Notes under the pieces: model-generated | Seen by the model: the letters and a program-made list of their open reading frames with translations, nothing else | What the model was told of the DNA's origin: nothing | The model's database searches: none | Shown here: positions 1 to 64,000 of the stretch, piece by piece | Numbering within the stretch: the first letter of the stretch is position 1 | How the letters are laid out: each line of letters starts with the position of its first letter | From: Rhynchopus sp. YZ270_cl-10 | Taxonomy: Eukaryota; Euglenozoa; Diplonemea; Diplonemida; Diplonemidae | DNA length: 64,000 nt | Direction: 5' to 3' | NCBI GenBank assembly: GCA_964035575.1 | Contig: OZ037867.1 | Location: 496,001-560,000 of the forward strand | Made by a program: the position numbers and the translations under genes

Positions 1-271
1 ATTATTTTTTTGGGCTGACCGAGCCAGCCCCTCGTGGGCGGAATTCTCTTTTGAACCCTGGGTTTGCAGAAAATTTTTTTACACCAGTATTTTAATTATT
101 TTCACAAAAAAACCAAGCCCGGGTACAAACCCGGGCTTCGAATTAATTTTGCTAGCTGGGGAAGCCCGGGATTTTCAACCCTGCCTATTACACCTATTCC
201 ACCCTTACCGCCCCCACATAGTCAATAGTCCTGTCAGGATTACAAGACAAAATCATTCCAACTTTTAAAAC
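1..271. other. AT-rich leader with a GC hairpin, no gene
   Basis: No coding frame is convincing here. At 115-138 there is a perfect 9-bp inverted repeat (AAGCCCGGG and its complement, 6-base loop), and a third copy of the GAAGCCCGGG arm lies at 162-171. The hairpin could be the end of a small element, but no partner end or target duplication was found. Confidence 0.4.
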
Positions 272-484
272 ATGTCTGGCTCTGACTCTCCTGTGATTGT
301 GTCTGCACCGCCTAAACCAGAACCTCAATACGTGGATCTGGATGAGTCTCTGGATGAGTCTCTGGATGTGGATGTGGAGATGGAAGATGAGCCGATCCCT
401 GTCGTTGACCTCGATCACGATGTGATAGAGCCTTTGGAGATCGACAGCGACAACGAGCTCAGTTGTATCCTTGATGCAATTTAG
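272..484 (+). CDS. Small acidic hypothetical protein (70 aa)
   Basis: The frame opens with ATG and encodes 70 residues, very rich in Asp and Glu. It starts with a Ser/Pro segment (MSGSDSPVIVSAPPKPEP) and continues with acidic DESLDES and DVDVEMEDEP stretches, including a short DESL duplication. There is no signal peptide, membrane segment or recognisable domain. Codon composition is more GC-rich than the flanks, which is the main reason to list it. It may be a first exon or an isolated acidic protein; no downstream exon could be assigned. I do not recognise the family. Confidence 0.38.
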   Translation: MSGSDSPVIVSAPPKPEPQYVDLDESLDESLDVDVEMEDEPIPVVDLDHDVIEPLEIDSDNELSCILDAI

Positions 485-869
485 TTTTGCTAATCCTTAC
501 AACTCCCTCTTGATCGTGGTATGCAAAGATCTGAAAAGAAACCAACAGGTACCCACGAACATGTGGCAACAAACACAACCAGCACAACGCAACCGATCTG
601 TACGCAACGAAAGGAACCCAAGCAAGGCTACGAGGTTACCAAACGCAAAAAAGGAACCCAAGCAAGGGAACGAGTGGTTACCAAGCGCAGCCCACCTTCG
701 GTGGGCTGCTCAAACTCGTCCCCATGGGCAAACCCCTTTGTGTCTTTGCGTTACACACAACGCTCTGCACATGCTATGCAGGCGTTAACCACAACGTGTG
801 GTTGCCAAACGCATGCCGTGTATGGCCCACGCATGGTTCTCACACCGCCAACCCACCCTACCACCTTAG
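485..869. other. Gene-free stretch with a direct repeat and a 10-bp-stem hairpin
   Basis: A ~36-bp direct repeat (612-646 and 652-688) shares the core AGGAACCCAAGCAAGG and a following GGTTACCAA. It is followed at 687-709 by a perfect 10-bp-stem hairpin with loop TTC (arm GCAGCCCACC). A 157-codon frame at 521-994 crosses this and the next repeat block but looks fortuitous. Confidence 0.45.
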
Positions 870-2372
870 GGTCACACCTATTATTACAGTTAAACTTAAA
901 ATTTTTTAAACTTTCAAAAGTTAACCCTTTAGACCCCAAGCCGTTTTTTGGACCCACTTTTGAGTTTTGGTTTTTGGGGCTCTCCAACCGGTAAAGGGAC
1001 CCCAGATGCAAATTTTTGATCGTACCTGGCCGCAATTGAAAGATTTTGAACACGGCTTTCAATTCCATTTTTTTAAGTTTTTTTTCGAAAAAAAATGTTA
1101 GCCCCAAAATGAGGTGAGCATAAAATTGACCTTTTGATTTTTTACTCTCTCTACCTGCCGAGACAACCCTAGTAAATTATTGCCGCCCAAAAACTGCTTT
1201 ATTTGAAAGATTCGCCACAAAATCTTTTCAAAGAAAAAAAAAATCGAGCAAAAAGTCCAAGTAGAACCCAACTTAGATGAGTGTAGCTCTGTTAGTAGCA
1301 TGTTTAAAAATCGATTTCCCTAACGATTTACACTGAAACACCACTACACAACGTAAAAGTGCATTTTTTTCACGTTTTTGGGCATCTATAGGCCCGAAAC
1401 ACCCCCAGAATGGGTCAGAACGACCCTGTGTGCCGAAAATTCACAAAAAAAGCACCCTAAAATACGAAAAAATAGTGAAAACCCGGTTTATAGTGTGTTT
1501 TGGGTGGGAATAAGGCAAAGGATAGTCAGAAAAAACAGTGATTTTGGTGGTGGTTCTCACGGACTTCCAAAGTGCACTCAGATGCACAAAAGTTTTCAAT
1601 TCTTGCTTCTTTTGACAGATTTGACATCAAATCTTTCCAAAAATGTGAAAATCTTTTCCCGAAAATGAGTAGAACCCCACCTATCAACCCTCCTAGCCTT
1701 ACGACCTTAGCAACGTTAAAACCCATGATTTTGGTGGTAAAATCTCACCAAAATCCGAGGATATCACAGATGCAATAAAGTTTTCGATTTTTGCGTATTT
1801 TGAAAGATGCGAACGAAATCTTTCCACACAAAAAAAGTGTTTTCACGAAAACGAGTAGAAAATTTTTGATCACATGGAGGCTCTGAAAAGTGACCTTTTT
1901 TCAGTACTTTTTCACGCTCCCCGGCATCCAAGGAAAACCCAGATGCATAAAAGTTTTCTTAGATGGCGTATTTTGAAAGATTGGTGAAAAATCTTTCAAA
2001 ATATAAAAAAATGTTTTTCTGAAAATGAGTAGAACCCCAGTAATAGCCTAGTGGTATTAGGAGGGATATTTCAGGGGGTGTTGGTCAAAAAACATGATTT
2101 TCCGTGGCAGTCCCGCCTTCCCCCCAGCATCCACAGATATACCCGATGCACAAAACTTTTCAATTCTTGCTTCTTTTGAAAGATCGGCGCAAAATCTTTC
2201 AAAATATAAAAAATGTTTTTACGAAAATGAGTAGAACTTTTCCCATTGCTCGTCGGGATTTGCTTGGACATATATGTCCATCTGGGGTCTAAAGGGTTAA
2301 ACTTTAAATAAAAGGCCAAAAACGGTGGACCTATTATTACGGAATAATAGGTCTACTGTAATAATAGGTCTA
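870..2372. repeat. Repeat block with inverted ends and internal ~185-bp tandem units
   Basis: The phrase TTAACCCTTTAGACCCC occurs near the left side (919-936). Its complement, GGGGTCTAAAGGGTTAA, occurs near the right side (2283-2299). Both sides also carry CCTATTATTAC or its complement, so the block may be one element with degenerate inverted ends. Inside, units beginning GATGCA(C/T)AAAAGTTTTC and ending GAAAATGAGTAGAAC recur at about 1580, 1770, 1950 and 2137, a spacing of 179-189 bp. No coding capacity is seen. Confidence 0.5.
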
Positions 2373-2397
2373 CCCCCCCTTTATCATTAAATAAAAT

Positions 2398-2434
2398 CCC
2401 GCTAAAAGTGCCAAATCCTTCGTATACTTTATTT
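2398..2434 (+). repeat. Copy of the dispersed CTAAAAGTGCCAAATCC motif
   Basis: A ~35-bp sequence containing CTAAAAGTGCCAAATCC and CGTATACTTTATTT. It recurs at 51061-51099 (minus), 52703-52740 (plus) and 58647-58681 (plus). The two middle copies lie in opposite arms of the large palindrome, so the motif probably belongs to that element family. Confidence 0.7.
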
Positions 2435-2532
2435 CCCAGGGGAATAAAAGGGTGTATTGTCTTTGAAAGCTGTTGGGTACTTTCTAAAGAGCGAACCATT
2501 GCCAAAAAGAGGATTGAGCTGCTGTGTTGGAA

Positions 2533-2553
2533 TATTAGCCTCTCGTGCTTAGT
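2533..2553 (+). repeat. H1-type short hairpin (GCCTCTCGTGC loop)
   Basis: An ATTAG/CTTAGT stem encloses the CCTCTCGTG loop typical of the H1 hairpin class seen many times further along the window. Confidence 0.5.
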
Positions 2554-3209
2554 CTCCAATAAAAGAGTGTTGTGTTGTGTGCTACTGTATTCGTACAAAA
2601 AAATGTCGACCCGTAAAAATGTTCGACCTTTTCAGTATTTTTTTTTCTGGAAGTTCGACCTTTTTTTTACGATATTTTTTTTTTTCCCGTACGAATACGG
2701 TAATTTAGAGTGGGGTAAGGTCTGAACGAACGCCCACAATGTTGTGTATTTTTTTGTTGTACGTTACTTTGCACAGAAAAAAGGTAGTCAAAATGCGACA
2801 GTGGCATTTCATTGAGTTTCGTACGCTTTTTTTTTGCAAACAACATTCCGCATATGGGAGAAAATTGCACATTTCTATGAAAATCCAAAAGGAAATGTGG
2901 GGTCACCATTGGACCATGGGGGTGGTGGGGAGGGGGGCAAATCATAACGGGGAAGGGGCTGGAGAGGGGGGAAAAATAGATAGAACAATGAATTCATTTG
3001 TCGATGCCATATAGCATCACCTGATTGGGGAAAAAAGAAACAAGCTTTTGTGAGATGCATCTTTTGCCATGTATAACCATTTTTTTCAAACTGTTTATAA
3101 CAGAGGTTTTTGAAGAGAAAAAGTTCTGTAAAATGAGGTCAACGCACTAAGATCACTTCAAAAAAACAAAAACACTGCATTTTTTTTCGTTTTTTGGTAC
3201 TGAGACCTT

Positions 3210-3236
3210 CCACCCGTTTAGCTTTAAACCGGGTGG
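3210..3236 (-). other. Conserved 3' hairpin of gene copy 1
   Basis: A perfect CCACCCG/CGGGTGG stem lies just downstream of the stop codon. The same hairpin follows copies 2, 4 and 6. Copy 2 has a paired C-G to T-A change in the stem, which argues for conserved RNA or DNA structure. It may be a 3' UTR processing or stability element. Confidence 0.65.
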
Positions 3237-3256
3237 AGGGGGAATGTAAACGTTGA

Positions 3257-3676
3257 TCAATGCATCTCATTCGATGGGTAGGCATTTCCGACGGCGCCCT
3301 TCTTCTCACAGCAGCACCCTCCCTGGCAGAGTGCTGTGCAGGAACAGCCGAGACCCTTGCAGCAGCAGCACCACGCGCAGAGGCACGTCAACAGAAGCCC
3401 GATAAGAACACCAACCACAATGAAGGCAATCGTCATCCCAGTGGGTGCGCACGTACCAAAGCCATCCTTCGACGCGAAAGTGTACTTCGCCCATCCTTCT
3501 GCAAACTCCTTCTCCGTTGTGGTGCACTTAAACCATGGACACCTGCACGAGTAAAATCTCCCGTTGTCGGTTACACCACAAGCCGTGTCTGAGGTGATAC
3601 TTTGCGTAACTCCAGCGTCACACCCAAGGGCAGCTGTCACTGCGGCGAAGAAGAGCGCACAACGCAACACAGACAT
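3257..3676 (-). CDS. Small Cys-rich single-pass membrane protein, copy 1 (139 aa)
   Basis: Product of 139 aa. Residues 1-18 form a signal peptide (MSVLRCALFFAAVTAALG). The predicted lumenal or extracellular part has six cysteines at 19, 33, 44, 46, 51 and 76, including a YSCRCPWFKCTTT block. A membrane segment spans about 81-102 and is followed by a cytosolic tail dominated by cysteines (CCCCKG, GGCCCEKK), a likely multi-palmitoylation site. The start was chosen at the Met shared by all family members; the frame runs open further upstream but that part is not conserved. The function is unknown and a surface role is inferred. It belongs to a six-gene minus-strand family with a shared 5' leader and 3' hairpin. 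I do not recognise the family outside this window. Confidence 0.85.
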   Translation of the reverse strand: MSVLRCALFFAAVTAALGCDAGVTQSITSDTACGVTDNGRFYSCRCPWFKCTTTEKEFAEGWAKYTFASKDGFGTCAPTGMTIAFIVVGVLIGLLLTCLCAWCCCCKGLGCSCTALCQGGCCCEKKGAVGNAYPSNEMH

Positions 3677-3722
3677 TGTATAGTTTTTTGTTTTGTTTTG
3701 TATCGAAATAGAAATTTCCTGT
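3677..3722 (-). promoter_or_regulatory. Conserved 5' leader of gene copy 1
   Basis: Immediately before the ATG, read on the minus strand, is TTCGATACAAAAC, an A-rich tract and AACTATAC. The same arrangement precedes copies 2, 4, 6 and 7 but not copy 3. It is probably the 5' UTR or core promoter of the family. Its conservation may also only reflect recent duplication. Confidence 0.5.
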
Positions 3723-4370
3723 GAAGGTAAGGTGGGGAGTGAATATGGCGGGTCAGAGCAAAACATTCATGATTCATTCAACAGTCAAACCTTTTTTTTT
3801 TCCTTTGAAAATCTGTTTGGTTTACTGTAAGACTAGCATAACAGACAGGCTTCTTTCACTACCCAGAAAAAGCATGTCCTTAAATCGGGGGAAAATCAGG
3901 GATTTTTCAAATCGCGCTGCACAACTGGAGAATAAAAATACAAAGAAAAGGAAAATAACAAAATAAACAGTAAGCACAACATGAGTATCCCAAAGTAGAA
4001 CACAGACAGCAAAAGAACAGACAGCAAAAGGAAAGGGGGTTATTTTTTTTTTTTTTTGATCAAATAGAAGCAAATCAAAAGGAAAGGGGTATTGTAACTG
4101 GAATCATAATTGAGCGGTAGTCGAAATAAAGACTGTTTAACTTTCCTTGAGGAGAAATTGTGGTTGTGTTGCAGAGTATGGCTTTTGGACCCTGGCTTGC
4201 CTCTCAGCAACCGGCACGATTGGATGAACCGATTTTTTCGAGAATAAAAAAGACAAAAATGAACAACGCGTAAAGTGGGAAGGGTTTCCAAATAATAAAT
4301 TAAAGTGCCCCCTCTTTTGATGTTTTTTTTTTTTTTTTGCTTTTTTCCGTGTTTCTTAAGGAACCCTTAA

Positions 4371-4511
4371 GGAATTACCGGTAATTCGGGTTACCGGTAA
4401 CTTATTTACCTCTCAGGGGTGATCCATCAAATGTGTACTCGGTCTTTTTGCTCGATTTTTGTTTTAATGAATTCAGAAACTTTACTTTGGATTCATTAAA
4501 ACAAAAATCGA
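4371..4511. repeat. Cluster of perfect palindromes and a 21-bp-stem hairpin
   Basis: GAATTACCGGTAATTC (4371-4386) and GTTACCGGTAAC (4390-4401) are perfect palindromes; ATTACCGGTAAT recurs at 5808-5819. At 4452-4472 and 4491-4511 there is a perfect 21-bp inverted repeat with an 18-base loop. The cluster lies between the two tandem units and may mark an inserted miniature element. Confidence 0.6.
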
Positions 4512-5056
4512 ACAGAACGTCCTAGCACATATTTGATAATATCCAAATAGTTGCTGAGGTTACCTTTCAGGTGGGGGGGTTTATGGACCGTGCTATATAT
4601 TTCTTTGTCGTACGTTGATTTGCACAGAAAAAAAGGTAGTCAAAATGCGACAGTGGCATTTCATTGAGTTTCGTACGCTTTTTTTTCGCAAACAACATTC
4701 CGCATATGGGAGAAAATTGCACATTTCTATGAAAATCCAAAAGGAAATGTGGGGTCACCACTGGACCATGGGGGTGGTGGGGAGGGGGCAAATCATAACG
4801 GGGAAGGGGCCGGAGAGGGGGAAAAAATAGATAGAACAATGAATTCATCTGTCGATGCCATATAGCATCTGATTGGGGAAAAAAGAAACAAGCTTTTGTG
4901 AGATGCATCTTTTGCCATGTATAACCATTTTTTCAAACTGTTTATAACAGAGGTTTTTGAAGAGAAAAAGTTCTGTAAAATGAGGTCAACTCACTAAGAT
5001 CACTTCGAAAAAAAAAAAAAAACGCTGCATTTTATCGTTTTTTGGTACTGAGACCT

Positions 5057-5086
5057 TTCACCCGTTTGGCTTTAAACCGGGTGAAG
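5057..5086 (-). other. Conserved 3' hairpin of gene copy 2, with covarying pair
   Basis: The stem is TTCACCCG/CGGGTGAA. Compared with copy 1, one C-G pair has become T-A on both sides, so pairing is preserved. Confidence 0.65.
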
Positions 5087-5104
5087 GGGGGATGTAAACG
5101 TTGA

Positions 5105-5593
5105 TCAATTCACAACGATCATATCCTGTTTGAGGTAGGCAGGACCTGCGGGGGCATGCGATGGGTAGGCAGGACCTGCGTGGGTGTTCAATGGGTAGGC
5201 AGCACCGACGGGGGCCGGCTTCTCACAGCAGCACCCTCCCTGGCAGAGCGGTGTGCAGGAACAGCCGAGACCCTTGCAGCAGCAGCACCACGCGCAGAGG
5301 CACGTCAACAGAATCCCGATAAGCACAGCAACCACAATGAAGGCAATCGTCATCCCAGTGGGTGCGCACGTACCAAAGCCATCCTTCGACGCGAAAGTGT
5401 ACTTCGCCCATCCTTCGACGAACTCCTCCGGTGTTGTGGTGCACTTAAACCATGGACACCTGCACGAGTAAAATCTCCCGTCGTCGGTTACACCACAAGC
5501 CGTGTCTGAGGTGATACTTTGCGTAACTCCAGCGTCACACCCAAGGGCAGCTGTCACTGCGGCGAAGAAGAGCGCACAACGCAACACAGACAT
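5105..5593 (-). CDS. Small Cys-rich single-pass membrane protein, copy 2 (162 aa)
   Basis: Family member with the same signal peptide, six-cysteine outer part (YSCRCPWFKC), membrane segment (TGMTIAFIVVAVLIGILL) and CCCCKGLGCSC tail as copy 1. It differs in having a longer C-terminus in which a Pro/Ala/Tyr motif (AGPAYP-like) is repeated three times. In the DNA this is an expansion of a ~27-30-bp unit containing GGGTAGGCAGGACCTGCG. The start is the Met of the conserved MSVLRC. It is flanked by the conserved leader and 3' hairpin. The function is unknown. The tail repeats show active length change at the C-terminus. Confidence 0.85.
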   Translation of the reverse strand: MSVLRCALFFAAVTAALGCDAGVTQSITSDTACGVTDDGRFYSCRCPWFKCTTTPEEFVEGWAKYTFASKDGFGTCAPTGMTIAFIVVAVLIGILLTCLCAWCCCCKGLGCSCTPLCQGGCCCEKPAPVGAAYPLNTHAGPAYPSHAPAGPAYLKQDMIVVN

Positions 5594-5642
5594 TGTATAG
5601 TTTTTTTTTTTGTTTTGTATCGAAATAGAAATTTCCTGTGAA
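5594..5642 (-). promoter_or_regulatory. Conserved 5' leader of gene copy 2
   Basis: Same TTCGATACAAAAC and ACTATAC arrangement before the ATG as in copies 1, 4, 6 and 7. Confidence 0.5.
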
Positions 5643-6291
5643 GGTAAGGTGGGGAGTGGATATGGAGGGGGGGTCAGAGCAAAACACCCATGATTCATTC
5701 AACAGTCAAACCTTTTTTTTTCCTTTGAAAATCTGTTTGGATTACTGTAAGACTGTCATAACAGACAGGCTTCTTTCACTTTCCAGAAGAAGAAAAAAAA
5801 CTTGTATTACCGGTAATCCTGAACGCTTTCCGCTCTGAGAGCCCCGGGTGCCTCTGCTTAGTGGTACCGGACCCCTTCGAGCGTAAAGGCGGGTTTATGA
5901 CTACCGGTCATAGCTATTCCTGTTTTCTATGATTTGTGTATTTATTAGTGTTTTTTGTAGGCTAAAATCGGCGTGTGATTTAGCTTTCAAAAAAAAACAA
6001 ACAGACATTTTTTTTATACACAGTATCAGCAGAGAAAGAGACTTCACTAAAAAAGAAAAATTCAATTTTTGAAATACAAAGCCCTCTGGTGACACTGTAC
6101 CAAAAAAAATCCTCGCAAAAAGGAAAGGGGTATTGTAACTGGAATCATAATTGAGCGGTAGTCGAAATAAAGACAATGTTTGACTTTCCTTGAGGAGAAA
6201 TTGTGGCTGTGTTTGCAGATTCTGGCTTTTTTTAAGTATTAGACACACACCCTCTTGCGATGGTGTATGCCTAATACTTTGTACTCCCTTT

Positions 6292-6355
6292 TTTTTTTTT
6301 TTTGAAAAATTGTTGGAATAGTGTAGTTGCCACCTGCCGGCAAGCTCCCACTGTC
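6292..6355 (-). repeat. A-tailed mini-hairpin repeat, short type
   Basis: On the plus strand: a T tract, GAAAAATTGTTGGAATAG, TGTAGTTGCC and a complementary GGCAAGCTCCCACT. Read on the minus strand it is a hairpin ending in an A tail. It is paired with a second copy 30 bp on. Confidence 0.65.
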
Positions 6356-6385
6356 AATTTTTTTTTTTTTTTTTTTTTTTTTTGC

Positions 6386-6430
6386 CTTTTTTTTTTTTGA
6401 AAACTTGGTTGCATTAGTGTAGCCACCCCC
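6386..6430 (-). repeat. A-tailed mini-hairpin repeat, ACACCC-type, partial
   Basis: A T tract followed by GAAAACTTGGTTGCATTAG and TGTAGCCACCC. The second arm of the hairpin is not clear. Confidence 0.5.
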
Positions 6431-6841
6431 CGACACAACACAACAACCATCAGAGGAAGGGAATAGAGTGAGGGGAAGAGGGTTGCGCGACAAAAGATTA
6501 AATCAATAATGCCTTTTTTAAAAAAAAATTTGAAAAAAAAAGAGTTTTTACTCATTCCTGACCTCTAATATAATAGGCATACATGAAATTCGTATTATAT
6601 ACGAACCACCATGTACAAAAAAGGATATGCCCCATTATTTTTCTATGTGAAGGCCTCGTTTCATAAATGCATGCGATTAGAGTGACCTTTTTTTTGTTTC
6701 TCGCAAAATGCATCTGACCTGTGCCTTCTGTTCATAGAAAAATCATTCAACTGTATCCTTTAACAGAGAGGGGAAGAATAAGCAAAACACACAAAAAAAA
6801 AAACAAACACAACACGCTTGGGAGAGGGAGATGAGTATGGC

Positions 6842-6920
6842 CCTTTTTTTTTGATAAATTGTTTGGAGTAGTGTAGGTTGCCTCGGGTTGTGTTGCCACA
6901 GTTGTGCAAATCTCCACTGT
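6842..6920 (-). repeat. A-tailed mini-hairpin repeat, long type
   Basis: A T tract, GATAAATTGTTTGGAGTAG, TGTAGGTTGCC, an inner TGTTGCCACAG section and the closing CAAATCTCCACTG. Confidence 0.7.
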
Positions 6921-7389
6921 TTTTTGTAGTTTTTTTTGACAATCACCCGGTCCGAGGATAGGGTTTTTGTACAAGGTCCACATTTGTTTTTTTTGTAGCT
7001 CACCTCTTGCTTTATGTGGATAGCAAAACAGCCCATCCCCGCGTTCGTGTGAGGAACCCGGTTAATGTTGCTGTCATAGGGGTGGTGGTTGCATTGTACA
7101 CAAAAAATTGTGGATCGCAGCCCAGCTAAACAAAAACAATATTTTTTTTTCAGATTCATATTTTTTTTTCAATTCAAGACAGATAGCTTTAGGGGGGAAA
7201 CCCCCCCCTTTCGGCAATAGAAAATTTTTTAGAGATGAACACACCTTTGCTAGGTGCGCCCATGCTAACAAAAAGAAGGGTAAATAAGATGAAAAGGATA
7301 TCGGGACCTGAAGGTACGAACACCTTTAAAACAAACAAAACAAACAGATGGTTCCAAATGGGTAGTTCCCATATTGAAAGAGAAAAGTG
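6921..7389. other. AT-rich spacer, no gene
   Basis: Homopolymer tracts and short frames only. The segment 7344-7385 (CAGATGG, CAAATGGG, GTTCCCAT) also occurs at 15857-15895, next to gene copy 7, so this is duplicated downstream flank of the membrane-protein genes. Confidence 0.5.
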
Positions 7390-7390
7390 T

Positions 7391-7475
7391 TTTTTTTTTT
7401 TTCTTTGATAAATTGTTGGAGTAGTGTAGTTGCCTCGGTTGTGTTGCCACAGTTTGTGCAAATCTCCACTGTATC
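7391..7475 (-). repeat. A-tailed mini-hairpin repeat, long type, inserted in a duplicated flank
   Basis: A long-type copy lies between GTTCCCAT-containing flank and gene copy 3. The same flank at 15870-15912 lacks it, so this copy looks like an insertion of ~85 bp. Confidence 0.75.
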
Positions 7476-7487
7476 TTTTTCGGCAGC

Positions 7488-7910
7488 TTAGTAGGCCGGT
7501 GCTACAGTGGTGTACGTTGTGCGTTCTGTTTTGTCACAGCAGCATCCTCCTGCAAAGAGCGCTGTGCAGGTGCACCCGATACCCTTGCAGCAGCAGCACC
7601 ACGCGCAGACGAGGACAAGCAGGATAGTCACCAGCACAGAAATAACAATGAACGCAACCGTGAACCCAGTCGTCTTGCATGATCCAAAGCTCTTCGAGGT
7701 TCCCGCGCTGATCTTCGCAAGCCCTTCGATGAACTCCTCTTGCGTCGTCGTGCACTCCGACCACGGGCACGTACACTTAAAGGCAGTCAAGTCATCAACA
7801 CCACAAGCATCAGATTTCAGTGCAATAGGACCATCAACGTGAACAGAGTCGTCACATCCAAAGACAGACGACACTGCAACAAAGAACAGCACGCATTTCA
7901 AGACAGACAT
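7488..7910 (-). CDS. Small Cys-rich single-pass membrane protein, copy 3, divergent (140 aa)
   Basis: The most divergent member. The signal peptide is MSVLKCVLFFVAVSSVFG. The outer part holds ACGVDDLTAFKCTCPWSECTTT. The membrane segment is TGFTVAFIVISVLVTILLVL. The tail is CCCCKGIGC, then CTALFAGGCCCDKTERT and a terminal TTVAPAY instead of the NEMH ending of the others. It lacks the conserved leader and the 3' hairpin, so it represents a second subfamily. Its C-terminal coding region is nearly identical to that of copy 7. The function is unknown; a surface protein is inferred from topology. Confidence 0.85.
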   Translation of the reverse strand: MSVLKCVLFFVAVSSVFGCDDSVHVDGPIALKSDACGVDDLTAFKCTCPWSECTTTQEEFIEGLAKISAGTSKSFGSCKTTGFTVAFIVISVLVTILLVLVCAWCCCCKGIGCTCTALFAGGCCCDKTERTTYTTVAPAY

Positions 7911-8393
7911 TTCTTAGAATAGGTTTTGTGGGAAGAAGGTGAAAAGATGTTCCTGTGGTTGGGAGGTTGTGAAAAAGGGAAGAGAACACACTGCAGAGAG
8001 CAAGCTCTCATCTTCCGTCGACACTAATGCAGCAGAGCTTGCAAAAGAAACGGAAGGTCACACTCAGCCTCAGGTGCTTAACCACTTCATAACAGTTTCG
8101 AGCTCGAGGGGGAAACCTTCTTACAGTAATGAAGACAACATGGGGAAATGGGTAGTATGAAGTTTTTGATGTTTTTTGCTTTGTGCTCTTGTTTTGCTTT
8201 TGTTTTTTTGTTTTTTTTGCTTTTTTTGCAGGGAATACACACGGGTAACATTCTTACATATTTGCATCGATACACCACCCACTGAGGGGTAGGGTCATGT
8301 ACTCATATATTGCCCGAAGGCTGTTGCACTGAACAATGTAGATGGTCTTCTTCCCATTTATGGTCAGAGGAAGTGCTCCACTGTTAGCCATAT
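7911..8393. other. Spacer upstream of copy 3, no gene
   Basis: Moderate GC content near the gene, then T-rich. Only short chance frames. AAGAAACGGAAGG and TCAGGTGCTTAACC are not attributable to a known feature. Confidence 0.4.
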
Positions 8394-8453
8394 TCTTTTT
8401 TTCTTGAAAATTGTTGGAATAGTGTAGTTGCCACGTGTGCAAGCTCCACTGTC
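8394..8453 (-). repeat. A-tailed mini-hairpin repeat, short type
   Basis: Clear short-type copy: GAAAATTGTTGGAATAG, TGTAGTTGCC, GCAAGCTCCACTGTC. The two arms pair with one mismatch. Confidence 0.7.
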
Positions 8454-8611
8454 TGTTCTTTTTGTTCTGGACAATACCCCCCACCGAAGCAAGTTCTGTA
8501 TAAACAACGTCGCCCGAAGGCTAATTACATTCGAAGGTAAAAGAATGCAGATTGTAATCTCCAATATGAAAATTCTTAATACTTTTTGTGATATGTTCTT
8601 GGAGCCCTGAA

Positions 8612-8878
8612 ATGGGAAATTACGTTCTGCACCATTCTAAAGGGTGCAAAAATCTGCTGAAAAAGATCTGGTTCAGCGACCAGGTTTCTTCAGGCATTAT
8701 CAGAGCTCCGCACTTTGGAGTGAAAAAAGAGGATGAATTAATATTTTTCCGACTCGGGGGCAGGGGGAGCAACAGTTCCTCCTTCAAGGAAGGCGGTGGG
8801 TCGTCAGGTTTCTTGGACGCCACGAGACAAACTCTATTTACTTTGTGGTTGATTCATGTATTGCAGAAACTCGAATGA
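8612..8878 (+). CDS. Uncertain 88-codon ORF
   Basis: An ATG-started frame beginning MGNYVLHHSKGC, in a locally GC-richer stretch. No domain, signal or membrane segment is seen, and the opposite strand is open too. It is listed only because composition differs from the flanks; it may be a chance ORF. Confidence 0.15.
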   Translation: MGNYVLHHSKGCKNLLKKIWFSDQVSSGIIRAPHFGVKKEDELIFFRLGGRGSNSSSFKEGGGSSGFLDATRQTLFTLWLIHVLQKLE

Positions 8879-8959
8879 GTACTCAGTTCAAGTTCAGTGT
8901 ATCATGTTTCAGGGTTTTTTTATTATTTATTTATTTTTGTCGTGTTGACGATCGCTGTG

Positions 8960-9165
8960 TTGGTCGGGGAGGGGGAAATTGTGAAAAGGGCTAGAGAGGG
9001 GAGAAAAATGCGATGTCACACGTATGGTGCTATACGGGGGGGTTTCACAACTATTCACAACTTTTCGTGCCCACATAAGTCAAGCAAAGCTGTGAAAAGT
9101 TGTGAAAAATTGTGAACGGGATTGAAATTTTGTGAAACAGCATGTCATACAGCATCATTTTTTGG
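8960..9165. repeat. Diverged fragment of the gene cassette flank
   Basis: Contains the GAGGGGGAAA, GGCTAGAGAGGGG and CATACAGCATCA landmarks seen at 2925-3015, 4785-4870 and 15340-15420, in the same order. It also contains small GTTGTGAAAA repeats and a CACAACTTTTC/GAAAAGTTGTG inverted pair. Confidence 0.5.
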
Positions 9166-9317
9166 GTATTTTGACGAAACAGAGCCTCAAAAAAAAATCA
9201 CCAAACCTACCCCTTGGGTGGGGGGTGCGGGAGGGTGGGGTGACCAAGCAATCTTAAAAATCTGAAGACAGAAGTTAAGTTTATAGCCATTTCCAAACTG
9301 TAAAAAAAAAAAGAAAA

Positions 9318-9360
9318 GTTGAGAGTGCAAACCGCCTCACCGTTCGGCGGACGTAGGCAC
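9318..9360 (+). repeat. H3-type hairpin (GCCTCACCGTTC core)
   Basis: GTTGAGAGTGCAAAC, GCCTCACCGTTC, CGGCGGACG and TAGGCAC, with inner CCG/CGG and outer GTGC/GCAC pairing. Other copies are near 15693, 21901, 23943 and 47824. Confidence 0.65.
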
Positions 9361-9475
9361 TGAATAATTGAACGAAAAGAAAAAGTCCTGCAAAATGAGC
9401 AACGCACTAAAATCACTTCAAAAAAACAACATGAGGGTTCTTTTTTTAGTATCGTTTTTTATACACTGAGACCTT

Positions 9476-9503
9476 CCATCCTGTTCAGCTTTAAACCGGG
9501 TGG
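9476..9503 (-). other. Conserved 3' hairpin of gene copy 4
   Basis: The stem CCATCC/GGGTGG is preserved with one T-G wobble pair relative to copy 1. Confidence 0.55.
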
Positions 9504-9523
9504 AGGGAGGATGTAAACGTTGA

Positions 9524-9940
9524 TCAATGCATCTCATTCCTGACGTAGGCAGGACCTGCAGGGGCCTGCTGCTCACAGCAGCACCCTCCCTGGCAGAGTG
9601 CTGTGCAGGAACAGCCGAGACCCTTGCAGCAGCAGCACCACGCGCAGAGGCACGTCAACAGAATCCCGATAATCACACTAATCACAATGAAGGCAATCGT
9701 CATCCCAGTGGGTGCGCACGTACCAAAGCTATCATTCGTGAGCTGGTACTTCGCCCATCCTTCGACGAACTCCTCCGGTGTTGTGGTGCACTTAAACCAT
9801 GGGCACCTGCACGAGTAATATCTCCCGTCGTCGTTTACACCACAAGCCGTGTCTGGGGTGTGAGTTTGGTAAACTCCAGCGTCACACCCAAGGGCAGCTG
9901 TCACTGCGGCGAAGAAGAGCGCACAACGCAACACAGACAT
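9524..9940 (-). CDS. Small Cys-rich single-pass membrane protein, copy 4 (138 aa)
   Basis: Intact family member. Signal peptide MSVLRCALFFAAVTAALG; outer part with ACGVNDDGRYYSCRCPWFKC; membrane segment TGMTIAFIVISVIIGILL; cysteine-rich tail CCCCKGLGCSC and GGCCCEQQ; ending RNEMH. The start is the conserved Met, not the earlier in-frame one at 10036. The 3' hairpin and 5' leader are present. The function is unknown. Confidence 0.85.
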   Translation of the reverse strand: MSVLRCALFFAAVTAALGCDAGVYQTHTPDTACGVNDDGRYYSCRCPWFKCTTTPEEFVEGWAKYQLTNDSFGTCAPTGMTIAFIVISVIIGILLTCLCAWCCCCKGLGCSCTALCQGGCCCEQQAPAGPAYVRNEMH

Positions 9941-9986
9941 TTTATAGTTTTTTTTTGTTTTGTATCGAAACAGAATTTTCCTGTGG
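9941..9986 (-). promoter_or_regulatory. Conserved 5' leader of gene copy 4
   Basis: TTCGATACAAAAC, then an A-rich tract and ACTATAAA before the ATG. Confidence 0.45.
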
Positions 9987-10127
9987 TGTTGGTTTGTTTT
10001 ATGAGAGGTGAAAAGATGTTGGGAAATGGTTGTCAAGGGAAGAGAAGGAAATCGGTTGGGTCGAAGGGGGTTTGAGTGATTTGCACCGATCTTTCAAAAG
10101 AAGCTCCACCTCAACATGTACTGCATC

Positions 10128-10201
10128 TCACTCGGGTGCCTTCCGCTCACAGCAGCACCCTCCCTGGCAGAGTGCTGTGCAGGAACAGCCGATACCCTTG
10201 C
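10128..10201 (-). pseudogene. Fragment of a Cys-rich membrane protein gene (copy 5)
   Basis: Only the tail-coding part remains: KGIGCSCTALCQGGCCC, ERKAPE and a stop. The signal peptide, outer domain and membrane segment are missing. It is followed by a flank also found beside copy 4 (GGGTGGGGGGTG, CTTAAAAATCT), so it is the remnant of a deleted cassette between copies 4 and 6. Confidence 0.75.
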
Positions 10202-10337
10202 TGGGTGGGGGGTGGGAGGGTGGGAGGCTAGGGTAAGCAAGCAGCCTTAAAAATCTTAACACAGAGGTTAAGTGGATAGACACTTTCAAACTGTAAGAAA
10301 GAGAAGTTAGAGTTCTGTGATTTGGTACACTGAGACC

Positions 10338-10365
10338 TTCCACCTGTTTAGCCTTGAACTGGGTG
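10338..10365 (-). other. Conserved 3' hairpin of gene copy 6
   Basis: The stem CCACCT/GGGTGG, with a T-G wobble, lies just downstream of the stop codon of copy 6. Confidence 0.55.
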
Positions 10366-10385
10366 GAGGGTAATGTGAACGTTGA

Positions 10386-10817
10386 TCAATGCATCTCATT
10401 ATTTAGGTAGGCAGGATCTGCGGGGGCCTTCTTCTCGCGGTCCTTGCAGCAGCAGCACCACGCGCCGAGGACTGTCAACAGAATCCCGACAATCACACCA
10501 ACCACAATGAAGGCAATCGTCATCCCAGTGATTCTGCACGTACCAAAGCGACCCCCATGTGCCAGGCCTTCTTCGAATTCCTCCAACGTTGTGGTGCACT
10601 CAAACCATGGACAGTTACACGAGTAACTTCTCGCGTTGCGGTCTAGACCACAGGCCACCAGGCCATAACTTTGGGAAAACCACCTGCACGAGTAATATCT
10701 CCCGTCGTCGTTTACACCACAAGCCGTCTTTGAGGTGATACTTTGCGTAACTCCAGCGTCACACCCAAGGGCAGCTGTCACTGCGGCGAAGAAGAGCGCA
10801 CAACGCAACACAGACAT
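10386..10817 (-). CDS. Small Cys-rich single-pass membrane protein, copy 6, with internal duplication (143 aa)
   Basis: Signal peptide as in copy 1. The ACGV...YYSC segment is present twice (TACGVNDDGRYYSCRW, then ACGLDRNARSYSCNC), so the outer part gains cysteines. The membrane segment is TGMTIAFIVVGVIVGILL. The tail is shortened: after CCCCKD it lacks the CSCTALCQGGCCC block and ends REKKAPADPAYLNNEMH. The conserved leader and 3' hairpin are present. It may be a variant with altered disulfides and fewer palmitoylation sites, or one drifting toward loss. Confidence 0.82.
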   Translation of the reverse strand: MSVLRCALFFAAVTAALGCDAGVTQSITSKTACGVNDDGRYYSCRWFSQSYGLVACGLDRNARSYSCNCPWFECTTTLEEFEEGLAHGGRFGTCRITGMTIAFIVVGVIVGILLTVLGAWCCCCKDREKKAPADPAYLNNEMH

Positions 10818-10862
10818 TGTATAGTTTTTTGTTTTGTATCGAAACAGAATTTTCCTGTGGAG
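10818..10862 (-). promoter_or_regulatory. Conserved 5' leader of gene copy 6
   Basis: Same leader: TTCGATACAAAAC and ACTATAC before the ATG, preceded by CCACAGGAAAATTC. Confidence 0.5.
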
Positions 10863-11599
10863 GTGTTGGTTTGTTTTGTGAGAGGTGAAAAGATGTTGGG
10901 AAATAGTTGTCAAGGGAAGAGAAGTATTTCCACACAGGCATTCAATAAATTGAGAGCATGGGAAGAGGGATCAACAAAAATGTTCCCAACTTTGAGAAGT
11001 AAATTGGTTGGGTCGAAGGGGGTTTGAGTAATAAGCAAAGTGTGAATGAGGAAGTGGGGGTGGATCTTGTTAAAGTAATGAAGCGAGTGCAGAGACAAGA
11101 GACAAGAAATGAGCATAGCTATGAGTCTAAACCTCGCGTGCTTAGACACCTTTGAATAAGAAACCACTGCAAAGAGACATCTACAGATTGAGGGACCTTC
11201 AACCCAGATAGACTAAGGCCTCACACAGAGAGGCAGATTCAGACGGAGAGAAAAGCGAACATGCAACATGTTTTCATAAATAATCACATTCGCCTCACCT
11301 TGACACTCCCTTTCTTTAAAGAATGTGAAGAGCGATTTTTCAACAAACCCGCGAATCCGATAGTGCAAAACATCTCTGAGACACAGACACTAACGCTATG
11401 TGGGCTGGAGAGAACCCTCGAGAGCTTTTTTTTATTATAAAAAGGGAGAAATTTGAGATGAATGCTGTGCATCCCTCAAAGAGATTAGAAGTTACTAAGA
11501 TAACACCCATTTACGGATCTTTCAACATTTATGAGATGAATCTAAGCCTCTTCTGCTTAGTCACCTTGGTCATTTTTTTTTTTTATAGATTTGAGACTT
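10863..11599. other. Intergenic region between copy 6 and the Snf2 gene, with two H1 hairpins
   Basis: No gene. A hairpin GTCTAA/TTAGAC with loop ACCTCGCGTGC lies at 11124-11146. A second, CTAAGC/GCTTAG with loop CTCTTCT, lies at 11542-11560. The segment 10933-10992 (GCATTCAATAAATTGAG, GGGATCAACAAAAATG) recurs at 32222-32277. The 3' end of the Snf2 gene faces this region. Confidence 0.55.
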
Positions 11600-14224
11600 T
11601 CAACTGGATTCACTTCCTCCATCTTCGGTCGAACTGTCGTCGCTGCTTCTGTTGTCGTACTTCTCAAAGTTGCATCTGAGTGCCGCTTTGCGTGGCCCCA
11701 GGGTGACTGCCGCAGTCTCCTCTAGGCTTAGACAGCGCTGTTTGTGGTGCGCGACAGCTTCCTCTTGGCGTTGGGCGAAGCCTTCGGGCAGAGACGTCTT
11801 CTCCTTCTCCTCCTCCTCCTCCACCTTCCCCTCCATGGGGGCCGACGTCGTTCCCTCCTCCGGCTTCACCTTGTCCCCTTCCACAGCAGAGAGCCGTTCA
11901 TATAGTTGCAGCTCTTCGTCACCCCGAGCAAGCAGTTTGTTCAGCTCCGCATCCGACAGCCCATCTTGCGTATCTGTCGACGGAGGACGTACGATCACCT
12001 CACGAATCTTCTCATCCCTCATCAGCGCTGTCGACTTCTGGTCATACATCCCTGCCTGAATCGCGAGGGCCTCCTTTTCAAGTTTTGCGTCCGTAACACC
12101 GAGCATATGTTGTTCAACTGGAGCGTCGGTTTGAAGCTTGATGACAAGAACGTCACGTTGTTGTCCAAGACGGTGGGCGCGGCTCATTGCCTGGAGGTCC
12201 TGCTGTGGGTTCCAATCCATATCGTAGAAGAGAACTGTGTCAGCCTCCTGGAGATTGATGCCTTGGCCTCCTGCACGGGTGCTGAGGATGAAGACTTTGG
12301 AGTGTTGGTTGGATTTGTCTTGGAAGCGGCGCATTGCAGCGTCTCTGTCGTCGCATGAGGTGCAGCCGTCAAGGCGTTCATATTCGCGTTGTTTTGTCCA
12401 GTGGTACAGATGTGAGAAGATATCCTCCAACATATCCAAAACAGAAGCAAATTGAGTGAAAATCAAGCATTTATGCCTACATTCCACATCACTGCAGAAC
12501 AACCTCTGCAAAATTTTGTTCAAAATTTGCGCCTTCCCACTCCCCGCCAGCAGCAGAGAGTAGTACACACTGTCCGGAATATCCTGCCCAGAGAAGAGCA
12601 GGAGTGGGTGCAGGCACACTCTCCTCAACGACATATGCAGGTTCCCACCCAGACGGGGCGGCGGCGTGTACGCACCCTCGGTGGAGGGGGGGGCAACCAT
12701 CCACCCAACCACATTGTGCTCCTGTACCTGCTTGTAGAGGCTTAGCTGAAGGTCGGTGAGAGGTGCCTTGACGATGACCTCGCGTTTGGAAGGAAGTTTC
12801 AGAAGAACATCTTTCTTCTCCCGGCGTAGCATGAAGGGGCGGAGCAGGCTGTGCAGTCTGTGGGTGAGCAGCAGTTTTTCTTCGTCGCTGGTCGGTTCGC
12901 TTTGGGCTTTCTTGTCAGAGAGGCCAAACCAGGAGTCAAATGATTCCGGGTTTTTGAAGGTGTCTGGCATCAAAAAGTTGAGCAACGACCACAATTCTTG
13001 CAGCTCATTTTGAAGCGGGGTGCCAGTCAAGAGGAGGCGGTTTTTTGCCTTAATCAGACGGACGTTCTGTGAGAACGTTGCGGCCGCGTTCTTCAGACGG
13101 TGCCCTTCGTCCACCACCAATGCGGTCCACTGCTGGGATTGGAGGGCCGTCTTCATATCCTTCAGGGCTGGGTGCTGGAGGGATGCGTACTGTGCCACCA
13201 CCACGTCATGGGATGAAACTGCTTTGCATAGATTCCAACGTTCTTCTCTGCTTCCGTGGAATTTGAGACATTTCAGATGTGGTGCACAGCGTCCCAACTC
13301 TGCCATCCAATTGTCCAAAGTCGAGAGAGGCGCCAACACCAAAAACCGCGCATTGGTGAGATCTCCGTCTTCAAGCATCCGGCAGAAGAGTGCAATGGTC
13401 TGCGCAGTCTTCCCTAACCCCATTTCGTCTGCAAGAATCGAATTGACCTTTTTCACGCTGTTTGCGTAGAGCCATGCTACACCTTCGAGTTGGTATGGTT
13501 GGAGGGTGAGGGTCTTGAACGATGTTGGTTGGGTGGGTTGGGAAGGTGGTAGGTCTTCTGAGACCAACCCGAGAGAGGCGATGATGGTCTCGGTTTGCTT
13601 CATGAGTTCTGCGTAGCGGTTGTGGGAGGACTCTGCGAGCTTGCGTTTGTATGCTTCGCTGTCACCTTTGCGGAGCAGGGCCATTCTCTCTTTGCGGTCG
13701 TCGTTCTCCTTCTTCCGCATCACTGCTGTCGCTAGAGTCTGCAGGCAGCGCATCTTCTCTTTCCTCACACCAAGCTGTGTCACCCCCGCAGGCATCAATG
13801 AATCTCTCGGTACAACCTTCTGCCGCATCGCCTGAGGCCCTACCCCAAGTCTCGTCACCCCAATCGGAATAGAATACCGTTGACTCAACATCGCCCTCAC
13901 CTCCTCACTACTGTTGGGTGGAGTAAAGGTGGTCCGATAGTTCGCCATTTGAAAGCCGTTTTGCGAATTCAAAGTGAACGGAGAGTAGAGTGGGTGTGTG
14001 TCGAGGTTGGGTGTGGGAGGTGGGGTGGTGGGTTGTGGTGGTGGTGGGGGTGGGGGTGGCATGGTTGCTGGTGTTGTAGGTGCGCCAGGTTTTGTGGTCC
14101 GGCGTGTTGCAGGTTTTGTGGCAGGTTTGGCAGTGCGTTTTGTTGCAGGTTTCGTTGGTTTGGTGGGTTGCGGTGCAGTATCCACCTTCAGTTTCTTCTT
14201 CGGCTGGTGAAGCGCTTTTGGCAT
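11600..14224 (-). CDS. SNF2: Snf2/Brahma-type chromatin-remodelling ATPase (874 aa)
   Basis: Uninterrupted 874-aa frame with ATG start. The N-terminus (about 1-75) is Pro/Thr/Lys low complexity. Residues ~175-220 (KERMALLRKGDSEAYKRKLA, RYAELMKQTETIIASLG) resemble the region after the HSA domain of Snf2/Sth1/Brg1 proteins. The helicase core follows: Walker A DEMGLGKTAQ near 265, DEGH near 368, LLLTGTPLQN near 398, and motifs V-VI STRAGGQGINLQEAD to QAMSRAHRLGQQ near 643-680. After the core, IQAGMYDQKST and LNKLLARGDEELQLYE match the SnAC-like post-helicase part of the Snf2 subfamily. There is no bromodomain; the C-terminus is acidic. It uses ATP to move nucleosomes in the nucleus and is probably the motor of a SWI/SNF-like complex. 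It is shorter than animal or yeast homologues. Confidence 0.96.
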   Translation of the reverse strand: MPKALHQPKKKLKVDTAPQPTKPTKPATKRTAKPATKPATRRTTKPGAPTTPATMPPPPPPPPQPTTPPPTPNLDTHPLYSPFTLNSQNGFQMANYRTTFTPPNSSEEVRAMLSQRYSIPIGVTRLGVGPQAMRQKVVPRDSLMPAGVTQLGVRKEKMRCLQTLATAVMRKKENDDRKERMALLRKGDSEAYKRKLAESSHNRYAELMKQTETIIASLGLVSEDLPPSQPTQPTSFKTLTLQPYQLEGVAWLYANSVKKVNSILADEMGLGKTAQTIALFCRMLEDGDLTNARFLVLAPLSTLDNWMAELGRCAPHLKCLKFHGSREERWNLCKAVSSHDVVVAQYASLQHPALKDMKTALQSQQWTALVVDEGHRLKNAAATFSQNVRLIKAKNRLLLTGTPLQNELQELWSLLNFLMPDTFKNPESFDSWFGLSDKKAQSEPTSDEEKLLLTHRLHSLLRPFMLRREKKDVLLKLPSKREVIVKAPLTDLQLSLYKQVQEHNVVGWMVAPPSTEGAYTPPPRLGGNLHMSLRRVCLHPLLLFSGQDIPDSVYYSLLLAGSGKAQILNKILQRLFCSDVECRHKCLIFTQFASVLDMLEDIFSHLYHWTKQREYERLDGCTSCDDRDAAMRRFQDKSNQHSKVFILSTRAGGQGINLQEADTVLFYDMDWNPQQDLQAMSRAHRLGQQRDVLVIKLQTDAPVEQHMLGVTDAKLEKEALAIQAGMYDQKSTALMRDEKIREVIVRPPSTDTQDGLSDAELNKLLARGDEELQLYERLSAVEGDKVKPEEGTTSAPMEGKVEEEEEKEKTSLPEGFAQRQEEAVAHHKQRCLSLEETAAVTLGPRKAALRCNFEKYDNRSSDDSSTEDGGSESS

Positions 14225-14367
14225 GGTTTGTGGGAGGGTGTTGAGAATGTGTAAGAGGAACCTCTATGGGAGACTCAGAGACGGAAGAAAGAGAGAGAAA
14301 GAAGGCTAATCTGTTGGGATATGTTGAGGTGTTACAATGGGTGCATGGGAGGGGAGGGTTCAATGAG

Positions 14368-14755
14368 TGCAAATAGTGGTAGTGGGTGGGGTGGTGGTGG
14401 TTATAGTGCGCAAGGCGAATGCCATGACAGGTCGTAGCACGACAAAAAAAGAACTCAAGAAGAAGGGACAGTGGAGCTTGCATGTGGCAACTACACTATT
14501 CCAACAATTTTTCAAAAAAACGAAAAATAATCGAAGAAACTAGGGAAAGTGGATCCTTCCTATTGTGATCCTTTTTTTGCACAAGAAAAATTCTGGTGAA
14601 AAAAAAAAGCGGAAAAAAATGGTGCAGTGCACGTGCGTGGACACAGTTTTCCCACCGTGATACAAGTACCATTTCATCGTCTCATTCAGTGCGGGGGTTC
14701 ATAACAAAGCTGCGTTACTCAGTAACGTTGTTCGCGAGTTGAACACACATGGGGG
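14368..14755. repeat. Direct repeat upstream of Snf2, left copy
   Basis: Matches 16425-16772 over most of its length (GTGCGCAAGGCGAATGCC, GATCCTTCCTATTGTGATCC, GCGTTACTCAGTAACGTT). The left copy carries an extra ~54-bp mini-hairpin insertion. It probably represents duplicated upstream sequence of the membrane-protein cassette. Confidence 0.8.
14467..14520 (+). repeat. A-tailed mini-hairpin repeat, short type, inserted in a direct repeat
   Basis: Starts GGACAGTGGAGCTTGC, continues GGCAACTACACTATTCC and ends AACAATTTTTC plus an A tract. The other copy of the surrounding repeat (near 16541-16565) reads straight through without it, so the 54 bp are an insertion. Confidence 0.8.
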
Positions 14756-15034
14756 TGAAATTTTAACAGTTTGAGATTTTGGCGAGATCTCTGTCGAAAG
14801 TCAGAAATTTTCCAAAAACCTTGCTCAGAGATCTCTATGGTACCGTGTCATTTTGTGCGAGTAAGTGCATTTTGCTTTGGCATTGTTTCAGAAGTGTCAC
14901 CACACCAATCCAAACAAATACCAGTCACATCCTGTTTGTGTATCAGATAGAAAACCTCGAGCAAACAAAAAAAAGAAAAATTAAATATAGTGGAGTTCAT
15001 CCTCGGGTGTCTACACTAATACAACCAAGTTTTC

Positions 15035-15070
<36 letters not shown>

Positions 15071-15339
15071 GAAGAAAAAAGCAAATCAAACAAACAAGGC
15101 ATCTGACCAATACGGTCAGGTGCCTGATGGGGCACGGTCGTGGGTTATTATTTTACTAAAAAGACGACACGACGGGTGCCAGCTAACAAAAGTTGGTGAA
15201 AGGTGAAAAAAGCATGTATTGGATTTACTGAAAAATAAAAAAGAAAATATAATCGGGGTGGGGATTTATTTGAAAAATTCAACAAAGTAGAAATTTCAAT
15301 CTGGTATCAAGCGAAAAATATAGAGCTAATCGAGGTGGG
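14756..15339. other. Intergenic AT-rich region with one mini-hairpin repeat
   Basis: No convincing gene. It contains the plus-oriented ACACCC-type mini-hairpin at 14988-15066 and a GCATCTGACC/GGTCAGGTGCC inverted pair near 15100-15125. Confidence 0.4.
14988..15066 (+). repeat. A-tailed mini-hairpin repeat, ACACCC-type
   Basis: TAGTGGAGTTCATCCTCGGG, TGTCTACACTAATACAACC, AAGTTTTC, then ~30 A or A-rich bases. It is one of only two copies whose A tail is on the plus strand. Confidence 0.7.
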
Positions 15340-15810
15340 AGAGGTGGGAGGGGGGAAATCGTAACGGGAAAGGGTTGGAGAGGGGATAAAGATACGATGA
15401 CAAACATACAGCATCACCTGACTGGAAAAAGAAAAAGCTCGTGAGATGAATCTTTTGCCTCTCATGAAGAGTCGTTGTGCGGGCAAACTTCTCCGTATGT
15501 GATTTTGGGCGATTTTTTCCCACAAACACCTTTGCCGTTGTTGGGTGTAAAAACATGGGTTGCGTGTTTCTAACAGAGATTGGTTTTTTTGAAAAGAAAC
15601 AAATTCATATACTTTCAAATAAAATTTGAAAGCATTAGGGAAGTGTATAAAAAACAACAACAACCCATCTTTTTTTTTTTGAAAAGAAAGAAATTGAGAG
15701 TGCCAACGCCTCACCGTTCATCGGCGGACGTAGGCACTGAATAATTGAACGAAAAGAAAAAGTCCTGCAAAATGAGCAACGCACTAAGATCACTTCAAAA
15801 AAACAACATG
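15340..15810. repeat. Cassette flank copy downstream of gene copy 7
   Basis: Shares the GTAACGGGAAAGGG, GGAGAGGGG, CAGCATCACCTGA, GTGAGATGAATCTTTTGCC and AGATCACTTCAAAAAAAC landmarks with the cassettes at 3 and 5 kb, in the same order, with an H3 hairpin (15693-15738) in between. Confidence 0.65.
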
Positions 15811-15915
15811 GAGTCTTTATTATCGTTTTGATACACAGAGACCTCAAAAAAAACAAACAGATGGTGCCAAATGGGCAGTTCCCATCTGGAAAGATGCAAG
15901 TTTTCTTTCAGCAGC

Positions 15916-16332
15916 TTAGTAGGCCGGTGCTACAGTGGTGTACATTGTGCGTTCTGTTTTGTCACAGCAGCATCCTCCTGCAAAGAGCGCTGTACAGGAA
16001 CAGCCAAAACCCTTGCAGCAGCAGCACCACGCGCAGATGCATATCAACAAAAGCACGATAAGCACACCAACTACAATGAAGGCAATTGTCATCCCAGTGG
16101 GTGAGCACGTACCAAAGCTATCCCTTGATCCGCGTGCAATCTTCTGCATGGCTTCTTCGAACTCCTCCGACGTTGTGGTGCACTTAAACCATGGGCACCT
16201 ACACGAGTAATATCTCCCGTCGTCGTTTACACCACAAGCCGTGTCTGGGCTGTATATTTGGTCAACTCCAGCGTCACACCCAAGGGCAGCTGTCACTGCG
16301 GCGAAGAAGAGCGCACAACGCAACACAGACAT
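15916..16332 (-). CDS. Small Cys-rich single-pass membrane protein, copy 7, mosaic (138 aa)
   Basis: The N-terminal two thirds follow subfamily 1 (MSVLRCALFFAAVTAALG, CGVNDDGRYYSCRCPWFKC, TGMTIAFIVVGVLI). The last third follows copy 3 (CTALFAGGCCCDKTERT, TTVAPAY), including near-identical DNA across the stop and the 3' flank. It is therefore a mosaic, probably from gene conversion or unequal exchange. It has the subfamily-1 leader but lacks the 3' hairpin. The longer frame upstream of the conserved Met is not conserved and is not used. The function is unknown. Confidence 0.85.
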   Translation of the reverse strand: MSVLRCALFFAAVTAALGCDAGVDQIYSPDTACGVNDDGRYYSCRCPWFKCTTTSEEFEEAMQKIARGSRDSFGTCSPTGMTIAFIVVGVLIVLLLICICAWCCCCKGFGCSCTALFAGGCCCDKTERTMYTTVAPAY

Positions 16333-16380
16333 TGTATAGTTTTTTTTTTTTGTTTTGTATCGAAATAGAATTGTTCTGAG
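16333..16380 (-). promoter_or_regulatory. Conserved 5' leader of gene copy 7
   Basis: TTCGATACAAAAC, an A tract and ACTATAC before the ATG, as in subfamily 1. Confidence 0.5.
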
Positions 16381-16424
16381 GTGTGTTGGTTTGTTTTGTG
16401 AGAGGTGAAAAGATGATGCTGGGT

Positions 16425-16772
16425 AAATAGTGGTAGTGGGTGGGGGGTGGTGGTGGTGGTGGTGGTGGTGGTGGTTATAGTGCGCAAGGCGAATGCCGTG
16501 ACAGGTCGTATCACGACAAAAAAAAGAACTCAAGAAGAAAACGAAAATAATCGAAGAAACTAGGGAAAGTGGATCCTTCCTATTGTGATCCTTTTTTTTT
16601 ACACAAGAAAAATCCCGGTGAAAAAGAGAACGAAAAATATGGTGCAGTGCACGTGCGTGGACACAGTTTTCCCACCGTGATACAAATACCATTTCAACGT
16701 CTCATTCAGTACGGGGTTCATAACAAAGCTGCGTTACTCAGTAACGTTGTTCACGAGTTGAACACACATGGA
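16425..16772. repeat. Direct repeat upstream of copy 7, right copy
   Basis: Partner of 14368-14755. It has an expanded GGTGGTGGTGGT tract and lacks the mini-hairpin insertion of the left copy. Confidence 0.8.
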
Positions 16773-16943
16773 GGGGAGGGAGGGGTGAAAGGGGGGAGCA
16801 AACGAAGGGGAAGGGATGCAAGCACTGTGGTGTGCTCACTCTACGAGATGTATGAAACGCACACTGAAAATAGTTGTTTGTGAACAAAAGGCTCCATTCT
16901 GGGTGACGTTAGCATTCGAACACACACACACTCTCTCACTGAT

Positions 16944-18758
16944 TTACTGGTCGCACACCTGCGGGGCGATGCACTTGCATTTCCCGTTCTCGATCTTGGC
17001 CACGAATGGCGTCACAGGGAGCTTCGAAATCGAGCCCTTGAGGGGGCAGGAGGAGAGTGGGCAGGAGCCAGACGTCGGGGGGTGCAGGCCACAGCAGCCG
17101 TTGTAGCCCTGCATCCAGGCATAGCGCACGCCGAACACCTTTCCTTCGTAGCCGGTCACGTCTGCCACAATGGATGCAGTCCCGCTGGCCTCAACGTTCA
17201 CCATGGGCCACGTGTCCAGGCTGTCGAAGACAGACGACGTGAAGGGGTGTGGCACAGCCTTGCCGCTCCCGTCGTCGTTGCACACACTGTTGTCGCGAGA
17301 GGTCCCTGCTGCCGTCTGCAGGCAGAAGAGTGTCTCGTTCGTGAGGATCTGCACGTAGCTCGCGTTCGTCGGCTTGTAGTACGTGTCCACCAGCATGCTG
17401 TCCTTCCCAAGAAGCGTCGAGTTGAAGGTGATGGTCAGCTTGCTCCCCTCAAGGGTGCACCCTGAGAGCACGGGTCCGCTCACCTGCACATCGGGCGCGT
17501 TGTACACCTGTCCGTAGGCAGCCTGTGCAAGGCGCTCGCCAAGGGGCTTCTTCACACGCGGGTGGATGCCGCCCATGTAGAAGTTCGTCAGCGCAACGGA
17601 GTTGTCGTAGCCCTCGCAGCCGTGGCAGACTGGGTTGCTGTAGTTCATAGGGTCGCAGTGCACCCTGTAGCAGGTGATGTTGCCCCACGGGTCCTCCAGG
17701 TCAAAGGCGTGGGCAAGGAACGAGTTCGGCATCGCAGGGTTGGGCAGCACCCCGTAGCTCGCAGTCTGCGCGAAGTACATACCACCCATGTCGGGGTGGC
17801 CCTCACCGCCGCTCGGGGCAAGGGTCACAAGACCGAAGGGCGCAAGCGGGTCCGTCGTTCCCGGCTCCTGGCTGAAGAGCGCACGCCACTCGGCAAGCAT
17901 CGCAGGCACAGCGCATGCGTACCCCCTCTTCTGTGCGGAGTTCCCGAACACGGTGCCCATGTTGTTCTCACCCTGGTACCACAGGAAGCCCTTCAGCGAC
18001 GTCTGTGCGAACGGCAGCACACGCGACTCGTAGTAGGACCCGCTGCTTGCGCTCATCGGCACGTCTGCACACGTCGCTGTCGTTGCGTTCGATGTCCACT
18101 GCTGCACAGTGGAGCCACCCCACGCCGTGTTGATGAGCCCGATTGGGGGAGCCTTGTCGCCAAGCATGTCTGTGAGGCTCTCTGCGAAGTAGTAGCATGC
18201 TGCAGAGAAGCCAAAGAAGAGCGCCTCGTTGGTGCGTGTGTTGTTCAGCATAGTTGCGTTCAGCACTGTCATCCAGTCGAACTCCGGGTTCATGTTGCTG
18301 TACAGCCCGTGGAGGCGGATGTTGTTGTACTTGCCTGCACGGATCGCGTCGTGCGAGAGGTTACGCGACATTGTGTAGTGCAGCGAGAGTGCCATGTTCG
18401 ACTGTCCGCTGCAGTACCACACGTCACCGAAGGTCACGTCGCTGATCGCAATAGTGTTCGTCCCGTTCGTGGAGCACCCCGTGCACGCCACGGTCACTGT
18501 GTAGTTGCCACCTGCCGCAGCAGGCTTCAGGTACGCCACCCACTGGTCACCTGTGACCGTCCCTGTGACCTGGTACGTCGCGTCCCCACTCACCGTCGCA
18601 GTGACCGTCGGCGTCGAGGCCCCTGGGGTGAGCATACCGTACACAGAAGACTTCGCGGGTGACTGCTGCAGCACCATGTGGTCCTGCACGTGGGGCGAGA
18701 ACTGGATGTCGCATGCAGCCTGCGCGAGCAGGGCTGCGAACGCCACGTATGTGCGCAT
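16944..18758 (-). CDS. Secreted or lysosomal sialate O-acetylesterase-like protein (604 aa)
   Basis: One open 604-aa frame with ATG start and N-terminal signal peptide (MRTYVAFAALLAQAAC). The serine-esterase motif CSGQSNM contains the probable nucleophile Ser120. The second family block is FLWYQGENN at 258-266, and the probable catalytic His is His399 in GGIHPRVKKPLGERLA. This order and the length match the sialate O-acetylesterase (SIAE/SASA) family, which removes O-acetyl esters from sialic acids or other sugars. There are many N-x-S/T sites and a cysteine-rich C-terminus (CCGLHPP, CPLSSCPLKG, CKCIAPQVCDQ), consistent with the secretory pathway. The substrate in this organism is unknown; another acetylated glycan is possible. 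The gene is far more GC-rich than its flanks. Confidence 0.92.
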   Translation of the reverse strand: MRTYVAFAALLAQAACDIQFSPHVQDHMVLQQSPAKSSVYGMLTPGASTPTVTATVSGDATYQVTGTVTGDQWVAYLKPAAAGGNYTVTVACTGCSTNGTNTIAISDVTFGDVWYCSGQSNMALSLHYTMSRNLSHDAIRAGKYNNIRLHGLYSNMNPEFDWMTVLNATMLNNTRTNEALFFGFSAACYYFAESLTDMLGDKAPPIGLINTAWGGSTVQQWTSNATTATCADVPMSASSGSYYESRVLPFAQTSLKGFLWYQGENNMGTVFGNSAQKRGYACAVPAMLAEWRALFSQEPGTTDPLAPFGLVTLAPSGGEGHPDMGGMYFAQTASYGVLPNPAMPNSFLAHAFDLEDPWGNITCYRVHCDPMNYSNPVCHGCEGYDNSVALTNFYMGGIHPRVKKPLGERLAQAAYGQVYNAPDVQVSGPVLSGCTLEGSKLTITFNSTLLGKDSMLVDTYYKPTNASYVQILTNETLFCLQTAAGTSRDNSVCNDDGSGKAVPHPFTSSVFDSLDTWPMVNVEASGTASIVADVTGYEGKVFGVRYAWMQGYNGCCGLHPPTSGSCPLSSCPLKGSISKLPVTPFVAKIENGKCKCIAPQVCDQ

Positions 18759-19472
18759 TGTTTGTTGCAGTGTGTAGTTATCTGTGTTGGTGCAGGTGGT
18801 TTAGATACTCTTCTGAGCAACAAAAAATATCATCCAACGACAAAACACATCAATACCTCAACAATCCACATCTCATTTGACATCATTCGAGGCAACTGCC
18901 GAAGCACGACAACGCACGGCCGAAAGCAAATTGAAGACGCGCTTTCATTCAAAAGCATCGCCAACACCCCCCAGCGTGAACCAATCAAACGAATTTTATT
19001 GCCACTACACTAATCCCCCCACCCACCCTCCCCAATTTGCACTCAACGTAACACTCAAAAGGGGGGACAATGCTTTTATTTGCTACATCTCGATGGTACT
19101 CTTTTTTTTTTTCCAATTATAGGGAAGCGAGGTACAGGGAGTGAGGAGAGAGGAGAGGAGAGGGGAGGGGGTCTTTGCTGTGTTGGCAATACCCTAAATA
19201 CCCACCTCGGGTGGGACCTAGGGTCTGTCAAGGAGGGGGGGCTTCGAGGGGTGTGTCGAGTTCCCGTTTTTTTTTTCTTTTTTCGAAACCCTGGCTTTTT
19301 TTCGGATTTTTTTGGGTGTCGAGTGTTTGACACCCAAGTTCCTATAGACATTTTACAGGTGGAAAATTATCGCCGGTCGAAAAAAAGTATGTGGGAAGAA
19401 GCGTTGTACTGAAACACGCATAGTTTTTTTTTCCCCCCTCTTGCAAATCTACACACATTCCAAAAGATTTGT
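18759..19472. other. Region upstream of the esterase gene, no gene
   Basis: Only short frames. A purine-rich GGAGAGGAGAGGGGAGGGG tract lies near 19141-19170. A broken inverted similarity exists between GGGACCTAGGGTC and other GC-rich words but gives no stable palindrome. Confidence 0.35.
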
Positions 19473-19556
19473 TTTTTTATTTATTTTGATAAATTGTTGG
19501 AGTAGTGTAGTTTGCCTCGGTTGTGTTTGCCACAGTTGTGCAAAGTCTCCACTGCC
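19473..19556 (-). repeat. A-tailed mini-hairpin repeat, long type
   Basis: GATAAATTGTTGGAGTAG, TGTAGTTTGCC, TGTTTGCCACAG and AAAGTCTCCACTGCC, matching the long-type copies at 6.8, 7.4, 24.3 and 34.2 kb. Confidence 0.7.
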
Positions 19557-21080
19557 TCTTTTTTCTTTTTGTGTTGTGGTAACGCGAATCCACTGTGCGC
19601 TCCCATCCCCAGGGAAGGGGGTGGGTGGTCATACCCGCTCTTCTCTACCGCCGTAAAGGAGCTTTGTTTTTGTTTTTTGTTTTTTTGTTTTTTTGTTTTT
19701 TTGTTTTGTTTTTTTGGCGTAATTCGCCCTCAACGTTTGTTGGGTTTGCGGGGAGGTGCTGTGGAGAAGTGGGGAGGAAAGGAGGAAAGGAGGAAGAAGG
19801 AAGTGGGTTATATCAGTTGTTTGAGTTATATATAGTGAAGCGTGAAAGGGGAGAGAGAGGGTAGACCGGACAATATTTTTTTTTTGCACCCTATTTTACC
19901 ATCTATTCAGTAGAATAGTTAGTATATGAAACAATTTTGTGCAGTTTAAGCACCCCATCACAGTGCGCACAAACTCATATTTTTTTTTGGGGCAAAAAAA
20001 TTGCTGGGAAAAATCTCTTCGTATTTTTCTACTGCAAATAATGCAAAGAAAATGCAAAGAAAAATTCTTCTCATACCATATATGCCTAGGGAAGTGGGGA
20101 GGGGAATGATTTCCTTACTAATGCAATTTGGCGTTCAGAACAAAAAAAAATGTTGAAAGATTTATATGACTGCGTGCATTGCGTGCATACACAATCAAAA
20201 AAAGGTAAGGATACTTTGGTCATTCTCTTTCCGCACTATACGAAATAATTTGTGACCCTGGTTCCATTTGTCTCACAGGTGGTTTGTATCTTTGTTTTTT
20301 GAAAAACTTGTTTTTTTTTGTGTATTGGTTGACACCCGAGGATGCACTCCACTTTTTTTTTCTAGCTTTGCTTTTACCCTCGCATCCCTACCAACAGGCT
20401 TCATAGACCAACATGGATTTTTAAAAAAATGCATCTTTTTTTCAATTTTTTTATTCTCATCCGCGAGAACACCCATAAGGAAGAAGGCAGGGGAGGAAAA
20501 GGGAAAAGGTGCAATATAACACAAGAGCCAGGCTCTCCACACACACGTACAAAAAATGATTTTTATTTTTATTTTTGCTTTTTGATTTTTTGCATCCAGA
20601 AAGAGACCGAGACGGGGGAAAATAATATAAAAAAAAGCGTGCGACCAAGAAAAGTGAATCTTTTGGTAATAATTTTTTGTATGGGTATTGTAGGTGTCTA
20701 ATTTATTAATCACTACACATCCCGGGGCAGCTCCGCTCTTGGAGCTTACCCCCACACCTGCCTTCAAATACACAAAATAACGCTTATACCCTACACAGGG
20801 ATCACCCAATAATCAATCCGCAAAAAAGACATGACTTTTCCTGACCTCTACATCCAAAAGATGCCAAGGAGGGATAACAGCCAAGCTTGAAAAAGAGTAA
20901 ATTCTAAAGGGGCTATGGGGTGAGGGGGGAAGGGGGAAAGGAGAAGGAGGGAGTGAAAGGGCGAAGCGAGGAAGATTACGAAGACTTAGTAAATCTACAG
21001 AGCCGCAGCAATAATAACTTTCTTTTTTTTTTTGTGTCGATAAAAAGAAAAAAGAAGGGGGCAAAAAAAAGAAATGTTGA
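19557..21080. other. Gene-free AT-rich region
   Basis: Homopolymer-rich. A partial ACACCC-type mini-hairpin (GACACCCGAGGATG, CACTCCACT) is at 20309-20352. GCTCCGCTCTTGGAGCT near 20730 is a small hairpin. No frame shows domain features. Confidence 0.45.
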
Positions 21081-21190
21081 AAGAGGAATGTGCCTCTGGT
21101 GCACACAGATCTTTTTAATAAAATTGTTGTTTTTTTTTTTGAAAAACTTGGTTGTATTAGTGTAGCCACCCTAGAGTGTGCTTCACTACA
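21081..21190. repeat. H2-type hairpin next to an ACACCC-type mini-hairpin
   Basis: At 21085-21110: GAATGTGCCTCTGGTGC, ACACAGATC (H2 class). At 21129-21190: a T tract, GAAAAACTTGGTTGTATTAG and TGTAGCCACCC. Confidence 0.55.
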
Positions 21191-21340
21191 CTACGTTGTT
21201 TTTTTTTATTTTGCGCCTGCGCAAAATAAAATTTTACAGCTGATTGAGCACGACGGTTGTAACTTCAATATGATTATTATCATCGGAGTGTCTCCGTCGT
21301 GTGCGGATATCGCAAAAGAAAAATGAAAAGAAAACTTGTA

Positions 21341-21434
21341 AGATGAATGTGTCTCACATACACACACATTTAACAAAAGAGGAAGAAGAAGAGAAAATAA
21401 ATGGTAAAATGATACTAAGCCTCTCGCACTTAGT
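21341..21434 (+). repeat. H2-type and H1-type hairpins, side by side
   Basis: 21341-21370: AGATGAATGTGTCTCAC, ACACACATTT. 21414-21434: ACTAAG/CTTAGT stem around CCTCTCGCA, followed by TCACC. Confidence 0.55.
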
Positions 21435-21836
21435 CACCAACAAAAAAAAAGTAAAAAAAAGAGTGGATTGCTGGGCTATATATTTTGCTTTTGAAAAAAA
21501 AATAAAAAACATAGTGTGAAAGGTCTCTCCCATGAACGCACATTATTTTCGGCATTCATTTTGGCCTGACTATTTACACTTTATTTTTTGACTTTTTTTC
21601 TTATAGTTTCTTGAAAATCTTTTTTTTCGTTGCTTCTTTTGTGAACCAAAGAGGCTGAGATACAGGTTAATACTTGGAAGAGAAAAAAAACTTGAAACGA
21701 TGAAGAGCACCCTCTAAGATGCGCATACATCTGTCTAAAAAGGGAGGGGAGTGAATGCAGGTATGGGAACACTGCACAAAAAGAGTGGGGAAAAAAAACA
21801 ATCTAAAAAAAAAAAAAGAAAAAACTTTTGAAATGA

Positions 21837-21941
21837 TGAATGGGACTCACGGACACGACGCATCATTCAAAAAGGAAAAAAAAAAGAGGGGAAAAAAAAG
21901 GTTGAAAGTGCAAACGCCTCACATCGGAGGGCGGAGGGGCA
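21837..21941 (+). repeat. H2-like and H3-type hairpins, side by side
   Basis: 21837-21865: TGATGAATGGGACTCAC and GACGCATCATTC pair as ATGA/TCAT arms. 21901-21941: GTTGAAAGTGCAAACGCC, TCACATCGGAGGGCGG, GGGCAC (H3 class). Confidence 0.5.
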
Positions 21942-22530
21942 CTGGTTTCAAATAAAAGAAGGGAAGAGGGGACAAAGTTCAAGAAGGGTGGAAGGGGAGG
22001 ATAAGATATAATGTGTTTTGTCTTTTAAAAAAACGCAATTTTTCGTTTTTTTTTTTCTGTTTTAGCATCGATAATTCGCTATTTTTTTTTGTCCAAAAAA
22101 AAGGACAGGTTCTCGTACACAATAAGGATTGTCCGTTATTGCATACTACACACACCCTCAATCCTTTTAAGTTTAAAGAGTGTGAAGCTTTTTTTGAAAT
22201 TTGAAATCGTGGGTTTTATCTTTTTGTTTTTTCGCCCAGAAGGTCTGCGCAATGGTACTACAATAAGAGTGGGTGGTTTGCTGGAAAAAAAATTTTTTTT
22301 TAAAAGATTCTGGTGACAGTGAACAGGCCTCAGAGGGGCAGCCCTTAAAAGAGTTGGTAAAAACGAAGCAAAATCTCATGAGTACGTCGTCACCCATTTC
22401 TCGTAAGAAATTGAATGAAATACAAGAAATCTTTTGTCGCAAACACCCCTTCCGAGGCTCTCTTGAGAGGCAGCTGTTGACTATCAAAAAGGAGGAAGAG
22501 GAAGAGGAAGAGAAGGAGAAACCAAAAGGA

Positions 22531-22790
22531 GATGATGTGCCTCTGTCGTGCACACACATCTGAAATGTGAGAAAAGAAAAGAAAAAAAAATATATTTTAA
22601 AAAAGTGTTAGCGAACGCTTCCTGGAGGAACCTGCTGTTGAAAAATAAAGAAAAGTTTGGAAGATGAATGCCTCGTGCTTTAAGTCTGATTAGATTACTT
22701 AATGTTTTGAACATTGGTTATTCATCAATCTTTTTTGTTGTATTTTTGGATCCTTTTTGTTTCTCGTGCTTTAAGTCACCTTGAAAATAA
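22531..22790 (+). repeat. H2-type hairpin and two weak H1-like copies
   Basis: 22531-22560: GATGATGTGCCTCTGTCG, TGCACACACATC. Weaker relatives at 22662-22690 (GATGAATGCCTCGTGC, TTTAAGTC) and 22761-22785 (CTCGTGCTTTAAGTCACC). Confidence 0.5.
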
Positions 22791-22867
22791 AGAACCCAAA
22801 CTTCAGAGGTAGTATGGGGGAAGAGGACCGCTACGATACACATAAAAACAAAGGGAGAAAAAAAAAA

Positions 22868-22933
22868 TGCGACTACCGATAATTACCGTGTAGTCAGGCG
22901 TCACCGCCTACCTCGGTAGGTTAACAGTGAAAA
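22868..22933 (+). repeat. Dispersed repeat with CCTACC/GGTAGG hairpin, copy 1
   Basis: GCGACTACC, AATTACCGTGTAGTCAG, GTCACCGCCTACC, GGTAGG, CAGTGAAAAA. A close second copy lies at 58917-58993, also ending in an A tract. It may be another short A-tailed element. Confidence 0.6.
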
Positions 22934-22934
22934 A

Positions 22935-24304
22935 GGTGTCCCCTGGAGAATATGGCCCTATCCTAACCAATATACTATAACTTTTCCAGAACAAAAGCCT
23001 CCTTATAAAACGTATGGGGGCTGCATTGGGTGTGAGGTAAAGCGGGATTTAAAAAAGGACTTTTTTTTTTAAAAAAATTTGATTGTATGTAGTGCCAAGG
23101 CGGAGATCAAAGACCTCCACCATAATTTTTTAGTTTTGCTTTTAAATTGTATCGACAATCACCCCTAGTGGAGGGAAGGGGGGGGGTGTGGATGGTGGTG
23201 TACATTCACGAAGCAAGCAGGGGGGTAAGAGTTAAGAAGAGAAGTTTGAAAAATGCAAACTAAAAATAGAGAAAACGGCCCCTTGAACGATGACTTTTGG
23301 ACCTTGAGCGCACACCCCAAAAAAAAAAAAAAATAGTTGTTGATACAAACATCTTCAACTGACCCACGCACGATGCCAACCACCCAGATGAAAGCACAAC
23401 AAAAAACTTGATAGTACAAACATCCTTTGGGACGCATTTTTATTGATGTACTTTGCGTATTCCAATACTGTCACCATGAGAGACATCCCACCTCTCCGTC
23501 TCATTCCCAACCCACCAGTGCCCCATCAATCAAACGGCCCCAAAGTAGAGGCCTTCTCTTGAAAGTGGTTTTCTGGATAATAAAGACTGTCTGAATGGCG
23601 AAACTCAGCAAAGAGATTGTCCAAAAAAAAAAAAAAAAAAAAAAAATTGAAGATATATTGTAAACCAGCCCTACATAAGAATCAAAAATAAAGCACCCCA
23701 AAGAAAACGCGTGTATGAAACGACACGTTTTTTTGTGAGGTGGAAAAAAAAAAATAAACAGGGAGGCAGAAATAAAATGCTCCCTGTTTTTCCCCCCTCT
23801 TTCGTGTGTGTGTGTGTGTTTTAAAAAAAAATTCCTTCTTTTACCCGAGAGGGGGGGAAATTAAGTTCGTTTTTTTTTTTTGACAGAGTTGAAAATATAC
23901 TTAGCAAGACTAACATTAGACGGACAATAAGAAAAAAAGAGAAGTTGAAAAGTGCACACGCCTCACCGTTCATCGGTGGACGCAGGCAACGTAGGGGGAG
24001 GTGAAGCTGGAAAAGGGGTACCACCTCCTTTTCCCTCTACCAGATGGGCACGTACCAAAAAAAAAAAAAACTCTGCGGGGTTATTGAACCCACGGAGAGC
24101 CATAAGAAAATAGGGGAAAAAAACAACGAAAATCATATAAAAGACATGAACAGGCCATCACGGGCACAACATATCCTTACAAATAATAATATGGGGAAGA
24201 GAAAAAAGGAAAAAAGCTCTAGGTGTCTAGGTGAGAGGAATGCTTCGAAATATGCCTTGTGAGATTGTGTGTAGAATAGGGATTGTTTGTTTTTTTTGTT
24301 CTTT
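22935..24304. other. Gene-free region with one H3 hairpin
   Basis: AT-rich, with long A runs at 23620-23645. The H3 hairpin at 23943-23990 reads GTTGAAAAGTGCACACGCC, TCACCGTTC, CGGTGGACG, CAGGC. No gene is supported. Confidence 0.5.
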
Positions 24305-24387
24305 TCTTTTTTTTTTGATAAATTGTTTGGAGTAGTGTAGTTTGCCCTCGGGTTGTGTTGCCACAGTTGTGCAAATCTCCACTGTCC
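24305..24387 (-). repeat. A-tailed mini-hairpin repeat, long type
   Basis: A T tract, GATAAATTGTTTGGAGTAG, TGTAGTTTGCCC, TGTTGCCACAG, CAAATCTCCACTGTCC. It is followed by a short-type copy 34 bp away. Confidence 0.7.
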
Positions 24388-24420
24388 ATAAGTTTTTTTT
24401 TAATTTTCACGCTGGGTTTA

Positions 24421-24474
24421 TTGAATACTCTGTTGGATTAGTGTAGCTGCCACACAAGCAGTCTTGCACTGTCC
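24421..24474 (-). repeat. A-tailed mini-hairpin repeat, short type, diverged
   Basis: TCTGTTGGATTAG, TGTAGCTGCC, AGTCTTGCACTGTCC. The stem is less regular than in other copies. Confidence 0.5.
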
Positions 24475-26750
24475 AGATTTCGCTCTCACATAGATTTTTT
24501 TTTGTATCAACACAATCACTTCACACCTACTGGTATAAAGACACTCAATGTCGACCAAAGCCGTTTTTTTTTGATGACAACCGAACAGTGGATTCGGGTT
24601 CAGTGCATGCACTGAACCCTCGCCCTGCCTCTCTTAACCACGTTTTCTAACAGTTCTACGTAGGTTTCCACGCCACTCAAGGTTATCATATCATACAATA
24701 CAATACAGCGAGGACGGCTGAAATAGGCATGTCTGGAAAATCGTTCTGAGGCTTGGCTGAGGCGTACTTATAGTTACAATCACGCCTCAGTCACGCCTGT
24801 ATCAGGCCTCAGTGGGGTTTGTTCGGCCTCGTTGCATTGACATATGCGCTTTTTTGCTTTGTTTTCGGTAGTTTGTCGAATCGAGAAGTAACCATCAAAA
24901 CGAGGTATGTTATGAATAGGTAACTGTCACCCTACAAGGGGGCTAGCATATGCAACCTCATCCCTAAAGAGCTGCAGAGATGAGACAGTGGGAACTCTTG
25001 TCTGACGATTATTTTTATTTTCTTCGTTTTTTGAAATCATGGAAAAAATATATACACTGGCCTTTAACAACTTAACAAAACATCGTGAAACCTGATAAAG
25101 TACAGGGAAAATATAATGTTAGAAAAAAAAATATATAAAATCCCAGGTCGTCGTCCATGAACTCCTCTTTTGGTGTTGTTATTGATATTGCGAGTGCTGA
25201 AGGGGTAAGGGATTTTCAAAAGCCGGTTATTAATCCGATCTTACACAATACCCACAAACATGGATCGCGAAAAGCCAATGACAAGCAAAAGAAGGTGGAA
25301 ACGACGAAGCATCGGGAAGCAGAAGACAGAAGAAGTATAAAAAAAAAAAACTGTATTTGAAAGAGAATAGCTATTGAGGCACGCACCCCCCCTGACTGAC
25401 CCACTCACGATGCCAGCCCCAGATACATGCCTCTCGTGCACGTCACATGCAAAACTCCACTTCCACTGTGCGAATGACAGTAAAAAAAAAACTAAAAAGT
25501 GTATCTCCCAAGAAAGCTTCTGGACAGTTCAATCTGATGCCTTGAGTGCAAGGCAAAAAGAGGGGGGGGAAACTTCGGGGGTGGGGGGAACTATACTGAT
25601 CTGTAAATTGGACAAACATCATCAGGGTACAAACATCGTAACGTTTGATGAAAATGAAGGATGAAAGAAAAGAAAAAAACTTGTTCTAGTCAAAAGGGGT
25701 CCTGGGAATGGGTCCCATTTTTATTACCGAACACAGCATTTTTTTTCCCCTTTGTGGAGATAGATCACAACTATATTATGTACGCTTGTTTTTTTCATTG
25801 AAAAAAAGGGGGGTTTTAAAAAAAAAAGGGGCAAAATGACCGTTCACGAGGGAGATAATTTTTTTTGTATAGAATTGGAAAAAGAAAAAAAAAGGGAAAA
25901 TGGTGTATTGTGCTCGTTGGCGAAACACAGAGACACGTCGTATCCTTTTAAAAAAAGAAGGGAAGGACACGAATCAGAAGCCTTATGGCGAAAGATGCTC
26001 TCAAAAAGAAAAAGAAAGAGGGATAGAGTGAGAGAGAGAAAAAATAAAAAAAAAACAACAACATTAGGCAGTAACGAACAAGATATGTTGGAGGGTGAGT
26101 ATTTTGTTGTACGACATGTGCATACACAAAAAAAAAAAAAAACGAAAAGAGACAGTACACAGCACAATTCTGGGTATCAGCAGGGGTGGTGAGTGTTTAA
26201 GTACAGCCACGGTTTGATTGTACACAAAAGATATTTGGAAGAAGGGGGAAAAGAGAAAAATGTTGGTAAGATACTCCAAAGCCTGTGCTATGTAACCTCA
26301 AAAAAAACTCAAAAAAAGGGGGTCGTGGAAGTTTCAGATGTATGTATTTTATGAGTCAAAAAATGTCAGTTGCCGTTCCCTTCACCTCCTCCTTGTAGTT
26401 GTTTGATGCGTTGACGCTTCCACACATTACACACCTATGGTGGTGGTGTTGCGGGGCACGGTTGGGTGAGTGAACGACATGACACTTTCCGCTCGCAAAA
26501 GTAGTATGCGTAAAAAAAGAGGGGGCGACACACCAAAAAACAAATCCCCTTTTTTTTGAAAAAATTGATCTGCTCTCCCACTTGCTAAACGTATCAATTT
26601 CTCGGGTGTGTCCTCATAACCTGGTTCACTGTACAGGGGGCAAAACAAAGCAAATAAATACACAAAAAAGAAAAGACGCGTGATAAAGCAACGCGTGATT
26701 CAGAGGACGCAGAGCGCCTGTAAAGAAATATAGAAACGTTTTTTGTTTAT
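24475..26750. other. Gene-free region with palindromes
   Basis: 24596-24619 is a perfect 24-bp palindrome (GGGTTCAGTGCA and its complement). 24757-24765 and 24782-24790 form a perfect CTGAGGCGT stem. An H2 hairpin lies at 25424-25451 (CATGCCTCTCGTGCACG, CACATG). The frames here lack ATG starts or domains. Confidence 0.5.
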
Positions 26751-26751
26751 T

Positions 26752-26894
26752 CTTTTTTTTGAAAACTTGGTTGTATTAGTGTAGACACCCGAAGATGAGC
26801 TCAGCTCCACTATAGTTTGTTTTTTTTTTTTTTTTCCATTATTATTTTGAAGAATTGGGAGTGTAGTTGCCGACTGTGCAAACTCCACTGTCCC
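26752..26894 (-). repeat. Pair of A-tailed mini-hairpin repeats
   Basis: 26752-26815 is ACACCC-type (TTGGTTGTATTAG, TGTAGACACCC, CAGCTCCACTATAG). 26818-26894 is short type (T tract, GAATTGGGAGTGTAG, TTGCC, GCAAACTCCACTGTCC). Confidence 0.65.
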
Positions 26895-26965
26895 TAAAGT
26901 CACTCAAGTCACTATTTTTTTTTTTTTTTGTAACATCGGCAATCTGTGCACAAAAATAATTTCTG

Positions 26966-27140
26966 TAAACGATGTATTACGAAGCCTACGGTACAGACGC
27001 GTCTGGTGTTTCGATAACGATGGTGTACACGTGGTGCCATCCTCATGTAGTTCGCTGGTCGGCTAAATGTGGGGGTGGGTCACGTTAACAAGTTTACTAC
27101 GAACCCTACGGTACACTTCAATTCTGAACGCAGTCTATTC
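26966..27140 (+). repeat. Two-copy TACGAAGCCTACGGTAC repeat
   Basis: ATTACGAAGCCTACGGTAC (26976-26993) and TACTACGAACCCTACGGTAC (27096-27115) are ~118 bp apart in direct orientation. No gene is visible around them. Confidence 0.45.
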
Positions 27141-27293
27141 AGACGGGAAGGTTCAAAAAAAAAAGGCTTTTATATTTGAAAGTACGGGGTAGAGCAAGCT
27201 CTCTTCAATTACCTGTAGAGTTGACTCGGATGAGCAAAATAGTTTTAAAAAAAAAATTGTTCTCGCAAAGAAAGAAAAGCTTTATGAGATGAA

Positions 27294-27553
27294 CCTAAGC
27301 CTCTCTTGTGCTTGGTCACCTTGGTCACAATCGCAATCAAAAAAAAAAAGATAAATATAAATGACAGAGAAGCATATCATCCCTGAAAGATATGATAATG
27401 GGGGGGTTTGAAAGTTTGTTTTGTTTTGTTTTGTTTTTGCTTTTGCTACTTTATTTTGTACTTTTTTACTTATTTGTTTGTTTACTTTTGCAGCTTGATA
27501 ATGGGGGGGGAAAGAAAAGTGTTTATAAGATGAACCTAAGCCTCGCGTGCTTA
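27294..27553 (+). repeat. Two H1 hairpins 240 bp apart
   Basis: 27294-27320: GAACCTAAGCCTCTC, TTGTGCTTGGTCACC. 27534-27553: GAACCTAAGCCTCGCG, TGCTTAG. Both are preceded by an A-rich stretch and T(A/T)TGAGATGA or TATAAGATGA. Confidence 0.65.
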
Positions 27554-27641
27554 GTCAACTTTATTTTAAAAAAAATTTTATAAAAAAATGATTGTGACAT
27601 TGGCGATGCAAAATATCTCATTAACGAGTGTGTATACAAAA

Positions 27642-27958
27642 CAGGCACTCCGCTAGGTACTAAAGTTCTGTTGATTGTCAACAGAACTTTTTGAAAATGG
27701 GGAAAAAAAGAAAAAAAAAAAAGTTCTGCTAAGTGGTTCAGACCCGTTCTACCTGTCAAAAAAGCTCAGGAGAAGAAGATATGGAGAGGTGAGTGCTCAA
27801 ACGTCCCAAAAAAGTCAAAATCGGGCGTTGGTAAAAAAAAAAGTTGCGTACCGTGCGCCTGCGGCGCAAGCATGTACCCCACCAACGTGGACCATCAACA
27901 GAATATTTTCAAAATCGGAAATCCTAGCGGAGAGCCTGATACAAAAGGGGCAAAAAAA
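27642..27958 (+). repeat. ~310-bp dispersed repeat, copy 1 (second at 42360-42658)
   Basis: Begins CAGGCACTCCGCTAGG. It contains a CAACAGAAC inverted pair, a GCGCC TGC GGCGC mini-hairpin, and ends near AGCGGAGAGCCTGAT. It matches 42360-42658 almost base for base apart from homopolymer length. A short reading frame crosses both copies but poly-A tracts dominate it. Confidence 0.8.
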
Positions 27959-28186
27959 AAAAAAAAATAGGGGTAATAAGAAGGATTGCTACAGACGCAT
28001 CTCGATATTATACAGTAGAAATATGAAGTTGAAAGTGCAAAAAAGCATCTCTCTCTCTCTCTCTAGGTGTCATTAGATGTCTCTAGATGCAGGCACAACA
28101 AAATCTGGGTCGGAGCAATATCAAAAAAGGGAAGGGCGACGAAAGCCAGCAGTCATCGTTTTTTTTTTTTTTTTTTTTTTTTCACG

Positions 28187-29085
28187 GGTCAGGAAAGATC
28201 TTTTGTATTTTTTTGTCTTTTTTCGAGAATCTCGGGAGAAAAAAAAAAAAAATCAAGATTTTCAGGATTTTTGTCTTTTTTTTTCAGGATCTCTCGAGAT
28301 CTTTGAGATCTTTGAAAAATCCTGGAAAAAAAAGGAAAAAACACGGGTCGGGAAAGATCTTTTTTTTTTTTTTTTTTTTCGAGAAAAAAAATCCTCTTCT
28401 CCCGAAAAAAAAAAAAAAAAAAAGATTTTTGGGAGAAAAAAAAAAAGAGAAAAGATTTGAAAATCCTGGGAAAATCCTGAAAAAATCCTGAAAAATCCTG
28501 GAAAAATCCATGAAATTTCATGAAAAATCTCGAGATCTTGAGAAATCTTTGAAAAAAAAAAAAAAGATTTTCAAAATCTTTTTTTTTTTTTCCCCCAAAA
28601 AGATTTTTCAAAATCCCAAAAATCTTTTTTATCTTTTTTTTGAGAAAAAAAAGATTTTCAAGATCTTTTTCATCTTTTTTTCTCTTTTTTTCCTTTTTTT
28701 TCCTTTTTTTTTCAGGATTTTTCAAAGATCTCAAAGATCTCGAGAGATCCTGAAAAAAAAAGACAAAAATCCTGAAAATCTTGATTTTTTATTTTTTTCT
28801 CCCGAGATTCTCGAAAAAAGACAAAAGATCTTTCCTGACCCGTGAAAAAAAAGGAAAAAAAGAGAAAAAAAGATGAAAAAGATCTTGAAAATCTTTTTTT
28901 TCTCAAAAAAAAGATAAAAAAGATTTTTGGGATTTTGAAAAATATTTTTGATATTTTTCAAAATCTTTTTTTTTTTTTTCAAAGATTTCTCAAGATCTCG
29001 AGATTTTTCATGAAATTTCATGGATTTTTCCAGGATTTTTCAGGATTTTTTCAGGATTTTCCCAGGATTTTCAAATCTTTTCTCT
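28187..29085. repeat. Nested inverted repeats, purine/pyrimidine-rich
   Basis: Block A (28187-28330, starting ACGGGTCAGGAAAGATC) is inverted at 28700-28848. Block B (~28450-28700, with ATCCATGAAATTTCATG and TCTCGAGATCTTGAG) is inverted at 28850-29085. The order is A, part of the long terminal repeat, B, A', B'. The sequence is nearly all A/T/G runs with GATCT motifs and is not coding, although long Lys/Phe frames appear. Confidence 0.75.
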
Positions 29086-31435
29086 TTTTTTTTTGAGAAA
29101 AGTTCGATTTCGGCCTCGAAAATTACCGTGACACCGATTTGTCACGGAATTTTGTCACGGAATTTTTTTGAAAGATTCGATTTCGTGACAAAAAAAAATC
29201 GATTTCGTGACAAACCAATTTTTTCATTGACACACAAAATTCGATTTCGTGACAAACCGATTTTTTCATTGACAAAAAAAAATTCGATTTCGTGACAAAT
29301 CCAAAAATTCAGTGACAAAAAAATGTCAATGAAAAAATGGATTTTGTCAAGGAAACCGAACTTTTTGTCACGGAAAAAGTCGTGACAGAAATGGATTTTG
29401 TCAAGGAAACCAAACTTTTTGTCACGGAAAAAGTCGTGACAGGGCACTGGGTACTGGGTACACTGGATACAAGGATAAAAGTCGTGAAAGAGCAACCACA
29501 GCTCCACATGACAAACACAAAAGTGTCCAGTCACGTGGGGCATGCATGCACTGAGGAGATAATGATCCAACAATTTACAAGAAAGATTACTTAACCTACT
29601 GCTGGAAATTGCCAGGTCGTAGTAACACACAAAGTGTGCCTCCGTTCGGGAAGACCGGATATTCTAGAGACCAAAAAGGCCTCAAGAATATCTTCCGGTA
29701 GTCAAGGTATAACCGAATGAACGGCCCAAGACCCCCGTGGAGAAGTTAAATGTGTAATGCTATCAGGTAGAAACTGCGAACACTGTCTTACCCTCCTCAA
29801 TGCATGGTGGAAGATGTCTTTACAACAAATATCCTGTACCCAGGTACCAGGTTCCCAGACCCACGTAGTACCACGTCGCAGTACTACGCAAAATTTACCA
29901 CCAGACCCTGTCTTCGTGCACCTTAAGTACAACGCCGCAGACAGGCCAAACATGCGTTGGACTCAGAGGAATGCCTGCTGTGCAGTGTATCAAACATGAG
30001 AACCAACTCCCAGCAACAAGGGGCGCCTTTTGGCGGGCGTTGTTGAGGGTGTTTGGGGTGCAAAGTTTTCCACAATTTTGATGCGCGGGTACAGAAGTGT
30101 TATCTTGTTCTTTCATCTCTAGGAAATGTAAATGTCAATCGCGTTTAACTACCACTAGGGCTTGTTCAGTGAACCCACAAGGGGTCGAAGGGGGTTGGTT
30201 ATCCCGTATCTATCAAAGGTTGTGTCGACCAGGCTAAACCACTATGTTACGCTGTACGTTGTTAAATCCGAAGAAATAACACTTTAGCAGCCGCAGGAAG
30301 TTTGCTAAAAAGAGTGCCTCACGCTACACAAACCACCACCCGCGATTGACTTAGATGTTATAACAAAGAGAATTCAGAACAAAACAACACCCTGCCCCAT
30401 ACACACTAAATTGTCATGCTTCGAGAGCATGCCTGGGCCAAAATTACTATGACGAAAAGGCAACAAGACCACCCACAAGGAGTGTGAATTGTGCACTGGT
30501 TTTCTGGGGGAACAAACAATATTTTCTTGTGTCTAGTCCTCCGGAAGCAGAGGACAGACTTTCCGGAAGGTTTCCAAAGTCGAATTTCTTGCACTAGCTA
30601 TGCTCCCTGGTTAATGGCTATAGCAGTGACTGACAAAGTGTTCCCACCCCCCTTTCCACCACCATAATAACCGAACTCTGCTTATCAAACCACAATCTGA
30701 ATCTGCTTCCGTCGCATGCGCTGGTGGATTCGATCTGTTTTGGTGTGTGTAATGGAATGTATGGGTGAGGGTTGGGGTATTAGGTATAGAAACTTGCGCA
30801 CCCATTAATTTTTTACCGAATGAAAATGAAATCTGCAATGAGTGTCTGCTGCATATCATTTAGTGGGGCTGGCCTCTGGCCAGAGGCGTGCAAGCCTGAC
30901 CGTGTTCGCGATATACTAAGTCTTGCATAATCATAAAGTTATCATACCTTGTGTCTTCAGTCTCTGCCCTTAGGTTTCTAGACAGCTCAAGAATGGCCTC
31001 TTTTGTGTTTGTCAAGTGGCTGTCTGGTCACTTTTCAGTGACTGGCGGGTTGGCTGTCACGACTTTTTCCTTGACAAAATCCATTTTTTTCAATGACATT
31101 TTTTTGTCAATGAAAAAATGGATTTGTCACGAAATCGAATTTTTTTTTGTCAATGAAAAAAGTCATTTGTCACTAAATTGAATTTTGTGTGTCAATGAAA
31201 AAATCGGCTTGTCACGAAATCGAACTTTTTTTGTCACGAAATCGAATCTTTCAAAAAAATTCCGTGACAAAGTACCGTGACAAATCGGTGTCACGGGTAT
31301 TTTCGAGGCCGAAATCGAACTTTTCTCTTTTTTTTTTCTCCCAAAAATCTTTTTTTTTTTTTTTTTTCGGGAGAAGAGGATTTTTTTTCTCGAAAAAAAA
31401 AAAAAAAAAAAAGATCTTTCCCGACCCGTGTTTTT
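28337..31435. mobile_element. ~3.1-kb element bounded by long inverted repeats
   Basis: The left end starts CACGGGTCGGGAAAGATC and the right end finishes with its complement at 31432. The left terminal repeat is 28337-28450 plus 29085-29440, split by the nested palindromes. The right one is 31055-31435. Both contain many spaced TTCGATTTCGTGACA/TGTCACGAAATCGAA and TGTCAATGAAAAAATGG words. No transposase or other gene is recognised inside, so it looks non-autonomous. It could instead be a structural repeat. Confidence 0.6.
29441..31054. other. Interior of the inverted-repeat element, no gene recognised
   Basis: About 1.6 kb of balanced composition with no frame longer than ~83 codons. Hairpins are visible at 29654-29699 (CCGGATATTC-type arms) and near 29860 (GTAGTAC/GTACTAC). 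It may be filler of a non-autonomous element or hold a non-coding RNA. Confidence 0.4.
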
Positions 31436-32157
31436 TTTTCAGCGGTTTTCCCGAAAAAAAAGTTATTTTCGGCGCAACGAAGTACAACATCGGGTTACAC
31501 TGATACAGAGAAAAGAAAAAAAGACAAAAAAAAAAGAGAGAAAAAAAATGTGCTAAAGGGGCTTTAATCGGTGTTTTATGCAGTCTCGATACCCCCCATT
31601 AAAATAATAAAAAGGGGAGAAAAAAGAGAGAGGGGAATAAAGACTAGCCTCTCAAGAGGTAGGTACTGAAGCTGAAACTGAAACTGTCGGAATATAAAGA
31701 GAATCGAAAAATATGAGGGGGGGGGGGGGGGGGGGAAAGGGGATGGGGAGTTTGAAGGCATTTTTTGGAGGGGGGGAATACATACACCGCACTTCTCATG
31801 CGAAAAACTATAACAAAAAGAGAGTTGATAGTGCCTCTGAGACTCGAGAGAAACACAATTGGCTATCCTGTTGACCATTTCCACTCCCGGATGGCGTAGT
31901 CGTCTCTTTTTGAAAGGCGCGCTGAACTCCCTTGAAACGCTCAGACACAAATAGTAGGGTGGGTTAAGTAAAGTTGTTTTTTTTTTTTTTTTCGTTAATT
32001 TGCACAAATCCTCCTGTTTGAGGGATGATTTGGTACCCGGTAATACTATTTCTCCTTTGAAGCAAGCTTTCGTAGGAATATTTTTTAAAAAATAATAACT
32101 AAGATGACTGTGCCTTTCGCCTACATATCCAAAGAATAGTTTTTTTTGTGAGATGAA
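31436..32157. other. Gene-free region with a 20-G run
   Basis: A run of about 20 G bases lies near 31717-31735. An H2/H3-like segment GAGTTGATAGTGCCTCTG lies near 31822. Otherwise only chance frames. Confidence 0.4.
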
Positions 32158-32328
32158 CCTAAGCCTCTCTTGTGTTTAGCCACCTTGAAATGAAAAAAAG
32201 AAGTATTTCAACATAGTACTATGCATTCAATGAACTGATAGCATAGGTATAGGGATCAACAAAAAATGTTCCCAAGATGAAAACTGACAAGATTAATATG
32301 CCTCTCGTGCATACACACACGCATCTTG
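32158..32328 (+). repeat. H1 and H2 hairpins side by side
   Basis: 32158-32179: CCTAAGCCTCTCTTGTG, TTTAGCCACC. 32222-32277 repeats the 10933 segment (GCATTCAATGAACTGA, GGGATCAACAAAAAATG). 32289-32326: AATATGCCTCTCGTGC, CACACACGCATC. Confidence 0.55.
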
Positions 32329-32337
32329 AAAAAGGGT

Positions 32338-32516
32338 CACGGTGGCCAGTTTGATGTGGGAGAGCGTCAAAAGTGGACGAAAATACAGGTTTGTAATCCG
32401 CGGGAGGGCGTCTGGGAGAGCGTCTCCACACCCAGTGGCTACCAGACGCTCTCCCAGATGCTCTCCCAAAAAACGTCAAATTTTTTGACGCTCTCCCACT
32501 CAAACTGGCCACCGTG
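32338..32516. mobile_element. 179-bp MITE with long terminal inverted repeats
   Basis: Left end CACGGTGGCCAGTTTGA, then GTGGGAGAGCGTCAAAA. The right end is the exact type of complement (TTGACGCTCTCCCAC, CAAACTGGCCACCGTG). The terminal inverted repeats cover ~35 bp with one or two differences. A 3-bp GGT flanks both sides as a possible target duplication. The interior has a GGGAGAGCGTCTCC palindrome-like part. No coding capacity. Confidence 0.75.
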
Positions 32517-33003
32517 GGTGGAGTTTCGATTTTGTGATTAAACATCAGGTTCTTTACAAAGTCTTTAACGTTAACAGAAAAAGCAAAAAAAGGGTGTGAT
32601 GATTGTGTTTTTTTTTGTATTTTGATAAAAGTCTTTTCAAAAAAAAAAAAAAATATATGACTAAATGACACACTTCGAGTTTCGTTCACGCCAGGGTAGA
32701 GGTGGGGGGGGTGGGGTGCTATATAAAAAAACATAGCATGTATTCACTACCATTATTTTTTAAAAATGAGGAAAAGGGCGAAGTATTTGGAAAGTTATAA
32801 AGAAAAATTAGAGAAAGAAAAAAAACAGTGCTGTTATTTTAAGCCTGTTTTGAACGAGGAGTTGTTTTTTTGTGGGAAATACTGGTGTTGCAGCTCTCTC
32901 TCTTAAGATGAAAAAAAAAGAGAAGTTGACTTATGTTACTTTGAAAAATTTGGAATAAGTATCGTTATGTCTTACAAATGTCCATTTGCTTTTTTTTCGT
33001 TTC

Positions 33004-33118
33004 TTTTGAAAATTTTGTTGTATTAGTGTAGACACCCGAGGATGAACTCCGCTATACCTTTTTTTTTTTTCGATTATCTGTTGGATTCGCGTAGCCCCCA
33101 TTCAGACAATCTCTACCA
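33004..33118 (-). repeat. Pair of A-tailed mini-hairpin repeats
   Basis: 33004-33057 is ACACCC-type (GAAAATTTTGTTGTATTAG, TGTAGACACCCGAGG, GAACTCCGCTATA). 33060-33118 is a weak short-type copy (TCTGTTGGATTCGCGTAG, CAATCTCTACC). Confidence 0.55.
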
Positions 33119-33570
33119 TAATCAGCATCACCTCAGTGACGAAAATGATGAACAAAATAGTAACTCTGATAGGTAAGTAAAAGGAAAAAAGGTTTTTTCG
33201 AAAAAAAAAAGAAAAGAAATCGGAAATTTGATCTAGACACTTCTATTATTTCCATTTTCTGTGAAAGGAGATAAAAAACGTAAAAAGTGGAGGAAAAAAA
33301 TGTGGGCAAAAAAAATAAATAAATAAAAACTGCTTCTTTGGACATCCATCCTGCTTTAGAAAAAAAGAGTTGTTGTTTTTTGGGATGCTGAAGGAGTAAT
33401 TTATTCTCTCTCTCTTTTTTTTTTGCCGTACGTTCCTATTTTTTTTTTGTCTACGTTCTCATTGAAGAGCACGTGGGGAAAATAAGTCCTTTCACAATAG
33501 TTGTTTTGTTGTTACTGTCATTATGTTATTTTTTTTGAAAAAGAAAGTCTGAAAGAAGAAAAAAGTATTC

Positions 33571-33618
33571 CATGTACATTCTTTCCTAAACAAAAAGAAA
33601 AGAAGGCAAAGAGGGTGC
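33571..33618 (+). repeat. Dispersed TACATTCTTT...AGAGGGTGC repeat
   Basis: TACATTCTTTCCTAA and GAAGGCAAAGAGGGTGC. Related copies are at 34368-34414 and 45896-45940. The arms CATTCTTT and AAAGAATG can pair in the 34.4-kb copy. Confidence 0.55.
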
Positions 33619-33769
33619 GAGAAAAAAATGAAAATTGAAGCGTTTAGTTTACCAACTTTGTGTTTCTTTATGAAAAGAATCACGTAAGAGAGGAACAGTG
33701 GAATCGGAACCCGCCTCTCTTCGTTTTCTGCCACCTTGTCGGGAGCAGTTTGTTTGTTTGTTTGTTTCT

Positions 33770-33823
33770 TTTTGAAAAACTTTGTTGTATTAGTGCAGAC
33801 ACCCGAGGATGAACTCCACTATT
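33770..33823 (-). repeat. A-tailed mini-hairpin repeat, ACACCC-type
   Basis: GAAAAACTTTGTTGTATTAG, TGCAGACACCCGAGGATG, AACTCCACTATT. Confidence 0.65.
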
Positions 33824-34170
33824 TTATTTTTTCTCTCCAAAAAATACCTAAAAAAACTTGCAAAACGGTCATTTAAATTTCGTTGAAAATATAATATTAT
33901 GAAAAATATGTAAAGCATTTTTGTGCATTCACCTTTTGGAAATGGGGGGAGAGAGGGAGATAGAGACGAGAGAAAAAAAAATCCTTCACGGCTTGACAGC
34001 TCCCCCGAGATCAAAAAAAATGTAACTGTGAAATACAAAAACCCCCCTCTTGCAACAGTGTACTTCTTTTGACTGATCAAATGTATGCAAACCTTAGTTA
34101 CCGTTGATATTCTGGGTTCACCTGTGAAGAGGCATAAAATTCCTACCCCAATGATGGGGGAAAAGTAATG

Positions 34171-34252
34171 ATTTTTTTTTTTTTTGATAAATTGTTTGGA
34201 ATAGTGTAGTTGCCTCTTTTTGTGTTGCCACAGTTTGTGCAAATCTCCACTT
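34171..34252 (-). repeat. A-tailed mini-hairpin repeat, long type
   Basis: A T tract, GATAAATTGTTTGGAATAG, TGTAGTTGCC, TGTTGCCACAG, CAAATCTCCACTTTC. Confidence 0.7.
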
Positions 34253-34476
34253 TCTTTTTTGTGTCGACAATCACCTAAGAACCCACTTGGGTGACTAATA
34301 GGGATTGTACTACGGAAGGTTTTTGACGTAGGTCGTCCTGAACCCTTGAGAGCAGTTTTTTAATTCATATACATTCTTTTCTTAGCGAAACAAAAAGAAT
34401 GCAAAGAGGGTGCAAAAAGCAGTTTTTTATAAATAAAAAAATTTCTTCCTCGGGGTAGTCTGACATTTATGTCACA

Positions 34477-34565
34477 AAAAAAATATTTTTTAAAGCCCTT
34501 CAACTTCAACATGGATGCTGCCGAAACTGAAGCACAATTTTAGGGCTTTAAAAAATATTTTTTTT
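34477..34565. repeat. Perfect 24-bp inverted repeat
   Basis: The arm AATATTTTTTAAAGCCCT (within 34477-34500) and its complement (34542-34565) enclose a 41-base loop. It could be a small MITE or a cruciform. Confidence 0.65.
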
Positions 34566-34574
34566 GGGGTGCTT

Positions 34575-35040
34575 CTACTCACTCTGAGTGGGTGTGTGAT
34601 GGATATTCGGGACTATGTGGGGTCCGGGAGGGGTATTTTGGGGGTTTCAGGCAAAAAAACGAAAAAAATATGACCGTAACAGGGGGTGTGCAAAGTGTCT
34701 TGGGGATGTCTTGGGGACGTCTTGGGCATTTTTTTGACCTAAAAACACCAAAAAAACACTTCCAAAAGTGTCAAATATGTCCAAAACAGGTTGGAATGGA
34801 CTCACAGGCCACTTTTGGGGTATATTTGTGCCAAAGGAGGCTTTGTGATGTCAAAAAATATCCCGGTTTTTGATTTTTTTCTCGAAAAATCGCTATTTTG
34901 CCCAAAGTGGCCAAAACGTGAAAAAAGCCGTTTTTTCACTATTTTTTTCCATTTTTTTGTATTCTGGGGTGGCTTCTGGGTCGTTTTTCGACCCACAGGC
35001 CCCCTGTGACCCACTCTGAGGGTGTTTTTCACCCGCAGTT
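34575..35040 (+). repeat. Single diverged copy of the palindrome-3 arm
   Basis: Shares, in order, TTGACCTAAAAACACCAAAA, CCAAAACAGGT(C/T)GGAATGG, ACTCACAGG, CACTATTTTTTTCCATTTTTT-like text and a GTGTTTTTCACCC-like end with the arms at 54515-55087. Here it lies directly before a composite element, as the arm at 54515-55087 does before the other one. Confidence 0.65.
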
Positions 35041-35117
35041 GCCTTGGAGATGGCCAGATAATGCCAAATGAATTTTCCGTGCGTTTGGTCCCAGCCAAAA
35101 TGGCTGGAGTCGTATCC

Positions 35118-36311
35118 CCTAGGCATAGGTGCCCGCCGAGTCGTTTTTGGGCGAGTTGTCGGAACTTTACGATTTCACCTAACAACTCGCCCAAAAACTC
35201 GGACAACTCGGCCACAACTCGCCCTATACTCGGCACAACTCGCCCTATACTCGGCACAACTCGGCCACAACTCGGCCACAACTCGCCCATTTTTACAGGC
35301 AAAAACATACAGGGATGGGAGGTGACGTTGTAAGGTTACACACATGTAACGTTGGTACAACACATAATCTCAAGAAAAACAACCAGGGCTAAGGCCAAAC
35401 GCCACTCATTACATGCACCTTGTCATATGACTAGTCATAGGTGGTAACTAGGTCGTGGTGGTCCATGGGCCACCGTGCACACTCACGGTTTTTGGTAATT
35501 GCTGGGGGGATTCACTTCACACAGGTCGGGCAGGCGCTGCCTGCCCATCCTCTTTTCCTGTCTGCTATCGATTCCAGGTTCACAACGTTCACACGTTTAG
35601 TCAAAATGCTTTGGGCGACGACTTCCTTTGGGATACACAAAACCACACAAAGCGCACATTCACAGACCAGCTGTGAAGCGTGGGATGCACAAGATAAAAC
35701 GTGATGTGGTGTACCTGTGTACCTGTGTACCTGTGTACCTGTGTACCTGTGTACCTGTGTACCTGTGTACCTGTGTACCTGTGTACCTGTGTACCTGTGT
35801 ACCTGTGTACCTGTGTACCTGTGTACCTGTGTACCTGTGTACCTGTGTACCTGTGTACCTGTGTACCTGTGTACCTGTGTACCTGTGTACCTGTGTACCT
35901 GTGTACCTGTGTACCTGTGTACCTGTGTACCTGTGTACCTGTGTACCTGTGTACCTGTGTACCTGTGTACCTGTGTACCTGTGTACCTGTGTACCTGTGT
36001 ACCTGTGTACCTGTGTACCTGTGTACCTGTGTACCTGTGTACCTGTGTACCTGTGTACCTGTGTACCTGTGTACCTGTGTACCTGTGTACCTGTGTACCT
36101 GTGTACCTGTGTACCTGTGTACCTGTGTACCTGTGTACCTGTGTACCTGTGTACCTGTGTACCTGTGTACCTGTGTACCTGTGTACCTGTGTTTTTGTAG
36201 CCATAAAAAATCCCAAAAAAAAACAACTCGCCCAAAAAAAATGGGCGAGTTGTTGGCCGAATTTGGGCGAGTTGCCGAGTTGTTTTAACTCGCCGGGCAC
36301 CTATGCCTAGG
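35118..36311. mobile_element. Composite element A with 23-bp terminal inverted repeat
   Basis: The left end CCTAGGCATAGGTGCCCG continues CCGAG; the right end (36289-36311) is its complement with one mismatch. Subterminal GGGCGAGTTGT and ACAACTCGCCC words are repeated in both orientations. The interior holds unique sequence and a large 8-bp microsatellite. A run of 19 G follows the right end directly. No recombinase is seen. Element B at 55088-55930 has the same plan. Confidence 0.75.
35711..36192 (+). repeat. Microsatellite, 8-bp unit GTACCTGT, ~60 copies
   Basis: Essentially perfect array, 482 bp long. Rotated, the unit is CTGTGTAC, i.e. the CTGTGTA core plus C. Long frames on both strands are artefacts of the repeat. 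Confidence 0.97.
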
Positions 36312-36528
36312 GGGGGGGGGGGGGGGGGAAATAATATAAAAACGAGAAAAGTGATCCTGTCACCTTTAATAAAATCGTTAGATGGCTGCACCCGCTGTGT
36401 GCGCACATCTCAAAGTGGGGGTGTGAGATCTTTTTTCACATTTGAGGCATCGATAACAATTCCCTCCCCCAATCACGAAAAGGTTCTGTCAGTATCGCAG
36501 CCCAACTTTTTAAAAATAAGAAAAGCTT

Positions 36529-36560
36529 GATGAATATGACTCTCGTGCACATCACACATC
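36529..36560 (+). repeat. H2-type hairpin
   Basis: GATGAATATGACTCTCGTGC, ACATCACACATC; preceded by AAAAGCTT as in other copies. Confidence 0.55.
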
Positions 36561-36989
36561 TTTTTTAAAAAGAAAGATAAATTGCGGGGCTGGGATGACT
36601 ACAGAAACACACAACACAACCTCTAATACTCATTATGTGAGTAGAGATGAGACGATAAACGCTGGTTTGACCCAGGTTTGTATTTTTTTATTTTTTTTTG
36701 AAATCTGAAAAACGGAAAGCCACTATTAAAATGGTCAGTACGCAATCAGTTTTTTTTGTTTTTTTTTTGTTTTTTTTTGTTGTTTCGAAACCCTCTCAGC
36801 CGATGAGAGGGGCGAGAAGAGCTCATTTTTTTGTTTTGTTAGTTTCGTTCGCACGTTTTTTTTTTTTTTTGGTTATGTTTTGTTTTGTTTTTGTTCTGTG
36901 TTTATAAAAAGATAAAAAACATAAGAAAACTGTGTCCAGATGATCACAAATACCTGCTTCAATCACCTTGACTGTCATAAAAATAAGAG

Positions 36990-37036
36990 TAAGTTTGTTG
37001 CACTAGTGTAGACACCCGAGGGATGAGCTCCACTTA
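36990..37036 (-). repeat. A-tailed mini-hairpin repeat, ACACCC-type, no long tail
   Basis: AAGTTTGTTGCACTAG, TGTAGACACCCGAGGG, GAGCTCCACTTA. Confidence 0.55.
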
Positions 37037-37485
37037 TTTTTCTTTTTCCCCCTTCATTTTTCAATGCAGACACTCATAATTGCGTTTTAACTACATCGAT
37101 GCACAGCCCAAGACCTGTCTGTCGGCCAGAGGCTTTTAGCCTAGGAGACCTATTGCGGTTAACAGTACAACCTGATGCAAGAGAAAGCCATTTGCCTGAA
37201 GCTGCTTAACCCTAAGCCTCCATTTTGAGGAAGGAAGTGGGGCTTATGTAGGAACACACAAGCAAAAAAAAAGGGGTCTATCCCACCCACCTTCACCCAA
37301 TCACCTCCCGTTTACATCACGTACTGCATATGCATTTCAGGCCCTGTTGGAATGGGAAGATAAAAATAAAGCTTATACTCAAGCTGGTTAGGGTATTGTT
37401 TACTTCTAAGACACGGCCAAATTTGATTAATTATCTTAGAATTAGATGTCCTAGAATGAATGCAGAGATTTATATACCATAGTAG
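37037..37485. other. Gene-free spacer
   Basis: No frame, repeat or hairpin of note; moderate AT content. Confidence 0.4.
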
Positions 37486-37616
37486 AACTGAGGCTGAACC
37501 TCAGTTCCACCTGAATTAGCTGGGTGTTGGGAGGTGTTGGGAGGCGTTGGGAGGTGTTGGGAGGTGTTGGGAGGTGTTGGGGGGCGTTGGGGGGTGTTGG
37601 CGGGCGTTGGGAGGTG
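37486..37616 (+). repeat. Hairpin followed by GTTGGGAGGT minisatellite, copy 1
   Basis: 37486-37507 is a GAACTGAGG/CCTCAGTTC hairpin. 37522-37616 holds ~9 copies of a 10-bp unit GTTGGGAGGT with C/G variants. A second array of the same unit is at 38765-38852. Confidence 0.8.
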
Positions 37617-37669
37617 AGGCACTTTTTTTCCCACCGGCGTGAGCCTTTTTCTCGTTGGTGAAGTTTTTT

Positions 37670-37745
37670 AAACACCTGCATTGTCATTTCCGGAATCCGT
37701 CCTCGCTGTGGTGGGGTCAATTTGCCGAAATGGACAAGTTCTGAG
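37670..37745 (-). repeat. Flank repeat of the microsatellites, minus copy
   Basis: Read on the minus strand: AACTTGTCCATTTCGG, CAAATTGACCCCACCAC, GGACGGATTCCGGAAATG. Related copies are at 53265-53335, 56043-56115 and 58210-58282. Three of the four adjoin a 9-bp array. Confidence 0.75.
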
Positions 37746-37770
37746 TACATACGTGATCAATTTTCTCACG

Positions 37771-37942
37771 CACAGTATACACAGTATACACAGTATACAC
37801 AGTATACACAGTATACACAGTATACACAGTATACACAGTATACACAGTATACACAGTATACACAGTATACACAGTATACACAGTATACACAGTATACACA
37901 GTATACACAGTATACACAGTATACACAGTATACACAGTATAC
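37771..37942 (-). repeat. Microsatellite, 9-bp unit CTGTGTATA, ~19 copies
   Basis: On the plus strand the unit is CACAGTATA. 172 bp, practically perfect. Frames are artefacts. Confidence 0.97.
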
Positions 37943-37988
37943 CATAGCTGCACAGTACAGTACAGTTCTCGTTTTTGGTCAATTTCCG

Positions 37989-38562
37989 CACAGTACACAG
38001 TACACAGTACACAGTACACAGTACACAGTACACAGTACACAGTACACAGTACACAGTACACAGTACACAGTACACAGTACACAGTACACAGTACACAGTA
38101 CACAGTACACAGTACACAGTACACAGTACACAGTACACAGTACACAGTACACAGTACACAGTACACAGTACACAGTACACAGTACACAGTACACAGTACA
38201 CAGTACACAGTACACAGTACACAGTACACAGTACACAGTACACAGTACACAGTACACAGTACACAGTACACAGTACACAGTACACAGTACACAGTACACA
38301 GTACACAGTACACAGTACACAGTACACAGTACACAGTACACAGTACACAGTACACAGTACACAGTACACAGTACACAGTACACAGTACACAGTACACAGT
38401 ACACAGTACACAGTACACAGTACACAGTACACAGTACACAGTACACAGTACACAGTACACAGTACACAGTACACAGTACACAGTACACAGTACACAGTAC
38501 ACAGTACACAGTACACAGTACACAGTACACAGTACACAGTACACAGTACACAGTACACAGTA
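37989..38562 (-). repeat. Microsatellite, 7-bp unit CTGTGTA, 82 copies
   Basis: On the plus strand the unit is CACAGTA; 574 bp = 82 units with no visible variant. It is separated from the 9-bp array by 46 bp that contain the TCGTTTTTGGTCAATTTCC flank also found next to the 9-bp array at 58.2 kb. Confidence 0.97.
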
Positions 38563-38764
38563 GCAGTACAGCACCAGAGGTCGGGATTTTCCCTTGGAGG
38601 GCGTCTAAATTAATACATTTTTCGCTTTTTTCCCAAATTTCCACTTTGCCTTTGCCACTATTTTTTTGTTTGACTTGGAACCGGGACCCCACCCTGGAAC
38701 CCCCTCCAGAAGGGGGTACAGAACACCCTCAAAAAAAAAAAATCCCAAAATTCGGGCTAAATTG

Positions 38765-38852
38765 GAGGGGTGTTGGGAGGTGTTGGGAGGTGTTGGGAGG
38801 CGTTGGGAGGTGTTGGGAGGTGTTGGGAGGGCGTTGGGAGGCGTTGGGAGGG
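38765..38852 (+). repeat. GTTGGGAGGT minisatellite, copy 2
   Basis: About 8-9 units, direct orientation relative to 37522-37616. Together they bracket the two microsatellites. Confidence 0.85.
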
Positions 38853-38975
38853 TTTGCCGTTTTTTGCAAATCAGGTGGCAGTTTTGAAAAAAAAAAAAAA
38901 CTTTTGCAGATTTGGAAAAAAAGTTTTTTGCATTTTTTGGGGAACTGGGTTGCTGACCGCACCATGAAATCCCGT

Positions 38976-39124
38976 ACCATACAGGCTGTACCCAATTTTT
39001 TTTTGCCTGCGGCGCCATTTTTCCTTTTTTGCTCCGCAAAAAAGGGTTCGTTGAGTGACTCTGTTGTGTAAAAGGCTAGATTTTTACACCGTACCCCAAT
39101 TTTTTTTTCGCCTGCGGCGCCATA
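38976..39124 (+). repeat. ~145-bp dispersed repeat, copy 1, split by the pogo element
   Basis: GCCTGCGGCGCCATTTT, the CCTTTTTTGC/GCAAAAAAGG-type hairpin, GTTGAGTGACT, TTTTTACACCGTACC and a second GCCTGCGGCGCCAT. The second copy at 48733-48873 continues into TTTATTTTT, whereas this one is interrupted by the transposon at the TA. Confidence 0.8.
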
Positions 39125-39353
39125 CAGTCCAAGTATCTATTATGTCGTTTTTAATTATGTCGGTTTACCCCCCTTCCGACACCCAAAAAACGACATTATT
39201 AAAACCGCCAAAATCAAGAGCGCCATTAATCGCTCCATCGTACCGTGGCTCGCTGCGCGAGTCACAACCACACACAACCACACACAACCACACACAAACA
39301 CATACATCCCTCCCACAAAACAATACCCAGTTTCATAACCTAAACATACACTA

Positions 39354-41113
39354 ATGGACGCTCACCTGGTTTCGCAGGAGGTTGCGAGTGCAACGGCGGA
39401 GGCCAACATCACCCCTTCAACCGCCGTGAAGGCATCCCTGTCCAATGAGGACATTCGTACGCTCACCGACATGGCGAGAACGACTTCGGCTGCCAGAGCT
39501 GCGAGGACTTGGAACGCCAAGGCAGAAAACAAGGAGAAACAAGTAAATGAGCGGACAGTCCAGCGCTACAAAAAACACTGGTGTGACAACAGACAGTACC
39601 TCGTTACTCAAAAGCGAGGGCAAAAAACCCTCCTGCTGCCGGCCGAACGCGAAACACTCTCCAAAGCATTTGACACCATCCGCAGCAGTGGTCAGGCTGT
39701 CACCGCGTACTTGTTCTCCCGAGTAGCGCGCGGAATTGTTACGCGTGCCAGACCGACACTGACAGCCCAGGACAGGGTGGCCCTGTTTAGCACGTCCTGG
39801 GCACGTGATGAAATGGGCAGGATGGGCTTGCGTGTCCGTCGAGGGACAACAGACCGCACGGTCACCGCGGGTCGAATTGCGGCAGATGGACGGGTGTTCT
39901 ACGACCAACTTGCAGCGACCGGAGTCCAACACAAATCTCTCCTTTTTAACATGGATGAGTTTTTTTGTAAGATGGACAATGCAGGGAGGTCATGGACTTG
40001 GGAGAGAGTGCGAAAAGGCGAAAAAAAAAATATAGCCATCAAGAGTGAAAAACTCGGCTTCACTTGTTCGGTGCTCTCCTCGGCGGCTGGCGACGCACAC
40101 TACCTCCAGATGATCTGGAAAGGAAAAACGGGTATGTTTTCGTACTTTGTTTGTTCATTTACTACACAACTCCTCTCACAGATGCCGTGCACGCCGTACC
40201 TCCCGAAGGCCAGTCAGAAAACCCAAATATTATGCAAATGCATAATGCGAGCACCCACTTCCAAACTGCATCCTCATTTTCTTTGTGGTTGGAGCGTTTC
40301 AAGGTCCTGGTGTCGAAAATAAGGTCAGAGGAGGGACTGCCCGTGGATGAGCCTGCGGTCCTCATTCTGGACGCCGCCACACAGCACATCACCACCGGTG
40401 CTGGTCTGACTGAGATGGGCATCACCGTCGTCGACATCCCCCCCAAGCAGACGCACTGCTTTCAGCCCGCCGATATGTTTATCATATCTGGGCTGAAGCA
40501 GGCAGCCTGCAAGGCGTGGGGACGCCACGTCTCGGAGTTGTTCTCCTCCGATTCTGTGGAGGACGCGACGGCCGCCATGCTCTCTACGCGCATGAAGGTG
40601 CGGAGGGACCGGAAGTACCGATACCTCAGCGAGGCGCTCGGGCGGTTGTCGAAGGAGCAGGTGCAGAAGAGCTGGGTGGCTGCGGGAATAATCCGCGCCA
40701 TCTGGAAGGAGCCCGCCACCCCCAGCACCGCCATCGCCTACGACACCTATTGTGAGATGGCGAAACTCGACTCCGAAATCGATGTACCCATCGACAGCGA
40801 GGAGCCAGCCGACGACGAACCTCCTGCAGCCAACCCGCCCGCTGCCGCGCAACCTGCAGCACCATCGTCTGCGACTGACACAACAGCACCCACACAACAA
40901 CCTCCACCACAGCAGCCAGCAGCAGAGGAGCCTGAAAGAAGATTTTCCCTCAGGGTCTGTCAGGGTCGCCCAAAAAAGCTTTTTTTAAACCGTGACGAAC
41001 TGGTGTTCCAGCATCGCAATAAGATTGCCGGGATCAAGAGAAAGAGGGCACCGCCGTCAAGGGGAGCTCTGATGTCTTTTGTTAAGAAGAGGCGCGTTGA
41101 AGACATTGATTAA
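39354..41113 (+). CDS. Pogo-family DDE transposase, two exons (569 aa)
   Basis: Exon 1 is 39354-40131 and exon 2 is 40182-41113. The 50-nt intron (GTATGTTTTC to CCTCTCACAG) is phase 1 and restores one frame of 569 codons. The N-terminal part (~25-150) has helical, basic DNA-binding character (NERTVQRYKKHW). The DDE core shows Asp201 in LLFNMDEFF, Asp323 in VLILDAATQH and Asp357 in HCFQPADMF, i.e. a DD33D spacing typical of pogo/Tigger. The C-terminus has a Pro/Ala/Gln stretch and a bipartite nuclear signal (KRKR ... KKRR near 545-563). It cuts and pastes the element in the nucleus. No stop interrupts the spliced frame. Confidence 0.94.
40132..40181 (+). other. 50-nt spliceosomal intron in the transposase gene
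   Basis: GTATGT donor, pyrimidine-rich tail and CACAG acceptor. Length 50 (2 mod 3) exactly joins the two coding frames and restores a Gly-to-Asp split codon with family-like sequence on both sides. Confidence 0.85.
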
Positions 41114-41310
41114 AACCCCACCCCGCTTTTGTGAACCCTCTAGACTTTGTAGACTTTGTAGACTTTGTAAAATTTGTGAGTAAACCATCCCACCCCCTTT
41201 CCATGCAGCGAGCATACCAAACCTAGTAAAAAGAATGTGGGGGTAGTATTTTTTATGCACCTCGGAAGACTTTATTGGACGGCCTGGGCACTTGTATGGA
41301 CAGCATTTAT

Positions 41311-41470
41311 TGGCCTCAAACTCCATTTCTCGGCCTCAAACTCCATTTCTCGGCCTATAGGCCGAGAAATGGAGTTTGAGGCCGAGAAATGAAGGTCTCA
41401 AACTCCATTTCTCGGCCTCAAACTCCATTTCTCGGCCTAGGCCGAGAAATGGAGTTTGAGGCCGAGAAAT
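41311..41470. repeat. Two large palindromes in the transposon 3' region
   Basis: Both are built from GGCCTCAAACTCCATTTCTC and its complement. One centres on GGCCTATAGGCC (~41358), the other on GGCCTAGGCC (~41440). They are preceded by a triple TAGACTTTG repeat (41141-41170). Confidence 0.8.
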
Positions 41471-41635
41471 AGAGTTTTCATGGTACAAGGTGACCTCCGT
41501 GCTAACTGAACTCTCGAATTTTTTTTTTCGCCTATAGGGCTTATTTTGACGATTTGAGGCCATTAAAGCCAAAATTGAGCACTTTTGAGCATCTGTGGTT
41601 ATCTAAAAAGTCTTCCTCGGTGCATAAAACTAGTT

Positions 41636-41886
41636 TTGCATGGCCCCGAGGCCTCGTAAGGGCCCCTCGGCCCAGAAAAAAGTGCCTCGGCCCTCACGGG
41701 CCGAGGCACTTTTTTCTGGGCCTCGGGGCCCTTACTCGGCCTCGGGGCCATGCAATAAATAGCCATTCCACACCCACTCCGCGCCCACTCCCACCCACTC
41801 ACTCCCACCCACTCACTCACACTCACACCTACTCCCACTCCAAATGTAGCGTACCGTTTGGCCGGGGGCTCCGCCCCCGGCCAAAC
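41636..41886. repeat. 121-bp near-perfect palindrome and a 14-bp-stem hairpin
   Basis: 41636-41756 reads the same on both strands around CCCTCACGGG (arms with GCATGGCCCCGAG, CCCAGAAAAAAGTGCC). 41856-41886 is a perfect GTTTGGCCGGGGGC stem with loop TCC. Both lie after the transposase stop codon, inside the element. Confidence 0.85.
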
Positions 41887-42359
41887 TGAAAATAAATAAA
41901 TAAATAAGCCCAAAAATCGAAAATCGGTCATTTTTTTCGATTCCGACACACAAAAAACGACATCATTAAAACCGACCTAAATAAAGGCGACATAATTACC
42001 GCGTGGACTGTATTATATTATTTTTTTTTGCTTCGCAAAAAAAATTGAGTCATGAGTCCTGATATGGGTGAAAAATTGCATCCGGGTGCCCTTTTGTGCA
42101 CTCCTCCTGAAGGGGTGAAGGGTGCTGTGAATGCTACCTTGCGTGCTGGAGTCAGGCATAGTGCATGTGGGACCTGCTGGAGCCCTAGCCAGTGAAGCCC
42201 CCTGGGCTAGTACAATGATGATACTTCAATCTGAAGTCCATTTCTTCAAAAAAGCCCCTCCGTGCCTGCAGCCCCCTCAGGAATAGCAACCTCACTTTTT
42301 TTGCACTTTTGGTAAGGAAAAAAATCGTATATAAATCCCTGAATGAATGCCCATGAAAA

Positions 42360-42658
42360 CCAGGCACTCCGCTAGGTACTAAAGTTCTGTTGATTGTCAA
42401 CAGAACTTTTTGAAAATGGGGAAAAAAAGAAAAAAAAAAAAAGTCTGCTAAGTGGTTCAGACCCGTTCTACCTGTCAAAAAAGCTCAGGAGAAGAAGATA
42501 TGGAGAGGTGAGTGCTCAAACGTCCCAAAAAAGTCAAAATCGGGCGTTGGAAAAAAAAAAAGTTGCGTACCGTGCGCCTGCGGCGCAAGCATGTACCCCA
42601 CCACGTGGATCATCAACAGAACATTTTCAAAATCGGAAATCCTAGCGGAGAGCCTGAT
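42360..42658 (+). repeat. ~300-bp dispersed repeat, copy 2
   Basis: Near-identical to 27642-27958. It continues into a poly-A tract and a longer reading frame not present at 27.9 kb. Confidence 0.8.
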
Positions 42659-42663
42659 GAAAA

Positions 42664-42701
<38 letters not shown>

Positions 42702-43378
42702 GCCTATGGCTTCGCCTGTACAAGGTCAATAAAATGTTCGTCCCACCCCTCAAACCCTCTACCAAACCCCTCACCAAACTCCTGAACACGAATTCTAGAA
42801 CATCAAAATTCGCTAATAATGGACCATTGTCAGGCGTTTTACGTGTGATGGGGCTCCTAACGGTAAAGGACTCCACCGGGAACGAGGTGGTTGTCATTTT
42901 TGGCAAACACTTGTGTGAAGAAGAGAAGGCGTGGGACCTCTACTCAACGAGACAAAAAAAAAAGAAGAAGAGAACCGCTAACCGTAAAACGACCCCTGCG
43001 ACGGGGCCTTCTCTGGATGTGACAGCTTCCCCGCTCCCACACCTGCGCCGAAGAGAGCTCAAAAAGACTGGCGAGAGGGCCGAAGTCCCTCCTCACCTCC
43101 GAAGAGATGCGCATCCTCCTCACAGGCAAAACGAGGTCAATGGGGTGGGGTGCCACCTCACAGCGGTTCGCCCCCAGGAGCGGCACTTCACTGGGTACAT
43201 TGCAGAACTGAGGGAAGAAGGAAAGAAGGCCTCCACGTTATGGACAGTCTTCAGCATGCTGAACACTAAATACCGTCCGCATTACAGCTTCTTGTTTGTT
43301 CTACCCAACCCCCACCCGAACTATCAATGTGCGGCAAAAAAAATATATGTCTTAGAATTACCATCTAAAGCGTTTTAG
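42512..43378 (+). CDS. Repeat-derived ORF with a recombinase-like C-terminal segment (288 codons)
   Basis: The frame crosses the dispersed repeat and a ~40-base A tract (poly-Lys), so the first ~75 codons are probably not native. The part from ~42720 has coding-like composition. Near its end, ERHFTGYIAELREEGKKAST followed by LWTVFSMLNTKYRPHY resembles the SAM-like core-binding part of eukaryotic tyrosine-recombinase elements. That resemblance is from memory only. No catalytic domain is seen, so it is treated as an old, incomplete mobile-element remnant of uncertain class. Confidence 0.3.
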
Positions 43379-43524
43379 ATCCTAAGTCTCTCTGTTGAAT
43401 AGTCTTGAACACAATTGATTTATCGCATCGACTGTACAGCTTTGAGATAATACCAGACCTAATTTGTATTTTCAGAGAAAAAACTATAACACAAACCGCC
43501 TACTGATCTCTTAAGACAATGAGA

Positions 43525-45282
43525 TCAGAAGCAATTTTCATTATTCCTCCGCATACCTGCGTGCCAATGCTGAAACTGCGGCTGCTGTGGGAACCCCGCT
43601 ACCGGCTGCACACCGACCTGCACATTGTACATCGGCATCATAACACTCTGCGGCAGCCTTTGTGGGTCGGTCTTGCCGTTCGGGCCTGCTGGCCTCTTGC
43701 CCTTCTTAGGCGCACTCACAAAGTTCTGCGTGAGGTCCAGATACAACCCTGTCGATGCCGCCGTCTCACAGAGCTTCACCCAGATACGCTCCGCAGAAAC
43801 TGGGGTCAGCTCTGGGAGGCATGCCTTGATACGAAGAGAGACGGGCTCCCACAGGGAAGGGGGGCACATCTTGATGGCAGCTTGGAGCACATAGTTTCCC
43901 GACTGCGAGCACGCAAGACGGCGAGCGCTCAGACTGCTCCGAACCAGCTCGGACAGAAGATCATGCAGGTACGGTTCAGACACATGCTTCAAAACCTGCT
44001 CCACCGCATGGCTTGCATGACGGTGAAGACTCATCGACTCAACAGTCCCCTTAATGCGTGCAGCAATGCTATCAGCAAACTCCGAAGGTGCCAACTGAAT
44101 GCACTGCTGCACCAAAAAGTTCCCACTCCCAGACCGCATCAGAGTCGCGCAATGGGTCAAAATTTCATCCAAAAGCGGTTTAACCACAGCAACACCTCCT
44201 TCAGCCCCTTCAGTACACTGCATTCTAATACAGGCCTCCAGCGCAAGCCCTGCCCTAGGCCTGTCTGCGAAGGGCAAAACATATGCAACAGCACGTTGCA
44301 GAAGCTGTCCCCGCTGTGTTTCCTCCATTCTCGAAAACGTGGCAGAAAAGAGAGCTGGAACTTCTAAGAGCTGCCCGGTGCATTCCTCCATTGCTGCGAG
44401 AACCTCCTGTAGGGCAGGGCCAGAGGGGACGCGGTTCAGAAGTTCTGCTACTGCAGCGTGGAGCTGTGGGTGGTGTGGCTGCAACACACGGTCAATCGCC
44501 GCAGGAATTGCGGCAGCAAGCGGGATCAACTCTGCGACCTCTGCGTTTGTGATGGCCAACGTCAGCGCGTCCCCTTCCTCTCTGTACACCTCCATGATGC
44601 CAGCGTCGGCAACCCGCAGCAACATCTCCTTTACTGCAATCGGAGACGCCTCACTTTCATCCAATCCATCCTGCGGTGCAGTCTGAGGCGTGGAAGGGGC
44701 TGTGTCTGGGACAGTAGGGATGCTCTCTTCCTCCTCTTCTTGGCAGTCCGATCCTGGCAGTGATGTCAACGAAGGAAGCGATGGAAGATGCGCCAAAGGC
44801 TCCGGTTGGTTGTACGTAGTGTGCCTCAGAGGGGGGAGGGGAAGCTGTTGTGGCTGGGGTGGTCCCCTCTGCATCGGAAGGGCTGGGATCTCTGCAGGCC
44901 ACAGCCAGACCTCTGCAGAAAGCCCTGCAACAGGGGTGGCGATGGAGTTGCACAGCTCATCGTCGTGCGGTTGGTCCGCAAACCTCCCTCCTCCAGTCCC
45001 CGTTGCAAGTCTCTCTTGTTTTGTCCTCCATCTCGGTGCAATATGAGCCTTCAACACCTTAATAGGCTGGACCGCCCAATCGCTGGTCAACAAAACTGCC
45101 TCCTTGAAGTTCATTCCGTCCCTCACAACGAAGGTCTCCGTGCAGGCGGGGAGGACAGTGCTGTAGCCATGACGCAGGACGGTGGGAACCAAAGGCAGGT
45201 GCGGCATGGGTGCGGACACTGCAGGCATGCTTGGAGGCTGTTGCGCATCAGTCTCCACACGATCGAAGCTGGATACGGGCAT
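43525..45282 (-). CDS. Probable PUF (Pumilio-like) RNA-binding protein (585 aa)
   Basis: ATG-started 585-aa frame without introns. Residues 1-210 are Pro/Gln/Glu-rich and probably disordered. From ~215 the protein is helical. Three clear PUF-type repeat cores appear: SGNFLVQQ (~386-393), HASHAVEQ (~422-429) and SGNYVLQA (~460-467), spaced ~36 residues, as in Pumilio repeats where these side chains read RNA bases. Earlier helices at ~215-380 (LLRVADAGIMEVY, LQEVLAAMEECTGQLLEVPA, RGQLLQRAVAYVLPF) may be degenerate repeats. A basic KKGKRPAG patch is near 526. It probably regulates mRNA stability or translation in the cytoplasm, or ribosome assembly if nucleolar. Only a few repeats are canonical, so a HEAT/ARM-like protein is the alternative. 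Confidence 0.72.
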   Translation of the reverse strand: MPVSSFDRVETDAQQPPSMPAVSAPMPHLPLVPTVLRHGYSTVLPACTETFVVRDGMNFKEAVLLTSDWAVQPIKVLKAHIAPRWRTKQERLATGTGGGRFADQPHDDELCNSIATPVAGLSAEVWLWPAEIPALPMQRGPPQPQQLPLPPLRHTTYNQPEPLAHLPSLPSLTSLPGSDCQEEEEESIPTVPDTAPSTPQTAPQDGLDESEASPIAVKEMLLRVADAGIMEVYREEGDALTLAITNAEVAELIPLAAAIPAAIDRVLQPHHPQLHAAVAELLNRVPSGPALQEVLAAMEECTGQLLEVPALFSATFSRMEETQRGQLLQRAVAYVLPFADRPRAGLALEACIRMQCTEGAEGGVAVVKPLLDEILTHCATLMRSGSGNFLVQQCIQLAPSEFADSIAARIKGTVESMSLHRHASHAVEQVLKHVSEPYLHDLLSELVRSSLSARRLACSQSGNYVLQAAIKMCPPSLWEPVSLRIKACLPELTPVSAERIWVKLCETAASTGLYLDLTQNFVSAPKKGKRPAGPNGKTDPQRLPQSVMMPMYNVQVGVQPVAGFPQQPQFQHWHAGMRRNNENCF

Positions 45283-46352
45283 GGTGGAGGTGAGGGTTTT
45301 GATGGTTGAGGTGAGAGAGAGAGGATGAAGAGGAAGAAACGCGGTCTCTCCAAAAAAAAAAAAAGGTTGAGAAACTACGAGGGGGAAGAAAAAAAAACGG
45401 GAGGAGAGAGAGAGAGGGGGTCTTGTGTGCAGAATATCTGGGAGGAGGAGGAGGAGGAGGAGGGTGGTTTTGGTTGCTGTATTTGTATCGACAATCGCTT
45501 AATTTACGGTAGGTTCTGTTTTTTTGGTATCGTCCGGGGGTTTTTGATAAATAAATATTTTTTTTGAATAGATAAAAGCAATAAATTACTTTTTATTTAA
45601 AACAAAAGGCACTCCGTATCCAAAACTATATCGTCCGGGGGGGGGGGAAAAAACCCCCCCTCAACCAAATCGATTTTTTTGATCACTCAGCACACCAGAC
45701 CTATCACCCTAGATGGATTTTGGGTGTTTTCCCCCTTTTTTTGCGTGGTATTTTTGGACATAATACACAGCAACCGCAGCAGTGAAGATCATCAAAGATG
45801 AGCTAAAATCCCTCCCTTCGCAGATATTCATCAACAGGAGTCTTTATGTAGTGTTGTGTAAGGAGTAGAAGTGAAAGTAGAACAGTAGGGTTGTTTCATA
45901 TACATTCTTTTTCTAATGAAAAGAAGGTACAGAGGGTGCTAAAAAAAGTACCCTTGCTTCCAAGAATAGGGGAAAAGGGGGGAGAAGGCATAGCAATTTA
46001 TTATCCATTAAGACGGTACAATCTATTTAAAAAGGGTACAATATACAAAAGCGCAAAAAACAAAAAATGGTTCGGTGGCAATTTACCAGCGTAGGGGAAA
46101 AGAAAGGAAACAAAAAAACTTGAATACGAGATGTATACCTTCTTGCAGGATCTCACATAACTTTTCAAGAAAAGGTGTGTAAAAAAAAAGTACATTTTTC
46201 CGTCGATATCTCTTTTGGTACGTTGCTTTGGGTGTTGTTTTGTACAAAGTTGGAAAATAAAAATGGAATTGACCTTTTTTCGGGACAGGATTCACTAACA
46301 AAGAATTGATACAAAACCAAACAACCTACCTACCCATCACACCCATCATTCA
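45283..46352. other. Intergenic region, no gene
   Basis: Contains GA-rich and GGAGGA repeats near 45440-45462. TATCGTCCGGGGG occurs twice (45527 and 45629), the second with an 11-G run and then a C run. A copy of the TACATTCTTT...GAGGGTGC repeat is at 45896-45940. The PUF and coiled-coil genes lie on either side on the minus strand. Confidence 0.5.
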
Positions 46353-47474
46353 TCACCACGGCCTCGTACACTTAGCATCCAATGAATGCGTTCTGCGTCT
46401 CCCTCCACCCTCACTGCCTCCACCCTCCACCACCACCCTCTCCTGCGGGGGTCTCCTTGAGAACTTTGATGGAGCAGTTGATTCCCCTTTCTTTACTGCC
46501 ATGACCACACGCGATTCATTGTGGAGGACATGCGTTTTCCTTCCGAGACGTGAATCGCTATGACGGTGTGCATTGGTATGCGCACGGGTAGGATGGCAGA
46601 ATTTGCTTCGCTCTCCAGGCTGTGCAGGTTCAGGGTAGGCAGGGTTTGCTTCGTAGGTGTCGAAGGGTGTTTTAGCAGACTGGGTGTAGGTTCTTCTTCT
46701 GGGGGAGGCGCTGGCGGAGCGGGCGGTGTCGTATTCCTTAGAGGTTCCGAGAGCGGGGTGGTCGTGGAGCATGCGTTTTCCGGGGGTGTGGCGGAATTCG
46801 GTGGGGCAGTGTTCTTGTGTGTGGATTTGGCGCCGTGCGGTACGTTCATCGATTTGGCCGCGTTCAGGGATGACATTGAGGGTGTTGTGAGTTGATTTTG
46901 CAATGTCTTCGACCAAGCGATGTTCCCGCTCTTCACGTTTTCTCGCAACCTGCTCCGCAAGCACCGCCGCCTGCGCCCTATTCCGCCGACTCATTTCGTT
47001 TTTCTCAAACTCCATCCTCCGCTGCTCCACAAGCTCCGCCTCTTTGTTCCGTTGCTGTGCAATCGCCCGCTCCCTCCCTTCATCAATCTGCTTCCTCGCC
47101 TGAGCCAACGCCACATCCCTCAAATTCACCATACTATCAACACCGTACACCTGCTGGCCACTGCCCTTCTTTGTAACATTCTCCTTTACCTCTGGTGGTG
47201 CGTTTCTCCGCCGAGAAACGTGAAGTGGCGACACCGGCTGTGGTCGATGGGACAGCCCATAAGGCGGGGGTTCGTACACCCCACGTAGAGCGGAGACAGA
47301 CTTTGCAGAGCGGCTCTGTGGCTCGCATGGAGGGGGGATCGCTCGACGTCTGCTTCCATAATGCGAAGGGGAGCCTTCGCAAGAGGGCGATCTGCTGACA
47401 GAGCGTGAATGAGAGCGGCTGATAGACCGCATAATCGCCCTAGGTGGGCTTGGGAGGCCTACACTGTACACCAT
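46353..47474 (-). CDS. Coiled-coil hypothetical protein with Arg/Ser-rich N-terminus (373 aa)
   Basis: Intron-free 373-aa frame with ATG start. Residues 14-31 are Arg/Ser-rich (RSISRSHSRSVSRSPS), and 32-100 are rich in Pro/Arg/Ser. A charged helix at 117-193 (ARKQIDEGRERAIAQQR, EKNEMSRRNRAQAAVLAEQV, ARKREEREHRLVEDIAK) is a strong single coiled coil. The C-terminal ~170 residues are basic, with many His/Arg/Ser and no domain I recognise. Such a layout fits a microtubule, basal-body or RNA-processing protein, but nothing decides between them. A 132-bp MITE sits 63 bp upstream of the start, probably within the promoter or 5' UTR. Confidence 0.75.
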   Translation of the reverse strand: MVYSVGLPSPPRAIMRSISRSHSRSVSRSPSCEGSPSHYGSRRRAIPPPCEPQSRSAKSVSALRGVYEPPPYGLSHRPQPVSPLHVSRRRNAPPEVKENVTKKGSGQQVYGVDSMVNLRDVALAQARKQIDEGRERAIAQQRNKEAELVEQRRMEFEKNEMSRRNRAQAAVLAEQVARKREEREHRLVEDIAKSTHNTLNVIPERGQIDERTARRQIHTQEHCPTEFRHTPGKRMLHDHPALGTSKEYDTARSASASPRRRTYTQSAKTPFDTYEANPAYPEPAQPGERSKFCHPTRAHTNAHRHSDSRLGRKTHVLHNESRVVMAVKKGESTAPSKFSRRPPQERVVVEGGGSEGGGRRRTHSLDAKCTRPW

Positions 47475-47537
47475 TGTAGCGGGGGTGGAAAGGAATCTGA
47501 GGAATTATGAAGGAATGAATGATGAAAAAAGCAATAT

Positions 47538-47669
47538 TGGTGCTCCTGAAAACCCCATTTTGTGTACTTGTTGCGCACTTTGTGCACAAAAAAAAAGAAG
47601 AAAAAAATACAGAAATACTCTATATTGCGTACTTGTTGCGTACTTGGTATTTTTATTTCAGGAGCACCA
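47538..47669. mobile_element. 132-bp MITE with 5-bp target duplication
   Basis: Terminal inverted repeat TGGTGCTCCTGAAA/TTTCAGGAGCACCA; flanked on both sides by AATAT (47533-47537 and 47670-47674). The interior contains related GTACTTGTTGCGCAC and GTACTTGTTGCGTAC words. Non-coding. Confidence 0.82.
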
Positions 47670-47823
47670 AATATGGATACGTCAGAGAGAGGAGGTGATG
47701 TGTGTACAGAAAAATGTGGCACTTTTTTTTACTTTTGAGGATAATGAAAAAAATAAGAGTTTGTTATGTGTATGTTGAGGGGAGGTGGAAGTAAATTAAA
47801 AAGGAAAAAAAAAAAAAAGAGAG

Positions 47824-47872
47824 AAGTTGAGAGTGACAACGCCTCACCGTTCATCGGCGGACGCAGGCACTG
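47824..47872 (+). repeat. H3-type hairpin
   Basis: GTTGAGAGTGACAACGCC, TCACCGTTCATCGGCGG, ACGCAGGCAC; the best-conserved copy together with 15693-15738. Confidence 0.65.
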
Positions 47873-48732
47873 AGGCAAAAAGAAAAAGTACAGTAATAAT
47901 AAGAGGCACTCCCCTCGAGAGACATCAAGTATTTTGCTATCCTTTCCGCGGCGGTCTAGTCAGGGGACGAATCCAAACGACTGGTACTCTACAACTAGCA
48001 TACATGGCAGCACGACCAATGTGACTAGTTGCAGTCTTCCCAGCGGGACTAGCAATATCACTAGCCGTACGTTACACTAGTCATAACGACCAGTAGTGAC
48101 ACAGTAGTCCCCCTGACGAGACCGTCGTGTCTGTCTCCTTCAGGGAGGGAGGGGTTGTTGACGGGGAAATAGGTGTCTAATCGAGAACAAACAAAGAGAA
48201 CGCCTGTAAAGCCGTTCTCGGTTGCTGGCAGGACTGTGTGCAGCATTCCACCTATCGCTGAGGTGTTACCTCCTTCGCGTCCGGCTCCCCTTCCAAGGTG
48301 TAGTCAAAATCGGACGGGTCTGTGAACTTATCAGGTGACTGCTCCCGTATCCATTGCAGGATCACACTCAATTTCCCAGCTGTGCATTTTGTGTGAATTT
48401 GTGTGTAAAATAATCAATATCAGATCCGTACGGTACTTTGGACATCCATGGTTTGAGGGTAGAAACTCTACTTTATTTTCCAAATTTGTCAAGTGTGGCA
48501 AAAACAAAACCCTCCCACTTCACCTACATCCTCCCTCCGGCTTCAACCCGAAACCATCAGCAAACATTCCAGGGGGTTATCGTGCGGTTCGCATTTAGTT
48601 GGAATCAACTAAATCTTTTTTTGGGAGGGGAAAAAAAAAAAAAAGAGGGGGTTTTTGGGCACTTTTGGGGACCCCTCGCCCGACCCCCAGATGACTGGAA
48701 TGATGGAACCATAAAAATTTTCTGCTCGCTGC
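47873..48732. other. Gene-free spacer
   Basis: Only short frames. A TTTAGTTG/CAACTAAA hairpin lies at 48596-48617, and ATCAACTAAATCT recurs at 49032-49046. Confidence 0.45.
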
Positions 48733-48873
48733 GTACCGTACCCCTTATTTTTTTTGCCTGTGGCGCCATTTTCCTTTTTTGCTCCGCAAAAAAGGGTTTG
48801 TTGAGTGACTGTGTGGTTGTAAACCAGCATTTTTACACCGTACCTTATTTTTTTTTTCGCCTGCGGCGCCATT
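48733..48873 (+). repeat. ~140-bp dispersed repeat, copy 2 (uninterrupted)
   Basis: Matches 38976-39124, including both GCCTG(C/T)GGCGCCAT words and the CCTTTTTTGC TCC GCAAAAAAGG hairpin. It continues without a transposon at its right end. Confidence 0.8.
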
Positions 48874-49098
48874 TATTTTTTTCATACGGCTAAAGAATCG
48901 CAGGGTGGCGTTCGCGAAGTTTGACGAATACAAGCGCGTGCGAAAAGTAGTTATGCAGTGGAGAAAGGAATGGAAACCACCAACCCTGAACAGTACTTGA
49001 CCTGCCTTTCCCGGGGGGAAATTTTTTTTTATCAACTAAATCTGAGAAAATTGCGAATTTGACGATAATGGGCTGAAACATTCGCCAAAAAAAAAAAA

Positions 49099-49559
49099 AA
49101 AATGATGCGAACGGCAGCCCTGCGAACCACGAGCGGATCAGCCTTGCGAGCATCCGCGCGTGCGTGAAGCGACGTGCCCTCAGCCGCGAGCCCACACCGG
49201 CTGAGAACAGCATCTACTCCTACAAGAGTGGATCCACCACCGCCCTGCACCGACCTGCGCTGCGTACACCGCACCTCACGCGGCTGGGTGCGACGACCAT
49301 CCGCAACCTCCGAGTGGAACGCCACCCACTCGTCTACAACAAGCTGCACCCGGACAGGACGGCGTACTGCCCACGTTGCTCTGAAGAGGCTTCGCTCCGC
49401 CACATCTTCTCCCGGTGCAGCAACCCCGCAACCCCACGCTCCAGCCTCCCTACAACGAACCTGGGGCAGCTGATGCAGCGCCATGAGGCAGACGTGCTCC
49501 GCTTCCTTTGCGAGGCTGGATATCTGGACGATGAAATTGAATCACTCATGCGCCATTGA
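49099..49559 (+). mobile_element. 3' fragment of a LINE-type non-LTR retrotransposon
   Basis: An open frame of ~150 codons without its own ATG (NDANGSPANHERISLASIRA to a stop at 49557). Near the end, RLGATTIRNLRVERHP and CPRCSEEASLRHIFSRC give a C-x2-C-x6-H-x4-C motif of the type found at the C-terminus of LINE polyproteins. The reverse transcriptase domain is absent, so the copy is 5'-truncated, beginning at an A tract. An A-rich tail follows at 49630-49678. The exact clade cannot be set from this piece. Confidence 0.68.
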
Positions 49560-49936
49560 GTCACTGATGTGATACCGGCGTGATGACTTTTTAAACCTAC
49601 CTTATCAAAATAAGAAACAAAATTATTTAAAAAAAAAAAAACAGAAGCAAAAACAAAAACAAAAAAAAAAAAAATAACTATTTATCATGGGTGTTCCTAA
49701 GACGGAATACGAATACCACTTTTGGGATTGTGCACTTTTTTTTCTACAGGGATTCCCTTAGGGAAGAAAAAAAAAGAGCAGACGGGTAACTAAGAGACTT
49801 TAGAACGGTCATTTTCACTGAATGAGGTGCCCGTGAACTGGGATGGAATGAAACAACACAAAAAGGACATTTTTCTCCTTGTAGGACGAACCCTCAAAAA
49901 AAATTTTCGCCTCCGGCGGACACCCCCTTTCCTCCA
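49560..49936. other. LINE 3' tail and flank
   Basis: A short 3' untranslated part ends in A-rich tracts at 49630-49678. The rest is flank of the 7-bp microsatellite, with a CGCCTCCGGCG mini-hairpin near 49909. Confidence 0.5.
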
Positions 49937-50676
49937 CTGTGTACTGTGTACTGTGTACTGTGTACTGTGTACTGTGTACTGTGTACTGTGTACTGTGTAC
50001 TGTGTACTGTGTACTGTGTACTGTGTACTGTGTACTGTGTACTGTGTACTGTGTACTGTGTACTGTGTACTGTGTACTGTGTACTGTGTACTGTGTACTG
50101 TGTACTGTGTACTGTGTACTGTGTACTGTGTACTGTGTACTGTGTACTGTGTACTGTGTACTGTGTACTGTGTACTGTGTACTGTGTACTGTGTACTGTG
50201 TACTGTGTACTGTGTACTGTGTACTGTGTACTGTGTACTGTGTACTGTGTACTGTGTACTGTGTACTGTGTACTGTGTACTGTGTACTGTGTACTGTGTA
50301 CTGTGTACTGTGTACTGTGTACTGTGTACTGTGTACTGTGTACTGTGTACTGTGTACTGTGTACTGTGTACTGTGTACTGTGTACTGTGTACTGTGTACT
50401 GTGTACTGTGTACTGTGTACTGTGTACTGTGTACTGTGTACTGTGTACTGTGTACTGTGTACTGTGTACTGTGTACTGTGTACTGTGTACTGTGTACTGT
50501 GTACTGTGTACTGTGTACTGTGTACTGTGTACTGTGTACTGTGTACTGTGTACTGTGTACTGTGTACTGTGTACTGTGTACTGTGTACTGTGTACTGTGT
50601 ACTGTGTACTGTGTACTGTGTACTGTGTACTGTGTACTGTGTACTGTGTACTGTGTACTGTGTACTGTGTACTGTG
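49937..50676 (+). repeat. Microsatellite, 7-bp unit CTGTGTA, ~106 copies
   Basis: 740 bp, practically perfect. Same unit as 37989-38562 in opposite orientation. Frames on both strands are artefacts. Confidence 0.97.
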
Positions 50677-51335
50677 CAGTTATGCAACCACGCCAATTTT
50701 TTTTATAGTACCACCGCTGAACGCTCGGGTTACCAAAAATTCAAATAAGACCAGTTTTGGGGTGTTTTGACCCTGTTTTTGACCCCCAAAGGGGAAGCCC
50801 ACCCAAAGAAAAATAGTGGAATACGGACGCGATTTTTCCCCGAAAACCCCCGGAATACGGAACACCCATGCTATTTATTCAACGCCTTTTAGCGTGGTTT
50901 TTTTTTGCGATAACTTCACGCATTTTTTTCCCAGGCGAGTGGTAGTTAATTTGCCGAGCGAAGCGAGGCAAATTGAATCCACGAGCCTGGGAAAAAAATA
51001 AGTGAAGTATCGCAAAAAAATTCGCTAAAAGGCGTTGAATACGTAATTTTATTTCACGTTAAATAAAGTATACGAAAGGATTTGGCACTTTTAGCGTGAC
51101 TCATTTATTGTGCAATAACTAACGAGTATGTGTCCCTCCGGGCAGCCCTCATTACCCTCCCGCCAGCGCTACCGGGAATCCCACGGGACCCCTAGCTAGG
51201 CTAGCGGGACTCCCGCTGGGGGGGCTGGCGTACCTGAGGGGCTGGAGGGAGGCTAAAAAAGGCTGGAGGGTCCCTCCAGCCCCGTTACCCTCCCGCGGGG
51301 GAACCTGCAAAAACCCGGTAAACTGGGCCCGGGTG

Positions 51336-51599
51336 CTAGCGGGAGGTCGGGAAATGGCTGTCGTGCAAGAGCGAGAGACATTCAGAAGATCCCCGCCCAT
51401 CGCAGAATATCATGTCAGCACCGCCTTCCTCACAATGAAGTAAGGGGGTGGTGTGTCCTTCGCCTTCATAGGTAATGAAGGAGTCGATTTCTTGTTTCGT
51501 AAGTGAGGAGTGTCTTGGACTGTCGTGTCGGTAGCCGGTCTCGTGTTGCTTCAAGAGACACACGAGCCTGCGGAAACTGGTCTTGCAGTTGCACCCCAT
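51336..51599 (-). CDS. Uncertain 87-aa ORF in the left palindrome arm
   Basis: MGCNCKTSFRRLVCLLKQHE followed by a hydrophilic part and a PTSR end. The identical ORF is in the other arm. No domain is recognised and the opposite strand is also open over part of it. The MGC start would allow N-myristoylation and palmitoylation, but this is weak evidence. Confidence 0.22.
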   Translation of the reverse strand: MGCNCKTSFRRLVCLLKQHETGYRHDSPRHSSLTKQEIDSFITYEGEGHTTPLLHCEEGGADMIFCDGRGSSECLSLLHDSHFPTSR

Positions 51600-52201
51600 A
51601 CTTCCTCACCAATATGCTGCTCAGCTTACTGAACGCTGTCCATTACGACGACAATTTGATGCACTATGCACAAAACAAAGTCGGCTTCCGTGGGCTGACC
51701 GTTGGGCTTCCCTTAAAAAGCGGTCCCATTCACGGATGTACGGTGTCGACGATGCTAGTCGTTCAACAAAACCACTGCAGTGCTCGTCCATCTCTTGTCG
51801 GAGGACCGTTTGCGTCTTAGATCCTTCGGCATGTTGCGTGTGTCAAAAAAAAATGGGAAAAGTGCAAAAAAAAATCGCAATTTTCAATTTTTAGGCGGGT
51901 GGTGGTGCAGGATGTACCAAAATTTAGCGTGAAGTTATCGCCAAAAAAAACCTCTGTTTTAGCGTGAAAAAAACAAAAATAAAATCACGCTCCTAAGGAA
52001 TTGCAGTGAAAAAAAGTGAAAATGCGTGAAATAAAGTTGCAATGAACAACGTCGACACCGTACATCCGTGAATGGGACCGCTTTTTAAGGGAAGCCCAAC
52101 GGTCAGCCCACGGAAGCCGACTTTGTTTTGTGCATAGTGCATCAAATTGTCGTCGTAATGGACAGCGTTCAGTAAGCTGAGCAGCATATTGGTGAGGAAG
52201 T

Positions 52202-52465
52202 ATGGGGTGCAACTGCAAGACCAGTTTCCGCAGGCTCGTGTGTCTCTTGAAGCAACACGAGACCGGCTACCGACACGACAGTCCAAGACACTCCTCACTT
52301 ACGAAACAAGAAATCGACTCCTTCATTACCTATGAAGGCGAAGGACACACCACCCCCTTACTTCATTGTGAGGAAGGCGGTGCTGACATGATATTCTGCG
52401 ATGGGCGGGGATCTTCTGAATGTCTCTCGCTCTTGCACGACAGCCATTTCCCGACCTCCCGCTAG
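52202..52465 (+). CDS. Uncertain 87-aa ORF in the right palindrome arm
   Basis: Mirror copy of the 87-aa ORF of the left arm, identical in sequence. Identity follows from the palindrome and is not independent evidence of coding. Confidence 0.22.
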   Translation: MGCNCKTSFRRLVCLLKQHETGYRHDSPRHSSLTKQEIDSFITYEGEGHTTPLLHCEEGGADMIFCDGRGSSECLSLLHDSHFPTSR

Positions 52466-53264
52466 CACCCGGGCCCAGTTTACCGGGTTTTTGCAGGTTC
52501 CCCCGCGGGAGGGTAACGGGGCTGGAGGGACCCTCCAGCCTTTTTTAGCCTCCCTCCAGCCCCTCAGGTACGCCAGCCCCCCCAGCGGGAGTCCCGCTAG
52601 CCTAGCTAGGGGTCCCGTGGGATTCCCGGTAGCGCTGGCGGGAGGGTAATGAGGGCTGCCCGGAGGGACACATACTCGTTAGTTATTGCACAATAAATGA
52701 GTCACGCTAAAAGTGCCAAATCCTTTCGTATACTTTATTTAACGTGAAATAAAATTACGTATTCAACGCCTTTTAGCGAATTTTTTTGCGATACTTCACT
52801 TATTTTTTTCCCAGGCTCGTGGATTCAATTTGCCTCGCTTCGCTCGGCAAATTAACTACCACTCGCCTGGGAAAAAAATGCGTGAAGTTATCGCAAAAAA
52901 AAAACCACGCTAAAAGGCGTTGAATAAATAGTTATTATGCGTTCGCGTCCTGCCTGCCTAGGTTTTTTTGAGATTTTTGGGGAAAAAAGTTTTTTTGAAA
53001 AAAAGTTTTTTTCAATTTTTTTGTGTTGGGGCTGTGTCAGGGTGTTTCCTAATTTGCTTCCGCTTCCGGTCTTTGGAAAAAAATTGCCAGGGAAAAAGTT
53101 TGCGGAAAAATTAGGGACGTGTTTAAAGTGCTTATGTTTTGGTATTTTCCCGAAAAAAGTATGTTGGGTACCGTGCGCCTGCGGCGCTGTCTGTTCCTAC
53201 CAGTTTCTACAGGCAAACACTTGGCCCCCTTTACGTTACGCTGACGGGTTTTGACCACAAGCAA

Positions 53265-53335
53265 GAACTTGTCCATTTTGGCAAATTGACCCCACCACTG
53301 GCCGGACGGATTCCGAAAATGCAAATGCCGGTGTT
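53265..53335 (+). repeat. Flank repeat of the microsatellites, plus copy
   Basis: AAGAACTTGTCCATTTTGG, CAAATTGACCCCACCACTGG, CGGACGGATTCCGAAAATG. No microsatellite adjoins this copy. Confidence 0.7.
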
Positions 53336-53452
53336 TTCGGGCATTTTCATGTTTTCAGGATCAGGGAGAAAATCTGGGTTGTGGGATTTACCTACCAGGC
53401 CTCAGCCTAACTGGGGGGGTAGGCAGGCCAACACGGATTAGGGGTGGTGGGT

Positions 53453-53849
53453 CCCCCCCCCCCCCCCCTCTGTGCACAGTTATACAGGGGCTGGGCCGAA
53501 GAAAAATTTTTCCGACCAATTTTTGCCCACAAAAAATCGAGAAAAAAAAATTTTTTTTTCGACTCTCCTGTGTCTGTGCGTGCTGTGATGGGGTCATTTC
53601 GCGCTCAGAAATGAGTATTTTTGACCCAAAATACATGTGTCAGTTTTTACACGATTTTTGAAATTTTCAGTCCAAAACTGACACATGTATTTTGGGTCAA
53701 AAATACTCATTTCTGAGCGCGAAATGACCCCATCACAGCACGCACAGACACAGGAGAATCGAAAAAAAAATTTTTTTTTTCGATTTTTTGTGGGCAAAAA
53801 TTGGTTGGAAAAATTTTTCTTCGGCCCAGCCCCTGTATAACCGTGTACA

Positions 53850-53868
<19 letters not shown>
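53453..53868. repeat. Palindrome 2: ~195-bp arms, C run and G run at its ends
   Basis: The left arm begins with 16 C (53453-53468) and CTCTGTGCACAG; the right arm ends CTGTATAACCGTGTACAGAG and merges into the G run. Inner arms share ATTTCGCGCTCAGAAATGAG and ATACATGTGTCAGTTTT, with a ~26-base spacer (53648-53673). Confidence 0.88.

Positions 53869-53901
<33 letters not shown>
53852..53901 (+). repeat. Run of 50 G
   Basis: Uninterrupted 50-base G homopolymer between palindromes 2 and 3. Confidence 0.95.
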
Positions 53902-53902
<1 letters not shown>

Positions 53903-55087
53903 AGGTGGGGGCAAAACCCCTATTTTTTTGAGGCATTTTGACTTTTTTGGACTTCCGCGCAAAGTACGTACAAACCACCCCTCATACCCACCCAGAAATG
54001 GGTCAGAAACACCCTGTGACCCGAAAATCCATGCTAAGGGCGACTCAGAATATGAAAAAATGCAAAAAAATAGTGAAAAAGTGGCCTTTTGACGGTTTTG
54101 GCCATGTTGGGTAAAATGGCCATTTTTGGACAAAAAAATCAAAAAAACAGCAAAATTTCGACGTCATGACAGCTGCTTGGGCACAAACCTACCCCAGGGA
54201 GGTCCTGTGAGTCCATTCCGACCTGTTTTGGACACTTTAGGTACTTTTTTTGGCCGTTTTTTGGTGTTTTTAGGTCAAAAAATACCCTGGACTTTACCCT
54301 GGACGTCCCTGGGCCGCGACTTGCGCCCTGCTTTTGGACCCACTCTGGGCCAAAAAATGGGTGAAAACCCCCGAAAAAGCACTCCGGGAACCCAGATAGT
54401 TCCAAATATCCACCAGAAACCCACCCAAACACCTCAAAAACATGCCAGAAAAATATTTTTAAAAACACACTTTTTCAAATAAGTCATTATGGAACCTGCC
54501 CAGATGAACTTTTTGAAAAAAGTGTGTTTTTGAAAATATTTTTCTGGCATGTTTTTGAGGTGTTTGGGTGGGTTTCTGGTGGATATTTGGAACTATCTGG
54601 GTTCCCGGAGTGCTTTTTCGGGGGTTTTCACCCATTTTTTGGCCCAGAGTGGGTCCAAAAGCAGGGCGCAAGTCGCGGCCCAGGGACGTCCAGGGTAAAG
54701 TCCAGGGTATTTTTTGACCTAAAAACACCAAAAAACGGCCAAAAAAAGTACCTAAAGTGTCCAAAACAGGTCGGAATGGACTCACAGGACCTCCCTGGGG
54801 TAGGTTTGTGCCCAAGCAGCTGTCATGACGTCGAAATTTTGCTGTTTTTTTGATTTTTTTGTCCAAAAATGGCCATTTTACCCAACATGGCCAAAACCGT
54901 CAAAAGGCCACTTTTTCACTATTTTTTTGCATTTTTTCATATTCTGAGTCGCCCTTAGCATGGATTTTCGGGTCACAGGGTGTTTCTGACCCATTTCTGG
55001 GTGGGTATGAGGGGTGGTTTGTGGGTACTTTGCGCGGAAGTCCAAAAAAGTCAAAATGCCTCACCCGTCCTGAAGGTTTTGCCCCCA
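53902..55087. repeat. Palindrome 3: ~575-bp arms, ~31-bp spacer
   Basis: Arms 53902-54479 and 54511-55087 are reverse complements with few differences. Each shows frames that are copies of each other (e.g. one starting MDKKIKKTAKFRRHDSCLG) because of the symmetry; no domain is recognised. A diverged single arm lies at 34575-35040. Confidence 0.9.
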
Positions 55088-55930
55088 CCTAGGCATACTG
55101 TGCAGGCGAGCCGTTTTTAGGCGAGTTTTTCGTTTTCCTGATTTTCAGGAAAAACTCGCCAAAAACTCGCCCTACTCGCCCATTACTCGCCTATTACTCG
55201 CCAAAACTCGCCAAAAACTCGCCAAAACTCGCCTAAACTCGCCAAAAACTCGCCTAAACTCGCCCACATTTGGGTGCAAATCCTGGTGCACATACGCACC
55301 TTGGGGGTGAAAATGTGCACCAGGATGTGAAAATGGAGGGCGGGGGTGACTGATGACAACATGCCACTCGAAAACACACAAAAAAATTGAAATTGTGTCA
55401 CTTGTACGTCTAAAGGCAACCATGTCACGGCAGTGGCTGACAGGCATGTATGTAAACATTTGCTCCAGGGGAAGATCCAAGCGTGCCGTAGATCCCGGGG
55501 GACAAGACGTGCTACAATCCGGAGGATGACGAAGACATGAGCCGGGGCTACACTCGCTATACAACAATGTCCTCGTCATGCCGGTAAATGGCAACCCTGC
55601 AGGCCACCCCTTGGCGGTATTCCCCCACGACTACATCGCACCCATCTGTGCAAGCTTCATGGATCCGCAGAAGGTACAGCTGGACTGGTGGTACTGGTTG
55701 TGGAAGCCTACAAAGCAAACTGCAGAGGTCTTGTTCAAGTGGAACGAAAAAATTTTTTTCTTCAAAACTCAAATTTCCCTCATATTTTCGTGTGTACACT
55801 TTTCCCAAGGTAAAATCCCTACCAAAAAAAAAAAACTCGCCAAAACTCGCCCCCCAAAAATGGGCGAGTTTTAGGCGAGTTTTTGGCGAGTAGGCGAGTT
55901 TTTTTTACTCGCCTGCACAGTATGCCTAGG
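55088..55930. mobile_element. Composite element B with perfect 23-bp terminal inverted repeat
   Basis: CCTAGGCATACTGTGCAGG plus CGAG at the left; the exact complement at 55908-55930. Subterminal AACTCGCC/GGCGAGTT words are repeated many times, as in element A. The interior contains a coding-like stretch (about 55578-55740, with NGNPAGHPLAVFPHDYIAPI and MDPQKVQLDWWYWLWKP) that could be a captured gene piece. A run of 24 G follows the right end. Confidence 0.8.
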
Positions 55931-55952
55931 GGGGGGGGGGGGGGGGGGGGGG
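55929..55952 (+). repeat. Run of 24 G at the end of element B
   Basis: Directly follows the CCTA of the terminal inverted repeat; element A has 19 G at the same place. Confidence 0.9.
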
Positions 55953-56042
55953 TACCACCCACCCCCCAAGGCCAACATCGGCCGAAAAATTACCCAGAGG
56001 CCTGTTACCTACCCCCTTTACCTTACACTCATTTTGTCCAAA

Positions 56043-56115
56043 ACCAAGAACTTGGCTATTTCGGCAAAGTGACCCCACCACAGCGCGGACGGATTCCGGA
56101 AATGCCAATCGCAGT
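56043..56115 (+). repeat. Flank repeat of the microsatellites, plus copy
   Basis: AAGAACTTGGCTATTTCGG, CAAAGTGACCCCACCAC, CGGACGGATTCCGGAAATG, ~150 bp before the large 9-bp array. Confidence 0.7.
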
Positions 56116-56260
56116 ATGTTTTGGGGCTGCAAACCCACTTTTTTCCAGGGAAAAAAATTGCTTCCGGATGTCGGAATTTTGAAAAATTTCCAGAATTAGG
56201 AGACACCCTGGGCTGTGAGTTAACATTCTTCCCGACCCTGGGAAATTTCCGTCTGTGAAA

Positions 56261-57674
56261 ACTGTGTATACTGTGTATACTGTGTATACTGTGTATACTG
56301 TGTATACTGTGTCTACTGTGTATACTGTGTATACTGTGTATACTGTGTATACTGTGTATACTGTGTCTACTGTGTATACTGTGTCTACTGTGTATACTGT
56401 GTATACTGTGTCTACTGTGTATACTGTGTATACTGTGTATACTGTGTCTACTGTGTATACTGTGTATACTGTGTATACTGTGTCTACTGTGTATACTGTG
56501 TATACTGTGTATACTGTGTATACTGTGTATACTGTGTATACTGTGTATACTGTGTATACTGTGTCTACTGTGTATACTGTGTATACTGTGTATACTGTGT
56601 CTACTGTGTATACTGTGTATACTGTGTATACTGTGTATACTGTGTCTACTGTGTATACTGTGTCTACTGTGTATACTGTGTCTACTGTGTATACTGTGTA
56701 TACTGTGTATACTGTGTATACTGTGTATACTGTGTATACTGTGTATACTGTGTATACTGTGTATACTGTGTATACTGTGTATACTGTGTATACTGTGTAT
56801 ACTGTGTATACTGTGTATACTGTGTATACTGTGTATACTGTGTCTACTGTGTATACTGTGTATACTGTGTATACTGTGTATACTGTGTATACTGTGTCTA
56901 CTGTGTATACTGTGTCTACTGTGTATACTGTGTATACTGTGTATACTGTGTCTACTGTGTATACTGTGTATACTGTGTATACTGTGTATACTGTGTATAC
57001 TGTGTATACTGTGTATACTGTGTATACTGTGTATACTGTGTATACTGTGTATACTGTGTCTACTGTGTATACTGTGTATACTGTGTATACTGTGTCTACT
57101 GTGTATACTGTGTATACTGTGTATACTGTGTATACTGTGTATACTGTGTCTACTGTGTATACTGTGTATACTGTGTATACTGTGTCTACTGTGTATACTG
57201 TGTATACTGTGTATACTGTGTCTACTGTGTATACTGTGTATACTGTGTATACTGTGTATACTGTGTATACTGTGTATACTGTGTATACTGTGTATACTGT
57301 GTATACTGTGTATACTGTGTATACTGTGTATACTGTGTCTACTGTGTATACTGTGTATACTGTGTATACTGTGTCTACTGTGTATACTGTGTATACTGTG
57401 TATACTGTGTCTACTGTGTATACTGTGTATACTGTGTATACTGTGTATACTGTGTATACTGTGTATACTGTGTCTACTGTGTATACTGTGTATACTGTGT
57501 ATACTGTGTATACTGTGTATACTGTGTCTACTGTGTATACTGTGTATACTGTGTATACTGTGTATACTGTGTATACTGTGTCTACTGTGTATACTGTGTA
57601 TACTGTGTATACTGTGTATACTGTGTATACTGTGTATACTGTGTATACTGTGTATACTGTGTATACTGTGTATA
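56261..57674 (+). repeat. Microsatellite, 9-bp unit CTGTGTATA with CTGTGTCTA variants, ~157 copies
   Basis: 1,414 bp. Most units are CTGTGTATA; about one in five is CTGTGTCTA, and runs of pure units alternate with regularly spaced variants, suggesting block-wise duplication. Frames of >500 codons on both strands are artefacts. Confidence 0.97.
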
Positions 57675-57986
57675 TTGGGGTTTACCGAGGGAATAGCAAA
57701 GCCGAAACTAAAACGTGTAACCCCCCAAAACCCCCCTTGCTTTTTGGGGTTGTTGTTCAACGGGAAACCTCCTCGCCAACCACGTACCATCACTGAATTA
57801 GGTTCGGGTGGTTTTCCCTTTCAGCTTTTTGTGTCGTAAAAGCTTTTGTATTTTCCCTCCCTCCCTCACCTCCGCCTCCAGCGGATTCGACTAGCTCGGC
57901 CTAGCCGATTTACCCCAACGTCTTTTTGCAAGTATATGATTAAAAGAAAAAATAAAGGAACATTTTTGAGTAGGCTAAAGCTATTC
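57675..57986. other. Spacer between two 9-bp arrays, no gene
   Basis: About 310 bp with CTAGCTCGGCCTAGCC and CCCTCCCTCCCTCACC; nothing coding is seen. Confidence 0.4.
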
Positions 57987-58189
57987 CTGTGTATACTGTG
58001 TATACTGTGTATACTGTGTATACTGTGTATACTGTGTATACTGTGTATACTGTGTATACTGTGTATACTGTGTATACTGTGTATACTGTGTATACTGTGT
58101 ATACTGTGTATACTGTGTATACTGTGTATACTGTGTATACTGTGTATACTGTGTATACTGTGTATACTGTGTATACTGTGTATACTGTG
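57987..58189 (+). repeat. Microsatellite, 9-bp unit CTGTGTATA, ~22 copies
   Basis: 203 bp of pure units, followed by GAGGAAATTGATCAAAAACG, the same flank that precedes the arrays at 37.8-38.0 kb in the opposite orientation. Confidence 0.97.
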
Positions 58190-58209
58190 AGGAAATTGAT
58201 CAAAAACGA

Positions 58210-58282
58210 GAACTTGTCCATTTCAGCAAATTGACCCCACCACTGGACGGACGGATTCCGAAAATGCAAATGCCGGCGTTAA
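58210..58282 (+). repeat. Flank repeat of the microsatellites, plus copy
   Basis: GAACTTGTCCATTTCAG, CAAATTGACCCCACCACTGG, CGGACGGATTCCGAAAATG, 20 bp after the array. Confidence 0.75.
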
Positions 58283-58554
58283 AAGCTTCACCAGCACCAC
58301 TGTACTGTGGCCTGTGGCCTGGGTACTCATACGGGGGAAAAAGTGCTCACCTGCTATTTTATAATATAACTTTAGGTGGTTCCATTTTGGGAAATATGAG
58401 AAAATAGTCAAAACCAGTGTCAACAGGAAAAAAAAAAGAGAAAAAACCGACTCCGGAGGGTCAACTCCCGGGTTCAGCAAGCACATTTTGAAAAAAACTT
58501 TTTTTTGAAACAAACTTTTTTTTGCCTGCCTGCCTAGGTTTTTCTGGGTACCCT

Positions 58555-58690
58555 TAGGACGCGAACGCAAACGAAAAATTTGTTTGCCCTTAGCGTGGTT
58601 TTTATTTGCGAAAAAAACACGGCGTGAAATTATCATTAAAAAGAATCACGCTAAAAGTGCCAAATCCTTCGTATACTTTATTTAACTGTG
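58555..58690. repeat. Truncated relative of the palindrome-1 arm end
   Basis: GGACGCGAACGC, TTAGCGTGGTTTTTATTTG, CACGCTAAAAGTGCC and CGTATACTTTATTTAAC occur in compact order. They match words at both ends of the palindrome-1 arms and its right flank (52938-52950). Confidence 0.6.
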
Positions 58691-58916
58691 GAATAAAACA
58701 AAAAAAAAACCCAATTTTTTAGCTTTTTACTTTGAGGTACTGAGGGCATGTCCCCTCTTGTCGTCAGCCCAGAGTCAGTAGGCTCTGCCACACCTTGGGG
58801 AGAGGTGTGCGGACTGTGTCTCCAAGAGGAAAAGGGAAGCTGTCCCCCCTGCCCCGTCGCAGTGTGGAACCCCGCTAAGTAGCACAACAACAAAACTAAG
58901 CAAGAGGCAGTACCAG

Positions 58917-58993
58917 TGGCGCGGCTACCAATAATTACCGTGTAGTCAGCGTCACGCCTACCATGGTAGGTTACAGTGAAAAAAAAAAAAAAA
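58917..58993 (+). repeat. Dispersed repeat with CCTACC/GGTAGG hairpin, copy 2
   Basis: CGGCTACCAATAATTACCG, TGTAGTCAGCGTCACG, CCTACCATGGTAGG, TTACAGTG and an A tract; the partner is at 22868-22933. Confidence 0.6.
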
Positions 58994-59136
58994 TGATAGT
59001 TATTGATGCCAGCCCCCGATGAAATAACGCTGTTCCTTCCTTTTTTTTTAAATCCGCAAAAAGGGAAAAGGAATCCCTAATTACGGCGTCCCCTTTATAA
59101 CACTGAGAAAGTTGGTGTATAAAACTAGAAATCCGT

Positions 59137-59994
59137 TTATCGGCTAAAAAAAATATTGACACAATCCATATTTTGCTCTTTTTTTGGGTACATACAACTT
59201 TTCGGGTCGGCCCCAGGATTCCGCATTGAACCCTTCTGGCTTCTCATGCTACCAACACGGGAGGGGGTTTTGCTTGCAGTGGAGCCTTGCTTGATGAGGC
59301 TGCCTGTCAGCTGTGGGGGCGCCTCCTTGTCCTCGGAGGGCTGTGACTCGGGGCGGGCACCGTCGTTTGTCTCTGGCGCGGTGTTGTTGGCACCATCCTT
59401 CGGCTGCTCCTGAGCGGGAGCGGTTGCAATCGGTTTTGTAGGTTGAGTAGTGTTTACAGTTGCAGTGGTCCCCTCGGTAGCGCTGGCAACATCAATCGGA
59501 TCCGGCGCCAATAAACTCAAATTCGGTGTCGAAGCTACGTGAGCCAACATGTTCTCGCTCCCGTTCGCGCTGAACGACCCCATATGATGCTTCTTGTAAT
59601 CCTTCTTCGCCTCAGGGCTGTTCAACTTCCCCTTCATCTCTTCCTGCTGATCCTGGAGTGTATCCGTGATGGAGGTTGTCCACGTCTCTGTTTCGTCGTT
59701 CTTTGTTGTGGCGGTAAACGTGCTGGCCCCCTTCTTTTTCTTTTTTTTCTTCTTGGTGCAGTTTGACTTCTCGGATTTGGAGGACATTTCCTCCTTTGCA
59801 CCCCGCTTCCTCCGTCTGCTCTTTGTTGTTACCTCTGTTGGGTCGAAATCAGTCAGATTATCGTCCACCGCCCCCTTCTTCTTCCTCCGTGTCCGGGTGG
59901 TCGTCTGTGTCATCTCGTCGGGTTCCTCTAGGTGCATCGCGCTCGTCCACCCATTCTCCTTCTGCGGGGCCTCCTTCGTGGCACCGCAGCCCAT
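59137..59994 (-). CDS. Probable N-myristoylated, basic hypothetical protein (285 aa)
   Basis: ATG-started 285-aa frame. The N-terminus MGCGATKE offers Gly2 for myristoylation and Cys3 for palmitoylation, so membrane attachment is likely. The rest is low complexity: basic clusters near 34-40 (TRTRRKKKG), 59-65 (SRRRKRG) and 81-88 (eight Lys), a Thr/Glu-rich middle part, MGSFSANGSENMLAHVASTP near 140-157, and a Ser/Lys-rich C-terminus (TPSRVGSMRSQKGSMR). There is no folded domain or membrane segment. Basic clusters next to an acylated end resemble effector-type proteins that bind acidic lipids. I do not recognise the family. There are no introns. Confidence 0.75.
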   Translation of the reverse strand: MGCGATKEAPQKENGWTSAMHLEEPDEMTQTTTRTRRKKKGAVDDNLTDFDPTEVTTKSRRRKRGAKEEMSSKSEKSNCTKKKKKKKKGASTFTATTKNDETETWTTSITDTLQDQQEEMKGKLNSPEAKKDYKKHHMGSFSANGSENMLAHVASTPNLSLLAPDPIDVASATEGTTATVNTTQPTKPIATAPAQEQPKDGANNTAPETNDGARPESQPSEDKEAPPQLTGSLIKQGSTASKTPSRVGSMRSQKGSMRNPGADPKSCMYPKKEQNMDCVNIFFSR

Positions 59995-62016
59995 AATGCT
60001 CGGGCGTTATGTGCCACCTTCTTCCCAACCCAAACCCCCCACCACCCTACACCGTCCCTCCAAAAGGTCGATGCAAAAAGAAAATAAGAAAAAAAGATGT
60101 ATGGGGGGGAGGAAAACTCCGTGTAACTGTAAAAACGCTTTGAAGAAAATTGGCTTGGGGGGTGTAAAGTCCTCGTGGAATGGTGTGTAACACATCGGGA
60201 CGGTGGAACCTCCATTTCTCGTCAGAAAAAATATTTTTTTGTAAAGATGTGTGCCTCTCTCTCTCGTGAATACTTATCTTTGCCACTGTCGTGATCGCGC
60301 GGGAACACGCTGGGTGTGTAAATTTGACTGTTTTTTCGTCTCAGAGACGGTTGTTCGGGATGATGTCGTCGCCCCATTTACTTGAAATATGCGTTAACAT
60401 GGATAATTGCCAAAAAAAAAAAAAAAATCAGAGATGAAACCGGATGTCACATTCATTTCGCAATGAAACGAACGGACCGTTTCGAACGCAAGGAAACTAA
60501 TGCTGGGCAATTTGCGCATTTACTGCTGCCTCCCATAGGCGTCGTTTCTCGGCCCCCAAGCGTCCCTCCCCGATCATCGAACCCTAATTCCCCGTTACAG
60601 CCAGAGTTTCCCCTGCTCTCTGTCAAAAGCTGATTGATATCCCCCCCTGTAGAACCCATCGAAGCACCCACAGCCATGCGGAACACTCTTCAGGTGGGAC
60701 ACTAAGTCACTCCAATGAACCCTGGAGGAAAAGAGAAGCTGAAAGTGCAAATGGAAACCCAAACGGAAAACCCCAGAACAGAGTACCAGCATTCCCCCCC
60801 CCCCCATAGGCGGGAGACAACCTGGGTAGGGTCGTGAACATTGACAGAACCACACACCTGCCCCCGATACCAGCCACCTCGGAGAAAACGCTTTGCTCAA
60901 AAGCAGATGACATTATTCGGGGAGATGTGGACTTCGCATAATTACAGACAGACTGCAAACACCAAGCTGAGTGGGGGTCCTTCTCTGGCCCGTTCACACC
61001 CTCCTCCTTCTGTCGCATTCCCACCCCACCCACCCCACCCCAACCCCATCCTTCGCAGTCGCAGCTCTTCCCTCAGAGGTTGAGAGGAACACCCACAGCA
61101 CGCCACCCGACCCTCGGAGAAGGTTTGCACCTTCAGGGTTGCGAAATGCAATGCAACCTCCGAGAGTCGTGACAGGCCACCAGACACATCTCACCTATAC
61201 GCTGCCAAACCCTCTGCAATACGCTGGCCTGACCGTGGTTCTTTCACACTCCGGAGAAAACCGTCACCGTGCGAGAAAACCGTCCCTGGTCAGTCCCACC
61301 AAGACTCCGCAACACCATCCCAAGAAGAAACATGCCTCTCACCAGCCAAGGTCCTCCCAGACACCCCTGGTGTGAACACCCGCCACAGGATTAGGCACCA
61401 CCCACTCACAAGATGCTTTCAACACCATCCTCAGGCCTGAAGAAGGGGGCTTTTTGTGCTGAGCAGCGCTTCGAAGCACAAGGTAACCACGCCTTTTTCT
61501 GTACGGCCCAACAACACCCTCCCCCCTTCCCCCTCCCCCTCAACAATCAACAGCCATCCTCACACATCTTTCCCCCTATCCCCTTCTCAGCACACATCCC
61601 TCTGCAAGACAAGCTCACCCAACACAAAGTGCCCCTCACTGCCTCAGAGTAGGAGCAAAGAGGCAGGTTCTGTTCCCTCCCCCTCATATCCCCCCTATCC
61701 CCTCTCCCCTATCCCCTCTCCCCCCTTCCCCTTCCCCTTCCCCTTTCTCAATCAAACTTGAGTAACACTGTATTTCTCAGGGGTTGACTATCAGAGAGAA
61801 AAAAAAAAATCGCCAAAAGAAGCGACAACTCTTCCTCCCCCCCAGCCCTCACCAAGATAGACAGAAAAGTTGATCTGATGGTCCTCAGCCACTCATACTG
61901 GGTCACCACATCAACGTATCCTCTAGAAACAGACCTGCCTCTTGAACCACCCAACGCAACCCATAGGGGGGGCTATTTGGGTTATACACAAGCGAGTCGT
62001 GGAAACGCGGCGCGAC
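59995..62016. other. Long intergenic region, no convincing gene
   Basis: An H2 hairpin lies at 60245-60279 (GATGTGTGCCTCTCTCTC, GTGAATACTTATC). A C run lies near 60797-60810. A strongly pyrimidine-rich stretch (CCCCTTCCCCCTCCCC-like) spans 61515-61745. GC content is higher than elsewhere, and several 80-130-codon frames exist on both strands without domains, so a missed gene cannot be excluded. Confidence 0.4.
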
Positions 62017-62235
62017 ATGCTGTGGTTTAATTACTCAGTTGGATTCCTCTTATTCGTAATAGTTCCAAGTTGGTACTTCATTGTAGACGCGTCCAGGGCA
62101 GTGTTAGCCGAGAATCAGAGGCCGCAGTTGCACCCGAGAGCGCGACCGCAGCCACATCAACCCTATACTAACGCGAACCCTCTAGCAATCTACACGTACC
62201 CTCGGAGCCAATCCTTTTTCCCCAAAGTGATCTGA
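62017..62235 (+). CDS. Possible small single-pass membrane protein (72 aa)
   Basis: The first true ATG of a longer open frame gives MLWFNYSVGFLLFVIVPSWY, then FIVDASRAVLAENQ, with a hydrophobic segment at ~4-24. A Pro/His/Arg-rich hydrophilic tail follows, ending FFPKVI. Length and plan resemble small organelle or ER membrane proteins, but no family can be named. The amino-acid pattern looks more real than that of neighbouring frames. Confidence 0.35.
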   Translation: MLWFNYSVGFLLFVIVPSWYFIVDASRAVLAENQRPQLHPRARPQPHQPYTNANPLAIYTYPRSQSFFPKVI

Positions 62236-64000
62236 CGTCGATGCAAAAACCTAGAAGATAAATGCCTCAGTATAAGGTTGGAGGGTCGTCTGAGCTGTAA
62301 GTGAGAATGCGAAGCACGGTCAAAGGTCAAAGCGGTGGAAAGGAGTGTGAGGAATCAGGGGACATAGAATTTTTTTTGAAAAAATAGCAACTCTTTTTTT
62401 TATTTCATGAAGAGAGTGGGGAAGGGGGGAAGGGGGGAAGGGATCGGATTGGGGATTACCGTTTAGCTAAACTCAGTAAAATTCAGTGAACGGGAAAATA
62501 TTCTGCAGCCCCAACCCGACCTCCTTCCCTGACCTGAAAATGGGGGCGAGGAGAAAAGCATAAACATGTGATGCATTGATCGCTTCGTGAACTCCACACA
62601 ACCTTTCCTCACCTATCTCTCGTTTCGTGGATACCGCTACTACGTCCTACTCCCGCCTCCACTCGTCAGGTAACGAACGGGGATCATTGGATGCCCAGGC
62701 TAGCTAGGCCCGGGTGAGATAGGTTTGGTCAGGCTTTATCCCTGCGTCAGAGTGTGGCCAAGGCTATAAAGCACAAGACCGTATTCTCGCAAAACAGGTG
62801 GGAGTGTCACTCATCCGAGTTTGGAGTGCGGAACATTTCTCTTAACATTACATGTTTGGGTAAAATTTTATCCCTTATTTTTACTATTCTGTCTGACACT
62901 TGCCACCTGATTTGGACCCGTGTTTGGCAGCATTGGATTATCTGGCCAAATCAGCGGACTTGTGCGTCAAGATGAATACCCTCCCAAATATAAAAAAAAA
63001 AAAAAAAAAAGTTTGTATGGTGTGATTTCCCAAAAATTAGAAGCACAAAAGGTCCTTCTCGGGTCCTTGATAGATAGATTAGATAGGTTGAGGCTGAATG
63101 GCGGAATTCAGACCGTTCCACCAGACATATATCCAACCTTGTGTCAGCAGTACACCTTGGAGAATCAAACAACCATAGGGGAAGTAAACCGGATATTGAA
63201 AAAAGAAGAAAAAAATATGTAGCAAATTAAGACAGACCAAATAATAGACAGATACACACCACAGACACGGCTGGCCAATGTCATGTTTTTTTGGGTTCGG
63301 TTCTTGGTTGCGACTCCTGAAATCATAAGAAGGAGTCCTAATTACTCTTCACCCTGATAGATGGCTCGTAGCCTGAGAGCTTGCCACATCCTCGGATAAG
63401 GCTGTGGCTTGTCTGGAAAGACGCTCAAAATCTATTTTTTTTTCCCTTTTTTTTTTTTTTTTTTTTTTTTTTGCAGCAAAAGCAGGGCTCTCGGAGATCA
63501 CCCCCAAAACCCAAAAAAGGGGGGTGATTTGGGGTCAAAAAAATTTCCCCACACTATGTGCAAAGGGTGGGACGTGGGAAAGAAACTGCGGTCATGGCAC
63601 CCGAAAGGTTCCGGGCGAAGCCACGGTACGCAACATTTCTATAAAATGTTGACATAAAATGGCACTGTCGTTGGTAATTATCGTCAGTTTGCATGAATTT
63701 TACTTCCATATTTTGCTAAACGAAAGTTTCTGGCGAAGCCACGGTACGCAACATTTCAAAAAAATGCGCTTAAAATGCACATTATTACAGCCAAACTATG
63801 TCAAAGGGAAGGATGGTTGTAAGCTTGCGCCGCAGGCGCACGGTACGCTACTTTTTTCTTTCGCCATGCTGCATGCTTCCTTTTTCCTTCGGCGTTTGAC
63901 CAATTGAGTCGCGTTCTGGCTGTGACGGGTCACTTTGTTCACTGCTGTGTGAACAACGGAGCTCTAGTAGAAAGACCCCCCAAAAAAAATCCGGATTTCC
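62236..64000. other. Terminal region, no clear gene
   Basis: A frame near 62976-63222 encodes LEAQKVLLGSLIDRLDRLRL and IYPTLCQQYTLENQTTIGEV without an in-frame ATG; it could be an exon but is unsupported. Two ~38-bp direct repeats (63602-63640 and 63721-63757) share GCGAAGCCACGGTACGCAAC. A GCGCC TGC GGCGC-type word with CGGTACG lies near 63825-63845. A ~24-T run lies at 63448-63472. Confidence 0.45.

Follow-up and report, generated by a model that had tools for sequence, protein, structure and literature searches.

The question raised by this locus is what a short hairpin sequence followed by an A tract, found repeatedly between 6 and 37 kb of a 64,000-nucleotide stretch of DNA from Rhynchopus sp. 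YZ270_cl-10 (the window), represents, and whether it is a mobile element. The initial annotation counted about 19 copies, 17 of them on the minus strand and two on the plus strand, and distinguished a short, a long and an ACACCC type. All three types were found in the window by our profile search, which at an nhmmer E-value of at most 0.05 detected 18 copies spanning 6,301 to 37,034. Of these, 16 are on the minus strand, and the two at 14,470 and 14,989, which form a pair upstream of an SNF2 gene, are on the plus strand. A degenerate sequence near 23,060-23,125, also on the minus strand, could be the nineteenth copy. A covariance model, partly built from window copies, missed the copy at 20,303 and recovered the other 17 at E < 0.05, with that at 6,397 marginal (E = 0.049). 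The features are listed below, and copies without a remark on the method were found by both the profile search and the covariance model.

6,301-6,348, minus strand: short-type copy
6,397-6,428, minus strand: partial ACACCC-type copy, 3' part (profile search; marginal in the covariance model)
6,851-6,918, minus strand: long-type copy
7,405-7,470, minus strand: long-type copy about 18 nt after the stop of a small cysteine-rich ORF at 7,488-7,910 (profile search; paralogous empty site at ~15,900)
8,403-8,450, minus strand: short-type copy
14,470-14,516, plus strand: short-type copy, antisense to an SNF2 gene, with the insert beginning at ~14,465 with GGGAC (profile search; empty site)
14,989-15,036, plus strand: ACACCC-type copy, antisense to the neighboring genes
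15,845-16,204, minus strand: paralogous empty site matching the 7,405 copy (flank and paralogue comparison)
16,450-16,777, plus strand: paralogous empty site matching the 14,470 copy (flank and paralogue comparison)
19,486-19,553, minus strand: long-type copy
20,303-20,353, minus strand: degenerate ACACCC-type copy (profile search, 19 bits; absent from the covariance-model matches)
21,142-21,187, minus strand: ACACCC-type copy
23,060-23,125, minus strand: possible degenerate copy with hairpin, CACTAC, T-rich end and A run (too diverged, below the profile threshold)
24,315-24,383, minus strand: long-type copy
24,431-24,463, minus strand: degenerate copy resembling the short type
26,759-26,806, minus strand: ACACCC-type copy
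26,847-26,889, minus strand: copy resembling the short type
33,006-33,053, minus strand: ACACCC-type copy
33,775-33,820, minus strand: ACACCC-type copy
34,184-34,251, minus strand: long-type copy
36,990-37,034, minus strand: ACACCC-type copy

The element is not confined to the window and is dispersed across the whole assembly. Several hundred copies had been expected, and thousands are present: exact element words of 12, 16 and 25 nucleotides occur 3,089, 1,606 and 1,009 times, respectively, versus 8, 0 and 0 times for the reversed controls, and these near-zero control counts exclude chance. Ratio estimates place the total family size at approximately 7,000-10,000 copies. A single 23-base element word, searched exactly, had no occurrence in viral or prokaryote collections. 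Two paralogous sites in the window lack the element, which shows that the unit was inserted. The site at ~16,450-16,777 reads AAGAAGAAAACG, compared with AAGAAGAA-element-AAAAACG at the filled 14,470 site, and the site at ~15,900 reads CTGCTGAAAGAAAACTTGC, compared with CTGCCGAAAAAGATAC-element-AGAAAAAAAAAAAAACACTT at the filled 7,405 site. Among the 65 elements studied, only one pair had a common flank of 72 nt, at a distance of no more than 25 nt from the elements, and three other elements abut repeats that occur elsewhere without an element; of the further flank matches close to elements, the empty sites account for two and neighboring elements for the remainder. Young copies are also present, since 7 of the 65 round to an identity of 1.00 with their own consensus (one of these is the source copy of the short-type consensus), and 12 of 30 long-type copies are at least 0.98 identical to theirs.

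Between its profile ends the element is approximately 45-70 bp long, and its putative RNA would form one hairpin, in which the lower stem (AGUG-G-AG with CU-A-CACU) is conserved and contains a G/A mismatch, and the upper stem differs among subfamilies and is altered on both sides. After the hairpin come an unpaired 3' end, AACAAUUUAUC, AACAAUUUUUC or AACCAAGUUUUC, and then the A tail. The proportion of hairpin cells that were paired was 86.0%, versus 80.7% in shuffles, none of 500 of which reached the observed value, and slid versions gave at most 53.1%. Two of five pairing measures were no better than shuffles (466/500 for pairs with two-sided changes and 500/500 for pair types), and the two-sided stem changes track the subfamilies and thus represent few events. 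At the base of the stem, pairing is limited to 11 of 35 cells for positions 3-69 and to 13 of 39 for positions 6-66, because the first bases are absent in many copies. The element had been described as starting with (AC)AGTGGAG. The full-length RNA probably begins a few bases further 5', with GGGAC, GGAC or GTAT, since the opposite arm offers them UUCC, UCC or AUAC as pairing partners and since the empty site shows that GGGAC was inserted; many copies are without these additional bases. Variation in the length of the A tract, which the initial annotation had proposed to look for, was observed at the 3' end, with pure A runs of 0 to 17 past the profile end across 51 copies. However, A-rich DNA flanks the element for ~20 nt on each side, so that part of this tail may be A-rich target.

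The family probably consists of non-autonomous, poly(A)-tailed mini-retroposons, that is, inserted copies of a small structured RNA. The suggestion of the initial annotation that a small RNA was retrocopied is consistent with the dispersal, the A-tail variation and the two empty sites, but the short target duplications that it predicted were not above chance. In 51 copies with at least 30 bits, exact words gave a mean of 4.12 versus 4.06 for cross-paired controls, and local alignment with A down-weighted gave 4.26 versus 4.24, which was reached by 2104 of 5000 permutations; an A-only duplication, which A-rich targets would hide, escapes both measures. A few copies, such as those at 56359 and 82429 of a stretch of contig C1, have good-looking duplications and leave the overall set unraised. 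In the four consensuses, when compared with a box consensus taken from general knowledge, the best Pol III B box had 3-5 mismatches out of 9 fixed bases and the best A box had 2. The element is therefore not a standard SINE, being without good Pol III boxes and without target duplication above chance, an all-A one being invisible. No tRNA was found in the window, and Rfam gave no match over the window at the gathering threshold; a source RNA gene was not found. At E of at most 1 over 6,250-8,500, there were two chance-level matches, neither convincingly on a copy. A likeness of the 3' end to an Sm site (ACAACTTTGTCAAA in the spliced-leader gene) is too short to carry weight. The spliced-leader genes themselves occur in tandem, and this and the SNF2 match noted below give the genome a diplonemid look.

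With regard to mechanism, a small structured RNA of ~45-70 nt carrying a poly(A) tail would serve as the intermediate and be pasted into the genome by a LINE-type reverse transcriptase, which would copy it at T-rich nicks. Neither the element itself nor any upstream flank that copies share shows a visible promoter, and this RNA would therefore come either from a few unseen source genes or by release from polycistronic read-through transcripts. The helper might be LINE A, an RT/RNase H LINE with a 3' end similar to that of the element, although this likeness is suggestive only. The LINE A end, GTGTTACACTTTCAAACATACTTTTTACTTTTC followed by an A-rich tail, was identical in both copies read. When it was right-anchored against the ACACCC-, short- and long-type ends, its scores were reached by 1, 1 and 3, respectively, of 400 background sequences preceding A-runs, but LINE A was the best among several LINE ends and consensuses tried, and its match would weaken under correction. 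An unanchored match of LINE A with the long type was ordinary (102 of 400 background sequences, 348 of 2000 shuffles). Of roughly a dozen LINE families distinguished by ORF length, stretches of five were read, B and G among them, and of the ends that were scored, those of LINE C and LINE D fall below that of LINE A. On contigs C1-C7, 28 RT hits were scored, and none had an exact long-type 25-mer within 5 kb downstream. In 344 kb of partly overlapping loci, tails without a hairpin accounted for 1 of 34 long-type and 1 of 16 ACACCC-type tails, each a broken copy, and for 4 of 23 short-type tails, all one unrelated repeat; thus, no LINE fragment bearing the tail was seen in these 344 kb.

The orientation of the elements is strongly biased, with 61 of 65 copies in sense with local genes or transcription. 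At loci L032 and L033, which were picked for elements on the opposite strand, Pfam-supported genes are also on that strand. In the C1 stretch, 39 of 40 copies are sense (binomial ~6e-14 against the supply of A- and T-runs). Target supply would not predict this bias, since T-runs of at least 8 outnumber A-runs on the coding strand (310 versus 226 in the C1 stretch, 113 versus 110 in the window, and 53 versus 33 in a second C1 stretch). For LINE RT hits, orientation with respect to the closest exact long-type copy was not biased in this way (19 of 31; 11 of 18 within 100 kb). An explanation compatible with the retroposon reading, to which we give an even chance, is that insertion is unbiased and antisense copies are purged because they mimic acceptors for spliced-leader trans-splicing (poly(T), then AG). 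The antisense strand indeed has a T-run and then GGAG or GTAG within ~20 nt, and both the excess of T-runs, despite which the C1 copies are sense, and the unbiased LINE hits point in this direction. In contrast, two of the four antisense copies are high-scoring and two are degenerate, so that loss with age is not seen in this tiny sample, LINEs may occupy other compartments, and insertion might occur only in sense on transcribed DNA. It is also possible, although doubtful, that the element is a promoterless retroposon living off polycistronic transcription. The gene cluster around each sense copy would transcribe that copy, the hairpin would persist in the discarded spacer RNA that separates a poly(A) site from the following spliced-leader site, and the surviving hairpin would be adenylated and pasted back by a LINE; the bias could then arise during insertion, if this uses the template strand exposed in transcribed DNA, or by selection against antisense copies as false trans-splice acceptors. 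If so, the element would be nearly as small as a transposable element can be, with a hairpin for recognition, a few unpaired bases and a tail.

Such a bias could alternatively result from function, if the hairpin were an immobile cis-acting RNA signal for 3' end processing, stability or termination. The conserved hairpin structure, the elements that change strand together with the genes at L032 and L033, and two copies shortly past a stop codon (the one at 7,405 and another at 6 nt) are in accord with this. However, we consider it unlikely, because the position of the elements relative to gene ends is not constant, whereas a constant one had been named as the mark of a processing signal. For 35 elements in 165 kb, with simple ORFs of at least 180 aa as gene models, 1 is within 150 nt after a stop versus 1.3 expected, placement between ORFs is flat (11, 4, 6, 6 and 7 by fifths), and 15 of 28 inter-ORF gaps have no element, while long gaps have several; moreover, paralogous genes differ in element presence. 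In the same set, 1 of 35 elements overlaps an ORF, at a coding fraction of 0.26. This avoidance of ORFs and the A-rich end outside the pairing make it extremely improbable that the copies are noncanonical diplonemid introns or introner-like insertions, even though short introns with pairing ends are described for two Hemistasiidae diplonemids (PMC12621601). It is very unlikely as well that the AGTG...CACT arms are terminal inverted repeats of a MITE-like miniature DNA transposon: inverted arms are present in every type, the copy number is high and the window contains a DNA transposase gene (DDE_1, 40,232-41,113), but beyond the right arm the unit runs on for 15-20 nt, into a conserved end present on that side only and an A tail, its 5' end is ragged, and a fixed-length target duplication was not found.

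SINEs are usually a hundred bp or more in length. Like SINEs, the element is short, noncoding and dispersed in high copy number with a variable A-rich 3' tail, probably has LINE help in trans, and possibly shares its 3' end with that LINE; unlike SINEs, it measures 45-70 bp, has no good Pol III boxes or detectable target duplication, and is strongly sense-biased. The retropseudogenes of snRNAs and other small RNAs are structured small RNAs copied back with an A tail. The element differs from these in that its source RNA gene was not found, and its several subfamilies, with differing yet pairing stems, suggest continuing propagation. Trypanosomatid RIME, NARTc and SIDER retroposons sit between polycistronic genes. 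As in these, the element is euglenozoan and noncoding and has an A-rich 3' end (PMC2323293). Leishmania SIDERs are ~550 bp long with a 79-bp signature, and duplications of 11-19 bp occur in 18.9% of aligned LmSIDER2 copies (PMC2323293). In contrast, our element has about one-tenth of this length, is mostly shorter than 79 bp overall, and duplications were not seen; it would be unusually small for a retroposon.

No description of the mini-hairpin element was found among the open-access papers retrieved with the terms searched, and a search of the Rhynchopus euleeides genome note for a few terms gave no match (PMC12171722). The genome of Diplonema papillatum has many dispersed repeats and LINE-like RT genes, and its commonest repeat motif has ~6,000 occurrences (PMC10161547). 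The sections of that report covered describe nothing comparable and do not state the nature of the ~6,000-copy motif, which may be akin to ours. Diplonemids are a large group of marine protists, and the papers found say little about their mobile elements. If its mobilization is RNA-mediated, the element sets a very low bound on the RNA features that a reverse transcriptase needs in trans. Its subfamilies provide natural variants of a recognition hairpin, and its sense bias provides a direct test of the effect of trans-splicing on where insertions survive. Also in the C1 stretch, a tandem repeat of 4.1 kb was considered as a tubulin array, a reading that was rejected, as one minus-strand ORF matches Beta_helix and three others scanned match nothing. 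The SNF2 protein has its closest named match in Diplonema papillatum.

Profiles trained on clear copies scored 18 A-tailed mini-hairpin elements in the window between 6,301 and 37,034, 16 on the minus and 2 on the plus strand, and one further plausible element, without a score, lies at ~23.1 kb. The initial annotation had counted about 19 copies, 17 minus and 2 plus; its plus-strand pair was recovered, and its larger total and minus-strand count were not matched by scored copies. A covariance model, partly built from window copies, detected 17 window elements at E<0.05. The three types described there, long (L, ~65 bp), short (S, ~45 bp) and ACACCC (Ac, ~45-50 bp), were all found. Some S-like matches look like a fourth type starting with AGTGAAG, a possible subfamily with its own upper stem, seen in sampled genome stretches at L014:7891-7947, in the L025:3960-4186 region and at L032:3916.

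The family is not confined to the window. Throughout the assembly (152.4 Mb, 126 contigs; the window is C35:496001-560000), exact words of the element recur: a 12-mer 1551 + 1538 times (5 + 3 for the reversed pattern), a 16-mer 811 + 795 times and a 25-mer 508 + 501 times (both 0 reversed). Dividing these counts by the proportion of the 65 copies defined by the profiles in which each word is present (27/65, 10/65 and 9/65, respectively) gave totals of ~7,400, ~10,400 and ~7,300 copies, which are rough because the 65 copies were sampled from 294 kb chosen non-randomly.

Evidence for insertion came from empty sites, paralogous stretches of the window without the element. At 16,450-16,777, the stretch that matches the site of the S copy (14,470) has no element and an unbroken AAGAAGAAAACG; likewise, the sequence behind the stop of the paralogous gene at ~15,900 has no counterpart of the L copy (7,405). 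Relative to its empty site, the L copy has ~16 additional A's on its 3' side, and therefore a tail was added; the S copy has ~3-5. Target sites are A-rich on the sense strand: among 29 L and 18 Ac copies, the A content of the first 20 nt upstream was 0.47-0.62, and downstream it fell from 0.79 to ~0.42 by 20 nt, compared with ~0.23-0.37 farther away. Short target duplications, which the initial annotation had proposed to look for, were not detectable beyond cross-pairing controls. One pair among the 65 elements has a flank in common (the L copies at L017:5507 and L017:7907, 72 nt downstream, 100% identity, 16-20 nt from each), which suggests local duplication or a shared target, and 3 further elements adjoin repeats that occur elsewhere without the element.

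The consensus of every type folds to a hairpin (S, -13.7 kcal/mol; L, -14.8 and -16.0; Ac, -7.8 and -14.8), in which a constant part, AGUG-G-AG facing CU-A-CACU, is accompanied by potential type-specific pairing at the stem base (GGGA/UUCC in S, GGA/UCC in L, GUAU/AUAC in Ac) and by an upper stem that also differs (UUGC/GCAA in S and L, CAUC or CACU/GGUG in Ac). In 39 aligned copies, 86.0% of cells were paired (80.7% in shuffles), the covariation score was 0.152 (0.101) and 34 cells were changed on both sides (14.4), values reached by 0/500 shuffles in each case, and slid versions of the pairing reached at most 53.1%. In the same alignment, the numbers of pairs with two-sided change (4) and of further pair types (9) were not above shuffles. 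The first bases are absent from many copies, which leaves pairs 3-69 and 6-66 mostly open, and the stem changes track subfamilies and therefore represent few events.

Of the 65 copies, 61 are on the same strand as the local genes. Gene strand was confirmed by Pfam families: SNF2, SASA and PUF (minus) in the window, PP2C and CysS_C/RRM (plus) in L032/L033, and UCH, Aa_trans and MORN (minus) in the contig C1 stretches, where three other minus-strand ORFs, out of 10 scanned, had no Pfam family. A C1 stretch also holds a plus-strand DUF659 ORF, probably transposon-derived, and a second plus-strand ORF with a sub-threshold match. Among 100 exact L copies listed, 71/92 neighbours were on the same strand (46 when shuffled), with 20/22 at distances of up to 20 kb and 24/38 beyond 100 kb. 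A processing signal at gene ends would place copies at a fixed position; however, over 165 kb the elements avoid ORFs and their distribution across inter-ORF space is flat, and therefore they are not such a signal. Target supply does not predict the sense bias, because T-runs outnumber A-runs on the coding strand of the C1 stretch (310 vs 226), and LINE reverse transcriptase (RT) matches lack the bias (19/31). Antisense insertion is thus either rare or purged; the antisense strand reads poly(T) and then AG, which would resemble a trans-splice acceptor.

The element most likely behaves as an A-tailed retroposon that is non-autonomous and depends on a LINE. It is not a standard SINE, because a Pol III promoter was not found; its length excludes it from SIDER, and MITE membership was rejected. 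It is best called a mini-retroposon. That it is promoterless and kept going by polycistronic transcription seems rather doubtful. The large intact ORFs and the long runs of genes on a single strand are consistent with a diplonemid whose genes are polycistronic, and the SNF2 protein at 11,600-14,224 has its closest named match besides itself in Diplonema papillatum (43% identity, 72% of query). As far as the cited account goes, D. papillatum genes are likely co-transcribed in groups (PMC10161547).

RVT_1 is abundant in the genome (150 matches scored among 739 candidates, many with intact ORFs). One family, LINE A, is a candidate helper: it has a 1,364-aa ORF with RNase H after RT, and both copies read end in ...GTGTTACACTTTCAAACATACTTTTTACTTTTC followed by an A-rich tail. 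Local similarity of this end to the element types was reached in 2000 shuffles 3 (Ac), 18 (Ac2), 13 (S) and 348 (L) times, and right-anchored similarity in 400 sampled background pre-A-run sequences 1 (Ac), 1 (S) and 3 (L) times. Stretches of four other LINE families were fetched, and the two scored, C and D, had ends that mostly matched the element more weakly. Downstream of 28 RT matches (C1-C7), the first 5 kb contained no exact L tail.

Spliced leader (SL) RNA genes are tandem and abundant (exact 14-mer 745 times, reversed control 0), GGTATGG follows the 14-mer in the genes, and the leader presumably resembles those of diplonemids. Three RVT_1 matches have the 14-mer 3.91-3.95 kb upstream, as would be left by a LINE transcript that was trans-spliced and then retrotransposed:

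C5:1743211/1738620, SL 14-mer and RVT_1 match, same strand
C8:941611/945570, SL 14-mer and RVT_1 match, same strand
C10:1310581/1305885, SL 14-mer and RVT_1 match, same strand

Other features were as follows:

C1:728271-760000 (L025-L028), tandem repeat with a 4,097-bp period
Window 3257-16692, six ORFs encoding the same kind of small protein, rich in cysteine and beginning with MSVL
Window 35512-36288, 49848-50708 and 56100-57790, short-period satellites that can be read as long ORFs of repetitive sequence
Window 39354-41113, a DNA transposon that may be broken, with two overlapping ORFs and a DDE_1 domain in the second

The 4,097-bp repeat is not a tubulin array: one minus-strand ORF matches Beta_helix, three other scanned ORFs match nothing, and no mini-elements were scored inside it by the profiles. 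No Pfam family exceeded the cut-off in two scanned of the six cysteine-rich ORFs. Outside the tandem arrays, SL exons followed by non-intron sequence occur at C1:576535 (L034) and C1:1316076 (L035); at the latter an ORF follows, as in a retrocopied trans-spliced mRNA.
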